Part shown: one piece after another, positions 1 through 64,000 of the stretch | How the letters are laid out: every line of letters starts with the position of its first letter | How positions within the stretch are numbered: position 1 is the first letter of the stretch | Origin: Buxus sempervirens | Taxonomy: Eukaryota; Streptophyta; Magnoliopsida; Buxales; Buxaceae | Assembly: GCA_947561395.2 (NCBI GenBank) | Contig: OX387182.1 | Location: 49,159,949 to 49,223,948 of the forward strand | Length of the DNA stretch: 64,000 nucleotides | Reading direction: 5' to 3' | The notes under the pieces: model-generated | Told to the model about the DNA's origin: nothing | Seen by the model: only the letters and a program-made list of their open reading frames with translations | Database searches by the model: none | Translations under genes and position numbers: made by a program

Positions 1-407
1 GAAAAATCATAACTCCCTGCCTCTGATTCCTTAATCATTGGCATGATTTTTCTACAATGTTACTCAAATTTATTCTTTTCTTTGTAACATCACATATTAC
101 AATCAAATACCCATGTAAATAAATATATGCTATATATATGGAGAAACAATAGAAATGCAATAACTATCAAATAATTATTCACAAAAGGTTTTTGAGGGCA
201 TATTTGTCTAATACAAACTCCATCCGGTGGTTTTACGGAACCATCCAGAGGAGATGCTTTAAACGTGTCTGTGACTTAAATATCTGCGAGAAAAAGGAAG
301 CATGAGAATATCAACTCGCCTACGGCATGGCACAATAAAGATTCAACGTAATCCATAACGTATATTGTAAATTGAGCAGACGCAAATCCCATTTATCTTC
401 GATCCAA
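1..407. other. Upstream flank of the carboxylesterase gene
   Basis: AT-rich non-coding sequence with no convincing gene. It is the only left-hand sequence in the window not assigned to a transposon, so it is probably the host gene's upstream region. I see no clear repeat in it. Confidence 0.5.
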
Positions 408-415
408 TATAAAAA
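408..415 (+). promoter_or_regulatory. Candidate TATA box of the carboxylesterase gene
   Basis: TATAAAAA lies about 50 bp upstream of the start codon at 460. Transcription starting the usual 25-35 bp downstream would begin near 438-448 and give a very short leader. Position and sequence fit a plant core promoter, but there is no direct evidence of use. Confidence 0.45.
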
Positions 416-432
416 CGAACGAAGCTGGGACA

Positions 433-456
433 ATGGTTATCACAAACAAAGTTTAA
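433..456 (+). other. Possible seven-codon upstream ORF
   Basis: An ATG at 433 opens a frame of seven codons (MVITNKV) that ends with TAA at 454-456, three bases before the main ATG and in the same frame. It matters only if the transcript starts upstream of 433. With the TATA-like box at 408 the start may fall inside or after it. Confidence 0.3.
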
Positions 457-459
457 CCA

Positions 460-1467
460 ATGGTACGTGAGAAGAAGATCGTCAACGAGGTTTCCGGCTG
501 GCTCACCATCTATGACGACGACACAGTCGACCGCACATGGAGGGGACCACCTGAATTCGAGTTCATGGCAAGACCAATCCCTCCCCACGAAGAATTCAAC
601 GACGGTGTCGCCACCCGGGACGTCACCATTGACAAGAACTCCGGCCTTGCCGTCCGATTATACCTCCCTGAGAGGAAGCCTGACGATGAACAGAAGCTCC
701 CTATCCTGCTTCATTTCCATGGAGGTGGCTTTTGTGTTTCCCAAGCCGATTGGTTCATCTACTACAATATATACAGTTGGCTCGTGCGGTCTGCACAAGT
801 CGTTTGTGTTTCAGTGGACTTGAGGCTGGCCCCGGAGCATAGACTTCCGGCTGCTATCGAAGATGGTTACTCGGCTCTTCTGTGGCTCCGATCCGTGGCT
901 CGGGGTGATTTCAAAGAGCCATGGCTCAAACCCAACACAGATTTTGGCCGAGTCTTTCTGATAGGAGACAGCTCCAGTGGGAATTTGGTACACAAAGTGG
1001 CTGCTCGTGCGGTTGGTGAAGATTTGAGTCCGGTGAGAGTTGTCGGCAGTGTTCCGATACACCCAGGCTTCGTCAGGAAAGAACGTAGCAAGTCAGAGTT
1101 GGAGCAACCCGAGACACCTTTTCTAACTCCAGAAATGGTGGACAAGTTGTTGGCCTTAGCTTTGCCAATCGGCAGCACCAAGGACCACCCCATTACGTGC
1201 CCAATGGGAGTGGATGCTCCGCCGCTTGCCGGGATCAATTTGCCGCCGTTTATGGTTGTGGTGGCGGAGAGGGACTTGATTAAGGATACACAGTTGGAGT
1301 ACTGTGAGGCGATGAAGAATGCAGGAAAGGAGGTGGAGGTGTTCATAAATCAAAGTATGCCTCACGGCTTCCATCTCAACAAGATCGCCATCAATACAGA
1401 TCCAGAAACTGGGTCAGCGACCGAGGACCTGATCACCGGGATAACAAATTTCATTAGGAGGCATTAA
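460..1467 (+). CDS. Class-I plant carboxylesterase (alpha/beta-hydrolase, CXE17-like)
   Basis: Intact, single-exon, 335-residue protein of the plant CXE/GID1-like carboxylesterase family, which hydrolyses short-chain esters of small metabolites, usually in the cytosol. The oxyanion-hole motif HGGG is at residues 87-90. The nucleophile elbow is GDSSSG at 169-174, with Ser171 as likely nucleophile. The acid is probably Asp272 in ERDLIKD and the base His302 in MPHGF. The N-terminal EVSGWL...DRTW...PP pattern resembles the CXE17 group by memory. Length is normal for the family (about 310-350) and there is no signal peptide. A hormone-receptor role is unlikely, since the residues needed for catalysis are present. 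The elbow has Ser where most relatives have the last Gly of GXSXG. The substrate cannot be told from sequence. It stands alone at the left edge, just outside the first transposon. Confidence 0.93.
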   Translation: MVREKKIVNEVSGWLTIYDDDTVDRTWRGPPEFEFMARPIPPHEEFNDGVATRDVTIDKNSGLAVRLYLPERKPDDEQKLPILLHFHGGGFCVSQADWFIYYNIYSWLVRSAQVVCVSVDLRLAPEHRLPAAIEDGYSALLWLRSVARGDFKEPWLKPNTDFGRVFLIGDSSSGNLVHKVAARAVGEDLSPVRVVGSVPIHPGFVRKERSKSELEQPETPFLTPEMVDKLLALALPIGSTKDHPITCPMGVDAPPLAGINLPPFMVVVAERDLIKDTQLEYCEAMKNAGKEVEVFINQSMPHGFHLNKIAINTDPETGSATEDLITGITNFIRRH

Positions 1468-1594
1468 TGGGAATTACATGTCTGTTTCATCTACTAGTGT
1501 TCTTTGAAACGATCCAGCTCTAATTGAGAAGACGCACCTCCCTTTTTTCATTTTTGTTCTATCCTAATCTTCTTTTGTGCAAACTATTTCAGTA
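1468..1594 (+). other. 3' flank of the carboxylesterase gene
   Basis: Short T-rich stretch after the TAA stop. No canonical AATAAA is visible before the transposon terminal repeat begins near 1595, so the transcript may end inside or very near the transposon end. Confidence 0.4.
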
Positions 1595-1830
1595 CTTCCA
1601 AGTCCAACCCATTTCAAAACACACTCGGATCCTTTGTGAAGCGCATCCTCTGTGAAGCGCAATCCAATGGACCAAAATAAGCGAAGGGTATTAGCATAAT
1701 TTTGAACGAAATGCTTAAAAAACCATTAAAATTCTCCTCGGCTTTGTCCTCGGCAATCTCCTTGTCTCGATGAAAACGTGTGAAACATTATATTTAATTT
1801 ACGATCCTCTTCATGTCCGCACCTTACCCG
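1595..1830 (+). repeat. MULE-1 left terminal inverted repeat
   Basis: Read against the reverse complement of 25215-25455 this aligns almost continuously: CTCGGATCC, two TCTGTGAAGCGC-type units, then AATCCAATGGACCAAAATAA, CTCGGC and the ATGTCCGCAC region. Weak similarity (GGGACCACCAC) may continue to about 1970. The left copy has two of the 15-bp TGTGAAGCGCATCC units, the right copy three. Confidence 0.8.
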
Positions 1831-2059
1831 ACATTTTTGGACCTTCTTTGTCTTCGTCATCCTCATCGCATACGAAAAGTACAAGATCATACTCCATTTG
1901 CTTCACAGAGGTTTCCCTTTCTTACAAATGCGCGTGCCCACTTGACAAAAGAAAGGGACCACCACCATCACAAGAACTTCATAAGCGAGGGACCACCACG
2001 ACAGCCACCAGCCTCAGGAAAGACGATTGTAAGCTCTTATTTAATGTTATAATATAATG

Positions 2060-2990
2060 ACCAAATGTATACATAAGGAGCCATGGGTACCAACCGAAAT
2101 AAGCCAAAGGTACTGCTCCAAATAACGATGGGTACCTGCCGAGTTAAGCTTTAGGTACGCCTGAAGAGCTCCCCAAAAAACATTTTCGTAGTCAACAAAT
2201 AAACCTATGGTACCCTCCAAATAAGCATTAGCTACATCCCCATTTAATTCACAGGCACCCCCAAATAAAGCGTAGGTACCCCAGTCAAATAACCCATACA
2301 TACCCCCCACAAATCAGATTAAGGTACCCCACTCTAAGCCCAAGGTACCGCATATAAGCCTAAGGTACCTCCCATATAAACCTAAGGTACCCTATGGTAA
2401 GCCATATGCACTCAACAAAATTATCCTAAGGTACCCTCTAAACCTACGGTACCCACAATATAAGGCTAAGGTACTTCCCGAAATCATGATTCTGCGATTT
2501 GTCCTGAGACCTAATCGCAACGAAATAGAGACAATGTTTTACTGCTTATAGTTAATCGCAAATCCGCGATTAGTCGTTTGATTAATCGCGGCACCTAATC
2601 ATCAGGTCACGATTAATCCTGTACTTAATTGTGATGAAAATCTTGTGAAGTAAGGCTTTGATTCCACTCCCTTCCCCAATTAATTCATAATTGGTGGGTT
2701 ACCCAAGGCTTATGGGGCCGGTACCTAAGGCTCACTTGTTTGTACCTAAGGCATTTTTGGGGTGTACCTAGAACATTTTTTGGGATGGCATATTTGGGGA
2801 TACCCAAGGCTTATTTGTGGGGTACGAAAACCTTATTTTGTTGGGGGTACCTAAGGCTTAATTGGGTGTTGGTAAGCCAATTTCTAGGTGTAGGTAAACC
2901 AATTTTGGGGGCCTATTTGTGGGTACCCAATTCTTATTTGTGGGGTAAAAAATGCATATTTGTGGGGTACGTAAGGCGTATTTCAATTTA
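2060..2990. repeat. KpnI-dyad module 1 (GATTAATC-type core)
   Basis: From about 2075 to 2480 the plus strand is a degenerate minisatellite of GGTACC sites every 20-30 bp joined by CCCATATAAGCCTAA-like spacers (C-rich). A core at 2490-2650 holds repeated CTAATCGC, GATTAATCGCG and GATTAGTCG motifs in both orientations. From about 2690 to 2975 the array returns with opposite polarity (GGGGTACCTAAGGCTTATTT). The block is a degenerate palindrome. It lies just upstream of the Ulp1-like gene at 3075. Confidence 0.7.
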
Positions 2991-3074
2991 CATTTTGATT
3001 TTATAGATTGCACATGTAAATAGTCACATTGCAAAGTTTTTTTTTTATCAATTTGTGTATTTATTTGTAGATAA

Positions 3075-6000
3075 ATGGCACCAAGCGGGGAAGGAGTTCA
3101 CAATAGATGTACTCCTCAACGACTGCTAAAAATTATCAAAAGGTTGAACGAGTCCCAGAGGCTAGCTGTTAGAGGAATTGGGCTGGGAAGCCTTCTTGAT
3201 ATGAAAATTAAACACTGTTATAAGGGCAACATTGTGTCCTTATTGGCTTCATTTGATCCCAATAAATGTTGCCTTGAAGTAAGTGGAAGGACGTTTGATA
3301 TATCACCTCCTGATGTTGAGCAAATATTGTGGGTGGCCTCTGCCGGGGAGACTATAGAAATCGATGAGGTGGAAAACGACCTTACAGAATTAAAGACAAT
3401 GTATTGTGATGATAAGGGTAAGATAACTTTAGGAGAGCTAGAGAGAAGACTGCAAGAGAAGGAGACGGCAAACGAAGATTTTGTGAGGCTTTTTGTATTG
3501 CTTGCATTGGGCTCATTTTTATGCCCTTAAGCTAAGCCGGAGGCCAGCTCAAAGTTCTTAAATCTCGTAATAGATATGGAGGAACTCTGTACCCTCAACT
3601 GGTCGAAGTTGGTTCTTGATTGGCTCATTGCTGCAATCCACCGATACAAGGAGAAGCGCCAAATATATGCCGGTGGTTGTTTGGTTTTTCTAAAGGTAAA
3701 TTATTGTTATACACACATTTCATATATTTGGTATGCTTAAATTGTAATGGAAGAAATGTTTACTCAATCGCAGATGTTCTACTATGAATGTTTACTCATG
3801 GATGAGACTGCGATAGACTTGGATGCAAAAGCTCCTCTCATCACCGTGTGGAATGATGATGATGTGTTGGAGAGGGAGAAAGAAGGGAAGGAAAAGGACA
3901 TGAAAAGTTTGCAACATATTGAATATGAAAATGTTTCGGAGTCCGATAAATCAAAGGTAAGGAAGAAGGTATATTATATTATATTGTATTTATATTTTCG
4001 AATAGGGGGTACTCAATATTCATTATACGTACATGGACATAAATTTTACTTAATTGTGTGTTTTAGCAGGATAAATTGAGGGCAGCGATAAAGAAGCTAA
4101 CGAAGGTAGTTGCTACCCTTCAGCGTGAGGTAGCCGAATCCCCGAGATTGAAGGCTTTGGAGAAGGAGGTAATGGAATTCGGTTTTTGTCATTTTTCATC
4201 ATAAGTTCCAGATCTTATAGAAATGCAAATGTTTGTGGTTTGATTTGTTTAAGTGGAGAAATTGAAGTTGATGATAAGCAATCTTGAAGTAGGGCAAGCT
4301 GAATTAAGAGAGATGGTCTTGGAGCTTGTTGGATATGCTCGTGACTACCGAAGCTACTCTGCCCCTGAATGTCCACGGGAACCATTTGAGGTTCCAGTGA
4401 ACGTTGCTTCTGCACCGGAGGGCCCTTGTCCAGTGTCACCGATGGAAGATATTGAACCTAGGGTGGAATGTATCCCGGATCCAACACCGGAAGAATATGA
4501 AGGGTCAATCGTTCTATTTCAACCCGTTGAAGTTTTGAGATTGAAACGAATGAAGGTGCCCGGCAAGGCAAAAAGGAGTCCTTTTACAACCATCACCGGG
4601 GAGAAAAAGAAGAGGGCCAGAAAGAGTAAGCAAGAATCTCTAGATGCCGAGAGGCCAACGCAAACGGTAAGTAGTATATAATTAGATGTCTAATTGCATG
4701 TCAACCATTCATGTAAAACTTTACTATAGTAGATCGAAAAGCAAAATTGTCGATGTAAAGACCGTGTGACCTATATGAAATATATTTCAGGTGCCATCTA
4801 GCGATGATGAACGTGCGGAGGCTAGGTTGTTGCTGGATCTGAACATTGCAGATGTGGCCATACAGCCATTGGTATGTTTGTTCTCAATTTTTCTAAAGGA
4901 ATTGTTTTTTGTTTTTCGGTTAGAATTAGGTTGACAGCCATATATTCATTTTTTGGAATTTTTAATAAACTTGTAGGGAAGCGAACCAGTGGAGGCATCT
5001 TCAAGTAGGACTCCGTTGGATGTTGGATGCGCAGTCTTCGACTATGCATTCCATGAGGACCTCGATCCAGAGTATGTACTTTTGCATATTTATGTTTGAT
5101 GCATTGTTTCTTTGTAAATTGTTGCGTATGGTTTGACTGTTTCTTTTGTGGGATATATATGTAGCAAGGTTTTGGTGAGATTCTTCAATATCTTCATTGC
5201 CCGCAAGGAGATTGAGTGTTTGAAGCCTGAGAAATGGGTTACCAACTGGGTAGGAGTCTAACAACCTAAGTATCTTGTCAGATCGCATAAATATTTGGAT
5301 TCTTAGATTTTATTTTTTTCTATATAGATCTTGGATTGCTACATGCGGATGTTGAATTTCCAGGAACAGCAAGTTTGAGGCCCATGTTACTTCTTCATGT
5401 CAGATATTGGGGTAATTACTACGACATTCTTCAAAATCATTTGACAATGTGTGTAATACTCCTGTTGAACTTATATTATAACTTTTCAGACTTTTTGCGC
5501 GGCAGAAGAAAACCGAGACCTTACTAGACTTAATGATCAATTTGATCCATCGTACCTACTGAATATAGTGAACTACAAAATGGTAAGCTTAACTCACCAT
5601 TGTTGCTAGGATCTTTTAATAGGGTAGGGCTAATAAATATGTTTGTATGTAGTTGTTTTTCCCCATATTAGAGCAAGAACATTGGTACATGTGTGTTGTT
5701 GACATGAAGAAGAAGAAAGTATTTTTTTTGAAGTTGATGAAGGTGTGGAGAACCCGCGAAGTTCTCACATGAGTGGTAAGTGATCAGCGTAATAATTTCT
5801 TATGTCACTAATGTTGTTATTAAGTATCAATTTTTATATTTCAGCTAAAAGCAGTAGATATTATATGCACATGGTGATGGGAAAAGGAATTTTTAGTAAG
5901 CGCATTTCCAAGGACGAAAGCAGAGACTCTTAAGCTTCCTCAACAAGGCAACCCGTACGTTTTCCACCTATACTTTCTTTTCTATCCTTACTACGATATG

Positions 6001-6298
6001 ATATTAATAGCATTAACTTGTAATCGCATCTTTTGTAGCCATGACTGTGGAATCTTCACCATGAAGTTCACCGCTTACTGGAGAGGAGAACTTTCTCCTT
6101 GATTTACATAGGTACGCTACAACTCCTAACCTATTCAGTTGTGTTTTCAAAAGCTCCAAATGATCACATTATTAATATAGTTTTGTTATTTTTGAATAGA
6201 AGGATATTCCGGACTTCAGAAGAAGCATTGTGAGTGAGATGATCCTCCACGAAGAAAACACGGTGAAGGATGATATTGTGAAGAAGAGTTCTACCTAG
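3075..6298 (+). pseudogene. Ulp1-like (C48) cysteine peptidase gene, MULE cargo copy 1
   Basis: Multi-exon gene with about a dozen exons joined by GT-AG introns. Exon 1 (3075-3695) encodes the domain usually found N-terminal in these proteins, with FDISPPDVEQIL near its middle and GGCLVFLK at its end. Exon 2 is about 3774-3956. A charged middle part follows (4250-4870), then the peptidase domain. Catalytic residues are visible: His in EQEHWY (codon 5680-5682), Gln in LPQQGNP (5941-5946) and Cys in HDCGIFTMKF (6046-6048). The last exon ends with KKSST and a stop at 6296-6298. Host Ulp1 proteins process SUMO; the transposon-borne role is unknown. It is decayed: an in-frame TAA at 3528-3530, another in-frame stop near 5377, and a frame slip in the T-run near 5720 where the catalytic Asp would be sought. 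It faces the transposase at the other end of MULE-1. Confidence 0.8.
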
Positions 6299-6629
6299 GG
6301 GGAGAGTTCGATGTATTAATATTTTTATATTATACATGCGTCAAACTAAAATTTTAATTTGGGGAATCTGTATGTATTTATTTGAGAACAAGGATGTTCC
6401 TGTAATGAATGCTGTAGCTGAATCAAGCATTCACTTAGATTTTACTTTTATGGCATGTTTAGTTTTTTATAATGTTTCACGATCAGATTTTTGTAAAGTA
6501 TTGTGTACATAGGACATTGTATCCATTAAATAAAAGCTTGGTTATTTTGATTGCTTAAGTTCTGCCACAGATTTGTCAAACTCATTGTTCGTAAATTACG
6601 CAAAATTTTAAAACAAGTTACTATACATT
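6299..6629. other. 3' flank of Ulp1-like copy 1
   Basis: AT-rich non-coding sequence. AATAAA at 6529-6534 could be the poly(A) signal of the gene ending at 6298. Nothing else is seen. Confidence 0.4.
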
Positions 6630-7270
6630 AGGTACTCCCCGCAAAACAAAGTGAAGGTACAGTTCGTGTGAAGGCTAAGGTAACCCCCTAATCAGCACAA
6701 TGTACCACCCCCACCCCATATAAGCTTAGGTGTCACCTAGTAAGAGTTGAGTACACCCCAAAATAAGCCCAAGGCCCCCACGAAATAAGCCTAATTTACA
6801 TCAGCAAATAAGCCAAAGTACCCCCCCCCCCCAATAAAAACATTGAGGTACCGAAAAGTATGATGCGAAATAATAGAAGGGTACCCCTAAGTAATACCCA
6901 GGTACCCCCAAATTAATATTAAGGTAACCCATAAGTAAGCCTAAGGTACCCCTAAGTAGGAATTGATAATGAACGAAACGCGCGGACATTAATCATTAAC
7001 GCGCGCACGTTGCAGCTCTAAAGTGCACAGTACGCGCGAGTGTTACCAAGAAACATTCGCGCGTTGAAGTGCTCCCACTATTTTGTACGTGGGGATACCT
7101 TCGGGTTTCTTGTGGGGTACCTTAAATTTACCTTTGGGGTACCTAGGTGTTACTTGGAGGTACTTTCCTCTTAATTTGGAGAATTTTTTGTGGATAAATT
7201 AAGGCTTGTGTGGGGGGTACCCTGGACTGATTTGGGGGATACGAGGCATGTTTGGAAGGGTATCTCAAGA
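6630..7270. repeat. KpnI-dyad module 2 (GC-rich core)
   Basis: C-rich GGTACC-like array at about 6640-6960 (spacers such as CCCCTAAGTA), a core at about 6970-7075 with AACGCGCGGAC, ACGCGCGCACGTT and TTCGCGCGTTGAAG, then a G-rich array of reverse polarity at 7085-7260. Same plan as module 1 but with a CGCG-type core. Confidence 0.65.
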
Positions 7271-7688
7271 TTAATACGTAATATATGCTGACTTGTTTTG
7301 CATTCCCCTTCTTCCCACAGCCTTCGTTGCAGATTTTAATCATTTCGCATAGTACCTTAATCTTATAGGTGGATATTCATTACCATAGGCTAATATAACC
7401 AATACCTTGGACTGGTTGTTTTGCATGTACACGCATTACGACATGCTAGACCCAATGAACTCCATTGGGGAGAAAGAGGAATATGACAAATGAAAGCGAA
7501 GACCAAACAATATTTGCTTTGCATACATTTATCGAAACGTTTTACAGGCACATAAGTAAAAAAGATGGTCAAATTATATGCATTCCATACTCAAATGACA
7601 TGAAAAGAAGTTCAAGACTATGGGGCAGGCCCTGCTGGATCAGGAACTTTGTCGCAGGCTCAAGGGATTCAAGCAACAAATGTTCATC
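7271..7688. other. Spacer between module 2 and TP32 copy 1
   Basis: No supported gene. Short open frames on both strands have no recognisable domain. It probably includes the 3' flank of the minus-strand gene that follows. Confidence 0.35.
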
Positions 7689-9285
7689 TCAAATGTACTC
7701 CACATCACTTGGAGGAATATGCTCTCTAATGACACCTTGAGAAGCTGCATCGACAACTGTCCTCTGTTCTCCCTTGTCCCTATTCAGCCTTTGAAGCTCC
7801 TGATTTTCCAATTCAAAGTGCTTCATGGCCCGGCTGTAGTCTTGTTGCATCTCCAAATATATCTCATTCAGCCTGGTCTGCTTCTCATGCATTGCTTTTA
7901 GTGTCATCAGCATTCCATACTATTGTCCTCACCCAATTCAACTTGGTGTCAATTTGTGCAAACTTTGGCCGAATCAGTTCTCGTACGTCCTTTTTCATAG
8001 AGTAGGTGTCTCCTTCTATGTTATTAAGAAGATGTTCCATCTTAGCAACATCGCGATCAGTTTCATGCTTGTGTGCAAGCTGACCATCATACAGTTGTTT
8101 TATTTACTGCTTCATCGTCTCTTGGTTCTCAAGAAGTAGCTTGTTTTGATTCATTAACTCACATTGCATGCCCATAATCTGTGAAAGGATTGATGCAAGT
8201 CCACAAGGCAATTGGGAACAAGTTGTTTGTTCTATAGGTGCAGCAGCAGGAGCAGGCGCCGATGAGGATGGAATATCAGGTTCCAAAGGTTGGTCATGTG
8301 TAGCAGACTCCGGGAGAGGAAGATCATGCTCATGTCCTGTAGAAACATTGGGGGGAGGATCTTCACCAACAGGGGGAGGAGATGGAGGAGCAGGATCATG
8401 GACCCCTGGAACAGGGGGAGGGGGTGGAGGAGGAGGATGAATCTTGTTGTATTGCCCCTTGGACTTATTATATGATGCAGTACTGATAGGAGGATGGGGA
8501 GCAAGTAACTCATACTCTGGGAAGTCAATTTAATGCATCTTGACTATCTTTGCCATGGCACACCCGAGAGTAAGTCCACACCTATGTTTGGTATCGAGAA
8601 AAGAGTCAAGAATAGACGAAATCATGATGGTGGCAACATCAATTGAATGCCTCTTGACCAATGCATAAAGCAAGAGTGCTCTCCTAGGAGGCACAGTTGA
8701 TCTGTGACTCACCGGCGCAATGTTAGAGCTTTGGATTTTGTATATGAATGAGGTGTCAAATGTAAAATCGGAGGAATCCAGAGCTTTGCCCTCATAGTCC
8801 CCCTCCCTCCCAGTGGTCAGTAAGCAAGCAGCTACTTCATTGAGCAAATATGGTAAGGGAGCATCAACATACGGGAATTCAAGATTTTCAACTCTCGGAA
8901 TACCTAGGGCCCCAGCGATGGTATCAGAATCTACATGGATGGGCTGCCTTCTGAGAGAGATATCGAAGGATGCGGGACCATCTGCGATGTTGTGGATGTT
9001 TGAATAGAATTCATATACTAGGTGTTAGGATGGGAGCAGGAAGTTGGTGAAGAGGTTATCCCATCCTCTCCCAGTAAATGCTCCATGAATAGACTTGAGG
9101 AAGTCATCTAGAATAACCCCTCTTTCAAGCAAGATTTGTTTGTGGCTGATATTAGTCTCATACATCTTCTTGGCTTTCCGATTGATGAAGATTGAATTAT
9201 CAAATGAATCAGTCCTGGGTTTCTTATTGGCTTTCTTGGAGGATGTCCTAGGTTTAGAAGATGAGGCTTTGGTCTTAGGGGCCAT
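7689..9285 (-). pseudogene. TP32 copy 1: plant transposon protein (Transposase_32-like) gene
   Basis: Reading right to left, the protein starts at 9285 with a basic Ser/Lys tail (MAPKTKASSSKPRTSSKK), then RKAKKMYETN..LLERGVILD and the patterns HLVYEFYSNIHN and DSDTIAGALGIPRVENLEFP, which match the plant 'putative transposon protein' family. A proline-rich segment (about 8345-8450) and a coiled coil (about 7690-8200, rich in E, Q, K, L) follow. One frame explains nearly the whole gene; it is broken, with about four interruptions. Molecular function is unknown for the family. It lies between the Ulp1-like gene and the transposase of MULE-1. The family name is from memory of motif shape and was not checked by a search. 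Confidence 0.68.
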
Positions 9286-9954
9286 CGAAGAGTTTAGAAG
9301 AAAAGAAGAAGAAAAATAAATATGCACAAAAAAACACATAGCAATTAATAATGTTAGACACAGAAAAGATGAGTGCTACCGAATGCAAATAATATAGAAT
9401 GTGAATAATATGAATAATTCTGTGGAAAAAAACCCACTCCCTATATACATAAAAAAAAACCCCAACACTTGAGAAAAAAGTGCAGGCGTTATTCACGCGT
9501 TAGGAAGATAATAATAGGGATTTGTACTCGTGAAAGGCTTATAGGAAAAGTGAATAGTAACTTGATTTCAACCGATAATAGAAACCATTTCGACCAAGAT
9601 AAAGCCAAATGTACCTCTTCAAGACATTAGAATAAACACATAGATAGGAAGCCCTAAATGAACAAATTAATACCCTAATTGTAACATATAAAATAAAAGC
9701 AATAATGTTCGTAAAGCATCAGTCATACCTTCGAACCAGAAATAACAGATTTGGAACTCTTCCCAAAGAGAATGAAGTGGTACCCACCCTGAGAAGACTT
9801 TATCGAAATGAAGATGAAGCGCTTCGGATGGCTTTGATTCGCATGAACGAAATAACGCGCCAGTCCTGTTTCTTTGTAAATATAGGCAAACGCCCGGACG
9901 CACGTGCCCATAATGTGTGCGCGTTGATATAAAATATGTGTACAACATAGGGAA
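9286..9954. other. Upstream region of TP32 copy 1
   Basis: Non-coding and A/T-rich near the gene. A TATATAGG-type box on the minus strand near 9441-9450 is a candidate promoter for TP32 copy 1. Isolated CACGCG motifs occur near 9495. No other gene is supported. Confidence 0.35.
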
Positions 9955-10145
9955 TTTTTTAAAGGGTACCTTCGGTTTATGTTTGGAGTACCTCAGGCAA
10001 AATGTGGAGATACCTCCTACAAAAAGTGGGGGTACCCAAGACCAAAGCGAACGTTCGGGAGTTCACGAGAATGTGCGTGCGTTTGTATTAAATATGTGTA
10101 GTACCTAGGGCCTTTTTTAAAGGATCCCTTCGGTTTTTTAAAGAG
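9955..10145. repeat. KpnI-dyad module 3 (fragment)
   Basis: Short block with GGGTACCTTCGG, GGAGTACC, GGGGTACCC and GCGAACGTTCG motifs, polarity mostly G-rich. It looks like a partial or decayed module leading into the alternating array at 10150. Confidence 0.5.
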
Positions 10146-10149
10146 TACC

Positions 10150-10490
10150 ATTGGTTTATGTTGTGTACACATGTATGTACACATGTGTGTACATGTGTAC
10201 ACATGTGTATATGTGTACACATGTACATGTATATATGTGTACACATGTACCCATGTGGGTACATGTGTACACAGGTACATGTGTGTACACATATACATGT
10301 ATATATGTGTACAAATGTGCACATGTACATGTACATATGTGTACATGTGTACACATGTGTGTACATGTTGTACGTGTACATGTACACGTACAACAACATA
10401 TACTTGTGTACATGTACATGTACACACGCACACACATGTATACCTGCGTATACATGTGTGTACTTGTGTACACATGTATGTACATGTACA
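10150..10490. repeat. Alternating pyrimidine-purine array 1 (TGTACACATG-like)
   Basis: About 340 bp made almost only of TGTACA, CATG, GTGTAC and TATATG steps, so pyrimidine and purine alternate base by base with few breaks. Such DNA is self-complementary at every scale and is of the class that can form Z-DNA or cruciforms. The open frames it creates on both strands (Cys/Tyr/Val/His/Met-rich) are artefacts. Confidence 0.85.
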
Positions 10491-10499
10491 CACGCATAT

Positions 10500-10845
10500 A
10501 TTAAGGTAGGCAACAAGTACCCCCAAATAAAACTAAGGTACCCCAGAAAATAATACAAAGGTACCCCACTGGTAAGGCGAAGGTACCCCGAAGAAGGAAA
10601 CATGAACAAACGTCAACGCGCGGACGTTGATCTCCAATGCGCGAACATTTCAGCTAAAGAAGACAACTAACGCGCGCGCTTTTAAAAGGACCGTTCGCGC
10701 ATTCAAGTATGTTAATAATTTTTTCCTGGGATACCTTCAGTATAAGGGGTGTACCTTCATCTTCCATTGTAGGGTACCTCCGTTTTACAGGGGGTACCTT
10801 TACCATTTTCTGGTGCACTTTTTTTGGGTGTTCCTTAATCTTCCA
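10500..10845. repeat. KpnI-dyad module 4
   Basis: C-rich GGTACC array (10515-10595), CGCG-type core (10610-10710), G-rich GGTACC array (10725-10800). Left arm of palindrome A. Confidence 0.7.
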
Positions 10846-11098
10846 TGTGTGTGTGTGTATATATATACACGCACACATATATGAATATACACACACACAT
10901 ATATATGTATATATACACACACATATATTTATATATTTATATATACCCACACACACATATACGTATATATACACACACACATATATGTATATCACACACA
11001 CATATACACACACACATATATGTATATACACACATATATGTATATATACACATATATATACATGGATACATAGTATGTGTATGTACACACACACACAC
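10846..11098. repeat. (TATACACACA)n simple-sequence tract
   Basis: Alternating T/C and A/G: TATATACACACACATATATG units on one side and their complement on the other. It forms the loop of palindrome A and is itself alternating pyrimidine-purine. Confidence 0.85.
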
Positions 11099-11448
11099 AA
11101 ATGGAAGATTAAGGAACACCCAAAAAAAAATTGCACCAAAAAATGGTAAAGGTACCCCCTATAAAACGGAGGTACCCCATAATGGAAGATGAAGGTACAC
11201 TCCCTTATACCGAAGGTACCCCAGGAAAAATTCTTAACATACTTCAACGCGCGAACGGTCCTTTTAAAAACGCGCGCATCAGTGGTCTTCTTTAGCTGAT
11301 ACGTTCGCGCGTTGGAGATCAACGTCTGCGCGTTGACATTAGTTCGTGTTTCCTTCTTCGAGGTACTTTCGCCTTACCTATGGGGTACCTTTGTATTATT
11401 TTTTGGAGTACCTTAGTTTTATTTGGGGGTACCTATTGCCTACCTTAA
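11099..11448. repeat. KpnI-dyad module 5
   Basis: Reverse complement of module 4: C-rich array (11130-11225), core with AACGCGCGAACGGTCC, GCGCGCATC and TTCGCGCGTTGGAG (11235-11335), G-rich array (11350-11440). Right arm of palindrome A. Confidence 0.7.
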
Positions 11449-12184
11449 TATATGCGTGTGTACATGTACATACATGTGTACACATATATACAAGTTCATG
11501 TGTACACAAGTACACACATGTACACAAGTATATGTTGTTGTACGTGTACATGTACATATATGTGTACACATGTACACACGTGTACATATGTACACTTATG
11601 TACATGTACATGTGTACACACATGTACATGTGTGCACACATGTACATGTGTGCACATATACACATGTGTACATGTGTACGCATATATACATGTACATGTG
11701 TACACATATACACATGTGTACACAGATGTACATGTACATATGTACACATGTACACACATGTGTACACATATATACATGTACATGTGTACACACATGTACA
11801 TCTGTGCACATATACACATGTGTACATGTGAACACATATATACATGTACATGTGTACACAGATGTACATGTACACACATGTGTACACATATATACATGTA
11901 CATGTGTACACATATACACATGTGTACATGTGTACACAGATGTACATGTACATGTGTACACATATATACATGTACATGTGTACACATGTACACACATATT
12001 ATACACATGTGTGCATGTGTTCACATATACAAATGTACATACATGTGTCCACAAGTACAAACATGTATACGCAGGTATAGATGTGTGTGCGTGTGTACAT
12101 GTACATGTACACACGTATATGTTGTTGTAGGTGTACATGTACATACATGTGTACAAATTTGTACATGTCTGCATATATATACAC
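11449..12184. repeat. Alternating pyrimidine-purine array 2
   Basis: About 735 bp of TGTACATG, TGTACACATG and CATATATACATG units, the longest such tract in the window. The longest frames reach nearly 300 codons but consist of HVYTYTHVC-type repeats on both strands, as expected from a repeat with no stops. Confidence 0.85.
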
Positions 12185-12189
12185 ATGTA

Positions 12190-12545
12190 CGCTACAGACA
12201 TGGAATATTAAGGTACACCCAAAAAAAAATGCCCAAAAATATGGTAAAGGTAACCCATGTAAAACGGAGGTACCCCACAATGGAAGATGAAGGTACACCC
12301 CCATATACCGAAGGTACCTTAGGAAAAAATTATTAACATACTTGAACCCGCGAACGGTCCTTTTAAAAGCACGTGCGTCAATTGTCTTCTTTAGCTGAAA
12401 CGTTCGCGCGTCGGAGATCAACGTCCGTGCGTTGAGGTTTGTTCGTGTTTCCTTCTTCGGGGTACCTTCGCCTTACCAGTGGGGTACCTTTGTATTATTT
12501 TCTGGGGTACCTTAGTTTTATTTGGGGGTACCTGTTGCCTACTTT
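12190..12545. repeat. KpnI-dyad module 6
   Basis: Direct copy of module 5 with some divergence: AAGGTACACCC start, core with GCGAACGGTCC and GTTCGCGCGTCGG, and G-rich tail GGGGTACCTTAG. It is followed, like module 5, by an alternating array. Confidence 0.7.
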
Positions 12546-13082
12546 AATATATGCATGTGTACATGTACATGTTCACACGTAACTGTTGTTGTACGTGTAC
12601 TTTTACAACACGTGTACATCTACATGTACACAAATATGTGTACACATGTACATGTGTACACATATATACATGCATATGTGTACACACATACATGTATGCA
12701 AGGTTTACAATTTCGGTTTTTGGACCCCCAGCGATGCGTTTCGTCAGAGGAAATCGCTGGGGGCGCATCGTTGAGGACTCACCGAAATTTCGACGATTTG
12801 TCACCGGCACGGAGTGGCGTGCCGAGCGAAACGGAACGAAACGGGCGAAACAAAAAAAATTATTTTTTATTGACGAAACGGGGCGGCGTGCCGCCGAAAT
12901 TTCCCCAAAATCCAGAAAAATCAATTTTTTGCCCAGTTTTCGCCAATGGGCGACACGCCCACCGGCACCGAAACTATAAACCTTGCATGTATGTATACAT
13001 GTGTATGTAAATGTACACATACTTGTGCATATGTAAAGGTTTACGTACACATGTTAGTGCACATGTACATGTGTACACGTGT
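12546..13082. repeat. Alternating array 3, split by a small element
   Basis: TGTACATG-type array at 12550-12697 resumes at 12988-13082. The sequence between (12698-12986) is unlike it and is annotated separately as an inserted element. Confidence 0.75.
12698..12986. mobile_element. Small non-autonomous DNA element (MITE-like), about 290 bp
   Basis: The ends form a terminal inverted repeat of about 20 bp: GCAAGGTTTACAATTTCGGT at the left and, inverted, GCAAGGTTTATAGTTTCGGT at the right. The interior is GC-rich with repeated GAAACGG and GCGGCGTGCCG motifs, unlike its host array. It has no coding capacity. TGCA flanks both ends and could be a target duplication, but the repetitive target makes this uncertain. 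The superfamily is not recognised. Confidence 0.65.
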
Positions 13083-13084
13083 AA

Positions 13085-13585
13085 ATGGCTCAAGTACCCC
13101 AAGAAATTAGACCTAGGGCACCAACCAATTATGCCTAAGGTACATCAGCACATAATTCAAAAGTAACCCCCAATGATGCCTTACGGTAGCCACAATTATT
13201 AAGCCAAGTAATGTATGGGTGCCCCAAATAAAATGTAGGTACCCCAAAAATAATATTAAGCTACCCTATATGTGAGGCGAAGATACCCAAAGAAGGAATT
13301 ACTAAGTAACGAAAACGCGCGAACGTTTTGGTCCAACACGCGAACGTTTAAGTTATAACAGAAATTCAACGCGTGAGCGTTTAAAAGAACGTTCACGCGT
13401 TGAAGTTCTTTACTCAGAACATTTAGTGAGGTACCTTTGGTATAATGGGGTGTACCGCAATCTTCCTTGGGGAATACCTGAATTTTACAGGGGGTACCCA
13501 TATTTGATTTTGTGACTTTTTTTTTTGGGACACCTAAAGGCTTGCTTACAGGATGGTACCCTGCCTTATATATGCATATATGTAT
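13085..13585. repeat. KpnI-dyad module 7
   Basis: C-rich array (13090-13290), core with AACGCGCGAACGTTTTGG, ACGCGAACGTTTAAG and AACGTTCACGCGTTGAAG (13310-13420), and G-rich array (13430-13560). Left arm of palindrome B. Confidence 0.7.
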
Positions 13586-13589
13586 TACA

Positions 13590-13908
13590 TAACCCATAAG
13601 ATGTACATACAACTACATACACGTGCATACATGTACATGTACATGTGTGCATGTGTACACATGTGTGCGTGTGCATGAACATGTGTACATGAACCTTTAC
13701 ATATGCACATGTACGAGTACATGTGCATACACATGTATACTTGCGTATACATGTGTGTACTTGTGTTCACATGTATGTACATTTGTATATGTGTAGACAT
13801 GTACATGTGTGTACACATGTACACATTTGTGTACTTGTGTACACAAGTATGTAATGTACACATACAACAACATATACGTGTGTACTTGTACACGTTCACA
13901 TGTACATG
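13590..13908. repeat. Alternating array 4
   Basis: TGTACATG/TGTGTACACATG-type array, near-perfect reverse complement of array 5 (14700-14980). Confidence 0.8.
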
Positions 13909-13909
13909 A

Positions 13910-14393
13910 ATAAAAGAACGTTCGCGCGTTGAAGTTCTTTCAGCTATAAAAGAAAATCACGCACGAACGTTTAAGCTATAATATATATATATATATATAT
14001 GTATGTATATTTAAATGTACAAATATATATGTTTATATATGTACATTTATACGAAATTTATTAAATTTCTGTATAATTTTATAAATATATAAGAAATTTA
14101 TAAATTACATATAATTTTATAAAGTGTATTATAAATTTATAATAAATTTCTATATAACTTTATAAGAAATTTTAAATATAAATTTCTTATATAATTTATA
14201 GATAATAGATTTTCTTATAAGAAATTTCTTATACATTTCATATATATATATATATATGTATGTATAAGAAATGTATAAACTTTCTTAAACATTTCTTATA
14301 TATATATATATATATATGTATATAACAATGGATATAGAAATTTCTATATATAAACGTATAAGAAATTTTCATATATATTTAAGAAAATATAGG

Positions 14394-14439
<46 letters not shown>

Positions 14440-14690
14440 GTTCGCGCGTTGGACCTTAACGTCCGTGCGTTTTCGTTTCTTAGTAATTCCTTCTTTGGGG
14501 TACCTTCGCCTTACCTATAGGGAATCTTGATATTATTTTTGGGGTACCCATACATTACCTGGCTTCATAATTTTGGCTACCGTAAGGCATCATTAGGGGG
14601 TACTTTTGACTTATTTGCTGATGTACCTTAGGCTTAATTGGGAGGTGCCCTTGATCTAATTTCTTGGGGTACCTGAGCCATGTACACGTA
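13910..14690. repeat. KpnI-dyad module 8 with an AT-rich expansion
   Basis: Core sequence begins at 13910 (AACGTTCGCGCGTTGAAG) and breaks off near 13976. It resumes at about 14440 (GTTCGCGCGTTGGACC), followed by a G-rich GGTACC array to 14690. Between (13977-14438) lies almost pure A/T: TATATATG runs, AAATTTCTTATA hairpin units and a long (AT)n ending near 14432. Confidence 0.65.
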
Positions 14691-15030
14691 TTACTTGCAT
14701 GTGTATTCATATTTATTCATGTACACGTGAACGTGTACAAGTACACACGTATATGTTGTTGTACGTGTACAAGTACATACCTGTGTACACAAGTACACAC
14801 ATGTGTACATGTGTACACACATGTACATGTGTACACATATACAAATGTACATACATGTAACCACAAGTACACACATGTATATGTAGGTATACATGTCTAT
14901 GCACATGTACTCGTACATGTGCATATGTAGAGGTTCATGTACACATGTTCATGCACACGCACGCATGTGTACACATGCACACATGTACACGTGCATGTAC
15001 ACACGTGTATGTAGTTGTACGTACATCTTA
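14691..15030. repeat. Alternating array 5
   Basis: Inverted copy of array 4, same irregular units in the same order. Forms part of the right arm of palindrome B. Confidence 0.8.
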
Positions 15031-15059
15031 TGGGTTATGTAACACATATATGCATATAT

Positions 15060-15665
15060 AAGGCAGGGTACCATCTTGTAAGCCTGTGGGGTATCTCGCA
15101 GATCAGCCCAATGTACCCCCCATACAAGCCTTTAGGTGTCCCCAAAAAAAAGTCACAAAATCAAATATGGGTACCCCCTGTAAAATTCAGGTACTCCTCA
15201 TGGAAGATTGGGGTACATCCCATTATACCGAAGGTACTTCAGTAAATGCTCTCCGTAAAGAACTTCAACGCGCGAACGTTCTTTTAAATGCTCGCGCGTT
15301 GAAGTTCTTTTATAACTTAAACGTTCACGCGTTGGACCTTAATGTCCGCGCATTTCTGTGTCTTAGTAATTCTTTCTTTGGGTACCTTCGCCTTACCTAT
15401 AGGGTAGCTTCATATTATTTTTGGGGTACCCACGTTTTATTTGGGGTACCCATACATTACTTTGCTTCATAATTGTGGCTACCATAAGGCATCATTAGGG
15501 GCACCTTTGGCTTATTTGCTGATGTACCTTAGACTTATTTGAGGGGTGCCCTGGTCGTATTTCTTGGGGTACCTCGCTCAAACTGTGGGCTATTGGTGCT
15601 CTCTTCGTGGGGTTACGTTTTGGAAAACTTTGCACAGTACCTTGGGCTTAAGTATGGGGTAGCTT
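15060..15665. repeat. KpnI-dyad module 9
   Basis: C-rich array (15065-15240), core AACGCGCGAACGTTC...CTCGCGCGTTGAAG...GTTCACGCGTTGG (15265-15355), G-rich array (15375-15660) ending with GGGGTAGCTTGGCC. Right arm of palindrome B. Confidence 0.7.
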
Positions 15666-15983
15666 GGCCTTATTTAGGCAGTACTCAAATTTATATATAT
15701 TGAAGCTTCAAAAATACGTACACATATGTTACATAAATCACATTCATAACGTGACATGAATGTTATAAACTCTCACATCATTCAATCCCTTTCCCATGAT
15801 TTGTAGACACATTATTATATAATAATAATATAATACAGCAAGTCATTGTTTCATCAAGGTTAGGTCCCATGAGTAATCGGAACATGGTGATTAAGCAAGC
15901 GATTAATCTACTGATTTTTACGACTAATCCTGCGGCCATATGTATTATTTGTATTCGCACAAGCGAGGGTTTATGTTTGGGTG
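15666..15983. other. Non-coding spacer with GATTAATC motifs
   Basis: No gene. GATTAAGC, GCGATTAATC and CGACTAATCC occur at 15888-15935, followed by the TATA box at 15984. More GATTAATC copies follow at about 16019 and 16092. It probably represents the proximal promoter of TP32 copy 2. Confidence 0.4.
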
Positions 15984-15991
15984 TATAAATA
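15984..15991 (+). promoter_or_regulatory. Candidate TATA box for TP32 copy 2
   Basis: TATAAATA in a typical plant context, followed by a CT-rich leader (16040-16085). The distance to the TP32 start codon at 18810 is large only because a solo LTR (16114-18657) was inserted in between; without it the spacing would be about 280 bp. Confidence 0.5.
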
Positions 15992-16212
15992 GAGGGTTTC
16001 GCTCCACTTCGTACTCACGATTAATCTAGGGTTTCCAACGCATAGGTCCCCTTATTCCATTGTTCTTCTTCCGCCTCTCACATCAAAATCACGATTAATC
16101 TACGGTATCTTATTGTAGACACCCCAAATTGCACAGTAAAAATGATCAATAATCAGCAAAAATCATTATCTCCTTTGAAGCCAGCACAAAAATGTGAAAA
16201 AGCAAGTTTTTC

Positions 16213-16362
16213 CTTGTATCCGACAACTCAGGTCGGATACAAGTATATCTCTTCGTATCCGACATAAGTTGCCGGATACAAGCAGGCACTAGTGTATCCG
16301 GCATCATATGCCAGATACATTAAGGCACTCGTGTATCCGACCTGATATGTCGGATGCATAAG
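16213..16362. repeat. Array of four hairpins in solo LTR 1
   Basis: Four inverted repeats in a row. The first is CTTGTATCCGAC, a 7-base loop, then GTCGGATACAAG, a perfect 12-bp stem (16213-16243). The other three are variants of GTATCCGAC/GTCGGATAC. They lie 160-300 bp upstream of the LTR TATA box, where LTR enhancers are usually found. Confidence 0.8.
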
Positions 16363-16869
16363 TTTTGCTCAAAATTAGGGTTTTCCGAGAGATTTCACTT
16401 TTTACCATCATGTCCTTCATTAAATGAAGGGAAATCTCGGAAATAGCCTTAGGGTTAAGGTTGGTGGGCTATAGACCTTATGTTGTGTCTACCATTCCAC
16501 CAACCCTAACCCTAGCCTTTGCCTATAAATAGGAGGCTCCTCCTTAAGCAAATGGCCATTAATTCTTGCCAAGAACTTTTGCCAAGAAAAGCTCCGAGAG
16601 AAGAGGGAAACCGCTGCGGAAGTGCTTCCAGAACCCAGGTAAGCCCCAAACCTCTTTTTAATTTTTGTTTTTACATTTCTAGATCTAGATCTCTTCTTCT
16701 ACCTTTCTGTAGAATAAGGCTTTGATATATGTATGAAAACCCTTCCCCGGCTAAAAGTATCTCAAGACTCCCCCTAGCCGTAAAACGTGAAGGCGGGATC
16801 TAGGAGAAACGAGACTGGGGATTGATCCTAATACTAGAACCTCTTTTGAATAAGCCTTTTGAATCTTTG

Positions 16870-17180
16870 AAGACAGTTTCATATTCAAAGTACCCCAAGA
16901 TTATCTTGAAGAACCGTGTTTAACGGGGAGAGAGAACTAAGGGAAACGATAATGGAACGGAACGCTAGGGTGTTCTAGATCTTTTTTTATTGATCTAAAT
17001 GCATGCTATAAGCCTTGTGATTCTATGGAAATCCTTTCATATTCAAAGTACCCCAAGATTATCTTGAAGAACCTTGTGATTCTATGGAAATCCTTTCATA
17101 TTCAAAGTACCCCAAGATTATCTTGAAGAACCGTGTTTAACGGGGAGAGAGAACTAAGGGAAACGATAATGGAACGGAAC
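16870..17180 (+). repeat. Direct duplication inside solo LTR 1
   Basis: The stretch with TTTCATATTCAAAGTACCCC, GATTATCTTGAAGAACCGTG and ACGGGGAGAGAGAACTAAGG occurs at about 16877-16965 and again at about 17085-17175, with a partial third copy (17030-17075). Confidence 0.75.
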
Positions 17181-18809
17181 CCTAGGTTGTTTTAGAACCC
17201 TATTTTGATTGATATGAATGCATGCTATCTTTGCTATGTTGTTGGAATGATTTTTACATCTACACATACATGGCACGTGATTTTGGCGGGATAGGCTCAT
17301 ATTTTGGATTTATTGCGTTTATTGTGATAAATCTGAAATAAATAGCCCCAAGCAATTCTGGAATGTTTTCAAATGATTTTCAAAGGATTTTGATTAATCT
17401 TGCACGGATCACACATACTTTATCACTATTTGGAGTTGGTTTTCTTCAAAAATGGCTTAACTTGACAGCAACTGTACCCCGACTTCGGACACTCATAACT
17501 TCATCGTCCGGATGAATTTTGGAGTGATTCAAGAACCATGGGAAAGGTGAGGCTGTCTAGTTTATGCCTACCAAATTTCATACATTTCTATCAGGCAGAT
17601 TTTTGACACCTCTCTATCGAAGTTGATAGGTCAATTCAGATCTGAATACGGAACCTGTCACTTCGACCGAGCGCCATGTGTTCGTCTTAAATCCGATTCA
17701 AGTGATTTTTGTTTCTGGGCACTCCTTTATGAGTCTATTTTCAAATCCAATTAGGTTCATAATTTTTTGACTCCATTTGTGCTGTTGGTAACAGATTTAC
17801 TCAGAACTGCTCATCAGCATTTTTCTGGGTAAATCTGTGATTTTCGGGGCCTGTTCGGGGAACCACCCAATGCACATCCAAATTAATTTCTATATGAGGC
17901 TAGTTTCATTTGAAAGATGGCCATACGGACTTCACTTACACTAAATTTCATGGATTTATATGGAGCCGATTTTTCTAAATGATTTTCCAAAGTTGCCCAC
18001 CTATCACTTTTAATCATCTCCAGCAGCAGATTTTAAAGGAGCATAACTCCTAGGATTTCAACCGGATTTAGTTGAAATTTTGCATGAGTCTCTTATTTAC
18101 CATAATCTTTCAAATGGATTTGGTTTGATTCAATTTAAATTGGATTTGAATGATTTCAAGACAAATGGTTCTTGCTTTTACTGAATTTCCCAGATTTAAC
18201 TCAACTTGGTTTTGTGCAACTTTTGCTTTGATTTCCATCCTTTGGTAATATTCCAGAAGTGATATTGACATAAAAGAAGATCTGGAATTCATTTGGATTT
18301 TCATGTGAAGATATCATACATTTGTCATTTTTCAAGGTTTTTAATGTTTTTTAGCAAGCTTTCTTATCTTTTTTGCATGAACAAACACTCCGCAACCACC
18401 TTGTGTGGGTGAATGGGGGTGCCTAACACCTTCCCCCGTTCATAATCTAATCCCCTTACCCATCTCTGGATTTAATTTTCAAGTAGAGTTATTTTTACTC
18501 TAAAATTTGCCTTTTAGCTCTTTTTGATTACTTTTGAATCTTTTTGGTGTCCATTCACACCCCAAAATTCTGAATGGTGGCGACTCTCCCATTTTTACGT
18601 TGAGCCCGTGTACTGACGGAGGGGGGATCATCCCGGTGATTTTTCCCATGTCTCACACTTATACGCACTTCCTGTTTCTTCCAGGGTTCTCCAAGTCTCT
18701 ATACTCTCCAACTCAAGGCCAAATATACGGGGTTTACGGTTTGGCTCCACCAAGTTTCCACTGTGAGTTGTGTCAAACATTGTTTTTTTCTCTGTCACTT
18801 TTTAAAATC

Positions 18810-20107
18810 ATGCCTCGAACAAAGAATTCTAGCATGGGCCATAAGAGGAGAAGGGATAGGACTCCTGCACCTGCAAGTCTCTCATTATCTTCCGGCTCTC
18901 ATTACAGCCCTCCTGAGACAGAGGAATCCAATCCCTCTTAGTCTACCATCCACAGGGAGCCTTATTCTCCTGATAATTCATCGTCTGCACCTTCTCAAGC
19001 CGAGCAGATTCGGCAGCGACCCTTGATTGTTGAAAAACCGGTTGTTAAATCATGTTTAGCACCATATGGTATTGTACAGATTCTGGAAGCTGTTGGTTGG
19101 TCCGGCATTCTAGATTGGGGGGATGCTGCCAACTCCTCGACTATTGCTCAACTTTACGCCGGATCCCGTAACTTGTCCACCCCTCCTTTTCGTGAGCCTG
19201 CATTTGAGATTAAAGTGGCAGACTCTACCTATACTGTCACACCTGACTTGATAAGTGATGTAATGGGTATACCTAGATCAGAGGTCCATTTCTTGAACCC
19301 ACGAACACAAGAGGAACTTGCTGAAGCCACTAATGTTTGTGTGGGATTGATGCACCATGGAAAAAGACGGTGCTTCAAGCTAATCAGCTCTTCCCTAGGT
19401 ATAGAATACTCCATCTCATCTTCACATTCAATGTCTATCCTAGGTGCGGTAATAAGTTCGAGCTGACCAAGGCCATGGTCTTCCTTCTCTACCGTCTCAT
19501 TACTCGAACACGCCTTTTTCTGCCCACATTCATTTGCAGACATATATGTCAAGTTGTCCATTCATCAGGTCACAAAGCCCTTCCGTTTGCCTATCTTATG
19601 ACCAGGATTGGGATGAGGTTTGGTTTACGTGGACCTCCTAATTCCATGGTTATTTCAAGACATTTTTCATAGATGAATTTAAATCAAATGCAACTTGCAC
19701 CTTTGCACCACCACTGTCACGCGGCTCAGAGATCTGGAGAATCAAGGGAGCACCAACAGCAGCCACAACAAAGAGAGGAAGCAGAGCCAGCACAACCTTC
19801 TTCGTCATCACATCCTCGTCCAACCACTTCTCAACCCAGCTCTTTCAAGACATATTCACGACGTGGACCGTCGTCAGAAGCCTTTCGTAGGCTTAGCCAA
19901 GACGTTGGAGAGATTCGAGAGGATTTTGGCAGTCTACGACGTGATTTTGGAATGTTTCAGGAATCTATCGCTCATGAAGTTGGTGGACTACAGAAGCTGG
20001 TCAAGAAAGCCGTGAAGATAGTGACTCATCTCTTCACTTGCTCGAGTCAGCAGAATCCATCCCTCCCACCACTTCCCAGGTCTAATGACGATGACATTGC
20101 ATCGTAG
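18810..20107 (+). pseudogene. TP32 copy 2: plant transposon protein (Transposase_32-like) gene
   Basis: Starts at 18810 with MPRTKNSSMGHKRRR, the basic tail typical of the family. A Ser/Pro-rich stretch follows, then the conserved region ILEAVGWSGILDWGD (about 19077-19122) and VTPDLISDVMGIPRSEV (about 19234-19284), a Q/E/S-rich segment, and a C-terminal coiled-coil part (FRRLSQDVGEIREDFG, about 19880-19930) ending with a stop at 20105-20107. Broken, with about three interruptions. It shares the plan of copies 1 and 3: basic N-terminus, conserved domain, low-complexity linker, coiled coil. Its likely promoter at 15984 is now separated from it by solo LTR 1. Function unknown. Confidence 0.65.
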
Positions 20108-20299
20108 TGTGCTGATTTTAGACGTACTTCTATGTTTTGCATATAAATGTATTTATCTCAACGCAACTTAGATGTATAGAATGTACTCATTTCACATAGT
20201 AAAAGTATTCGTAATTACAGCATCATAATCCTCTGTTTCCATTTGATATAACTTTGTCCATCAATCTACTCCGAATTAGTTCCTTCTTTGAAAAGATGA
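20108..20299. other. 3' flank of TP32 copy 2
   Basis: AT-rich non-coding sequence after the stop. Nothing further is seen. Confidence 0.35.
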
Positions 20300-20810
20300 G
20301 TGGCGGTGTACCGTAGGCCTCATTTGGGGGCTACCTAAGGCATCATTGGGGTGATTGCCTGAGGACAAGGGCATAATTACAGGGAACAAAGTGGTACGTT
20401 AGGAAGTAGGAAGAATTTGCTTCTAAAGCGCGGAAGTTAGGAAGCAACGTTCGCGCGTTGAAATCTCAATCACCAATTCGTACTGAAACATTCGGGCATT
20501 GATATCCCAGGTACGCGCGACATGCTATTTGTGCAGAGGGTACCTTGGACTTATTTGTGGGGTACCCAAAGCATGATTGTGGGTACCTAACGCTTAATTG
20601 GGGGTACCTAAAGTTCAGATGGGTGGGTTCTTATTGTTGTTTGAGGGGGTACCTTAACTCTTCAGTTGGGGTGTACAAAATATATATATTAGGGGGTTTT
20701 GGGAGCCATTATGGGTGGTTCCTAAGGTAGATAGGGGGTACCTAAGGGTTGATTTTGGATGTACTGTGTTATTAATGGGGGAACCTTATTTTGATTTGGG
20801 ATGTACTTGC
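20300..20810. repeat. KpnI-dyad module 10
   Basis: G-rich pieces at 20310-20355, CGCG-type core at 20420-20525 (GCGCGGAAGTTAGG, AACGTTCGCGCGTTG, GGTACGCGCGAC), then a long G-rich GGGGTACCTAAGG array to 20810. The C-rich left half is missing or replaced. Confidence 0.6.
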
Positions 20811-21253
20811 AAGAGGAACAGCAAGAAGTTCTGAAAATATTAACCAATTAATGGAACTAAAAAATTAACTCAAAATTGCGATTCTCATTCCACTGGAAGT
20901 ATACTTTTGGTACATACACATCCATGTACAATTAGAAAAAATGAACACTTACATTGCACTACAAAAAGAATATAATTACACGACTAACACTGTCATCGCA
21001 TTCAATATACACAATTTGCTCCCCCTTTTTTGTCGTAGCTATATGCAAAAGAATCACAAATCTCCGGGGAAATGACCTAAATCTCCTTCTTGACAATATA
21101 AGCTCTCATCTCCACTATAAACTCCTGGAGATCTCCCTACAGTAGAGTTTGAACAGGAGCCAAATTGATTCTGGCCAACAATATTACTTGAGTTGGATTC
21201 TTGGAATATGTTTGGACTGATTGATTCTTGTTATTAATGGAATGTTATTGCAA
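20811..21253. other. Spacer downstream of MURA-1
   Basis: AT-rich sequence without a supported gene. As 3' flank of the minus-strand transposase gene it may hold its terminator, but no clear signal stands out. Confidence 0.35.
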
Positions 21254-23756
21254 AGCATTGAAATTCGTCACAAAGTATTGAAGAGTAGGATCTTCTAGAA
21301 AATATACCCGCAGTAGCTGTATGTAAGTACCAAGTTGTTGGAATGGAGACAAAATTGCAAATTCAGCCATTGGATATGTTCTCGATTGCATTCTTGTCAC
21401 CACTCCATCTGTTCGAAACTGATGAGAGGCCTATGGAATAGATATAATTCATAAAAAATCATAAAATCACCCATAAAACCATAAACATGATATGATAAAA
21501 CAAATACATTAGTATGAGGTAAGTATTATACCATTGCCTCACTCCATCCAGAGTTCTGACTTGCATATTGTGTTTGTAGTGGAGTTTAAGTGTGAATTGT
21601 ATTTGCCGTTTGAGTTGGTACGTCATGGTTCCTATTCCTCTTTGGAGCCCTTTCTGAAAAATGTTTTGGTCGATGTCCACTACAACATCGACCCGGCTTC
21701 CTCTTCAGTCCAGCAATGGTAAATGGAATATTTTCAGAAAAATTCTCTCCTTCATTCCCATCCACTGCGCTCGGAGGCTTGTTCTTCAGCACATTTCCAA
21801 CTTCGGTCATTAAAATGGCCAGCCCATTCGCAGCGCATTCATATGCCTCAACAATTTCGGCAGACATTGCTGATAATTTAACAGCATTATGACAAAATTC
21901 TCTGTACCGTTTAACCATGGACAACTTTGCCACTTCCTCATTTAACATACGACTATAACTTGGGCTGCAATCCTTTGCATCCTTTGTCCACCGCTTTAAT
22001 ATGTATTGACTTGGGATCCTCTTAATATTTTGCATGTCAAGTACTTTGAGTGCATGGCTAGACAAAATCCCAACAAATTCAAACTTATAGCAACTGCATT
22101 TCAACATATTATCCTCAGTGTTAACTGTAACAACATGCCCTCAAGGATTATCCAATAAGCTAACTTTATACATTTTGGATGTCTCAGTATGTGAAGTCTC
22201 ATTAACAACAAGATTCTGAGCTTTTGCATATTCTGATTGAAAAATCTCACACAGCTTCGGTGTGTATACCTCCCTTGTATGCTTTAATATGATGATTTCT
22301 GCCATCATTCTTGGAATACGTTGGCTCATATTATAATTGTTTTCCTGTTCCTTGTAACGGATATCATCCAAAAGCCTTGAAAAATGCTGGAAAAACACGA
22401 GACGTCCATGTTGTACTTCGTGTATTTTTTTAACCGGCTATTGAAGCTTTCACTCAGTTGGGTGCTCTTCATGTCAGCACAAAATGTATTTTTTCCATAT
22501 ACAAGGGCCCATTTCTCCTTTATCTTAAATATGCCCTTCAGCCACTCATTGTCTTGGAGATCGTATTTTTGAATCATTGCATCCCACGCTTCCAAGAACT
22601 CAGCCTTTTCCTCGTAATCATATATACATCGATTGAAATCAGATGAAAAGGAGGTTCTCGTTTGGAATACGTGACCGAGATGCTTCAATGAATTTTGGTG
22701 CAAATGCCATACACAAAACCGATGATAGGTGTTCGGCAAAACCAAAGCAATTGCAGCTGACATAGCTGCATCTTGGTCTGTCGAGATGGTAACTGGTCTT
22801 TTCCCATTCATTGCCTTTATAAATGTTTCAAACAACCACACAAAGGATGCCTTCGTCTCATCATAAAGCATTGCGGCTCTGAACACTACCATTCGTTTGT
22901 GATGGTTGACTCCAACCAATGGTGCAAATGGCCTTTGAGTTTCGTTTGTCCTATAAGTTGTATAAAAAACAAACGATATCTCCAAAATTATTGTAGTCTT
23001 CTTGCATCTTCCGATCAGCCCAGAAAAATTTTGTTATTTCATTGTTCTCATCAACTTGTACAGCATAAAAGAAAGACGGATCGTCAATCAGTTGTCCTTC
23101 AAAATAAATTAATAACCTTGATCCGTCTCCTACTTTCATTGCTCTCCGTCTGTCACGCATCTGGTTCTTATGGTCAATAGGTAGGAAGCCCAGATTCTCT
23201 CTTCCGCCGGCTTCTCTACCCATGAACTCAAAAGCATGCTTTCTGCTAATTGCGCCTCTGTAACTTTCCTCTGTGAAGGTAGCATATGGGCCTTACTTGG
23301 GGTAACAACCTCATGATTATGCTCCTCCTCAAAGCTCGCTACAAAATACATGCCATTGTCTTGAGCTTTCACACTCATGTGTGCCAAACAACCCATACGT
23401 GTTTCCTTTCTAGGGTTCTTCACATCTTTATCCTGTTTGTCTATTCCCTTCTTCCCTTCTTTATAGCAACAAAACTTCCTAGAAAACTCTTTACCATCTT
23501 TCCGACTTTTCCATCTTGTACTCTTTCGAATACTGAAGCCCTTCTGTGCTACATAAGCATTGTAAAATCTATACGCTTCATTAGTAGATGCGAACTCCAT
23601 TCCCACGGATGGCCTAAAATTTTGAGTATGCCCTTCGCCGTTATCGAACCTTAGCACTCTTACAACTCTAGGCACTGTATTTATATCCGCTATATCATCA
23701 CTGACCTCATCTCCACTTAATTGCTCACTTCCACTTGTAGAAATGACTTGCTCCAT
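21254..23756 (-). pseudogene. FAR1/MURA-type transposase of MULE-1
   Basis: Starts at 23756 (MEQVISTSGSEQ). A FAR1-type DNA-binding domain follows: GMEFASTNEAYRFYNAYV, then GFSIRKS, KFCCYKEGKK and HNHEVV. The MULE transposase domain lies at about 22330-23000, with STDQDAAMSAA (second Asp), YHRFCVWHLHQN and EFLEAWDAM (Glu). A degenerate SWIM zinc finger (KCSCYKFEFVGILSSH, about 22060-22107) and a basic tail follow. A last exon at about 21254-21430 follows an intron with donor near 21533. Where relatives have CFDTTY, the codon for the first catalytic Asp is lost by a small change near 22965, which also shifts the frame. Another shift lies near 23210. The gene cannot make an active transposase. 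It points inward from the right end of MULE-1. Confidence 0.85.
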
Positions 23757-24069
23757 TTGTCCCTACATCATAAAACAGATATTCCACTTAGAATATCATA
23801 CTAATAACAATATATAGTACCCATGAACATCACAGGGTAACCATTCTCTTCAACCATGTGCCAAGTTGGTGTATTTTGAGGGCTTATTACAAAACTTGAT
23901 TACGTCAGAATAATTTCTTAGTACCTAGACACATGGTACCTACGAATTATTTTTACGATACGCCAAGGGTACGAAGGTGGTACATAAGTTTTGGACCTTC
24001 TTCATCCCCATAGGTTTGGTTAAAATAAGATAGAATATACTGGCAAAAAATAAAGTCAAAAAAAAGACA
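23757..24069. other. Upstream flank of MURA-1
   Basis: Non-coding, AT-rich, with scattered GGTACC-like words (for example 23936-23941). It probably contains the 5' leader of the minus-strand transposase. No clear TATA box was chosen. Confidence 0.3.
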
Positions 24070-24815
24070 AAACATGTCCGCGCGATTAGCCCAGAGATTA
24101 ATCGTGAGATCCGTGATTAGAATTTTAAGACACGGATTTTCCACGATTAGCATCCACTACTAATCGCCCAGTCGAGATTAGGTCTCACAATTAGTCTTAC
24201 GATTAATCTCAAGATTAATCGCGACCTTCCCGATTAACTTTCCAGAGAACATGAAGTCTCTATTTCATCACGATTAAATCCCAGGATTAATCAGTGCCAG
24301 GCGATTCGGGATACCTACGAAAATTTCTGGGGTACCTATGCCTTATTTTGGGGATACCTAACGATTAATTGGGGGTACCTAGGGCATTATTGGCGGTTTT
24401 TTGGTGGGTACCTATAGGTTCTTATGGTGTGTACCTAAGGCTTAATTGTGGTGAACCTTACATTTATTCGATGGGTACCTAAGCCTTGTTCGGTGGTGGT
24501 AATGGCTTATTTGACAGCTATTTATTTCTAGGCGTACCTAAGGTTATTTTGGGGGTGCTTCATTGTTCATTTCGGGGGTACCGAATTCTTATTTGACTAG
24601 CCTTTTTGTGTGGGTAATGAGTGCTAAATGGGGTTACCCAAGGCTTATTTGAGAGGGTTTTTTTTTTACAGGCACCTAAGGGTTGTCCTCGGGTGTACCT
24701 ATGGCTAAATATGCGTGTACCTGAAGCTTAACGTGTACCTTAGGCTTAATTGGGGCTACCTACGACTTAAGTACACCCAACCTGCGGCTTACTTCGGTAG
24801 GTACCTATTACTTAA
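24070..24815. repeat. KpnI-dyad module 11 (GATTAATC-type core)
   Basis: The core at 24075-24310 holds more than ten GATTAATC/GATTAG/CTAATCG motifs in both orientations. A G-rich GGGGTACCTAAGGCTTA-type array follows at 24310-24810. Core type and array match module 1 near the other end of MULE-1, so the two lie symmetrically inside the element. Confidence 0.65.
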
Positions 24816-25214
24816 TTGGTTAAATCGTAATTACAAATTTATTATCTCCCTTTACTTCTGAATTTTTTTTAGTACCCCAAGTGTATCATTGAGGATACCA
24901 CATGGTACCCTGTCGACGTGTGGCGGCGCGGCGTAGTTCGCCCGACCATTATTTGAATTTATTTAAGGTTCCACCATCTTCGGGGGTTGACATTAATGGA
25001 AAAATCCAAAAATCTGTTTATGTACCTGGTTTAGATTGGTTGTTGGAGCCTTAAATAGAAACAAATAATGGTGGAGTGAGTGGTGGTCCCTTCTTCTTTA
25101 ACACTTGGAAGTGGAACTGTGGTAGCTGCCTTCCTTTTCTTTGAAGTGAGAGTAAAGACAGCACCTTTCCCGCCAATGTCGGAGTAAACACAGAAATGTC
25201 TGAGTAAACACAGA
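24816..25214. other. Sub-terminal region of MULE-1, right side
   Basis: Non-coding. Holds GGGACCACCAC-type similarity (on the minus strand, about 25080-25092) to about 1957-1970 on the left, suggesting the terminal repeat once reached further in. No gene is seen. Confidence 0.4.
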
Positions 25215-25455
25215 GAAAGTTCGGACGTGGAGAAGATTATAAGTTAGATAATATAAATGTTTCGCGCGTTTTCGCCTTGCCGAGGAGAGAGCCGAGTAGA
25301 ATTTTAATACTTTTTTAAGTATTGTGCTCAAAATTACTATTATAGCCTTCGCTTATTTTGGTCCATTGGATTGCGCTTCACAGACGATGTTTTTGCTTCA
25401 CAGAGGATGCGCTTCACAGAGGATCCGAGCGCTTTCAAAAACGGGTTCATTTGTA
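25215..25455 (-). repeat. MULE-1 right terminal inverted repeat
   Basis: Reverse complement of 1595-1830 with scattered differences. Contains three GCTTCACAGAGGAT-type units (25376-25420) instead of two. The similarity fades at 25440-25458, only a few bases from the start of the next element at 25461. Confidence 0.8.
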
Positions 25456-25460
25456 AGGTG

Positions 25461-25633
25461 TTTTTACAGCATTAATATCCAAGTGACGCGTGGAGGGGAT
25501 AAAGTCTCGTGAGACGCACGAGACTTTCTCCTCTTTTAATTTACAAATCCATTCGACCAACCGATTTGTTTGACCCCAAATCCATTCGACCAACCGGTTG
25601 GTCGCTTTCTTTCCATTTCTCCCAACCCGACGA
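25461..25633 (+). repeat. MULE-2 left terminal inverted repeat
   Basis: Aligns with the reverse complement of 61452-61624 almost throughout, ending at CCCAACCCGACGA. It contains an internal hairpin AGTCTCGTG-AGACG-CACGAGACT (about 25503-25525) and two AATCCATTCGACCAACCG repeats. Confidence 0.85.
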
Positions 25634-25779
25634 ACAACTAGATTGACAAACGCTTTCCCATGAGCGTTTAAGCGCCAATATTTGCAAATACTTTCCCACC
25701 TTCATTGTGGATTGGTAGGAGATTTGATAGAGAACATTTTGCAGAAGATATTCTGTTCTTGCGTAACTAATTTGAATAG
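25634..25779. other. Probable promoter region of MURA-2
   Basis: Sequence between the terminal repeat and the leader exon. MULE transposase genes are usually driven from the terminal repeat, so the promoter is expected here or in the repeat. No unambiguous TATA box is seen. Confidence 0.35.
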
Positions 25780-26904
25780 GGATGAAGATTTCTAATCCTT
25801 CTTCTACCTTTGTGTGTTTTGCAAATCCTGGTAAGTTCATCCTATCCATATTCATTTTTCCCTTTTCATTTCGTTTTATTTTATTCTTGAATCCACATTG
25901 CACATTGCACAATGCGATTGGGCATAAGTGTGCCGCTGATAATTTTCAAAACCATTTGTTTATAAAATAAGTTATATAATTTTCGAATAGACAAATATAT
26001 GGATTGATGGTGAATCTGATTTTCAATATATTGATTGATATAACATTTAAAAAACGTTACTAAATTTTGTATATTATATAGACTATCTTTGGGTTTGATA
26101 AATTACAAATGTATTATTTTATGTTTTTTAAATAATAGTAACATGTATTTAAATTTTGTTAATTGTAGTGATGGTCAATGTTGTGAATAAATGGGGGACA
26201 ACTAAAATTATTGCTTATTGAACGTATTGAATGCTATTAAATTTGCCGATAAAATAATAACATGAATTCCCTTATTTAATTTTATATAATATCAAATATA
26301 TATTATTCCCTTTTGAATCAGCTCGTACAAAGTTTGTGTATTCAAAAAAAAAAGAAGCAAACTTCTGGAGAAACGTAAAGTAATGATGGGGTTCTTGTTT
26401 ATCTCGACGTGCTTGTAAAATTTAAACAAGGATTAATGAGTAATTTCTGTAACAAAGGCAATATATGAAGCCATACGACAAAAAAAGTAGAAAATTGTGT
26501 GCTCTTTCTAAATCGAATAAGAAGTAGGGATCGAATACATTTTGTTATTAAATCTTTATGTCAATCAGATTATTGTCATTGATTTTAGTGCAATATAGTT
26601 ATGTTGATTTAAAGAAATCTCACAAAATATTGGTGTCCTTTCTTTTTTTTTGTTTCGTTTCTGTATTTACGTGATGCCTTTTCAATTATTGTAAGTTCTT
26701 GTTACTGTATGCTTTGCTTTCTGGTTGTGTTTCTTGGATAAACTCTCACTGAGTTAATTTTCTTACTTTCCCTTACAAATTAATTTGTTAGTTTTACTGG
26801 TAATTTGCTTCTTTTTAGCTAGAGATGTAATCCCTTCTATTTCAAATATATTTAAATTGTGTGAATGCCTCCATGTGTTGATATGAAACCAATTTTGCTC
26901 AGAT
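25780..26904 (+). other. 5' leader exon and long leader intron of MURA-2
   Basis: A good donor (CCTG|GTAAGT) at 25830/25831 and an acceptor (TTTTGCTCAG) ending at 26902 bracket a T-rich intron of about 1.07 kb. The start codon of the transposase follows three bases into the next exon, at 26905. The exact start of the leader exon is not known. Confidence 0.5.
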
Positions 26905-29748
26905 ATGGAAAGTGGGAGTCAAATGCTATCTGAGCCAATTAATGGCATTGCAGACATCAATAGTGATTTGGTTGAGCATTATGACGTTTTGAATGCTAGT
27001 TTGCATTCTGTAGAAGAAAGCAATGAAAGTAAGTTGATACCAAGGGTTGGCATGGTTTTTGTCATAGAAGAGGACGCTTTTAGGTTTTATAAAGAATATG
27101 GGAGAAGCAGTGGGTTTGGTGTTAGAAGAGATACTGTTCACAGAAGGAAGGGTACGGGGATCATTATTGATAGAATTTTTTGTTGCTTAAGAGAAGGTCA
27201 CCGTCGATATAATAAAAGAGATATTGAAGTCCAAAAGCACACTGCTGAGACGAGGATGATTATATGTCATGATTGAGGATTTTGATGAACGCCGAGGGAA
27301 AATATGTGGTATCGCAAATTGAGCAAAAGCATAATCATCAATTAGTTTTGCCTAAAATGGCTCACATGTTAAGATCTCATAGGTAGGTGAGTGACATCCA
27401 AGCTACAGAAATTGATTTAGCTGATAAAACAAGAATAGCTCCGAAAGCAATTGTAGAACTTATGAGCAGAGAAACTAGCGGTGTTGAAAATCTTGGATTT
27501 ATGCGTACAGATTGTCATAACTATTTGCGTTCCAAGCGCATCACTGGCATAGAAGCTGGGCAAGTAGGGGCCTTGATTAAATATTTTGTTAAGATGTAGG
27601 TAGAGGGTTGAACATTTTTCTATTCAATTTAGCTAGACGCCGAAGATCTAATGACAAGTATTTTTTTGGCGGATGCAAGAATGATAGAGGATTACAATTC
27701 TTTTGGTGATGTTGTATGTTTTGATACAACATATAAAACAAATAAGAAAGGCCGTATGTTTGGATTATTTGTGGGGGTAAATCATCATAGACAAAGTATT
27801 GTCATTGGAGCAGCCTTACTTTATGATGAAACAATACCGACGTTTTGCTGGCTTTTCAAAATATTTGTTACGGCTATGTTTGGGAAAGAACCAAAAACAA
27901 TTCTCACTAATCACGATCAAGCAATGACAAGTGCAATTGCTTATGTATTACCAAGAACATATCATCGTTTTTGTGTATGGCATATGTTTCAGAACGCTGC
28001 AAAACATCTAAGTGATGTGTTTAATCGTGAGAAATCCTTTGCAAATGAATTTTACAATGTGTGTACGAGTATGAGAATGAAGGAGAGTTCGTGGATGCCT
28101 GGAATGCAATAATTACCAAATATAATCTGTCATCCAATCATTGGTTGCAGTTAAGATTTGATGAGAGAGAAAAATAGTCATTGGCATACGGAAAGAATAC
28201 GTTTTCTGCTAAGATGAGCACCACGCAAAGGTCTGAAAACATGAATGCAAACTTGAAGAAGCATCTGCAAAGTTAGAAAGAGTTTATGCAGTTCCTGCAG
28301 CATTTTGACAAACTACTAGAGGATAGGAGGTATGAGGAATTGAAAGTAGATTGCAAAATGCTTAATAGTGTTCCAGTTATTGAGGTGCCAAGTCTAATGT
28401 TAGATGGTGTGAAGATGGTATATACAATGGCGATTTTTTAGAAGGTTAAGAAAGAGGCATACAATGTCATCAACTCTGTCCTTTGCAAATGTACTGAGAT
28501 TGGTACACTTTCGGAGTATAAGGTTGTAATAATCTTGAGCGTTGTCAACGTTGAGAGCATACAGTTACATTTGATTGTTCGAATGTCACCATCAATTGCA
28601 ACTATGAGAAATATGAGTACGCAGGAATACTTTGTTGCCATGTCCTAATTGTTTTGCTAGTGAATGGAATCACGCATATCCCCAAGCATTACATTCTGAA
28701 GCGATGGACAAAGGATGCAAAGATTTGGGTTTTTTTTACAAGAACAGATGGATCAATGGAGGAGAATGATCCTAAACTTGAGTCAGATAAAAGACATACA
28801 GATTTGTGTTACATGTATATGCAAATAATAAAGCAAGTAGTGCAATACCAGGAGTCGTATGACCATGCTGTTGAATTGGCAAAGAAGTTAAAAGATGGAG
28901 TTCGTATGATTGCAATTGTCAAGACATTGGAAAACCAGTCTCAAAAGAATCCCAATGCAAAAAATGTTTATGCCTAATCCCAAAATATGGCCACGAGCAA
29001 CGTTGTAGGTGGCACTGAAGGAGCATGCACGGATAGTGCAGCTGACAATCATACTTCTGATGACGAAGCTTTGATAGAAGATGAACTTTCTAAAGTGAAA
29101 GGTATCCAGAGGAGGGATAAGGGTGGTCATGTTGGAACAAGTGTCCGTCAAATTCCAAGAGCACCCAATAAAGCCATCAGGAAGAGATCTAAAAGATCAG
29201 AAAATTATGGGAGTCAGTTGCATATAGATGTTAGCAAACACAACCATAAAAGGGGAACAAAGGGTAAACATTCAAATTTGCAAGTTGGTACCAGTTCCAA
29301 TGGAACTCCTACTCTCAATCATACTGTTCCATTGGCTCAATTTGGAAATGAACTATTTATGATCCCGTCCGGTGTCTGTTTGAATCCATATAATCCTTGC
29401 ATTCAAGTATTTGTTATGTTTATTCTATTATTTTCCTTCTATTATTAAAGTGGATCATTTGTTTTGGCTAGTTTGTGCAATGTACAGCAACCAATAGGAT
29501 TTATGAATGGGTTACAAAGCAGTGTGGATGAACATTATAATGGCTTGACACAAAGCACGTATGACTCATCTCAATGCAGCCAAGATTCCCTTGCCCAAAG
29601 TGATCAATCTTTCACTCAATTATTGAAGGTTCGAATACTGGAAGTTGTTGAGTTAATAAACATATATCACATGTATTTAACGTAACATTTTTATATGCAG
29701 TGCGCCGTATTTATTCGTTTTGGAGCTCAACCAAAAGCAAAGTTTTGA
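26905..29748 (+). pseudogene. FAR1/MURA-type transposase of MULE-2
   Basis: Begins MESGSQMLSEP at 26905. The FAR1 DNA-binding domain shows GMVFVIEEDAFRFYKEYGR, then GFGVRRD, RIFCCLREG and KHNHQLVLP. The transposase domain has CFDTTYKTN (first Asp, codon 27723-27725), LTNHDQAMTSA, YHRFCVWHMFQN and, in a shifted frame, EFVDAWNAI. A C-terminal part rich in charged residues follows (28987-29406). An intron is likely at 29407-29487, a further exon reaches 29628, and a short last exon 29701-29748 ends with TGA. Broken: frame change near 27270, in-frame stops near 27385 and 27597, a frame change near 28075, and more after 28150. Unlike MURA-1 it keeps the first catalytic Asp. It points inward from the left end of MULE-2. 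Confidence 0.85.
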
Positions 29749-30102
29749 AGGTTGATAACTAGTAATACTAGAGTTTCAGCACTACAACTAAGTTCTTAAA
29801 TTGTTTACATGTAAATAATTATTGGTATTGAATTTGAACTGTACTCAATTCTTAACATTGTGTTTCAGTTCCAGAAATTGTGATCCATGGTGCAAGCAAA
29901 CCTTAAATAACTTCATATAACTGGAATTTAAAAGGTGTGCTAATTCCATAGTGCATACTTTTGTTCATTTACTTATTTTATTCTTCAATGGAAAATATTT
30001 CACTTACATGGACTTCTCACAATAGTTATCTCAGCATCATGGTGACTAATGGGAGGAACAAGGGAGGTGTTAGACATACCAAGCATAGGGAGAAGCACAA
30101 GC
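29749..30102. other. 3' flank of MURA-2 up to the CACTA insertion
   Basis: AT-rich non-coding sequence. The last three bases (AGC, 30100-30102) are duplicated on the far side of the CACTA element. Confidence 0.4.
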
Positions 30103-30114
30103 CACTACAAAAAT

Positions 30115-30480
30115 GCGGAGAATTAGCGTCGGAGTTTTAGTGGTGGTAACAAAATCCCACCGCTAATACAAGATTTCGTATACATAAACAGCGATATCCA
30201 AGTTCCGGCCACTGAAAGGACCCTTTAGCAGCCGTAACACTCTCCCGGCGCTAAAATAAAGCGCGGGTTAATGTATTTTTGGCGGGATTGTTTGGCACAT
30301 TCTTATACCGGTGATACTACCACCGGTAATAACTAGTAATACATTGCGGCAGTACGTTACCAACTCTAAAAATAATATGTTAGCAATGGTATTTTTACCG
30401 CCATTAAAAGATATATATTTGTGGCCCAAAATAAACTTTAGCGGCGGTAACTTATTATCGCCGCAAAGGGTTATAAATCC
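30115..30480. repeat. CACTA left sub-terminal repeats
   Basis: Repeated GCGGCGGTAA/TTACCGCCGC-type motifs in both orientations, spaced 20-60 bp (for example about 30370-30410 and 30440-30465). In this superfamily such arrays bind the TNPA-type protein. Confidence 0.7.
30470..30476 (+). promoter_or_regulatory. Candidate CACTA promoter TATA box
   Basis: TATAAAT just inside the sub-terminal repeats, followed by a CT-rich leader (30500-30735) that resembles a 5' untranslated exon. Confidence 0.4.
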
Positions 30481-30739
30481 CCAAATCGAGCATAGAACCC
30501 TCACGCTCTTTTCTTCCCTGTCTTCGTTGCCTCCATTTACTTGCATTCGCTGTTGGCGTCCTTCGTCACCCTCGCCGTCAACTTTTTTTGCCGTCGACAC
30601 CGTCAGCCGTTGCATTGCTGCCGTTCCTGAGGTTAGTCACTGCTACCGTTGAGGTTAGACGCCGTTTCTTGCTGTGGCCATTGGGTTCGCCACTGTTCGC
30701 CACCGTCGCCGTGCTAAGGTTAGTTCCATTTGCTATTAA

Positions 30740-33389
30740 AACTGAACATGCGGTTTAGGGTTGTATTTGCCTTGGTCTATCGTCACCCTCACGGTTGCCG
30801 TCCCTTGTATACTCATGAGTTTATCTTGTTTTTGGTTGTTGTTGTTGCAAAAGCTTAGCGAAGAACATTTTCTAAACTCATGAGTTTGTCCTGAATAATA
30901 AACAGAAGGGTCTATCTCATTGAGCAAGTGGTTGTTTTAAGAATGGAACAGAAAAAGGATTATAAGATAAAATACTTGTCATCCTTGCATAGCTCAGTGA
31001 GAAAGTAGGTGCACTATGTGGCATATTCTAAGCAACTTGAATTTATTTTTTATTTTGGACCATTGATGTCACTTACATATATGACGTGAATATAACATTC
31101 TGCAAGTCCAGCCTCTCTGTTTTTATTTGTTGATTATCATATATAAATGCTATGATTGCTATGACACAGTAATTTATATTACCAGTCCCTAGAAATAGTG
31201 AATGACATGTTTTTTACATACTTGATTATGCTCATAATGAGTTTGTAGTAAGAAGACGAGTTTTGTGGGAAAAACACTTGGACAAATTGCATCATGTACG
31301 GTACCAGAAACAAGTTGGTTATGGCTTATATTGTTCTCTTATGGCCAAATTGTGTTACATGTGGATATACAAGCTAGTATATCTTGCCAAATATTACAAT
31401 GAATAACAGTCTAAAGCCCTTTACTGTCATAACTATTATTAATACTATATTAAACTCTAAATGTATTTTACGTAACATGTATTATTTTCTTTGGACTAAG
31501 AAGAGTGAAAAGATTTCATGTGTTTTGTTCTAATTAAACATATATGTTTTTTTCTTAACCAATGGCTTGTTTCAATTTGTATTCACATGAAATGAACTTT
31601 CCTTCTCTCATGTTTGAGTTTTTCTTAACCAATGGCTTGTCTCAATTTGTATTCACATGAAATGAACTTTCCTTATGATTTTCATGTGAAATAGATTGGA
31701 GCTAAATGAAAATTCAACTCCTTATGAGGAATGAAACTTTGGTTAAATCCCCTTTCAGCCTTAGTACCAAACTTCTGAATATGCTAATAGATTTAGTGTT
31801 TTCCTGGTTTTTTCAATATGCTAGTGAGCTATATGAAGGTAATATGCTGAATGAAGAAGAGATGATAAATTATATTTTGTTGATGTAACTTATTGTCATG
31901 GATTTAATAAAAAAGAAACTATAGGTTGTAGGTAGCTTTTAGGTTCTTTCATCTCCTGTTAATATTGGGATAATACCCCTTGTATTGTCTCTAGTAGCAG
32001 CTTCTTTGATAGCTAGCTTTTAAATTTTATTTGTTGCTTCATATATATAACTTATTCTAGCTTCAAATAAGGAATTAAAATTACAAATGATAAGATTTTT
32101 ATGTTTAGAACTTAGTAATGTCGTTTACTTTTTAGATAATATTAAATTTATAAATACATTATATAATAAACTAAGCCAAGTTAAGTTTATCTGAGCCAAT
32201 CCCACCCAAGCTTGGGTCAGGCTCTTTAACCAAATGTGCTTTTTAGAAAGCTCAAGCTCAGCTCATGAGTCTTCTCAGCTTGTTGACCGATACACTCACC
32301 GTGCATTTATCTTTTCAAAAGTTTTTTGCTAATGATGACCTGTTATACTATTAGTCGAAGAAAATTGCTTCCTTTTCTCTATCAATAAACCCCCAACTTC
32401 CTTCATCAAAAGACTATTAGATTATGTTTATATAGTCTCTTGTTTATGGTTGGAGTTTGATCTAGTAGTTATTTTCTGCTCTTTACCATGATCATTTTGT
32501 TTATGGTGTCTGTTGCCTTTAAAGATTTGAATGGTTACAACTCCATGCATAATTGAGATTTATATTTTGTCCACATTCTTGCTCATGATATGCAGTTCCC
32601 TAGTGGAATGACTATATGTATAATCCTAGCAATTTAGTGACACTTCAATGTTTATTGATAAGCACACACTTCAATGTTTGTTTGAGTTGTTACAATTAAA
32701 AAAGTGAAACAATTCAAATGCCCATCTAAGAGGTTACATGTGTAGTTATGCCCATTTATTTTATCTACTTTTAAGATATTGCAGCTTTTCAGTAAGTTTG
32801 CAATAACTCTTAGTATTTAAATATAAAAGGTATAGATTTACACATATAACATCTTGGATTGTCAGATAGACAGTTTGTGAATAGCATGTAGCGTACTTGT
32901 TGACATGTGATTCATATATTTCTCTGAATGCATGTAATTTTGGTTTCATCTCTTTGTTCTTCAAATACGTAGTTTTGTTGACTTCATGCTATTTATTTTC
33001 CAATTTGGATGATGAAAGCATAGTATGTCAAGAAACTTTTACGTATTTGGAAAACTACACAGAGATGCTGCCGAAATTTGTAGAGAAATATATGAATCAC
33101 ATGGATAAACAAGTACTTTACATGCTATTCCTAAATGGGCAAAACCAAGCATAAAATTTAAAACTAATCAGAGTACTGTTTGATATTAGAAAGGAACCTA
33201 TTTATGGAGTATTATTTTGCAAAAGAACAAGGACAGCGTTCCCACATTGGTGACACAGAATATATTAGCGTATGGATAGAAATTGGTTTTTCAGGTCTAG
33301 GTATTTAATAGGCTAGAATTTTTTTTTTTTTTAATGTTGTGGTGTTAGTTTAATATTATCAATTATCAACTAAATAGGTTATTTTTCAA
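30740..33389. other. CACTA 5' intron-like region
   Basis: About 2.6 kb of AT-rich sequence without a supported coding region, probably the long leader intron and upstream part of the transposase gene. It contains a tandem duplication of about 70 bp at 31549-31690 (TTCTTAACCAATGGCTTGT occurs twice). Confidence 0.4.
31549..31690 (+). repeat. 70-bp tandem duplication
   Basis: Two adjacent copies of TTTTTCTTAACCAATGGCTTG...GAAATGAACTTTCCTT, nearly identical, inside the CACTA leader region. Confidence 0.8.
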
Positions 33390-34890
33390 TATATGGATGA
33401 AATAGGGCTAGTCGAGAGTACATTAATGGAGTAATTAGGTTCATCAAGTTTGCCTAAGATCATAGTGCAACATGTAATGAGAAGTTGAAGTGTCCATGCC
33501 CGAAATGCTGTAACGTATTGTATCAGACCAGTCAGGTTGCATATGAGCATATGATATGCAATGGGTTTGACCAGAACTACAAGGAATAGTATCACCATGG
33601 AGATGACACAATGCAATTACAATCTAGTCAACCTAAGTTTGCATATGGTGGAGATGATTTACATAAGAAGGGTGATGAAGCTAGGGTTATGTTGAGTGAA
33701 ATTTTCGGGGTTCAGATTGAAGGAGATATATCGGTGAGTTCGTCACACAAATCACCATCTGACACGCAAAATCAGGAGAATTGTAAGTTTGGAAAATTGT
33801 TAAGTGATGCTGATCAAGAGTTGTATGATGGGTGTAAAAGACATACAAAATTGACTTTTATTATTAGGCTATTCCATTTAAAATGTTTGGGAGGATTGAG
33901 CAATAAGATATTCAATTTGCTGCTTGACTTGCTGAGGGAGGCCTTCCCAAATGGCACAAATTTGCTAGATAATTTCTCTGAAACAAAAAAGATAATAACA
34001 GATTTGGTTTTAAGTTATAGCAAAATTAAGGCATGCCCAAATGATTGTATGTTATATTAGAAAGATTCTGCCTACAAGGAGCCATGTGATATATGTGGAA
34101 CTTCTAGATGGAAATCTGTAGATGGTCAATCAAAACAAAAGGAAAAGAAGAAGGCAACGAAGGTATTACGCCACTTTCCTTTGAAGCCACATCTATAGAG
34201 GATATATATGACATCTAAAATTGCTGACGACATGAGATGCTACACGGAGGGTTGCAATGAAGATGAGAAATTAAGACATCCCGCAGATTCTCCCACTTGG
34301 AAAGCTCTTGATGTGCTGAATCCTTTGTTCGGTTCCGAGCCTCACAATGTCAGACTTGGTTTAGCAACCAATGGCTTCAATCCATTCAGGAGTATGAGCA
34401 TCACACATAGTACTTTGCCTGTTGTTTTGATTCCGTATAACTTGCCACACTGGTTATGTATGAAGCAGCCAAATATGATGCTCTCTTTACTTATACTAGG
34501 GCCTCTTGGTGCCGGAAATGATATAGATGTTTATTTGAGGCCTTTAATAGAGGAGCTGAAAGAGTTGTGGGCACCTGGGGTTGAAACTTACGACACGTCA
34601 AGAAAAGAGATCTTTACTTTACGTGCAGCATTACTTTGGACTATTAGTGACTTCCTGGGATATGCTATGGTTTCTGGTTGGAGCAGGAAAGGGCGGTTTG
34701 CATGTCCATCATGTCACAAGGACACATGTAGTCGCTATTTACGTAATGGAAGCACTGTTATTTGGGTCATCGTCGGTTCTTACCTCCTACTCATGGGTTT
34801 CGAAAACAAAAGCAATCTTTCAATGGTACCGTGGAGACGAGGGAACCTCCTAGTTCACTGGTTGGGTTTGAAATATTGGATCAATTAAGA
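33390..34890 (+). pseudogene. TNP2-type CACTA transposase (Transposase_21)
   Basis: The N-terminal transposase-associated zinc-binding domain shows REYINGVIRFIKFA, then KCPCPKCCN (from 33488) and GFDQNYKE. After a linker, the core region reads RHFPLKPHL, MTSKIADDMRCYTEG, RHPADSPTWK, VRLGLATNGFNPF, VVLIPYNLPHWLCMKQPN, GPLGAGNDIDVYLRPLIEEL, SGWSRKGRFACPSCHKDT. This order is diagnostic of CACTA TNP2 proteins. In-frame stops lie near 33454, 33587, 34058 and 34197, and homology ends near 34890, so the C-terminal half of the usual protein is missing. The transposase would bind the element ends and cut and rejoin DNA in the nucleus; this copy cannot be active. Confidence 0.9.
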
Positions 34891-35234
34891 GGCACTTCAC
34901 ATATATTCATGACGAGGGAACCTCCTAATTCACTGGCTGCTGCAACAACTGTTGATGCACCATCTCATCCTTTCATGGAGCAACAAAGTCCATTAGCTGA
35001 TTCCATTCGTAATGAGGAGGATTTTGAGTAACATTGTGTTGCAGTTGCTTGTTTTACTTTCCATTATTATTATTGTTTCTATTGTTGCTAGGAACCTCTT
35101 TATTTAATGTATTTAATGTTCTTAGTTGTGATCGAATACAATTTTGTATGTACTGTTTTTAGTATTCTATTTTTTCATACACCCGTATTTCTAATTTGTG
35201 TTGTTATCGATTGAATTTGCTGGCAAACAGCAAT
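34891..35234. other. Region between the two CACTA genes
   Basis: Contains a partial direct repeat: GACGAGGGAACCTCCTA occurs at about 34835 and again near 34911, followed by an open stretch (MTREPPNSLAAATTVDAP) to a stop near 35030. No domain is recognised. Confidence 0.4.
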
Positions 35235-36660
35235 ATGTGCGAAGATATGGCAGAAAGCCAATCAAGCGCACATGTTGGCGAGGGCTCCTCTTCTGCAAGG
35301 AAGGTAAGGGGCCCTACTTGATGCCTATCACTACACAAGCAAACACAGTCTTGAACAAAGGTGCTCATAGACATTGATGAGCACAGACAGCCTGTCGGGC
35401 CCCAATGTCTCTAAATTAGCAAACTTTTGTGGGACATTGGCTCAAGATGGCCATGTTATACCTGTTGACTGCTTCTCCTGAAAGAAGGTTTCACCAGATT
35501 CGAAGGATCAAGCGTGGCAATACGTTCAGGTAATTATAGGTAGTCATTTCAATTAAATATCTCTTTAATTTATTTCATAGCAGCACTTATTGGTTGTGAT
35601 TTGGGAAATTGATTTGTTTTGCAATGTAGGAAAAGTTTGACTTGGATGAGCGGCTTAAAGAGTTTGTGATGCAGTCGTTGAATAAGAAATGGAAATACTA
35701 CAAGTCAAACTTAAAGGTAAAATATTATGATCCCTACACAACGAATGAGGACAAATTCCCTAATTGTCCTCCTGGGGTGCTTCCAAAGTAGTGGGAACCG
35801 CTTGTATATTATTGGAATGATAAAGCAACACAGGTAAAAAGATGTTCACTTTGTTTTTACATATATTATATGTTTATTATATCTGAAATGCCTTTTAACA
35901 TTTTTGTATGTTCTTGGTATGATGTAGCAAATGTGTACAAGGAATAAACAAAATCGTGCCCGCCAGACACTCACCCACACAACAAGCACGAGGAGCTTTG
36001 CTAGAGTGTGACATGAGAAGGTATGAAACTTTGATTATTACATGAGTTGAGTTGTATAATCCAAAGAGCTAGGTTGGTTAATTGTTCCCTTGCTTTATAA
36101 TTCCTTCATGGAAAAATTCCTTATCGAACTCCTTATATTCTTGATTTCTGTGTCTGGTTTCTTGAACCTTCTCGGTCTTTCATTTATAGTTCTTTCTTTC
36201 ACTATCTCTTACATAGCCTTTAACAAAAGTTAAGGCCTTCTCTTGGGTGACTCTTTTAGGTAAACTTAATACTCCTTTTATACAAGGTACACGTGACATT
36301 AACAAACTTGGAGAGAAGAAACTGGGTACTGCATCTTCTCATGGTTGTATCAATGGATAGTTAGTTATGATATTTTTACACATGACATTAACAAACTTGG
36401 GTGTTGGAGAAAAATTGAAAAAAAGAGCAAAATTGGAAAGAAGAATTTGAGAATAAAATTTTAGGAAGAAAATAGTGGGTTGGTTTTATATGGCTTTATA
36501 ATAGTTAGATTTTGAGGCATTCTATAATCATAAAACATGTGCGTGATTTTCTGGGATTTCAATGAAATCTCAGTTGCATGCTGTCAAAATTTCTCCAAAA
36601 GCCCAGAAAATAGGGAAATTTGAATTTCCCCCTGATTTCGTGCTACTGGTTGTGGTTTTA

Positions 36661-36701
36661 GGGGGGTTGGGTGGGTGGGTGGGTGGGGGTGGTGGTGTGG
36701 G
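36661..36701 (+). repeat. G-run tract (quadruplex-prone)
   Basis: GGGGGGTTGGGTGGGTGGGT followed by more GGG runs on the plus strand: at least six G-triplets within about 40 bp, a pattern able to fold into a G-quadruplex. It lies inside the interrupted second CACTA gene. Confidence 0.75.
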
Positions 36702-36969
36702 AGGCATGTTGAGAAATTTTTGGCAGCATTCCTTGTTGTGTATGCTATTGAAATTGTATACCACAGTTGGACGACCATAACTACCTTAAGTAACAACTGG
36801 TTGTTGAACCACCATGGAACTAAAATGAATTTTTAATGAAACACATTTAAATTGTGGCTAAAATTGATACTTATTAGCCAATACATTTTTAATTTGGAAG
36901 ATATTGATAAAAAAACATAAGCTTAATCTTTGTCTTTCACATCCATGATGCCTTTAGTTCCAATGGATC

Positions 36970-38160
36970 AAAATTCACATCCTTCGTTCCAAAATCCAAC
37001 CTTTTATCGGAATTGGAATCCACCACTTCCAGCAACTCAAAATAACCCAAATACAACTTATACAATTGACCGAATCTAGTAAAAACCATCGGTGAAGAAA
37101 TTGGGTACGAAAACCAAGTTTATTGACAACTTAAAGCTAAATTTTCAACCGGATGCACATATTTTGATCTACTTGGAATTAAAGGACTCAATCACTTCAA
37201 ACATCCTAAAATTACCGTTATAAATGTGTTACAAGGGTTGAAAACATGTAAAAAACCCCCATCTTTGAAGAATTTCCCACCATTTTAGTCCCCCTTTGAT
37301 GTTAATTTAGGGAAAATTCACAATTTTCATTCCAAAATCCAACCTTTTTATCGAATTGGAATCTACCACTTCCAGCAGTTCAAAATAACCCAAATACAAC
37401 TTATAGAATCAACCAAATCCAGGAAAAACCATCGGTGGAGAAATTGGCTACGAAAACCAAGTTTATTGACACCTTAAAGCTAAATTTTCAACCGAATGCC
37501 CATATTTTGATCTACCTGGAATTAAAAGACTCAATCACTTCAAACATCCTAAAATTACCATTATAAATGTGTTACAAGGGTTGAAAACATGTAAAAATCC
37601 ATCTTTGAAGAATTTCCCACCATTTTAGTCCCCTTTCGATGTTAATTTAGGGAAAATTCACATTCTTCGTTCCAAAATCCGACCTTTTTATCGAAGTTGG
37701 AATCCACCACTTCCAGTGGCTCAAATTAACCCAAATACAACTTATACAATCAACCAAATCCAAGAAAAACCATCAGTGGAGAAATTAGGTACGAAAACCA
37801 AGTTTATTGACACCTTAAAGCTAAATTTTCAACCGAATGCCCATATTTTGATCTACCTGAAATTAAAGGACTCAATCACTTCAAACATCCTAAAATTACA
37901 GTTATAAATGTGTTACAAGGATTGAAAACACGTAAAAACCCATCTTTGAGGAATTTCCCACCATTGTAGTCCCCGTTCGATGTTAATTTTAGGAAAATTC
38001 ACATCCTTCGTTCCAAAATCCAACCTTTTTATTGAATTTGGAATCCACCTCTTCCAGCAGCTCAAAATAACCCAAATACAACTTATACAATCGACCGAAT
38101 CTAGGAAAAACCATCGTTGGAGAAATTGGGTACGAAAACCAAGTTTATTGACACCTGTAA
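36970..38160 (+). repeat. 340-bp tandem repeat, about 3.5 copies
   Basis: Units start near 36970, 37313, 37652 and 37993 at GGAAAATTCACATCCTTCG-like words and share GAATCCACCACTTCCAGCA and CCAAGTTTATTGACACC. Spacing is 339-343 bp; the last copy stops at about 38157. No long frame is conserved, so it is not coding. Confidence 0.9.
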
Positions 38161-39238
38161 ATGCAATTTAAGATTTATGTGCTAATTTTGTCCTTTGAAT
38201 AAACAAGTCAATTGTTTGTCTCGTGTTAGTATACGGATATATTATCTAGTTCATAGTCTCTGTTATCTGTTTCACATGTGCTTATTCTTTTATTGCTCTT
38301 ATATTATTTTCTTCCAAATAAAGTTATATTGTTTTTTTTGTAATGTTTATTACTCATTTTATCATTTTTCTCTCCAAATTCATATGCCACATAGCAATTG
38401 GCTGGCCGAGTAGAGACTTTCATTGAACACACGTGCTCGAAAGGATGGCACCCCAATAAGCGATGATGCAACTGATAAGGTTGTAAGTTGAATGTAATTT
38501 AGAATTAACTTTTATTTTGAATTTCATAAAATTCATATAATTCTTATGGTTCCTAAATACTTTTCTTTATTTCAAGAATAGATGGGAACTATTATGGTTG
38601 GAGGCACGCCAGAGGGTACGGCGCGCAATGATGTTTACACTCAGGTCATGGGACCTGACACCCATGGGCTAGTTAGATGCTATGGGATGGGGTTGACTCC
38701 AAGTAGAATGTGGGGTCCAACCTCCAGCCGTTCTGTAGAGATGCAAGAATTTAATTGAATGAAAGAATAGTTAGATGAGGAAAGGAGCCTACGAGAGATG
38801 CAACATGAGTAGCATACTAAAGAGATGGTGAAGCTTCGACGCTTAGTCTTATCAGTTGCAAGACAGGTATTTTGCATCCAATAATAGAAATAGTAGAACA
38901 CATTATTGATTATATTTTAAATATGTATATTTAATTAAGCAATCCTCATCATCATGCTTCCTAGGGTGGACAATCATCTGGGCAATCATCTAAACCTAGG
39001 AGTCCTTCAGATCCCACTTAGATGTCATATTTAAAAGTTTGTATCATATTATATAAGATTTTTACTTATTTATTTTTCTTTACATATCGTATATCTACTA
39101 ATGAATTTTTTTCTCCTTGTAGGAAGACCAGGCGCAACAGTACGTTAATTGCATGCTAGATTCTATGCATGAAAACATTTTGATACAATATGGATTTCAT
39201 TGTTTATATTTCAGTTTCATTTGTTGATTATTAGTTTC

Positions 39239-39376
39239 CTTGTATGGATTTCATTGTTTATATGATGCTTGTATAGATTTCATTGTTTATATGATGCTTG
39301 TATGGATTTCATTGTTTATATGATGCTTGTATGGATTTCATTGTTTATATGGTCCTTGTATGAATTTCATTGTTAC
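39239..39376 (+). repeat. 29-bp tandem repeat
   Basis: Almost five copies of TGTATGGATTTCATTGTTTA plus TATGATGCT, nearly identical, in the 3' part of the CACTA element. Confidence 0.85.
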
Positions 39377-39424
39377 AGGTAATTTTTAAACAGGTTCGGA
39401 AAACATAAAAACTAACCGAACTTT

Positions 39425-40005
39425 TATTTTTGCAAGTAAGAGAATTAGCGGCGGTATTTAATTTGCCGCCGCTAATACTCAACAGCAGTGGTACGTTACC
39501 GCCACTATTGGATTCGGGAATGGCAAATTGAACTTTTAGCGGTGGTAATTTTCACCGCTAATAAAGCATTTAGCGGCACTACTTACCGCCCTTATATATG
39601 AGTTTTTAGCGACGGTAAATTTACTGCAAGTATAAAGGGACATCAGCGGCCAATAAATTACTGCCCGTTATTAATTACTTTATTAATGGCGGTGATTGTA
39701 CCACCTGTAGTTAGCTATTAGCAACGGTAAGCTACTGCCGCTAATTGATTTTCAAATCCCGGCAGTAATTTACCACCACTTATTCATATTATTACCGGCG
39801 GGAAGCTTCCACCGCTGATAGATATAAGCAGCGGTTTTTACCGCCGCTTATACGAGGGTCATCGTTTCTGGCCTTTTTAGAGGCTGTAATTATATGCGCC
39901 AGTAATTCATTTAACGTCGAGGCTTTCAGTGGCTAGGTGACTTACCACCGCTAACTAATTTAGCAGCGATAGTGTAGTATTTACCGGCAGTATCTTACCG
40001 CCGGT
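39425..40005. repeat. CACTA right sub-terminal repeats
   Basis: Dense TTAGCGGCGGTAATTTACCG-type motifs in both orientations, matching the left array. It ends 20 bp before the terminal repeat. Confidence 0.8.
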
Positions 40006-40027
40006 GAAAAGCAGGTATTTTGGAGTG

Positions 40028-40872
40028 AGCGCAACTTTGAAAACATTCACATTCACGATGCCACAATCTATGACTTCGCAACTCGTCTAGGCAATGTCTT
40101 AATTGGGCGGATCTATATTTTTTAAGTGCAAAGCTATGAATTTTCTTTAGTTAATGGATTCCTTTTTATGTCTTACGGTTAGGGTGGTCTTCATTGTACT
40201 TCAAATTTGTGGATTTTTTTGTTGTGAAACAATAGTTTATGATTCACTTAATATTTCAAATGAGAAGTACTTGCAAAGCCTAATACTTCCGAATATTTAT
40301 GATAGTGCTTTCATTGAGTGTAGCAATAACTTTTTTCTTTCCCCTATCTTACATTGCAATTGGTTATTGGCGATTAATGGCCTTGTACATTTAAGGCAAC
40401 TGATTTCCTCTATGGTGTCATGTTTTACGGCCATGGTGCTCAATCTGTCAAATCATATGTGGATTGAATCTCTTACCACTTCCAATCAGGTGTTCTCAAT
40501 CTGTCAAAATTCTATTCATGAGTCCGATCACATGAATAGCATAAACATTGAAAAGAGGTGATATTACGAATCAATGTCTTAGTCAATGTGGATGTGTAAT
40601 GATTTTGAGATTGGAAACAAGAAGCACTAATTTGCCTATGTCAAGGTAAGTTAAATGAAACACCATATGCATTTGTAAGAAATTAAGTAAAATAAAAATT
40701 GTAAATAGAAAACAAGCATATTAAGAACTGAGATTAGTGTGCTAAATAGGGTTAAGTACAACCCACTAATGGAGTACAACATTAAATACAAATCAAAAAA
40801 GACAATGTTCGGCCACAAAGCTGTCAAATTAAGGCCACAACCAAAAACAAAAATTTCCTTCCCCTCCCTGCT
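40028..40872. other. MULE-2 spacer right of the CACTA element
   Basis: Starts with the duplicated AGC. One open frame of 135 codons on the plus strand (40154-40561) has no recognisable domain and is probably chance. The rest is AT-rich 3' flank of TP32 copy 3. Confidence 0.35.
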
Positions 40873-41984
40873 TCATTCATCCTCAATTTCTTTATCGTCA
40901 TCATCCTCGTCTTCATCCTCTTGATCCTAGTCATAACGCAATTGAAGTTGAGCCACTGCTTCCTGTACCTCTGAAAGCTAACAGCTATGCATCTCTTGAG
41001 TAGACTGAATCAGGGCTAGCTCTGCATGCGATTGTTGCTGGACTTCATAAATCCTTGACAAATAATCTATAACAGCAGATGGATCAAATGAAAGAGCAGC
41101 CGAAGATGAATCAGAATGGGAGGGTCCTGTCGGGCAACTGCATCATGAGGGTGACGAGGACTAACAGCCCGAGTAGCAGTAGTAGAATAAAAACACTCTA
41201 TGATATGGTGGTAGGACCAATAGGAGGTGGAAGCACTATAGGGCGCTTAATCTCTGGAATAGAGACGCCAAGTCCTTGCAGGAGTTGGTTTATGAGACAA
41301 CTAAATATAAGTTTTTGCTTCCTTTTGATGTCCTCTACAATGTATAGCATCGATCTAACTATATGAGAAGAGAGGTCTATTGAATGACCTTGGAGTAATA
41401 CATAAAAGAACTGAAATCTCCGAAGTGGGAGAGTATGTAAATGAGCCACCGGGGATATGTTGGTGCTCATAATCCGAAGAATAACCAATCGAGGAGTTGG
41501 AAGATGATCAACCACCAGATGGGTTCCACAGAAATACATAGTACTGTTGTGCACAAAAGATTCCATATGATCAGGTGAAGGGATGTTTGCTTCATGGTAC
41601 GGATATCTAGGCTCAATAACTCTGGGTATCCCTAATATCTGAGAGATGACATCAGGGGTGATCGAAAATGTCTAACCGCGAACATACACGGGAAATGCCG
41701 GAGGGGTAATGGACCAAGCATGCATGTTTGCGTAGAACTCCCGAACTATGATGGGTTGAGGAGGTGTAAATCTTTGAGCATAGGACCCAACCTCTAGAAG
41801 TAAAAACTGAAGTAATATTGGGATCAAGCTCCTTGATTATTACCTCCCGCTCTAACAAAAGAAATCAGTCGTGAAGGTAATTACGAAACCTATCTTGCAT
41901 AAGGCGATCTAAAAAAATTGACTCATCTAGTAGAGTAAGTGTGTTAGACCTAGACCCACTGGAGCATTTGTGTTTTTTATGCAT
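40873..41984 (-). pseudogene. TP32 copy 3: plant transposon protein (Transposase_32-like) gene
   Basis: Starts at 41984 with MHKKHKCSSGSRSN, then LLDESIFLDRLMQDRF, LLEREVIIKELD, REFYANMHAWSITPPAFPVY, TFSITPDVISQILGIPRV and YPYHEANIPSPDH, which parallels copies 1 and 2 block by block. The C-terminal part has a coiled coil (YLSRIYEVQQQSHAELAL) and an acidic end (DQEDEDEDDDDKEIEDE) with stop at 40873-40875. Broken, with about four interruptions. Upstream on the minus strand lie a leader exon with donor near 42797 and a TATA-like box near 43000. It sits between transposase and Ulp1-like gene of MULE-2 and points the same way as the latter. Function unknown. Confidence 0.68.
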
Positions 41985-43009
41985 ATGCAAAAAAAAAAAA
42001 AAAAGAATAGAACAACATTCTGTTAAAGCAATTAATAAAAAAAATGCATGTATTTAATTGTAAACAGGACACTGGCATATAGAAAATCATAGAGCTATGA
42101 GAAAATTTTAATAATGTTTACATACTCAATGTACTATTGAGTATGTAAACTTATGGGACTAAGTGCTTATTGAAGCCATAAAAGAGAAGGTTAGCAACAA
42201 ATTGTAAATAAATTTAAAGACAAGTTTCCTGCGAAATGAAGAATTGCAATTTACATTAGTGGGTTCTAGGGTTTTGTTAATTTTATTTCCATGGTGAGTT
42301 CATTTTTTAAGAAAGATGTTAAACACTCCAACCAAAAGAAAACGAAACAAAAAATTGCCATAACAGATACAATCCACTCAGAAATTTTTTAGTGGAGATT
42401 AGAATTAAACAATTTTTTATTAAGTCTGAGATTTCACTCTTCCCATATCCTTGTTTTTTTTTGGTAAACACTCTTCCCATATCACACTAAGTAAAATTGC
42501 TAGCAATGTTGCTTCCGAAGCACTAGAAACATTCGAAACAGATCACTAACAACAACCGTTTGGCAAAAATCTACTCTAATCAAAACAGAAAACATCACAA
42601 AACGGAAAAAAAAAACACAAATACGAAACAATAACGAGACCCCTAAATGCGAAAAGGTAAAAAGGGAAAAAACGATTGATCAAACATGATTCTCTCTCTG
42701 TAATGCATCACCCTCAAGTATAATAATGTATAAACAGAACTAATTAATCAAAACTTAAAACATTAAAAAAAAAAAAAAAGAAATACATGCACATACCTTG
42801 GACGAAAGTGAAAAGATCCGATCCTGACAAGAACTTCGAAGACTTGCGTTGAGAGCTATAGGAAAAAAAATTTAAGTTTAGATCAAGGAGAGGAGTATTG
42901 GAAGGCAACGACTTGGAAGATGAATGGAAATGAAACAGTGTGATGCAAATAAAACGCGGTGCACAAATGACTTTAGGGTTTTGTTTTGTTTTTGCTATTT
43001 ATTAGTTTA
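41985..43009 (-). promoter_or_regulatory. Leader, leader intron and promoter of TP32 copy 3
   Basis: On the minus strand an AATAAATAG TATA-like box near 43000 is followed by a CT-rich leader (about 42950-42797) ending at a donor (CCAAG|GTATGT), then an A/T-rich intron to near 41990. The layout resembles a normal plant gene start, which supports the gene model although the gene is now broken. Confidence 0.45.
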
Positions 43010-43555
43010 ATGCTCGTGCAGGCGCAAATCGCCCCAATAACGTCACTCTCGGGTTTCTGAGTTTTTTCAAGAAATTGTCTTGACACTCGAGCGGGCATAA
43101 ATCTCCCCAATCACGTCACTCTTGGGTTTCTAAGTTTTTTCAAGAAATTGAATTAACGCTCGAGTGGGTGCAAATCGCCCAACCACGTCACTCTCAGGTT
43201 TCTGAGTTTTTTCAAGAAATTGCCTTAACACTCGAGCGGGTGCAAATCTCCCCAATCACGTCACTCTCGAGTTTCTGAGTTTTTTCAAGAAATTGCCTTG
43301 ATGCTCAAGCAAGTGCAAAATGCCCCAATCATGTCACTTTTGGGTTTCCGAGTTTTTTCAAGAAATTGCCTTGACGCTTGAGTGGGTGCAAATCGCCCCA
43401 ATCACGTCACTCTCAGGTTTTCTGAGTTTTTTAAAACCTCCTTGTTGCCCGAGCAGCTGTAAATCTTCCAGAAATCGGTAAAAAAAGTATGAGAATTGAG
43501 GTTTACTGCTCGAGCGGTCGCAAAACGTGAAGTAATCGTCACCCTTAGGTTTTTG
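43010..43555. repeat. 72-bp minisatellite, about seven copies
   Basis: Units share GGGTGCAAATCGCCCCAATC, ACGTCACTCTCGGGTTTCTG and AGTTTTTTCAAGAAATTG. Starts of the GCAAATC word fall near 43023, 43095, 43169, 43241, 43314, 43387, 43449 and 43515. It ends right beside the TP32 copy 3 promoter and contains repeated ACGTCA words, a core of bZIP-type sites. Confidence 0.85.
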
Positions 43556-43564
43556 AGAAATATT

Positions 43565-43838
43565 TACATATGAGTGGACTTGTAACTAAGTATGGGTGGA
43601 CTTGTAACAAGGCATGTGAGAACTTGTAACCAAGCATGCGTGGACTTTTAACCAAGCATGAGTGAACTTGTGAAACACGTGAGCATGGGTGGACTTGTAA
43701 CCATGTATGTAAGGACTTGTAACCAAGCATGCATGGACTTGTAATCATGCATGAGAGGACTTGTAATGAAGCATGAGTAGACTTGTAACCAAGCATGAGC
43801 ATGAGTTGACTTGTAACAAGGCATGGATGGACTTGTAA
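43565..43838. repeat. 22-bp minisatellite, segment 1
   Basis: Tandem GGACTTGTAACCAAGCATGA-type units of 22 bp, some with a 6-bp insertion. Its last bases (TGTAA, 43834-43838) are duplicated at 46443 after the LTR insertion. Confidence 0.85.
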
Positions 43839-46442
43839 TGTAAAACCCCAACCCAGATTATATCTTAATTATTAAGTTTAATTATCTAAAGTTGGATCAT
43901 TAGACTAATTAAGTACTTGTGTTATAAAGGTGAGGTGGATGTGGATCATGCTTAAGGATTTAGGGAAAACAAATTGAACTCTATTAAAGGTTATTGAGGT
44001 AAGCTTAGTTACTGTTATTTCGCAATTCAATTGGCTAAGATACCCTCCAAGTAGTTTTAGTGAATTGGAAATCAAATTCAAAAAAATTGAAGTTAAAATG
44101 TGAAAATTAGCCTTGACGTGTGAACCTTAAATCGCGCATTAATCGTACGTTGAGTTAAATCCTGTAGAAACCATTTGGTAAAGGTTTAACACTCAAAAGT
44201 CCAACTTTAATGTTCATGCATCCAATACAAATTTCCAGATTTCTTGTCTTTAGCCCAAACTCAAATTACAACACTACTAGATCATTCTTGAATCCTCATT
44301 AACACCAATTTGGACCAAGTAATACCTAGAACACACCCCCAAGTAAACCTAATGTACACCCTCGCATGTATACCTCAAAGTATACCCAGGTATACCCAAA
44401 GAACCTTACAAGTATACCCAAAGTACCTCTCAAGTTTTCCTAAAGTATCTCTTAAGAATAACCAAAGAACCTCCCAAGTATTACCCAAGGTACCACCCAA
44501 ACATACCTAGGGTACACCCATGCAGCACCCTTATCTAAAGTATACCACCTTGAGTAATTAAGGTAAACCCTCTTGAAACACCAAAAGAAATGATTTACGT
44601 AAATGTCTTTCATGTAATAAGGGTGCTATGTAGGAGGTTTAGGTTGTTTGGAACACCCCTACAGCACCCTTATTACATAAAAGACATTTAAGTAAATCGT
44701 GAGCCCTGTATTTTATATTTCCATTTATTTAAGTCTTTACATGTAAATAAGGTTTTACCCCTCATTTGGAACCATTAAAAATACTCCAAATACCTAATTC
44801 CTTACCAATCAAAAATCAACTTTCTAGTTCATGCCTAAATTTTCAGTTTTGCCTGATTTTCATCAAAAACCACTTTTTGAGTTTGATACTCAAATGAGTA
44901 ATTCATAAGCCCATAAAATTTCAAAAAATTAGTCTACCCTTCAGTAGACTACAACAAAAATTTAAGCTTAAAACTCCTTACAGATTTGTCTAAAAAAAAT
45001 CATATACCCAAAAGTCAACATTTTTAACCCGACTTAGAATATTTTCTAAGGTTGAAAACTTTGTCTTGGAAACTATTGATTTTTGGTATGGTGATCTTAT
45101 TGGGAATCCTAAGACTATCTCACTCATAGAATATGTATTTTGAGAATTTTATGGTATTCGTTTTGATTGATTTAGATTTATGAAAGCGAGGTTGAAAAAC
45201 TCTTATGTGATTTGAGAAGGCATTTGGCCTATAGTTTTATTGGTAGTGGATGGAAAATTCCACTAGGCCACGGTTGATTTGGTAATGGATGGGGAATTCC
45301 ACTTGACATATGTTATGATTTGGTGCTGGATGGTGAATTCCACTTGGCCCTGGTTTAAGCACTAGTTTTACTCACTAATTTGAACGGTTGGTTTTGAATG
45401 GTGAGTTGTCTAATTGGAAGTTGTTCTTAGTGTGGATCCATAGTAAGTCTAGTCTGTGTGTTGGTGTTGGCTTGTTAGCTTTAATGTCCTTGTCCATATA
45501 GTTTTCCACTGTGGGGTATCAGTGAAGCCCTCTTGGGGCATAGAGGTGCTGCGGCAACCACTTGCTGTGGGGTATCGGCGGGAGTTCTTGTGATTCATAT
45601 GGTTTGGTTTGGCAGTGGATGGAGGTATTCCACTTGGCCTTGATTATTGGTTTGATTGTCACTTGCCAGCCTATACGTAGGTACTCAACTTGCTGAAATG
45701 TCCCTAGCTAGGCTTCTCTCTGTAAATCGTGTAGGTGGCAAATGGACAGTGGTCATTAATTTAATTTAGAGACACGTTAACCCACGAGTCCTAACAAGAC
45801 ATGCTTTGAGTATTTGATTACTTTTATTGAACTGATTTCAAGTATTATCCGATTGAGATACTTTGACTTGAGATTTACACTTTATACTTGTGAATGTTAT
45901 CATGATGTTGTAAAACTGCATAAACTGTTTCTATACATGCATATTTGCTGCTTACTGGGATTCTCATTTCACGCGTGCTTCATTTTACCGAATTTGTTTT
46001 TAGATCCTTTTGGTGAGCCACGTACTGGGGCAGAGGTTGAGGGTGAGCTTGAGTACGGTTCAGAGGATTACTACCACCCATAGTAGAGTTCTCCTTGTGT
46101 TATTGTATTTAGTTTTTGGAAACTACAAATGGGATTGTAAATATCTTTTGGACTTATATACTTGGGAGTTGATTTTTGTATATATCTATATATGTATGAG
46201 AAAAAGAGATGGTGAACATCTCAATTGCCTTTTTGTATCCACAGATATCATATCTTTTGGAGTTATTATATAGTGTCTTTTCATTATATGGAAATTTTTA
46301 TTCCATACTTCTTTAGCTTATGCACTATGTTGATTACTATTGCCTAGGTTAATTGTATTAATTAGGTTCTTTTGGGCCCATAAGTAGGTCTTGGGGACGG
46401 GTCGATGCCGTGATAGGGCAGACCCAGTTCTAGGGCACTAAA
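43839..46442 (+). mobile_element. Solo LTR 2 (Ty3-like, Del/Tekay-type ends)
   Basis: A 2.6-kb unit starting TGTAAAACCCC, inserted in the 22-bp minisatellite and flanked by TGTAA on both sides (43834-43838, 46443-46447). It has no internal coding part. It is related to solo LTR 5 (54847-59073), which is inverted: the first 170 bases and the last 70 align well. Parts: a short GTATACCC-type minisatellite (44310-44580), TGGATGGGGAATTCCACTTG repeats (about 45245-45640) and the conserved TTGCTGCTTACTGGGATTCT near its 3' end. Lineage is inferred from end sequences. Confidence 0.8.
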
Positions 46443-47208
46443 TGTAACCAAGCATGTGAGGACATGTAACCAGGTATGCGTGGATTTGTAACCAAGCATG
46501 AGCGGACTTGTAACAAAGCATGAGCGAACTTGTAACCAAGCATGAGCATGAGTTGACTTGTAACAAGGCATCGGTGGACTTGTAACCAAGCATGTGAGAA
46601 CTTGTAATGAAGCATGCGTGGACTTGTATCAAAGCATCAGTGGACTTGTAACTAAGCATGAGTGGACTTGTGATGGAGCATGACCATGAGTTGACTTGTA
46701 AAAATGCATGGGTGGACTTGTAACCTCTAGTGAATGGACTTGTAACCAAGCATGTAAGGACTTGTAATGAAGCATACGTGAACTTCTAACCGAGCATGGG
46801 TTGACTTGTAACAAAGTATGAGTGGACTTGTAACCAAGCATGAGTATGAGTTGACTTGTAACCAAGCATGGATGGACTTGTAACCAAGCATAAGTGGACT
46901 TGTAACCAGGCATGAGCATGGGTGGACTTGTAACAAAGCATGAGTTGACTTGCAACGAAGCATGAGTGGACTTGTAACCAAGTATGGGTGGACTTGTAAC
47001 CAAGCATGCATGGACTTGTAACCAAGCATGAGTAGGGGTGGACTTGTAACAAAGCATGAGTTGACTTGTAACGAAGGATGAGTGGACCTAAAACCAAGCA
47101 TGGGTGGACGTGTAACGAAGCATGTGTGGACTTATAATGAAGCATGAGTGGACTTGTAACCAAGCATGCATGGACTTGTAACCAAGCATGTGAGGACTTG
47201 TTACCAAG
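46443..47208. repeat. 22-bp minisatellite, segment 2
   Basis: About 33 further units of the same repeat. Reading frames through it give HAWLQVHPCLVTSPL-type periodic peptides in several frames, which are artefacts. It ends at the target duplication CCAAG (47204-47208) of solo LTR 3. Confidence 0.88.
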
Positions 47209-48827
47209 TGTGCGCACCTAAACCTGGCCTAGATCGCACACCGGGCGCACCTTTGGTGCGTGCCTCGGGACATTCAGAGTCGCCACTGCCTGAGAGTGCA
47301 GGCAGACACGGTTTTGCCCTAATCGGGTCTAAGTCTGGTCTGCGGCTTTTCAGAGTTCTAGCTAAGTCCTCGGTTACTATCCGAGGAAGTCCTAAAGACA
47401 CCCCGGTCCGCCCCTTCGGTTTGACGGGTCCCTCGGGTCTCCCTGGTTTTTTGAGTCAAGTTTACCCTTCCTAGACCAGCATGCTGCTTATTGGGTCTGG
47501 CGGGGCCCTTTGGAGGTGTGGGTCCCTTTTATTTGATTTTATCTTTTTATTGATTTAAGTGGAGTGGGTCGGACCCGGGCCCCGTTGGAAGACCCGTAGG
47601 CTGCCATGGTTGGGCTTTGGGCCCAGTTGGGTTATTGGGTAACCCATTTGGTTATCTTATTTATTTACAAATTCCATGGGCTTAGTGGGCTTGGATTTGG
47701 CCCATTCGCCAAGAGTCAAGTGGTCTTGGGCCTGTTTATTGAAAACAAGCCTGGTATGGACCAGTCAAAAGTGGGCCCCCACAAGTGAGCCAAAGGGATC
47801 TTGATGGGCCTATCTAGGCCCAAAGTCCAAAAATGGGCTTAAGGTAGCCCAAGTGGTTTAAGGGAATGGTTTAGACCGGATCAGGTCTAACCGAACCAAG
47901 AAATTACACTTTTACATCATTTTTGCATTTGCCCGTTTTTTCTCTACGGTCCAACCTGATCGTGAATTGACTACGATCTCTCCTGTCCGTGAATCAAACA
48001 CGGTCCAGGTTGGACCGGCCTGAGTTTACGGACGCGATTTAGTTTGCATATTTGCTGCCGATTTCGATCTGGATCAGTTCCGTGGCTTTTCTGGGTCTTC
48101 TGGTAACCTCCACCGGGCTTCTGCTTTCCTTCCAGGTTCCACATTTCCTTCATTTGGCCTATAAAGCCACTTTTCTTCTCTTCTCATGTTCTTTGGTTCT
48201 TGTGCTTTTTCTCCTTCTTTATTTGTTCAACCAATCCAAAATCCTCATTCAAGAGAGGGGAGGAGATTTTACAAAGATTCATGCATCTTCAGGTCATATT
48301 AAAGAATAAAGTGGATCATTAAATTTGTTCGTTAAAGTGTCCTTTAGACACTTTCTTCCTCTCTTTTTTATAATGACCCACTCTTTATTATCACCTCCTC
48401 ATGTTACTCAAAACAGAAACTGAGTTAGTAGCACAGAAAAAAAAATAATTCACATGTATTTATATTGAAAAAAGGAAGATGTTGAAAAGGTTACCAAAAT
48501 GTTATTTCCTTGACTTGATGATGTAGTGGTTCTCGGACGATTCCGGCAGCGCTTCCGCGTCCTCCAAATTTTGTTAGGATGAAAGAGGAAGAGCTTGGTT
48601 AAGGTGGATGGGTTTAAGACCAAACTGAAGAGAATTTGGGCATGGTTTTGGGGTAGTTTAGAAATGTAGGGGTAATTTGGGGATTAAAATAAGTTTGGGT
48701 TAAGGGTGGTGGTGGTTGGGCAGGCCCTGGCCGTGGAGTGCACCAGGAGGGAAAGGGGGTAGGCCAGAGAAGGATGGCTTGCTCAAATGAGGGGGGTGGC
48801 CTCTCTATTTATAGGCAAAATTTCCGT

Positions 48828-49040
48828 GCCCGTATTTGGAGTACGGGCGTGCTTTGCCCGTACTTCAAGTACGGGTGTGCCTCGCCCGTAATTCAAATAC
48901 GGGCGAAAAACGCACATTTGCAAATCTCGCGAATCAGCCGTACGGGACGCGTGTCCCGCCGTACGGTGACGCGTGTTTTCTTCCGGAATCTTGCCCGTAT
49001 TTCAAATACGGGCATGCCCTGCCCGTAAATCAAATACGGT
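48828..49040. repeat. Hairpin array in solo LTR 3
   Basis: Five variants of a palindrome such as GCCCGTATTTCAAATACGGG within about 210 bp, upstream (on the minus strand) of the LTR TATA box. Same position and design, but different sequence, as the hairpin array in solo LTR 1. Confidence 0.78.
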
Positions 49041-49104
49041 CCAGCACGTTTTTAAAATGTTTGGATTTCAAACCTTTATTCAATTTGGCTTTTTGCAAGA
49101 TTCT

Positions 49105-51874
49105 TGTAAGACCCCAGTTTTGAGTAGAAAAAAAATAATAAATAATAAAATAATAAAATGAAATAATAATAATAGAATAAAAATAAACAAATAATAACAG
49201 TAGATAAAATAAAAGTATATGCACATATGGATGTATGTACAGGTTAAATCAACTTTATTATTGCTAGAAATTTGTGGTCATTAGGGTTAAAGAAAATGAG
49301 GTGGAAATATTTATACGTAGGTCATATTCTGACCGGAAATAAATAAAAAATGGGTCAATGGTTAAAATCCGGGAAAACCCTACAATAAGGAGGGGTAGAA
49401 AGGGGATTCCCAGGGTAAATGGTGAATTAGGTTAAACCCTCGCGGTGTATAAATAGGTAACTGATATAAATTTTCGGGGTTTTGGGGGAATGTTGTTACT
49501 CTGAAATTAGGGCGGCTACTGTTGCGATTAGGGTTTCGCTGGGAAGAGATGAGAACCGCAAGAGTTGCTAGGAGTTTATTGGAGTCGGATTTCTGCGGGT
49601 TATCTCTCTCGCGAGCAAAGGAATTGTTCGGCTACCATTTCATCTTCGCGCGCACCCGGAAATCGCGATCGGCCGAATGGGGAAGAAGCTTTTGTTTCTC
49701 GGATTAAGCGTATACTTGTGAGTAGCACTGTTTTATAACTGGGTTTTGTGTTTTGGGTTTTCTCGAGCTTATTCGGATGCATGTTTTGAATATTTAGTGA
49801 TAGTATGATGTTTTCTGTTTTTCTGGTTTTCGGAAAGTTGCATGAACAGAGTCTCTGGATTGAAGTTTTAATTGAAAATGAAAGTGTTTAGATTAATTTC
49901 AAATATGGTTGGGAAGTCTTCTGGGAGTATTAGGAGTGTATTGGAGCAATTACAGACCTAAACCAACCGGCCAGACTTGTAGATCTTGGAATAACAGAGA
50001 AACAAAAATCACAGGGGGTATCCGCCCACCTCGCGCTCACCGGCGTTCACCTCGGAGGTAGGCGCCCTGTTAAAAATGACCTACCGCCGATCTCGCGCCC
50101 ACCTCGTGCTCATCTCGCGCGAAGTAGAAAACAAGGCGCCGATCTCGCGCCCACCTCACGCCCATCTCACGCTCACCTAGCGTCGGGTGAGCGGCAGGTC
50201 GCTTTTGCCCATTTTCTTCACCGCCGACCGGCACTCACCTCGCGCCCACCTCGATAGGTGAGCGGCAGACCTATTTTGCTTACCGAAATGGAATTTCTGA
50301 TTTGACCAAGAGTATTTGCACTTCTTAGGGGTTAAACCACTTCACTATTCACTTGGTTAGGAACCTGGGAAACCATTTTGCCTATGAAATTAATAGAGGA
50401 AAATTTTGTGAACATCTTATGAGTTTCAAGTTGGGTTTAGGTTACTTATGAGTATTGTGCCGGACACCGAACTAGTAAGAGTTACCAGTTACTTTTCCTT
50501 GTTCTATACACTGCTTTGATTGAGAAGTTCTTGTATTTCGGGTTTCACTTGTTGGAAACTTTATACGTATTGAATGGTTTTCTTTGGTATGAATGGATTT
50601 AGTTTTACTTTCACATGACTTGTGTTATGGAAATGAGAAAGTACTGAATGTACTTGGGGTACTGCGTGGTCCAGAGGGACAGGTGCTGAATTGTGATGAG
50701 TAATTACATGATGTAGAAATGAATGGTTTGTTTTGATATTGAAATCGAGATTATACGATGTTTACTGTTTTGGTCTAGCTTGTCCTGGATCCAGAGTCTA
50801 AGCTTAGTAATGTGATGTTATTGTTGGTTGTTGGAATTGCATGGCCTTGTGTGTTGCCACGATCGGTGTAGAGCAGCCAGAAACCCTGAGTAGGCCTGGT
50901 TGTCAATGCAGAAACCCGGGGAGTAGGCCTGCATTGGATGACGAAACCCTGAGTAGGCCGTCATTTCAGAGTATCCGAAACCCTGAGTAGGCCGGAACTG
51001 TGTACATGGAGGTGTGGAGTGTCTACTTGGCATGTTTAATTTATCAATTAAACGATAGTCATGACATTGACCAATGTTGGTACTTGATTTGTTTTGACGT
51101 GATATGTTTTATTCGCTGGTTTGTTGGTATTTATGGTTCATGGAATATTGTTTACCGATTATTGGGTATTGTACCTTCCGCCGGTGTAGAGCAGCCAGGA
51201 ACCCTGAGTTGGTCTGGTTGTCAATGCAGAAACCCGGGGAGTAGGCCTGCATTGGATGACGCAGTCATTTCAATATCCGAAACCCTGAGTAGGCCGGATA
51301 TACATTTGGAGGCGTGGGCATGGTTATGAGAAGACTTTGTGTTATATGACATTGGTGTATCTGGAATTACATCTTGAGATACGAAATTTTGGTTATTCGC
51401 TATGTTGTTGTCAGTTAATCTTTATTTTATCGCATTCTTCGGGATTGGAAACAGATTGTTATTGTTTGACTTACCTGATGGTTTTCCCGCACTGATATGA
51501 ATTGGATTATTGAAGTTTAGTCGGCTTATTCGGAATATGCGTATTATCGTCATTGTACATGGTTATAATCGTGGCATGTTTTAGAACTGAAATAAATGTA
51601 TTTGTGCATGCATGTGCTGCTCACTGGGATATTCGTATCTCATTCCGTATTGTTTTGTTTTGTTTTCAGCTGCTCCTGGAGAGGACGATACTTGCGGGTA
51701 GTTACTTGGTCATGTGAGTTTATTTTCGTTTGGGATTATTTTAGCGCACTCTGTTATATAGTTTTTGTTGTATTCATGTTTTTCCTTCACTCTGATATTG
51801 CGATCCTGAGTTTTATAATAACCTCTGGAGACGAGTTACGGGTTTTTCATGTGACTCGGATCCGGGGCGTTACA
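49105..51874 (+). mobile_element. Solo LTR 4 (Ty3-like, Del/Tekay-type), nested in solo LTR 3
   Basis: A 2.77-kb unit from TGTAAGACCCC to GGGGCGTTACA with exact target duplications ATTCT (49100-49104, 51875-51879). TATAAATA at 49448-49455. A GC-rich stretch of CACCTCGCGC-type repeats follows at 50025-50270. CCTGAGTAGGCC repeats lie near 50880-51000 and are duplicated at 51185-51295. No coding region. It is the most recent insertion in this stack. Confidence 0.85.
50025..50270 (+). repeat. GC-rich short repeats in solo LTR 4
   Basis: CACCTCGCGCTCACC, GATCTCGCGCCCACC and similar units repeated with small changes, about 500 bp downstream of the LTR TATA box. Confidence 0.65.
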
Positions 51875-52376
51875 ATTCTTATTCGATTTTTCCGATTATT
51901 TTATTAAAAAGCGAGATTCTCTTTATTAAAATATTATTAAACATATTTATCTTATTTATTTTATTGGTTTATTCCATTTTGCTGCCTTTTTGGCCACATG
52001 TGCAGTTTTTCTGAAACTTCAACTGCTCATAATTTCTTCATCCGGTGTCCGATTTCAGCAAACTTAGTGTCGTTGGAACCGGTTCGGAACCACCTGTCCA
52101 CTGGGGTCAAATTTGGCAGCTGAATTGGGGTCGAGCAAAAAGTCAACTTTTTGCTCCCCAAAAGTTTGACCAACTCATATCTTTCTCATCTGGACTCCGA
52201 TTCCATCAAATTCAGTTGCGTTGGAATCGTGTCAAAACGCTCTTTTTAATGAGATGAAGTTTGATGGCCAAATTTACTTGAATCAAAAAGTCAATTTTTG
52301 ACCCTCTCAGGGTTTGACTAAAAGTTTGACTTTTCATTTTTTGCCATTTTAGGGGTGCAAAAATCAGGTGCTAACA

Positions 52377-52422
52377 CCAAGCATACGTGGACTTATAACC
52401 AAGCATGGATAGACTTAACTTA
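52377..52422. repeat. 22-bp minisatellite, segment 3 (end of array)
   Basis: Two more degenerate units (CCAAGCATACGTGGACTTAT, CCAAGCATGGATAGACTT) after the LTR stack, showing that the array was once continuous from 43565. Confidence 0.75.
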
Positions 52423-53089
52423 TATTACAAAACAACATCATTTAGAAGGCCCATGTTTGCTTATGTCCCAAAATTTTATAGCCTAAAATTGGCTTTAGGA
52501 AAAAAACCAACTCCTCTACGTCAAATTAAGGCCTAGACAATCTTGGTCTGAAAGATGCTTGCAACTAACCTTATAGCCTAAAATTAAGTACAAGTATAGC
52601 AATGTTAATGGGAAAATACAAAAGCCATATATTACGAAAGGTGGGTTAGAAATACAACCACATTGCATGTGGGATTATTCTCATACACGTGGACTTGTAA
52701 ATAATATAAAATGGACAAAAAAAATTATCGGTCTTCCAATGGAGTTCCAAGACACTCTCCTTCGATTATACAACAAGATTTGAGAACTAAAGAACCAATT
52801 GGAATCCTTGTGCTTTAAACTTGCCATTACACTTCGATTTTCAAGATGGCCTTCTGCTTTTTCACCTTGTTATCAAGCTAGGAATGCCGGAGTAGTCAAT
52901 TGTACCTATAAACAATGCAAAATAATAAACAAGTCATTATAATGTTATTAGTTTTAGAGAATCATTTTATTGAAGATGATGATTAGTACGTGCATAAAAA
53001 AATGGCCTATTAGGATATATGTTCTTATAAAGAAATGGACTAAACAAGATAGGCTTAGATCTTACATCTTCATCTTCTTTCCCTAATCC
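52423..53089. other. 3' flank of Ulp1-like copy 2
   Basis: AT-rich, no supported gene. It may contain the terminal exon and poly(A) region of the minus-strand Ulp1-like gene. Confidence 0.35.
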
Positions 53090-55619
53090 GTGGCTGACCA
53101 TCTACAAGTTATTCATCATCTATATTGGTCTCCATATCATTGGTGTTTGCTACATTAGACAGAACGATGTCCCGCACTTGGTTTGAAGGGTGCATAACCA
53201 AATCAACAAGAAACTTATCCCTAAAGTGTGCCATATGACTCTGAATTCATAGAAGCTGTACTTGTGTGTTACTAGCAAAGTAGTTGCTTACTATAATTAT
53301 AAAAAATCATTTAAGTTATATACTCAACTAATCAAATTGTGCACACAAGTTGGTGCCATCCCACACCTTCATAAATTTCATCATAAAGACACTACAATCA
53401 TACCTAACGGTATATAATCACATAAATGTAAAAAGCTAACATAGGTAATTTTCGAAACAAACCTAATGTCTTACCCATTGCTTTGATGTGGGACGTTAAC
53501 AAGACAAAAATCCCATTGTGAAATTGGAAAGTCATCACCATCTCCAAATGAACGTAAGATGTTTTCCAAAATCTTGGTCTACAAGTGACGAAGTGAGTGT
53601 CAATAGCATTAACGCTGTAAATTTTATGAGAAAATATCATTAATATGAAATTTACCTGTTTTGCAATTAAAGATTGATGGCCCGCACGACGTTTCCCATC
53701 ATATGAGTCTTAACACCTCCACTCTACGCTCTGCTAAGTTTAGAACTAAAAGAAACCAATGATTGCGGAGATTCATGGGAACAAAAATCTACATACAAGC
53801 AAGACAACCTTATAAGGAAAACCCCATTATAGACTCTGATAAAGTAAGGAAATAAGCATAAAAAATATGAAACAAAGAAGTGAAGGTGGCACAATCCATT
53901 GCATCCCAAGAAACTTATTAGATTGCATTTAAGCACGGAGTAGCCTAGTTGCTGTGGATCGAAGTACCAGCTTAATTCTTTGGATAAACCACGAGCCGTA
54001 TTCATTATCCATTCCTACATAATATATGGAAGGAAATTTTATTCATTAGTGTGGCCTTGAAAAACAACAATTCGATATATGCTAATTACTACTAATGCTG
54101 TCACATAAAATACTTATGCAAACATATGTCGAGCAATAATGCCTTGTGACATTGCAGCTACTCGATAATTGTTGTCTCTTTATAAGACAAGTTTCGAAAG
54201 CATTGATAACCTATAGAAATATACCCAATGTGTGACAATGGCAAATTAAACAACCAATTTATTATTCACAAGATAGGCTTCACATATCATATTATTAACA
54301 TGTTTGTTGTCAAACAAACATGGCAACTCAGATGCCGACGCATGAATGGAATCGAACTTAAATATAATCTCTCTGAAAAAAAAAGTGGAGGAATTATTCG
54401 CTACGAATTAAAAGATATAAATAACATTTACAAGTTAGTTTAAGAATATTATCTTACTCAGAATGTTGGATTTAGATAATGTATTGTACGAGTTGGCATC
54501 CTTCTATACCCAATTGAGAAACATATGGAGTGCGAACACGTTTCGCACGCTACTTGACACGGGTCCCCCTTCTCGATTTGTTTACCTCAGTCCCAGTACC
54601 TTCCTGAATGTTAGTGAATTTAGTGGCTCTTGTAGTCTCCTCATCCAATTGCATTTGATCTTCCTTATCTGCAATATTTGATGATCCAGGAGAATCCGTA
54701 TGATCAACACTCTCAGGGGTGCCATGATAGGAGGGTGAAATCCTTGCTCAAGTTATCGGGCACATCGAGCATGGAAGAATATATAGAATCATGTGGCACA
54801 TGGATATCAGACGGGCAAACAGTTTCCGTTGACTTCACATGATTACTGTAGCGCTCCGAAACCGAGTCTGCCCATATGGGGCACTGACCAGTCCCCGAGC
54901 CCTACCTATAGGCCCCAAAAAAACCTAATTGATACAATCAAGGCAATTACATGGTAATCATTAGAGTGCAAATAAGCATAAAAAGCATGGAATAAAAATT
55001 TCTATCTAACAATAGCCACCTATATAATAATCTTCAAGATGTGATACTTGTGTATAACAAAAGGGATAACGTAAATGCTCACAATATCTCTCCAATATGC
55101 ACCATCACATACTAAAGTCATAATCCAAAAGAAAGTTATTACATTCCCATTCACAATTCCTAAAAACTAAAACCAGCAACACATGGAGAACCCTACTATG
55201 GGCGGTAGTAGTTCTTAGGCCTATGCTCAGGCTCTCCCTTTGGCTCTGCCCCAATATTGTGCTCACATAGAGGATTTGAAAATAAATCCAGTAAAACAAA
55301 ACACGCATGAGACTTAAAGTCCCAGTAAGCAGCAAACATGCATGAATGGAAGCAGTTTATGCAATTCATATAACATCATGATAACATTCACTGATATTAA
55401 ATATAAAACTCAAGAATAAAAGCAGTTTATGCAATTCTTAAAATATCAAGATAATATTCTCAGTTATAAGGTAGAATCTCAAGTCAAGCATCTAAATTGG
55501 ATAACACATAAAATTAGTTCAATAGACCCAATCACTTAACACAAGCATATCTTAGTAGGACTCATAATGTAAAACAAATCATTCGTATCATTTACTAGAA
55601 CCAATGCCTCAATGCACAA

Positions 55620-55870
55620 ACCAAGTGGAATTCCCCATCCACTGCCATTCAACCAAGGCTAAATGGAATTCCCCATCCATTTCCATTCAAACAATACCAA
55701 GTGGAATTCCCCATCCACTGCCATTCAACCAAGGTTAAGTGGAATTCCCCATCCATTGCCATTCAAACAATACCAAGTGGAATTCCCCATCCACTGCCAT
55801 TCAACCAAGGCCAAGTGAGATTACACATTCATTGCCAAGTGGAACTACTCATCCATTACTAAGTGAGATT
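55620..55870. repeat. Tandem repeat of about 38 bp in solo LTR 5
   Basis: About six tandem CCAAGTGGAATTCCCCATCC plus ACTGCCATTCAA units; a further degenerate set lies at 56055-56140. The inverse-oriented solo LTR 2 has only three or four of these units (45245-45640). Confidence 0.8.
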
Positions 55871-56749
55871 ACTCATTCACTGCCAATCAAACCCTAGGCC
55901 AGGTGCCTAGTCAAATCACATAAGAGAGTTCATCATACATTTACCAAATCAAATCAATATTCACAAAGTGTAAGAAATAAACAATAAGCACTTCACATCC
56001 AAAGCCAAATCAAAGTAAAATACATATACCATAAAGTCCACAAAACATAAACCAGGGCCGAGTGGAATTCCCCATCCATTGCCATTCAACTAAGGCCAAA
56101 TGAGATTATACATTCACTGCCAATCAAACCAAGGCTAAGCACCTTATCAAATTACATAAGATATCTCAACCTTATTTTAATAAATCCATACCAAGCAAAC
56201 CAATAGCCATAAATTCCACAAATTACATATTCGATGAATGGGATAGTCTTAGGATTCCCAATAAGGTCATCGTGCCAAAAATCAAAGGATTTCGGGGCAA
56301 AAAGTTTTTGATCTTGAGAAGTATTCTAAGTCTAGTTAAAAACGTTGACTTTTGGGTATATAATTTTTTTAGACAAATCTACTAGGGGTTTTGGGCTCAA
56401 ATCTAGATCGTAGTCTAATGAAGAGTTGACAAATTTTCTGTAATTTTATGAGCTTCTGAATCCTCCATTTGGGTATCAAACTCAAAAAGTGGTTTTTGGT
56501 GAAAAACGGGCAAAACTGGAATTTTAGGCATGAACTGGAAAGTTGACTTTTTATTTGTGAGGAATTAGGTTTTGGGAGTATTTTTAGTGGTTCCAAATGG
56601 GGGGTAAAACCTTATTTACATGTAAAGACTTAAGTAAATAGAGACATAAAATACACTGGACATTTAGGTTGTTTGGGTGCTGTGTAGAAGGTTTAGGTTG
56701 TTTGGGGGAACAGAGAATGGAACAAAGGGTGAAGGATTGGAAAATCATG

Positions 56750-58610
56750 GCTCATGATTAGCTCCATGATTAATCGCCCCTGGGCAATTACCTTCGCGAT
56801 TAGATCCGCGATTAATTGCCGAGCTAATCTTGATTCACGGTTAATCACCGGGACTAATCATGTCCCTAATAGAGACTATTTTTGGGTGTTCTGGCTCACG
56901 ATTAATCACCAAATTCTAGGATTAATTACTAGCTCGGGTTCTTACACATTTTTGGCTATTTTCCAACACCAAATCCATACAAACCATTTCTAACCCTTCC
57001 AACACCAAATGAGATGATCATAGAACATTCCAATATGCCCAAAACACCTTCCAAAACAGTAATCCATCTCTAATCCAAATGAATACAAATCTAAATACAT
57101 GAAACCTCATTCAATACATCAAACTCGAACCCAAAACTAAAATGTGATCAATATAGGTTGGAAATCCATGGCAAATCAATAGAAAACTAAACAAGATAGT
57201 TACATAACTAAAACCCTACAAATTTTAGAAGCAAAAACCAACATGCAAGTGATTTTCCAATTTAACCAAACCCTAGGAGAGAGAAATACGAAAATATAGT
57301 AAATTCATTTTAGTTGGAAGGGTTTGATACTTACATGCTTAATGATGAAGCACAACTTCTCTTCAATTTTTCTCCTTCTTCTTCTTTTTCACCAAGCTTC
57401 CAAGCCCTTTACACTCTCTTTCTCCCTTGTTCTATACGTAAAACACGAGAATGGGGTGTTCCAAAACACCCAAACATTAAGCTACGGCATCCTTCTATAT
57501 GCCTTTCTTTTGTTTATCAAAGTTTCCCCTCAACAAGTCTTTTATTCCATTAAACCCTTGAGAGTACCTAAGGGTTATCAAGAGAGTACCTTAGTGTTAT
57601 GAGGGGGTACCTTGGTGTTATTTGAGGGGATACCTTGGTGTTTCAAGGGGGTTTACCTTAGTTATTATAAGGGGTATACTTTAGGTATGCTTGGGGAGTG
57701 TACCTTAGTAATATAAAAGGGGTATCTTAATTATAGAAGGGGTGTACTTTAGTTATATAAGGGGCTACCTTTAGGTAATACAAGGGATGTACCCTAGGTA
57801 ATATAAATGGTATACCTTAGGTATACAAGAGGTGTACCTTAGTTATATTAAGGGGATACCTTAGGTATATTAGGGGGGTGTGCTTTAGTTATATAAGGAG
57901 ATGTACCTTAGTTATATAAGGGGGGTATTTTAATTATACAATAGGGTACCTTAATTATATAAGAGGTGTACCTTAGGTAAAGCAAGGGGGTACCTTAGTT
58001 ATATTAAGGGTGTACCTTATTTATATTGGGGGTGTACCTTAGTTATATTAAGGGGGTGTGCTTAAGTTATATAAGGGGTGTACCTTAGGCATAATTGGGG
58101 GATACCTTATTTATATTAAGGGGGTACCTTAGATATACAAGGGGATACTTTAAGTATATTTGGGAAGGTATCTTAGATATACAAGGGGGATACTTTAGAT
58201 AACACTTGGAGGTACTTTAGGTAATACATGGGGGTACTTTAGGTAATACATAGGGGTACTTTAGGTATACGAGGGGGTAATTTAAGTATATTTGGGAAGG
58301 TACCTTAGGTATACAAGGGGAATACTTTAGGTAATACATGGGGTTCCTTTAGGTAATACATAAGGGTACTTTAGGTATAGTTGAGGGATACTTTAGGTGA
58401 TACATGGAAGTACTTTAGGTATAGTTGAGGGATACTTTAGATAATACATGGGTGTACTTTAGGTAATTCTTGAGTGATACTTTGGGTACACATGGGTGGT
58501 AATTTAGGTACACTTGAAATGTACTTTAGGTATTCTTAGGAAATACTTTAAGTATACTTGGGAGTTATACATTTGGTTTACTTTGGGGGCTATGCTCTAG
58601 GTGTACTTGG
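56750..58610. repeat. GATTAATC core and GTACC array inside solo LTR 5
   Basis: At 56755-56945 there are eight or more GATTAATC/GATTAGC/CTAATC words. At 57555-58610 about 40 units of GGGGGTACCTTAGTTATATA type follow. Both parts recall modules 1 and 11 of MULE-1. In the related solo LTR 2 the array is only about 270 bp and the GATTAATC block is absent. Confidence 0.7.
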
Positions 58611-61047
58611 CCCAAATTGGTGTTAACGAGGGTTCAAGAATGATCTAAAGTGTTGCAATTTGAATCTGGGCACAAAAAAATAATTCTGCAAATTTTGTAC
58701 TGGACGTGCGAACATTAAGGTTGGACGTTTAGGCGTTAAACCTTTATCAAATGGTTTCTACAGGATTTAGCTCAACGCGTGATTCAAGGTCGCACATCAA
58801 GGCAAATTTTCACATTTAACTTCAATTTTTCAAAATTTGATTTCTAATTCACTAGAACTAATTGAAGGATACCTTAGCCAATTAAAATTTAAACATAGCC
58901 TTAGTTAAGCTTACTTTAATAGAACCTTCAACATACTTTAATTTATTTTCCCCAATTCTCAGACATAATCCACGTCCACCTCATCTTCATATCATAGGTG
59001 CTTAATTAGTCTAATAATCTCACTTTAAGTAATTAAACTTAATAATTAAGCTGATAAAGGTTGGGATTTTACATTTACCATCTCGCTATACATTTCCATG
59101 ATCTTTGTGAGATGACCTTGAATAACCTGGGATACACAACACACAATCGTAAACTAAGCTGATTTGTTCTTAATAAGAAAACTTGAAAAAGGTAGGAGAA
59201 AAAAACCAATCTTATAGGATCTGGATCTCCATGGAATTGGCTTAGATCAATGACATCTAGATCACGTGCTTCGCCAGATGCTTCATCTTCCACATGGTAC
59301 TCGGCACGGTGCTCAAGCACCTACAGTATTTAATGTTTATATTACCGAGTACATAGAAATGCTACATTATTTGAAAATTTGACAAGGAAATCTACAATAA
59401 TGAGTTCAACTCAAATATATATACATATTTATACCTTCCCATTTCCATAACCACTGAGTGTCATTTCATCCTTCTCCCTTTTGGTAATCAACGTATCCAT
59501 CCACGCTGCCATACATGGAGTAGTAGGAGGCGTCGCTTCACCAACAATAACTTGATTGTAATACAAAAACTAAGCAACAAAGAACTGCCATTAGAACACT
59601 CCGTTCAATGGATATAAGTTATAGTATGGCCAATGCATGTATTAAATACTATACATACCTATAAGAATAACAAGCAGCCATTGACACCTTTTCGTTTGCC
59701 CTTTTGAAAATCAGCTACGTGACACATTAATGTATCCAATAGATACTTCCTCCAATTATATCGTCTTATCTTCTCTACATCGACCAACAAAGGGAGATAA
59801 CAAAGGGAGATAGGATGCATTCACATCAATCTTTGTAGATGGATTTACTAAGGTGGACAAAGAATACAGGACAAAAGAACAGATCCACTCGTGATTGTTT
59901 TGTGGGCTCTTTAAGCTATTCTCAACATTTTCAATTGGGATGCTTCCATTTTGTACCCCATAAAAACTATACAACTCTATTATATTGAGGATTTCTGATT
60001 TAGATGTATCAACCTTTTTCCCCTTTATGGGTAACCCAATGATCATCTCTACATTGTGTGTGTCAAGAAAAAAATATTCTGTACCCCAACTTTGATACAT
60101 CTTTCCCTAGTATCTATCCTTTGAACAATCCAATGACACAGCCACCGATGAAGCATTTTCGCGTGTAATTTCAGCAGGCAGTCAAAACCACAATCTCTAA
60201 GGTATGCCTCTTGAGAAGCAGTGAAGTCAATGGCCTCCATGAACACAATGAACCATCTAGGTGAATAGTGTGTTTGTATTAGAGCCTATCAAAAACAAAG
60301 GTAGAACAAAAGAATATGTCAGTCTCAAATAATTACCCACAATAATTCCAATTTTAGATAATAAATTCCATGAACCTACTGTTTTTTGCTTGGCCCTTGT
60401 CATGGGACAGCCTTATTGTATTCATCCACTCATGCTGTGAAGCTTTCTTAAATTCTTCTCTCTCGACCTCATTCATGGACTTCCATGTTACACTAGCATC
60501 CGTGAATAATCGAAACACAATAAATAAATGGATAAATTCATTTGAATAGGATTGACAAAATGCAAATGAACAAAATAAAGGATGTTCCTTAACTGTTACC
60601 AATGATAATGCCTACCCGTTGCTTCATGGGGATTTTTTCACCTTTGCTATAACTCTTTATTCTTTCATTTACATAATGCTCCCTAAAAAAACAAAAGAAA
60701 AACCATGACCAATTATATACTAAGGATTACAACGATGCAAAAGGAATTACAATAACCGTCATATTGACAACTATGCCCAAACTTATAGAAAGTAAAAAAG
60801 AAATTTAGTGGATTGCTTCCATGCTTGCTTGTAGAACAAAACAAATAAACAAGTGAAGGAAACTTTACCTGAAGCGTAGCCAACTATTGCGCGAGCATTT
60901 TCTTCTTGTTGATGATGGTCCACCAATTTCCATAGTAGTCAAACTTGTCCTGCACATTAACAGAGGAAATTTCACAATTCCGATTTCTAGATTCAAGCAA
61001 AAATTCTCATTACAGCAAACAACACCACATAACAGAGGCATTTTCAA

Positions 61048-61451
61048 ATAAAGAGAAAACTCCCATTACAAAAATTTGTATTTAAAACATTTTAGGAAAG
61101 GGTTTACATGTAGATGGAACATAAAAATCTAGCATGGAAGATAGAAAATTAGGTTTCCTAATAGCAATAATCTAGAGAATCTGAGAAGGGAGTGGATTTT
61201 AATTGAAATATCGTCGTTTTAATTCATCAACTAAATAACTGTTGATAAAAAGATTCAAATGTACCAGTGTGTCGAATTTCTCGGAGAACTTCTCACTCTT
61301 GCGCCCTTCGTTCGTTTTGACCAATAGTGTAACGGCTTGCAATCGTTAGGTTGGGGAGGAAGGAACTAAGCGTTGAAGCTTGAAGGCTTTCGTTTTTTGA
61401 AAATCATCTGGTTCTCGCACCCTTCATTCAAACAAAGGAAATGTGTTGCAA
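61048..61451. other. Upstream region of Ulp1-like copy 2
   Basis: Between the first recognised exon and the right terminal repeat. Probably the promoter and leader on the minus strand. No clear TATA box or gene. Confidence 0.35.
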
Positions 61452-61624
61452 TCGTCGGGTTGGGAGAAATGGGGAGAAAGCGAGCAACCGGTTGGTCGAA
61501 TGGATTTGGGGTCAAACAAATTAGTTCGTCGAATGGATTTGTGAATTAAAAGAGGAGAAAGTCTCATGCGTCTCACGAGACTTTCTCCCCTCCACATGTC
61601 ACTTGGATATTAACGTTGTAAAAA
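61452..61624 (-). repeat. MULE-2 right terminal inverted repeat
   Basis: Inverse of 25461-25633. Shares GGTTGGTCGAATGGATTTGG, the AGTCTCATG-CGTCT-CACGAGACT hairpin (one mismatch) and GTCACTTGGATATTAACG. A weaker match may run about 35 bp further out. Confidence 0.85.
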
Positions 61625-61860
61625 TGAATGTCGTAAAGGAAATCGGTTCTTCCAAGTCGTTCCACACCCAAATAATGCTTGCTGTAATTAAATTTTATTA
61701 CATGAAAACATCTATCAGTAGTTGTAGAACACTATTCCTACTAAAAAGCTCAAGACCTTGGCGTTTGCCTGAAGCTTTTAATACCATACAGAATACTGTT
61801 ACTACTAAAAGCTCTAGTTAATAGTAAGGGGTGAATTTTTATAAATTTACTTAGGTTGCG
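61625..61860. other. Right flank of MULE-2
   Basis: AT-rich non-coding sequence of uncertain origin. A 9-bp target duplication was looked for here against 25452-25460 and not found. Confidence 0.3.
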
Positions 61861-61870
61861 TTTGGGGTTG

Positions 61871-61921
61871 CTTAAATAAGTGTTTATTTGGGCTTATGGC
61901 TTAATAAAACACTTATTTAAG
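61871..61921. repeat. Hairpin, 19-bp arms
   Basis: CTTAAATAAGTGTTTATT and its inverse (AATAAAACACTTATTTAAG, one extra base) are separated by about 12 bases. It may be a remnant of a small inverted-repeat element beside TTAGGTTGCGTTTGG. Confidence 0.7.
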
Positions 61922-61959
61922 TCTAATATCTGTTTGGTTATCTTATATGGGTAAGTACT

Positions 61960-64000
61960 TACCCATAAGAACAAGGAGAACAGGAGGAAGAGCCATAAGG
62001 AAAGCACTTGAGAGTGGCTTCTCCGTCCTCTATTTCGATAAGCCCTCTGGATCGAGCTCTCTCTCGCCTTCTCGAGTCTCTGCGAAAATTTCTCCCTCTC
62101 TCTGTCTTTGCCTGTAGCACCTCTCCTCTATCACAGCTTCGAAACAGAGAACCTATACAACTGGAAAGGGTTTCCCTTCTCCATTTGCTATTGCTGCTTG
62201 CTCTTCGGAGAAACACTTTCTACCTCTTCATTTTCTGGTTTTATTGCATCAAACTTCGTCCATTGGAGCAGTCGATTCTGCCAAAACCTACCTCAAGTGA
62301 ATACGGGTTCGTCTCCCCCTTTTTCTTTTATTTATTCATTCCTTCAGCCGTCACTTTTATCTGTATTTCTGTTTTTTTGATCTGCATTGATCATCCTCTG
62401 ATCTTTGTATATTTCTGTTCGTGGATTTTGTCGATTCTCTTTCTTTATTCTTATTATTTTATTTTATTTTTTAGTCGTGCTATTTTTTCTTCGATCGTAT
62501 CGGTTTCTGTTTGAAATTCTCTCCATGGAAAGCAAATCAGGTTTATGGTTTCCTAACCTGATTATGCATAGATTTCATTTTGCATTTCGTGCTATATGGT
62601 TTCCTTCATAACAGATATTTCTCAGGTAAATCACATTTCATCATAACAGTGTCTGTATCTATTTAGTTTTTTTTTTAATGCTGTTTGTGCTAATTTTTAT
62701 GACCTTTAGGGATTTTACTTGCAAAGATTTGCAGAAGGGCAAGATGCACCTGAACACTTTTACAAGTATCAAAAGTTGAATTAGGCACTGGTATTCTTTT
62801 CCTATATACACATGTTCATAAAAAGGGCAGAGTAAGTTGCAGGTTAGGTTGGTATGGACATGATTCAAACCATTTGGGTCAATGGCCGTCGCTTAATAAA
62901 TCAAAGTTGCTTTGTATGTTTGTTGACTGCTCAAAATGAGATGAATGATCAGAAGGGATCATTTGTTTTCTGTAATTTTTGGGCTAACATCCATCCATTT
63001 TGATAAAGCCTGAATCCAATAAAAGTTTTAATACATACCCAATTTTCAGGCTTCTCCCAATTTACTGTTAGCAAAAAGGGGAAAGAGAATCTACTTTTAG
63101 AAGTGAATGAAGTGAATACCCAAACAAACTTTTCGTTTTGTTCATTTGAGGATTGGAGCTATTTTGCAAGAATTTCTGGACAACACCAACAGGAAGGAAC
63201 TGCAGTTAAAGAGCAAACAACAAACACGGGGTTTGGCAAATTGTTTGAATTATTGAAAAAGAATTTGAGATATTTCTTTCATTTTTTCCCACAGGAATCA
63301 TGCTTTCAGATTTCCTGATGAATCAAAGTACTCAATTTCTTTTTCTTTTTTTTTTCTTTTGAAACAAAGTAAACATGGTGATCAGCTTTTTGGTATGATC
63401 AGAACTTGGTAACACAATAGGCCCCAAGTTATTGATGCATTTGTCTAAGAGGTCCATACTGGGTGGCTTAACATTTTGGTCTTGTTTCTTATATCTGGGT
63501 GGCTTCTGATGTCCAATGCAACTGAATTTTTTTTTTATTTCATTGTAGTATGTGATAACATTATTGATGCATTTGTTACTGCTGTAATATTAATGCTATA
63601 AAAGAAACTGCTACATGTGTGTACAACGAAATTGGAGAAAATTGGAGCCTTCTTATTTGGCTTTGCAGATGTATGTCTAGTCCTTGATATGGAAAACATC
63701 TTTAATAATGAGTTATTAATTAGTTATTTAGCTCCTCCAGTATTTAACTTTTATGTGTACAGATATGCAAGCTGGTTGCTTTTGCCAATATCACTTATGA
63801 CTTCAAGATGCTTTCATTTCATACAAACTGGTTTTGGTTGTTGAAAGTGGGATCTTTTGGAATGACTGTGACAATATGATTGATTGTTAACTTAAGCTAG
63901 AAAAATTTCCTGTTGCTTCGTTGCAAATAGCCAGCCACCTAGATATAACGGCAACAACAAATCTATAACTAGTAACAATTTAGAACATGGCTTGAGTGAT
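61960..64000 (+). other. CT-rich leader-like region, possible 5' end of a host gene
   Basis: From about 62000 the sequence becomes CT-rich (CTCTCTCGCCTTCTCGAG, TTCTCCCTCTCTCTGTC), then T-rich with possible splice donors (for example CAG|GTAAAT near 62625). This composition is typical of a plant 5' untranslated exon followed by a leader intron. Open frames (such as 62008-62514) are rich in L, F and S, have no domain and are probably chance. If this is a host gene, its coding part lies beyond the window. Confidence 0.35.

Follow-up and report, generated by a model that had tools for sequence, protein, structure and literature searches.

Do two giant MULEs that lie together in one plant genome, and that carry the same set of genes in the same layout, share a history, and does each gene of the set belong to the working element? 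The question is raised by a window of 64,000 nt from Buxus sempervirens (the whole stretch of DNA analysed, contig OX387182.1), in which a first-pass annotation had seen two such elements, A and B, each with a FAR1/MURA transposase at one end, a convergent multi-exon Ulp1-like peptidase (C48) gene at the other and TP32-family genes in between. Our analysis, by Pfam matches and by gene positions and strands, indicates that this trio and its layout are indeed real in both elements. Moreover, it suggests, with a little more than even confidence, that A and B are Ulp1-carrying Jittery-like MULEs with a VANC-like anti-silencing system made up of the C48 protein and short repeat arrays, that TP32 is a third gene of the element, and that B is nested in A.

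Results

Ends, size and probable nesting

The left terminal inverted repeat (TIR) of A lies at 1605-1825 (+ strand; blastn, outermost bases by eye) and the inner part of its right TIR at 25216-25448 (- strand; blastn, outer limit by eye), the pair 1626-1825/25216-25411 being 76% identical. B is bounded by TIRs at 25461-25633 (+) and 61452-61624 (-), which are 92% identical (blastn). Inverted repeats at the ends of both elements, about 170-210 bp long, are therefore confirmed, and the claim that those of A and B are unrelated also holds, since blastn gives no match between the two pairs (E 1e-6, 50-60 nt).

How are the two elements placed with respect to each other? An exact 10-bp direct repeat (1595-1604 and 61649-61658) encloses A and B together, its left copy being a probable target-site duplication of A, and at 61637-61648 (-), separated from the remainder of A by B, lie what are probably the last bases of A's right end, which match A's left terminus in inverted orientation at 9 of 10 positions. 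By chance, an exact 10-bp match arises at a frequency of 0.012 among random 90x80 window pairs, and the 9/10 inverted terminus at one of 0.0002 among random pairs. From these two features we infer that B probably sits inside A's right terminus rather than beside A, a conclusion that is supported, not proven. The 8-11 bp target duplications to which the first-pass annotation had looked are probably represented by the outer repeat of A, while a search over that range of lengths found none for B proper. Three further candidates were rejected: rows of 8-9 bp at 1611-1612/25432-25433, which lie inside the A TIR; a 9-bp row with one mismatch at 1570/25446, which does not adjoin the left end of A; and another such row at 1622/61600, which lies inside the TIRs. 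A host carboxylesterase gene adjoins the two elements.

The 36 kb of B have been enlarged by a CACTA element and by an inverted duplication. The CACTA element (30103-39974, + strand) has a left end CACTACAA and an uncertain right end, both placed by pattern only, and contains at 33.4-34.9 kb matches to Transposase_21 (239.3 and 46.3 bits, in two frames) and to Transpos_assoc (59.2 bits). The inverted duplicates are 43837-46450 and 54840-59075; the region 43570-47208 holds a second type of 22-bp array (TGTAACC...) together with part of the C48-gene intron, copied in inverted orientation. Tandem arrays of unrelated sequence in B include these TGTAACC units and others with a unit length of about 38 bp. 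We considered 43837-59075 as a separate element nested in B and dropped the idea because this interval holds the C48 exons of B's own gene. Pfam rows below cut-off were also seen for Mom, PLN_propep and Transposase_24.

Transposase and peptidase genes

The transposases, each with FAR1 and MULE domains and each split over frames, lie at 21586-23762 (-) in A and at 26887-29640 (+; 3' limit approximate) in B. Both score above the Pfam cut-offs, with 87.6 bits for PF03101 and 83.9 bits for PF10551 in A and 39.8 and 87.2 bits, respectively, in B. A SWIM match in A reaches 12.7 bits against a cut-off of 19.6, and the Pfam scan gives neither a SWIM nor a CCHC zinc finger match in B. The cores of the two transposases are 57% identical over 111 aa.

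Opposite and convergent to the transposase in both elements is a multi-exon C48 gene. In A (3075-6300, +; Pfam, exons by eye) it joins a DUF1985/PMD-like N-terminus to a C-terminal Peptidase_C48 domain; in B (52850-60240, -) it has a long intron. On hand-joined exons Peptidase_C48 scores 46.8 bits in A and 44.5 bits in B (cut-off 20.7), a joining that biases toward such a match, and single frames give 18.1 and 16.7 bits, below the cut-off. The DUF1985 match in A (24.3 bits) lies below the Pfam cut-off of 35.1; the N-terminal region of B's gene, 24% identical to that of A, has no Pfam match up to E 10. The N-terminal domain of A's gene has no PDB match up to E 10, and its predicted structure is of low confidence (pLDDT 37.2). 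There is an in-frame stop at 3528, in exon 1, of A's gene, and B's gene has frame changes in its N-terminal part and close to the catalytic region.

TP32 genes

Three genes belong here, of which two lie above the curated cut-off of PF20167 (Transposase_32, 45 bits) and one below, so that the earlier description of TP32-family genes between the outer two stands for TP32_A1 and TP32_B and is weaker for TP32_A2. TP32_A1 (7885-9285, -) consists of a Lys/Ser-rich N-terminus, the Transposase_32 domain, a Pro-rich linker and a tail, and scores 68.5 bits, or 70.6 bits with its in-frame stops (9027, 8532 and 8106, ahead of the final stop) read as Q. TP32_B (40950-41930, -, outer limits approximate; domain 41264-41764) has a single in-frame stop, at 41674 within the domain, and scores 68.2 bits, or 73.6 bits when stops are replaced by Q. 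TP32_A2 (18822-20107, +) has a match over two frames of 34.1 bits, and its ORF 18942-19466 by itself has no Pfam match. TP32_A2 and TP32_B both run toward the transposase of their own element, 3' end to 3' end. By sequence TP32_B is closer to TP32_A1 (29% identity over 185 aa) than to its positional match TP32_A2 (40% over 45 aa).

Where might TP32 come from? Compared as profiles, TP32 and the N-terminal domain of the C48 protein of A give at most a hint of distant relationship (probability 3%, E 0.014, 68 columns). Five p300 rows, at E 1 or worse, were the PDB matches of TP32 and are taken as chance, and the structure predicted for TP32_A1 from a three-row alignment has a low pLDDT of 35.4. 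Among collections that are not plant collections, one stretch of viral_contigs and 31 of genome_contigs matched the search for TP32 relatives, none being confirmed.

Stops or frame changes break the reading of each of the seven element genes, barring unrecognised introns among them. Gene content, layout, arrays and decay are what the sequences of A and B show directly.

A 22-bp repeat unit in both elements

A and B have in common a noncoding repeat unit of 22 bp, about GGGGTACCTWAGG followed by an AT-rich tail. GGTACC occurs at 75 sites, where 8.1 are expected from base composition, and the core GGKGTACCTWAG, which was derived from the same sequence in which it was counted, has 59 matches with at most one mismatch, whereas five simulated sequences average 0.6. 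These matches form ten separate clusters, 40 of them being in A, 19 in B and none in the remaining 4 kb; the approximate gene spans, which take up 14,819 of 60,044 nt, contain 0 of the 59. Of 35 same-strand spacings up to 120, 27 deviate by no more than 2 from a multiple of 22 (chance 5 in 22), and the unit consensus from GTACC on of A's left array equals that of each of B's two arrays at 15 of 19 positions.

The arrays of A lie upstream of its C48 gene (2080-2990), between the 3' ends of that gene and TP32_A1 (6600-7240), between the 3' ends of TP32_A2 and the transposase (20300-20820) and upstream of the transposase (24200-24950). To these are added repeated, alternately inverted array-bearing modules at 9950-15600, rich in TG/CA simple repeats, to which most GTAC sites at 9.95-15.6 kb belong rather than to the 22-bp unit. 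In B one array lies in the intron of the C48 gene (57564-58626; 17 core matches, on one strand) and a short one at 44349-44518, within the region of the inverted intron copy. TP32_A1 and TP32_A2 are both flanked by arrays, the one left of TP32_A2 being about 3 kb off. The motifs known for VANC21 and VANC6 show no enrichment (1 match where 3.5 are expected, and 5 where 4.55 are).

Discussion

By their sequences we take A and B to be diverged relatives. The first-pass annotation had assigned them to different families, and it is conceivable that independent MULE families recruited the same three genes separately; the TIRs do lack blastn similarity at the thresholds used, and the C48 and TP32 proteins of A and B are only 26-29% identical. 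However, the related transposase cores, the similar gene order and the same 22-bp arrays make common descent the simpler account, and we regard separate recruitment as improbable. If A and B are kin, then TP32 in both is more simply explained by one lineage retaining the gene than by two independent recruitments. Could TP32 nevertheless be a passenger, without a role in the MULE, left by Athila-type ORFs as debris or captures or by separate insertions of TP32 elements, of which the one at TP32_A1 could perhaps have ended in the array-bearing repeats around it? The partial similarity to PF20167 reported for an additional ORF in an Athila retrotransposon from sunflower (PMC11728184), the frequency of gene capture in plant transposable elements (PMC2528002) and the greater likeness of TP32_B to TP32_A1 than to TP32_A2 point that way, as do the array-bearing repeats themselves, which enclose TP32_A1 in inverted (6755-7242/15091-15570, 69%, blastn) and direct orientation (6750-7224/13093-13563, 67%, plus others) and, more weakly, TP32_A2 (15402-15550/24330-24479, 68%). 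However, none of the bracketing pairs stands out, since the same unit occurs in many copies beside other genes, and no 8-11 bp duplication was found flanking the inverted pair 6755/15570. TP32_A1 and TP32_A2 also sit between the element's own arrays, TP32_A2 and TP32_B face their transposases, and the repeat comparison of the window shows no LTR-like pair. The frames scanned with Pfam contain no reverse transcriptase, integrase or gag domain, the scan covering part of the window (gaps on both strands include 1.5-3.07, 14.4-15.5, 20.6-21.4 and 23.95-26.7 kb, and several further stretches were covered on one strand). We consider the passenger explanation a real possibility, on which we would nonetheless not bet, and TP32 as a third element gene plausible but unproven.

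What, then, are the arrays for? They might be subterminal repeats bound by the transposase, or enhancers of the transposase gene, rather than anti-silencing targets: FAR1 domains bind DNA, each TIR of A has an array close by (2.1-3.0 and 24.2-24.9 kb), and a regular spacing of 22 bp would fit any cooperative DNA-binding protein. But A has arrays in its central part and between the 3' ends of convergent genes as well, and those of B lie in the C48-gene intron and its inverted copy, not at the TIRs, which leaves this explanation doubtful. Neutral, satellite-like expansions to which no protein binds, in what would otherwise be the remains of ordinary Ulp1-carrying MULEs, seem unlikelier still; B does contain the unrelated TGTAACC and 38-bp arrays, but neutral growth fits poorly with one unit shared by two diverged elements, in ten clusters that spare the gene spans altogether.

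How could the elements have worked if the reading we favour is right? A and B would be related Mutator elements, FAR1-type (Jittery-like) and Ulp1-carrying (Kaonashi-like), both now decayed, and B would have jumped into the right end of A, next to the host carboxylesterase gene. Each intact ancestor would have encoded a FAR1+MULE transposase that works on the TIRs, a DUF1985/PMD-like protein ending in a C48 domain, from a gene convergent with that of the transposase, and one or more TP32 proteins. Of these, the DUF1985-like/C48 protein probably attached to the arrays, whether in promoter regions, the intron or 3' regions, and would then have relieved DNA methylation so that the element genes could be expressed, with TP32 probably a third gene under the same arrays, in place of VANB. 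Array binding and anti-silencing are suggested by analogy with VANC of VANDAL elements, and whatever the protease domain and TP32 may have contributed is likewise presumed. The analogy is compatible with the lack of VANC21 and VANC6 enrichment only because motif changes are known for VANC. More generally, and more tentatively, FAR1-type MULEs may possess a sequence-specific anti-silencing system of their own, with DUF1985-like/C48 proteins acting on GGGGTACCTWAGG arrays and TP32 as a VANB-like partner. If so, VANC-type anti-silencing, detailed from Arabidopsis, would extend to FAR1/Jittery-type MULEs, tests in vitro would have a named motif and a candidate protein to start from, and the plant family PF20167 would gain its first working context.

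Among known systems, VANDAL21/Hiun, with VANA, VANB and VANC, resembles A and B in having three genes and tandem motifs in noncoding DNA, and its DUF1985 domain (one of two VANC domains shown) has a possible counterpart, below the Pfam cut-off, in the C48 protein of A, VANC binding short motifs, often tandem repeats, in the introns of VANC and VANB and upstream of VANA (PMC5735166). It differs in its motif, YAGTATTAY, which is unrelated to the 22-bp unit, and in its transposase clade, A and B being FAR1-type and both bearing TIRs; the terms 'ulp1' and 'peptidase' are absent from PMC5735166, and anti-silencing, which is proposed for A and B, has been demonstrated there, VANC removing methylation. 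The one context that we found described for PF20167 proteins is the Athila LTR-retrotransposon ORF (PMC11728184); the direct repeats around TP32_A1 and TP32_A2 are 22-bp array modules and the frames scanned contain no pol domain. Kaonashi (KI/KIU) of Arabidopsis resembles A and B in that its C48 gene runs opposite to the transposase (PMC2528002); this gene is described as one of the element's three coding genes (PMC13317346). Kaonashi itself, however, is a non-TIR element with mudrA. With Jittery/FAR1-type MULEs A and B share TIRs and FAR1 and MULE domains above cut-offs, and some Jittery-like families of melon and grapevine have Ulp1 sequence downstream of the transposase, TP32 and motif arrays not being mentioned in the available text (PMC2528002). 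The grapevine Jitvine families are 11.9 and 14.4 kb long (PMC2528002). Thus, Ulp1 in Jittery-like MULEs is already published, and it is the combination of TP32 and 22-bp arrays in a Ulp1-carrying MULE that would be a new variant.

Results

The genes of the window, which include FAR1 and tnp2 transposases and a carboxylesterase of plant type, mark it as plant nuclear DNA. Our whole analysis is based on this single 64-kb window, Pfam, PDB and the literature. The carboxylesterase ORF (460-1464; Abhydrolase_3, 172.7 bits) is a single uninterrupted exon whose closest solved relatives are listed as Carboxylesterase 15, strigolactone hydrolase (E 1.9e-52), and an outer 10-bp repeat starts 128 bp beyond its stop codon.

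Two decayed FAR1-type MULEs follow, A (1605-25448, with a probable fragment at 61637-61648) and B (25461-61624). The terminal repeats of A (1626-1825 and 25216-25411) are 76% identical and those of B (25461-25633 and 61452-61624) 92%; the first-pass annotation held the two pairs to be unrelated, and indeed blastn finds no match between them at E 1e-6. The 10-bp repeat CTTCCAAGTC adjoins A's left end at 1595-1604 and recurs at 61649-61658, past B's right end, a match with a chance of 0.0116 among random window pairs of equal size, three pairs having been tried. The first 10 bases adjoining this second copy agree with A's left terminus, inverted, at 9/10 positions, as do 0.00019 of random pairs, both statistics having been computed after the match was noticed. 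Insertion of B into the right terminus of A is the simplest reading; we regard it as supported, short of proof, because no target duplication of B's own was found among 8-11 bp repeats.

Each element carries at one end a transposase broken across several frames, that of A at 21586-23762 on the minus strand (FAR1 87.6 bits, MULE 83.9 bits) and that of B from 26887 to about 29640 on the plus strand (FAR1 39.8 bits, MULE 87.2 bits). The two are 57% identical in the core (111 aa) and 35% in both the FAR1 part (118 aa) and the C-terminal part (105 aa). At the far end lies a multi-exon gene with a C-terminal Peptidase_C48 (Ulp1) domain, with exons, their limits placed by eye, from 3075 to about 6300 in A (plus) and from 60240 to about 52850 in B (minus). 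In single frames the domain scores 18.1 bits in A and 16.7 in B, both below the cut-off of 20.7, and with exons joined by hand 46.8 and 44.5 bits. The C48 parts share 26% identity over 135 aa and the N-terminal parts, B aligned to A, 24%; the latter matches DUF1985 (24.3 bits) and PMD (19.3 bits) in A, both below cut-off, and has no Pfam match in B. Exon 1 of A's gene is interrupted by an in-frame stop at 3528, and B's gene has frame shifts within the N-terminal part and close to the catalytic region.

Between these genes lie TP32 (PF20167) genes, two in A and one in B. TP32_A1 (minus strand, about 7885-9285) scores 68.5 bits against a cut-off of 45 and has three in-frame stops; TP32_A2 (plus strand, about 18822-20107) is spread over two frames and, with 34.1 bits, stays below that cut-off; TP32_B (minus strand, about 40950-41930) scores 68.2 bits and has a single stop, which lies within the domain. 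From the transposase end the order in both elements is transposase, convergent TP32, C48 gene, with TP32_A1, convergent with A's C48 gene, as an extra gene in A. The shared gene set and layout described in the first-pass annotation are mostly right. The positional match of TP32_A2 and TP32_B is weakened because TP32_B (29% identity to TP32_A1 over 185 aa, 40% to TP32_A2 over 45 aa) is nearer in sequence to TP32_A1.

A CACTA element with a tnp2 transposase lies inside B at 30103-39974; where it ends on the right is uncertain, and a target duplication of 3 bp could not be clearly recognised. This stretch includes 3.5 tandem copies of a 341-bp unit (36970-38161; 91% matches).

Noncoding DNA of both elements contains tandem 22-bp arrays of GGTACC type, with 75 GGTACC sites in the window against 8.1 expected from base composition. 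The unit is most distinct at 2.1-3.0 kb in A, approximately GGGGTACCTAAGGCTTATTTGG, and in B is approximately GGGTGTACCTTAGGTATA...; starting at GTACC, 15/19 positions agree. With at most one mismatch the core GGKGTACCTWAG has 59 matches (40 in A, 19 in B, 0 in the remaining 4 kb) against a mean of 0.6 in five simulated sequences, with no mismatch 11 against 0, and with two 138 against 13; since the core was derived from the same data, these counts are descriptive and are no test of a hypothesis set beforehand. The 59 matches form ten clusters, and none of the matches lies within the approximate gene spans (14,819 of 60,044 nt). Of the 35 same-strand spacings no longer than 120, 27 differ by at most 2 from a multiple of 22, where chance would give 5/22. 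In A the arrays stand near both ends, between convergent 3' ends and, at 10-15.6 kb, within a repeated module; in B they occupy a C48-gene intron and its inverted copy. GTAC sites at 9.95-15.6 kb are mainly TG/CA repeats, and there the unit consensus is lost.

Other repeats accompany these. The array-bearing module occurs at 10160-15600 in several alternately inverted copies, accompanied by long simple repeats of TG/CA and TA. Large inverted duplicates in B (43837-46450 and 54840-59075; 67-76%) include part of the C48-gene intron with its array, and short arrays with units of about 24-41 bp lie at 55616-55886 (CCAAGTGGAATTCCCCATCC...) and 45240-45349. A second 22-bp array in B (43570-43838 and 46443-47208; unit TGTAACCAAGCATGAGTGGACT; TTGTAACC, 20 matches against 3.35) has the period of the GGTACC arrays and an unrelated sequence.

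Discussion

How should the recurrence of TP32 be understood? The genes could be nested passengers, the repeats that bracket them being LTRs or ends of a separate element. The stretch 6755-7242 recurs inverted at 15091-15570 (69%) and directly at 13093-13563 (67%), with others elsewhere, bracketing TP32_A1, and weaker repeats bracket TP32_A2. All these repeats are 22-bp array modules that occur in many copies, and the inverted pair is not flanked by an 8-11 bp duplication, so we consider it less likely that they are LTRs or separate element ends. The frames covered by the Pfam scan, which left gaps, contain no pol or gag domain. The first interpretation, a three-gene transposon type with TP32 as a possible functional partner, is plausible in part, and because A and B are relatives, retention of the trio in one lineage fits better than repeated assembly.

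The combination of Jittery-type transposase and Ulp1 is already known from Jittery-like MULEs of melon and grapevine, Ulp1 being found in MULEs in either orientation (PMC2528002). The table of a 2019 survey gives the plant Jittery group one ORF and FAR1, and other groups PMD or DUF, with TP32 absent from that table (PMC6446971); among the open-access titles and abstract openings listed, none was on TP32 in MULEs, which is weak evidence of novelty. Partial similarity to PF20167 is reported in a sunflower Athila ORF (PMC11728184).

The shared 22-bp arrays are the more informative find. They might be transposase binding sites, or they might reflect neutral expansion. The VANDAL elements suggest a different role: VANC binds short tandem-repeat motifs, which lie in introns of VANC and VANB as well as upstream of VANA, causing methylation loss across the element, and DUF1985 is one of two domains shown for it (PMC5735166). 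In some VANDALs the VANC gene has an Ulp1 domain and acts on related copies via specific motifs (2026 review PMC13317346, citing Sasaki 2022). The window shows no enrichment of known VANC motifs, which is what joint change of protein and motif would lead one to expect. Since A and B, like VANDALs, combine a DUF1985-like/C48 gene with noncoding arrays, we infer that the C48-gene product may have bound the 22-bp arrays, in elements whose transposases, unlike those of VANDALs, are of FAR1 type.
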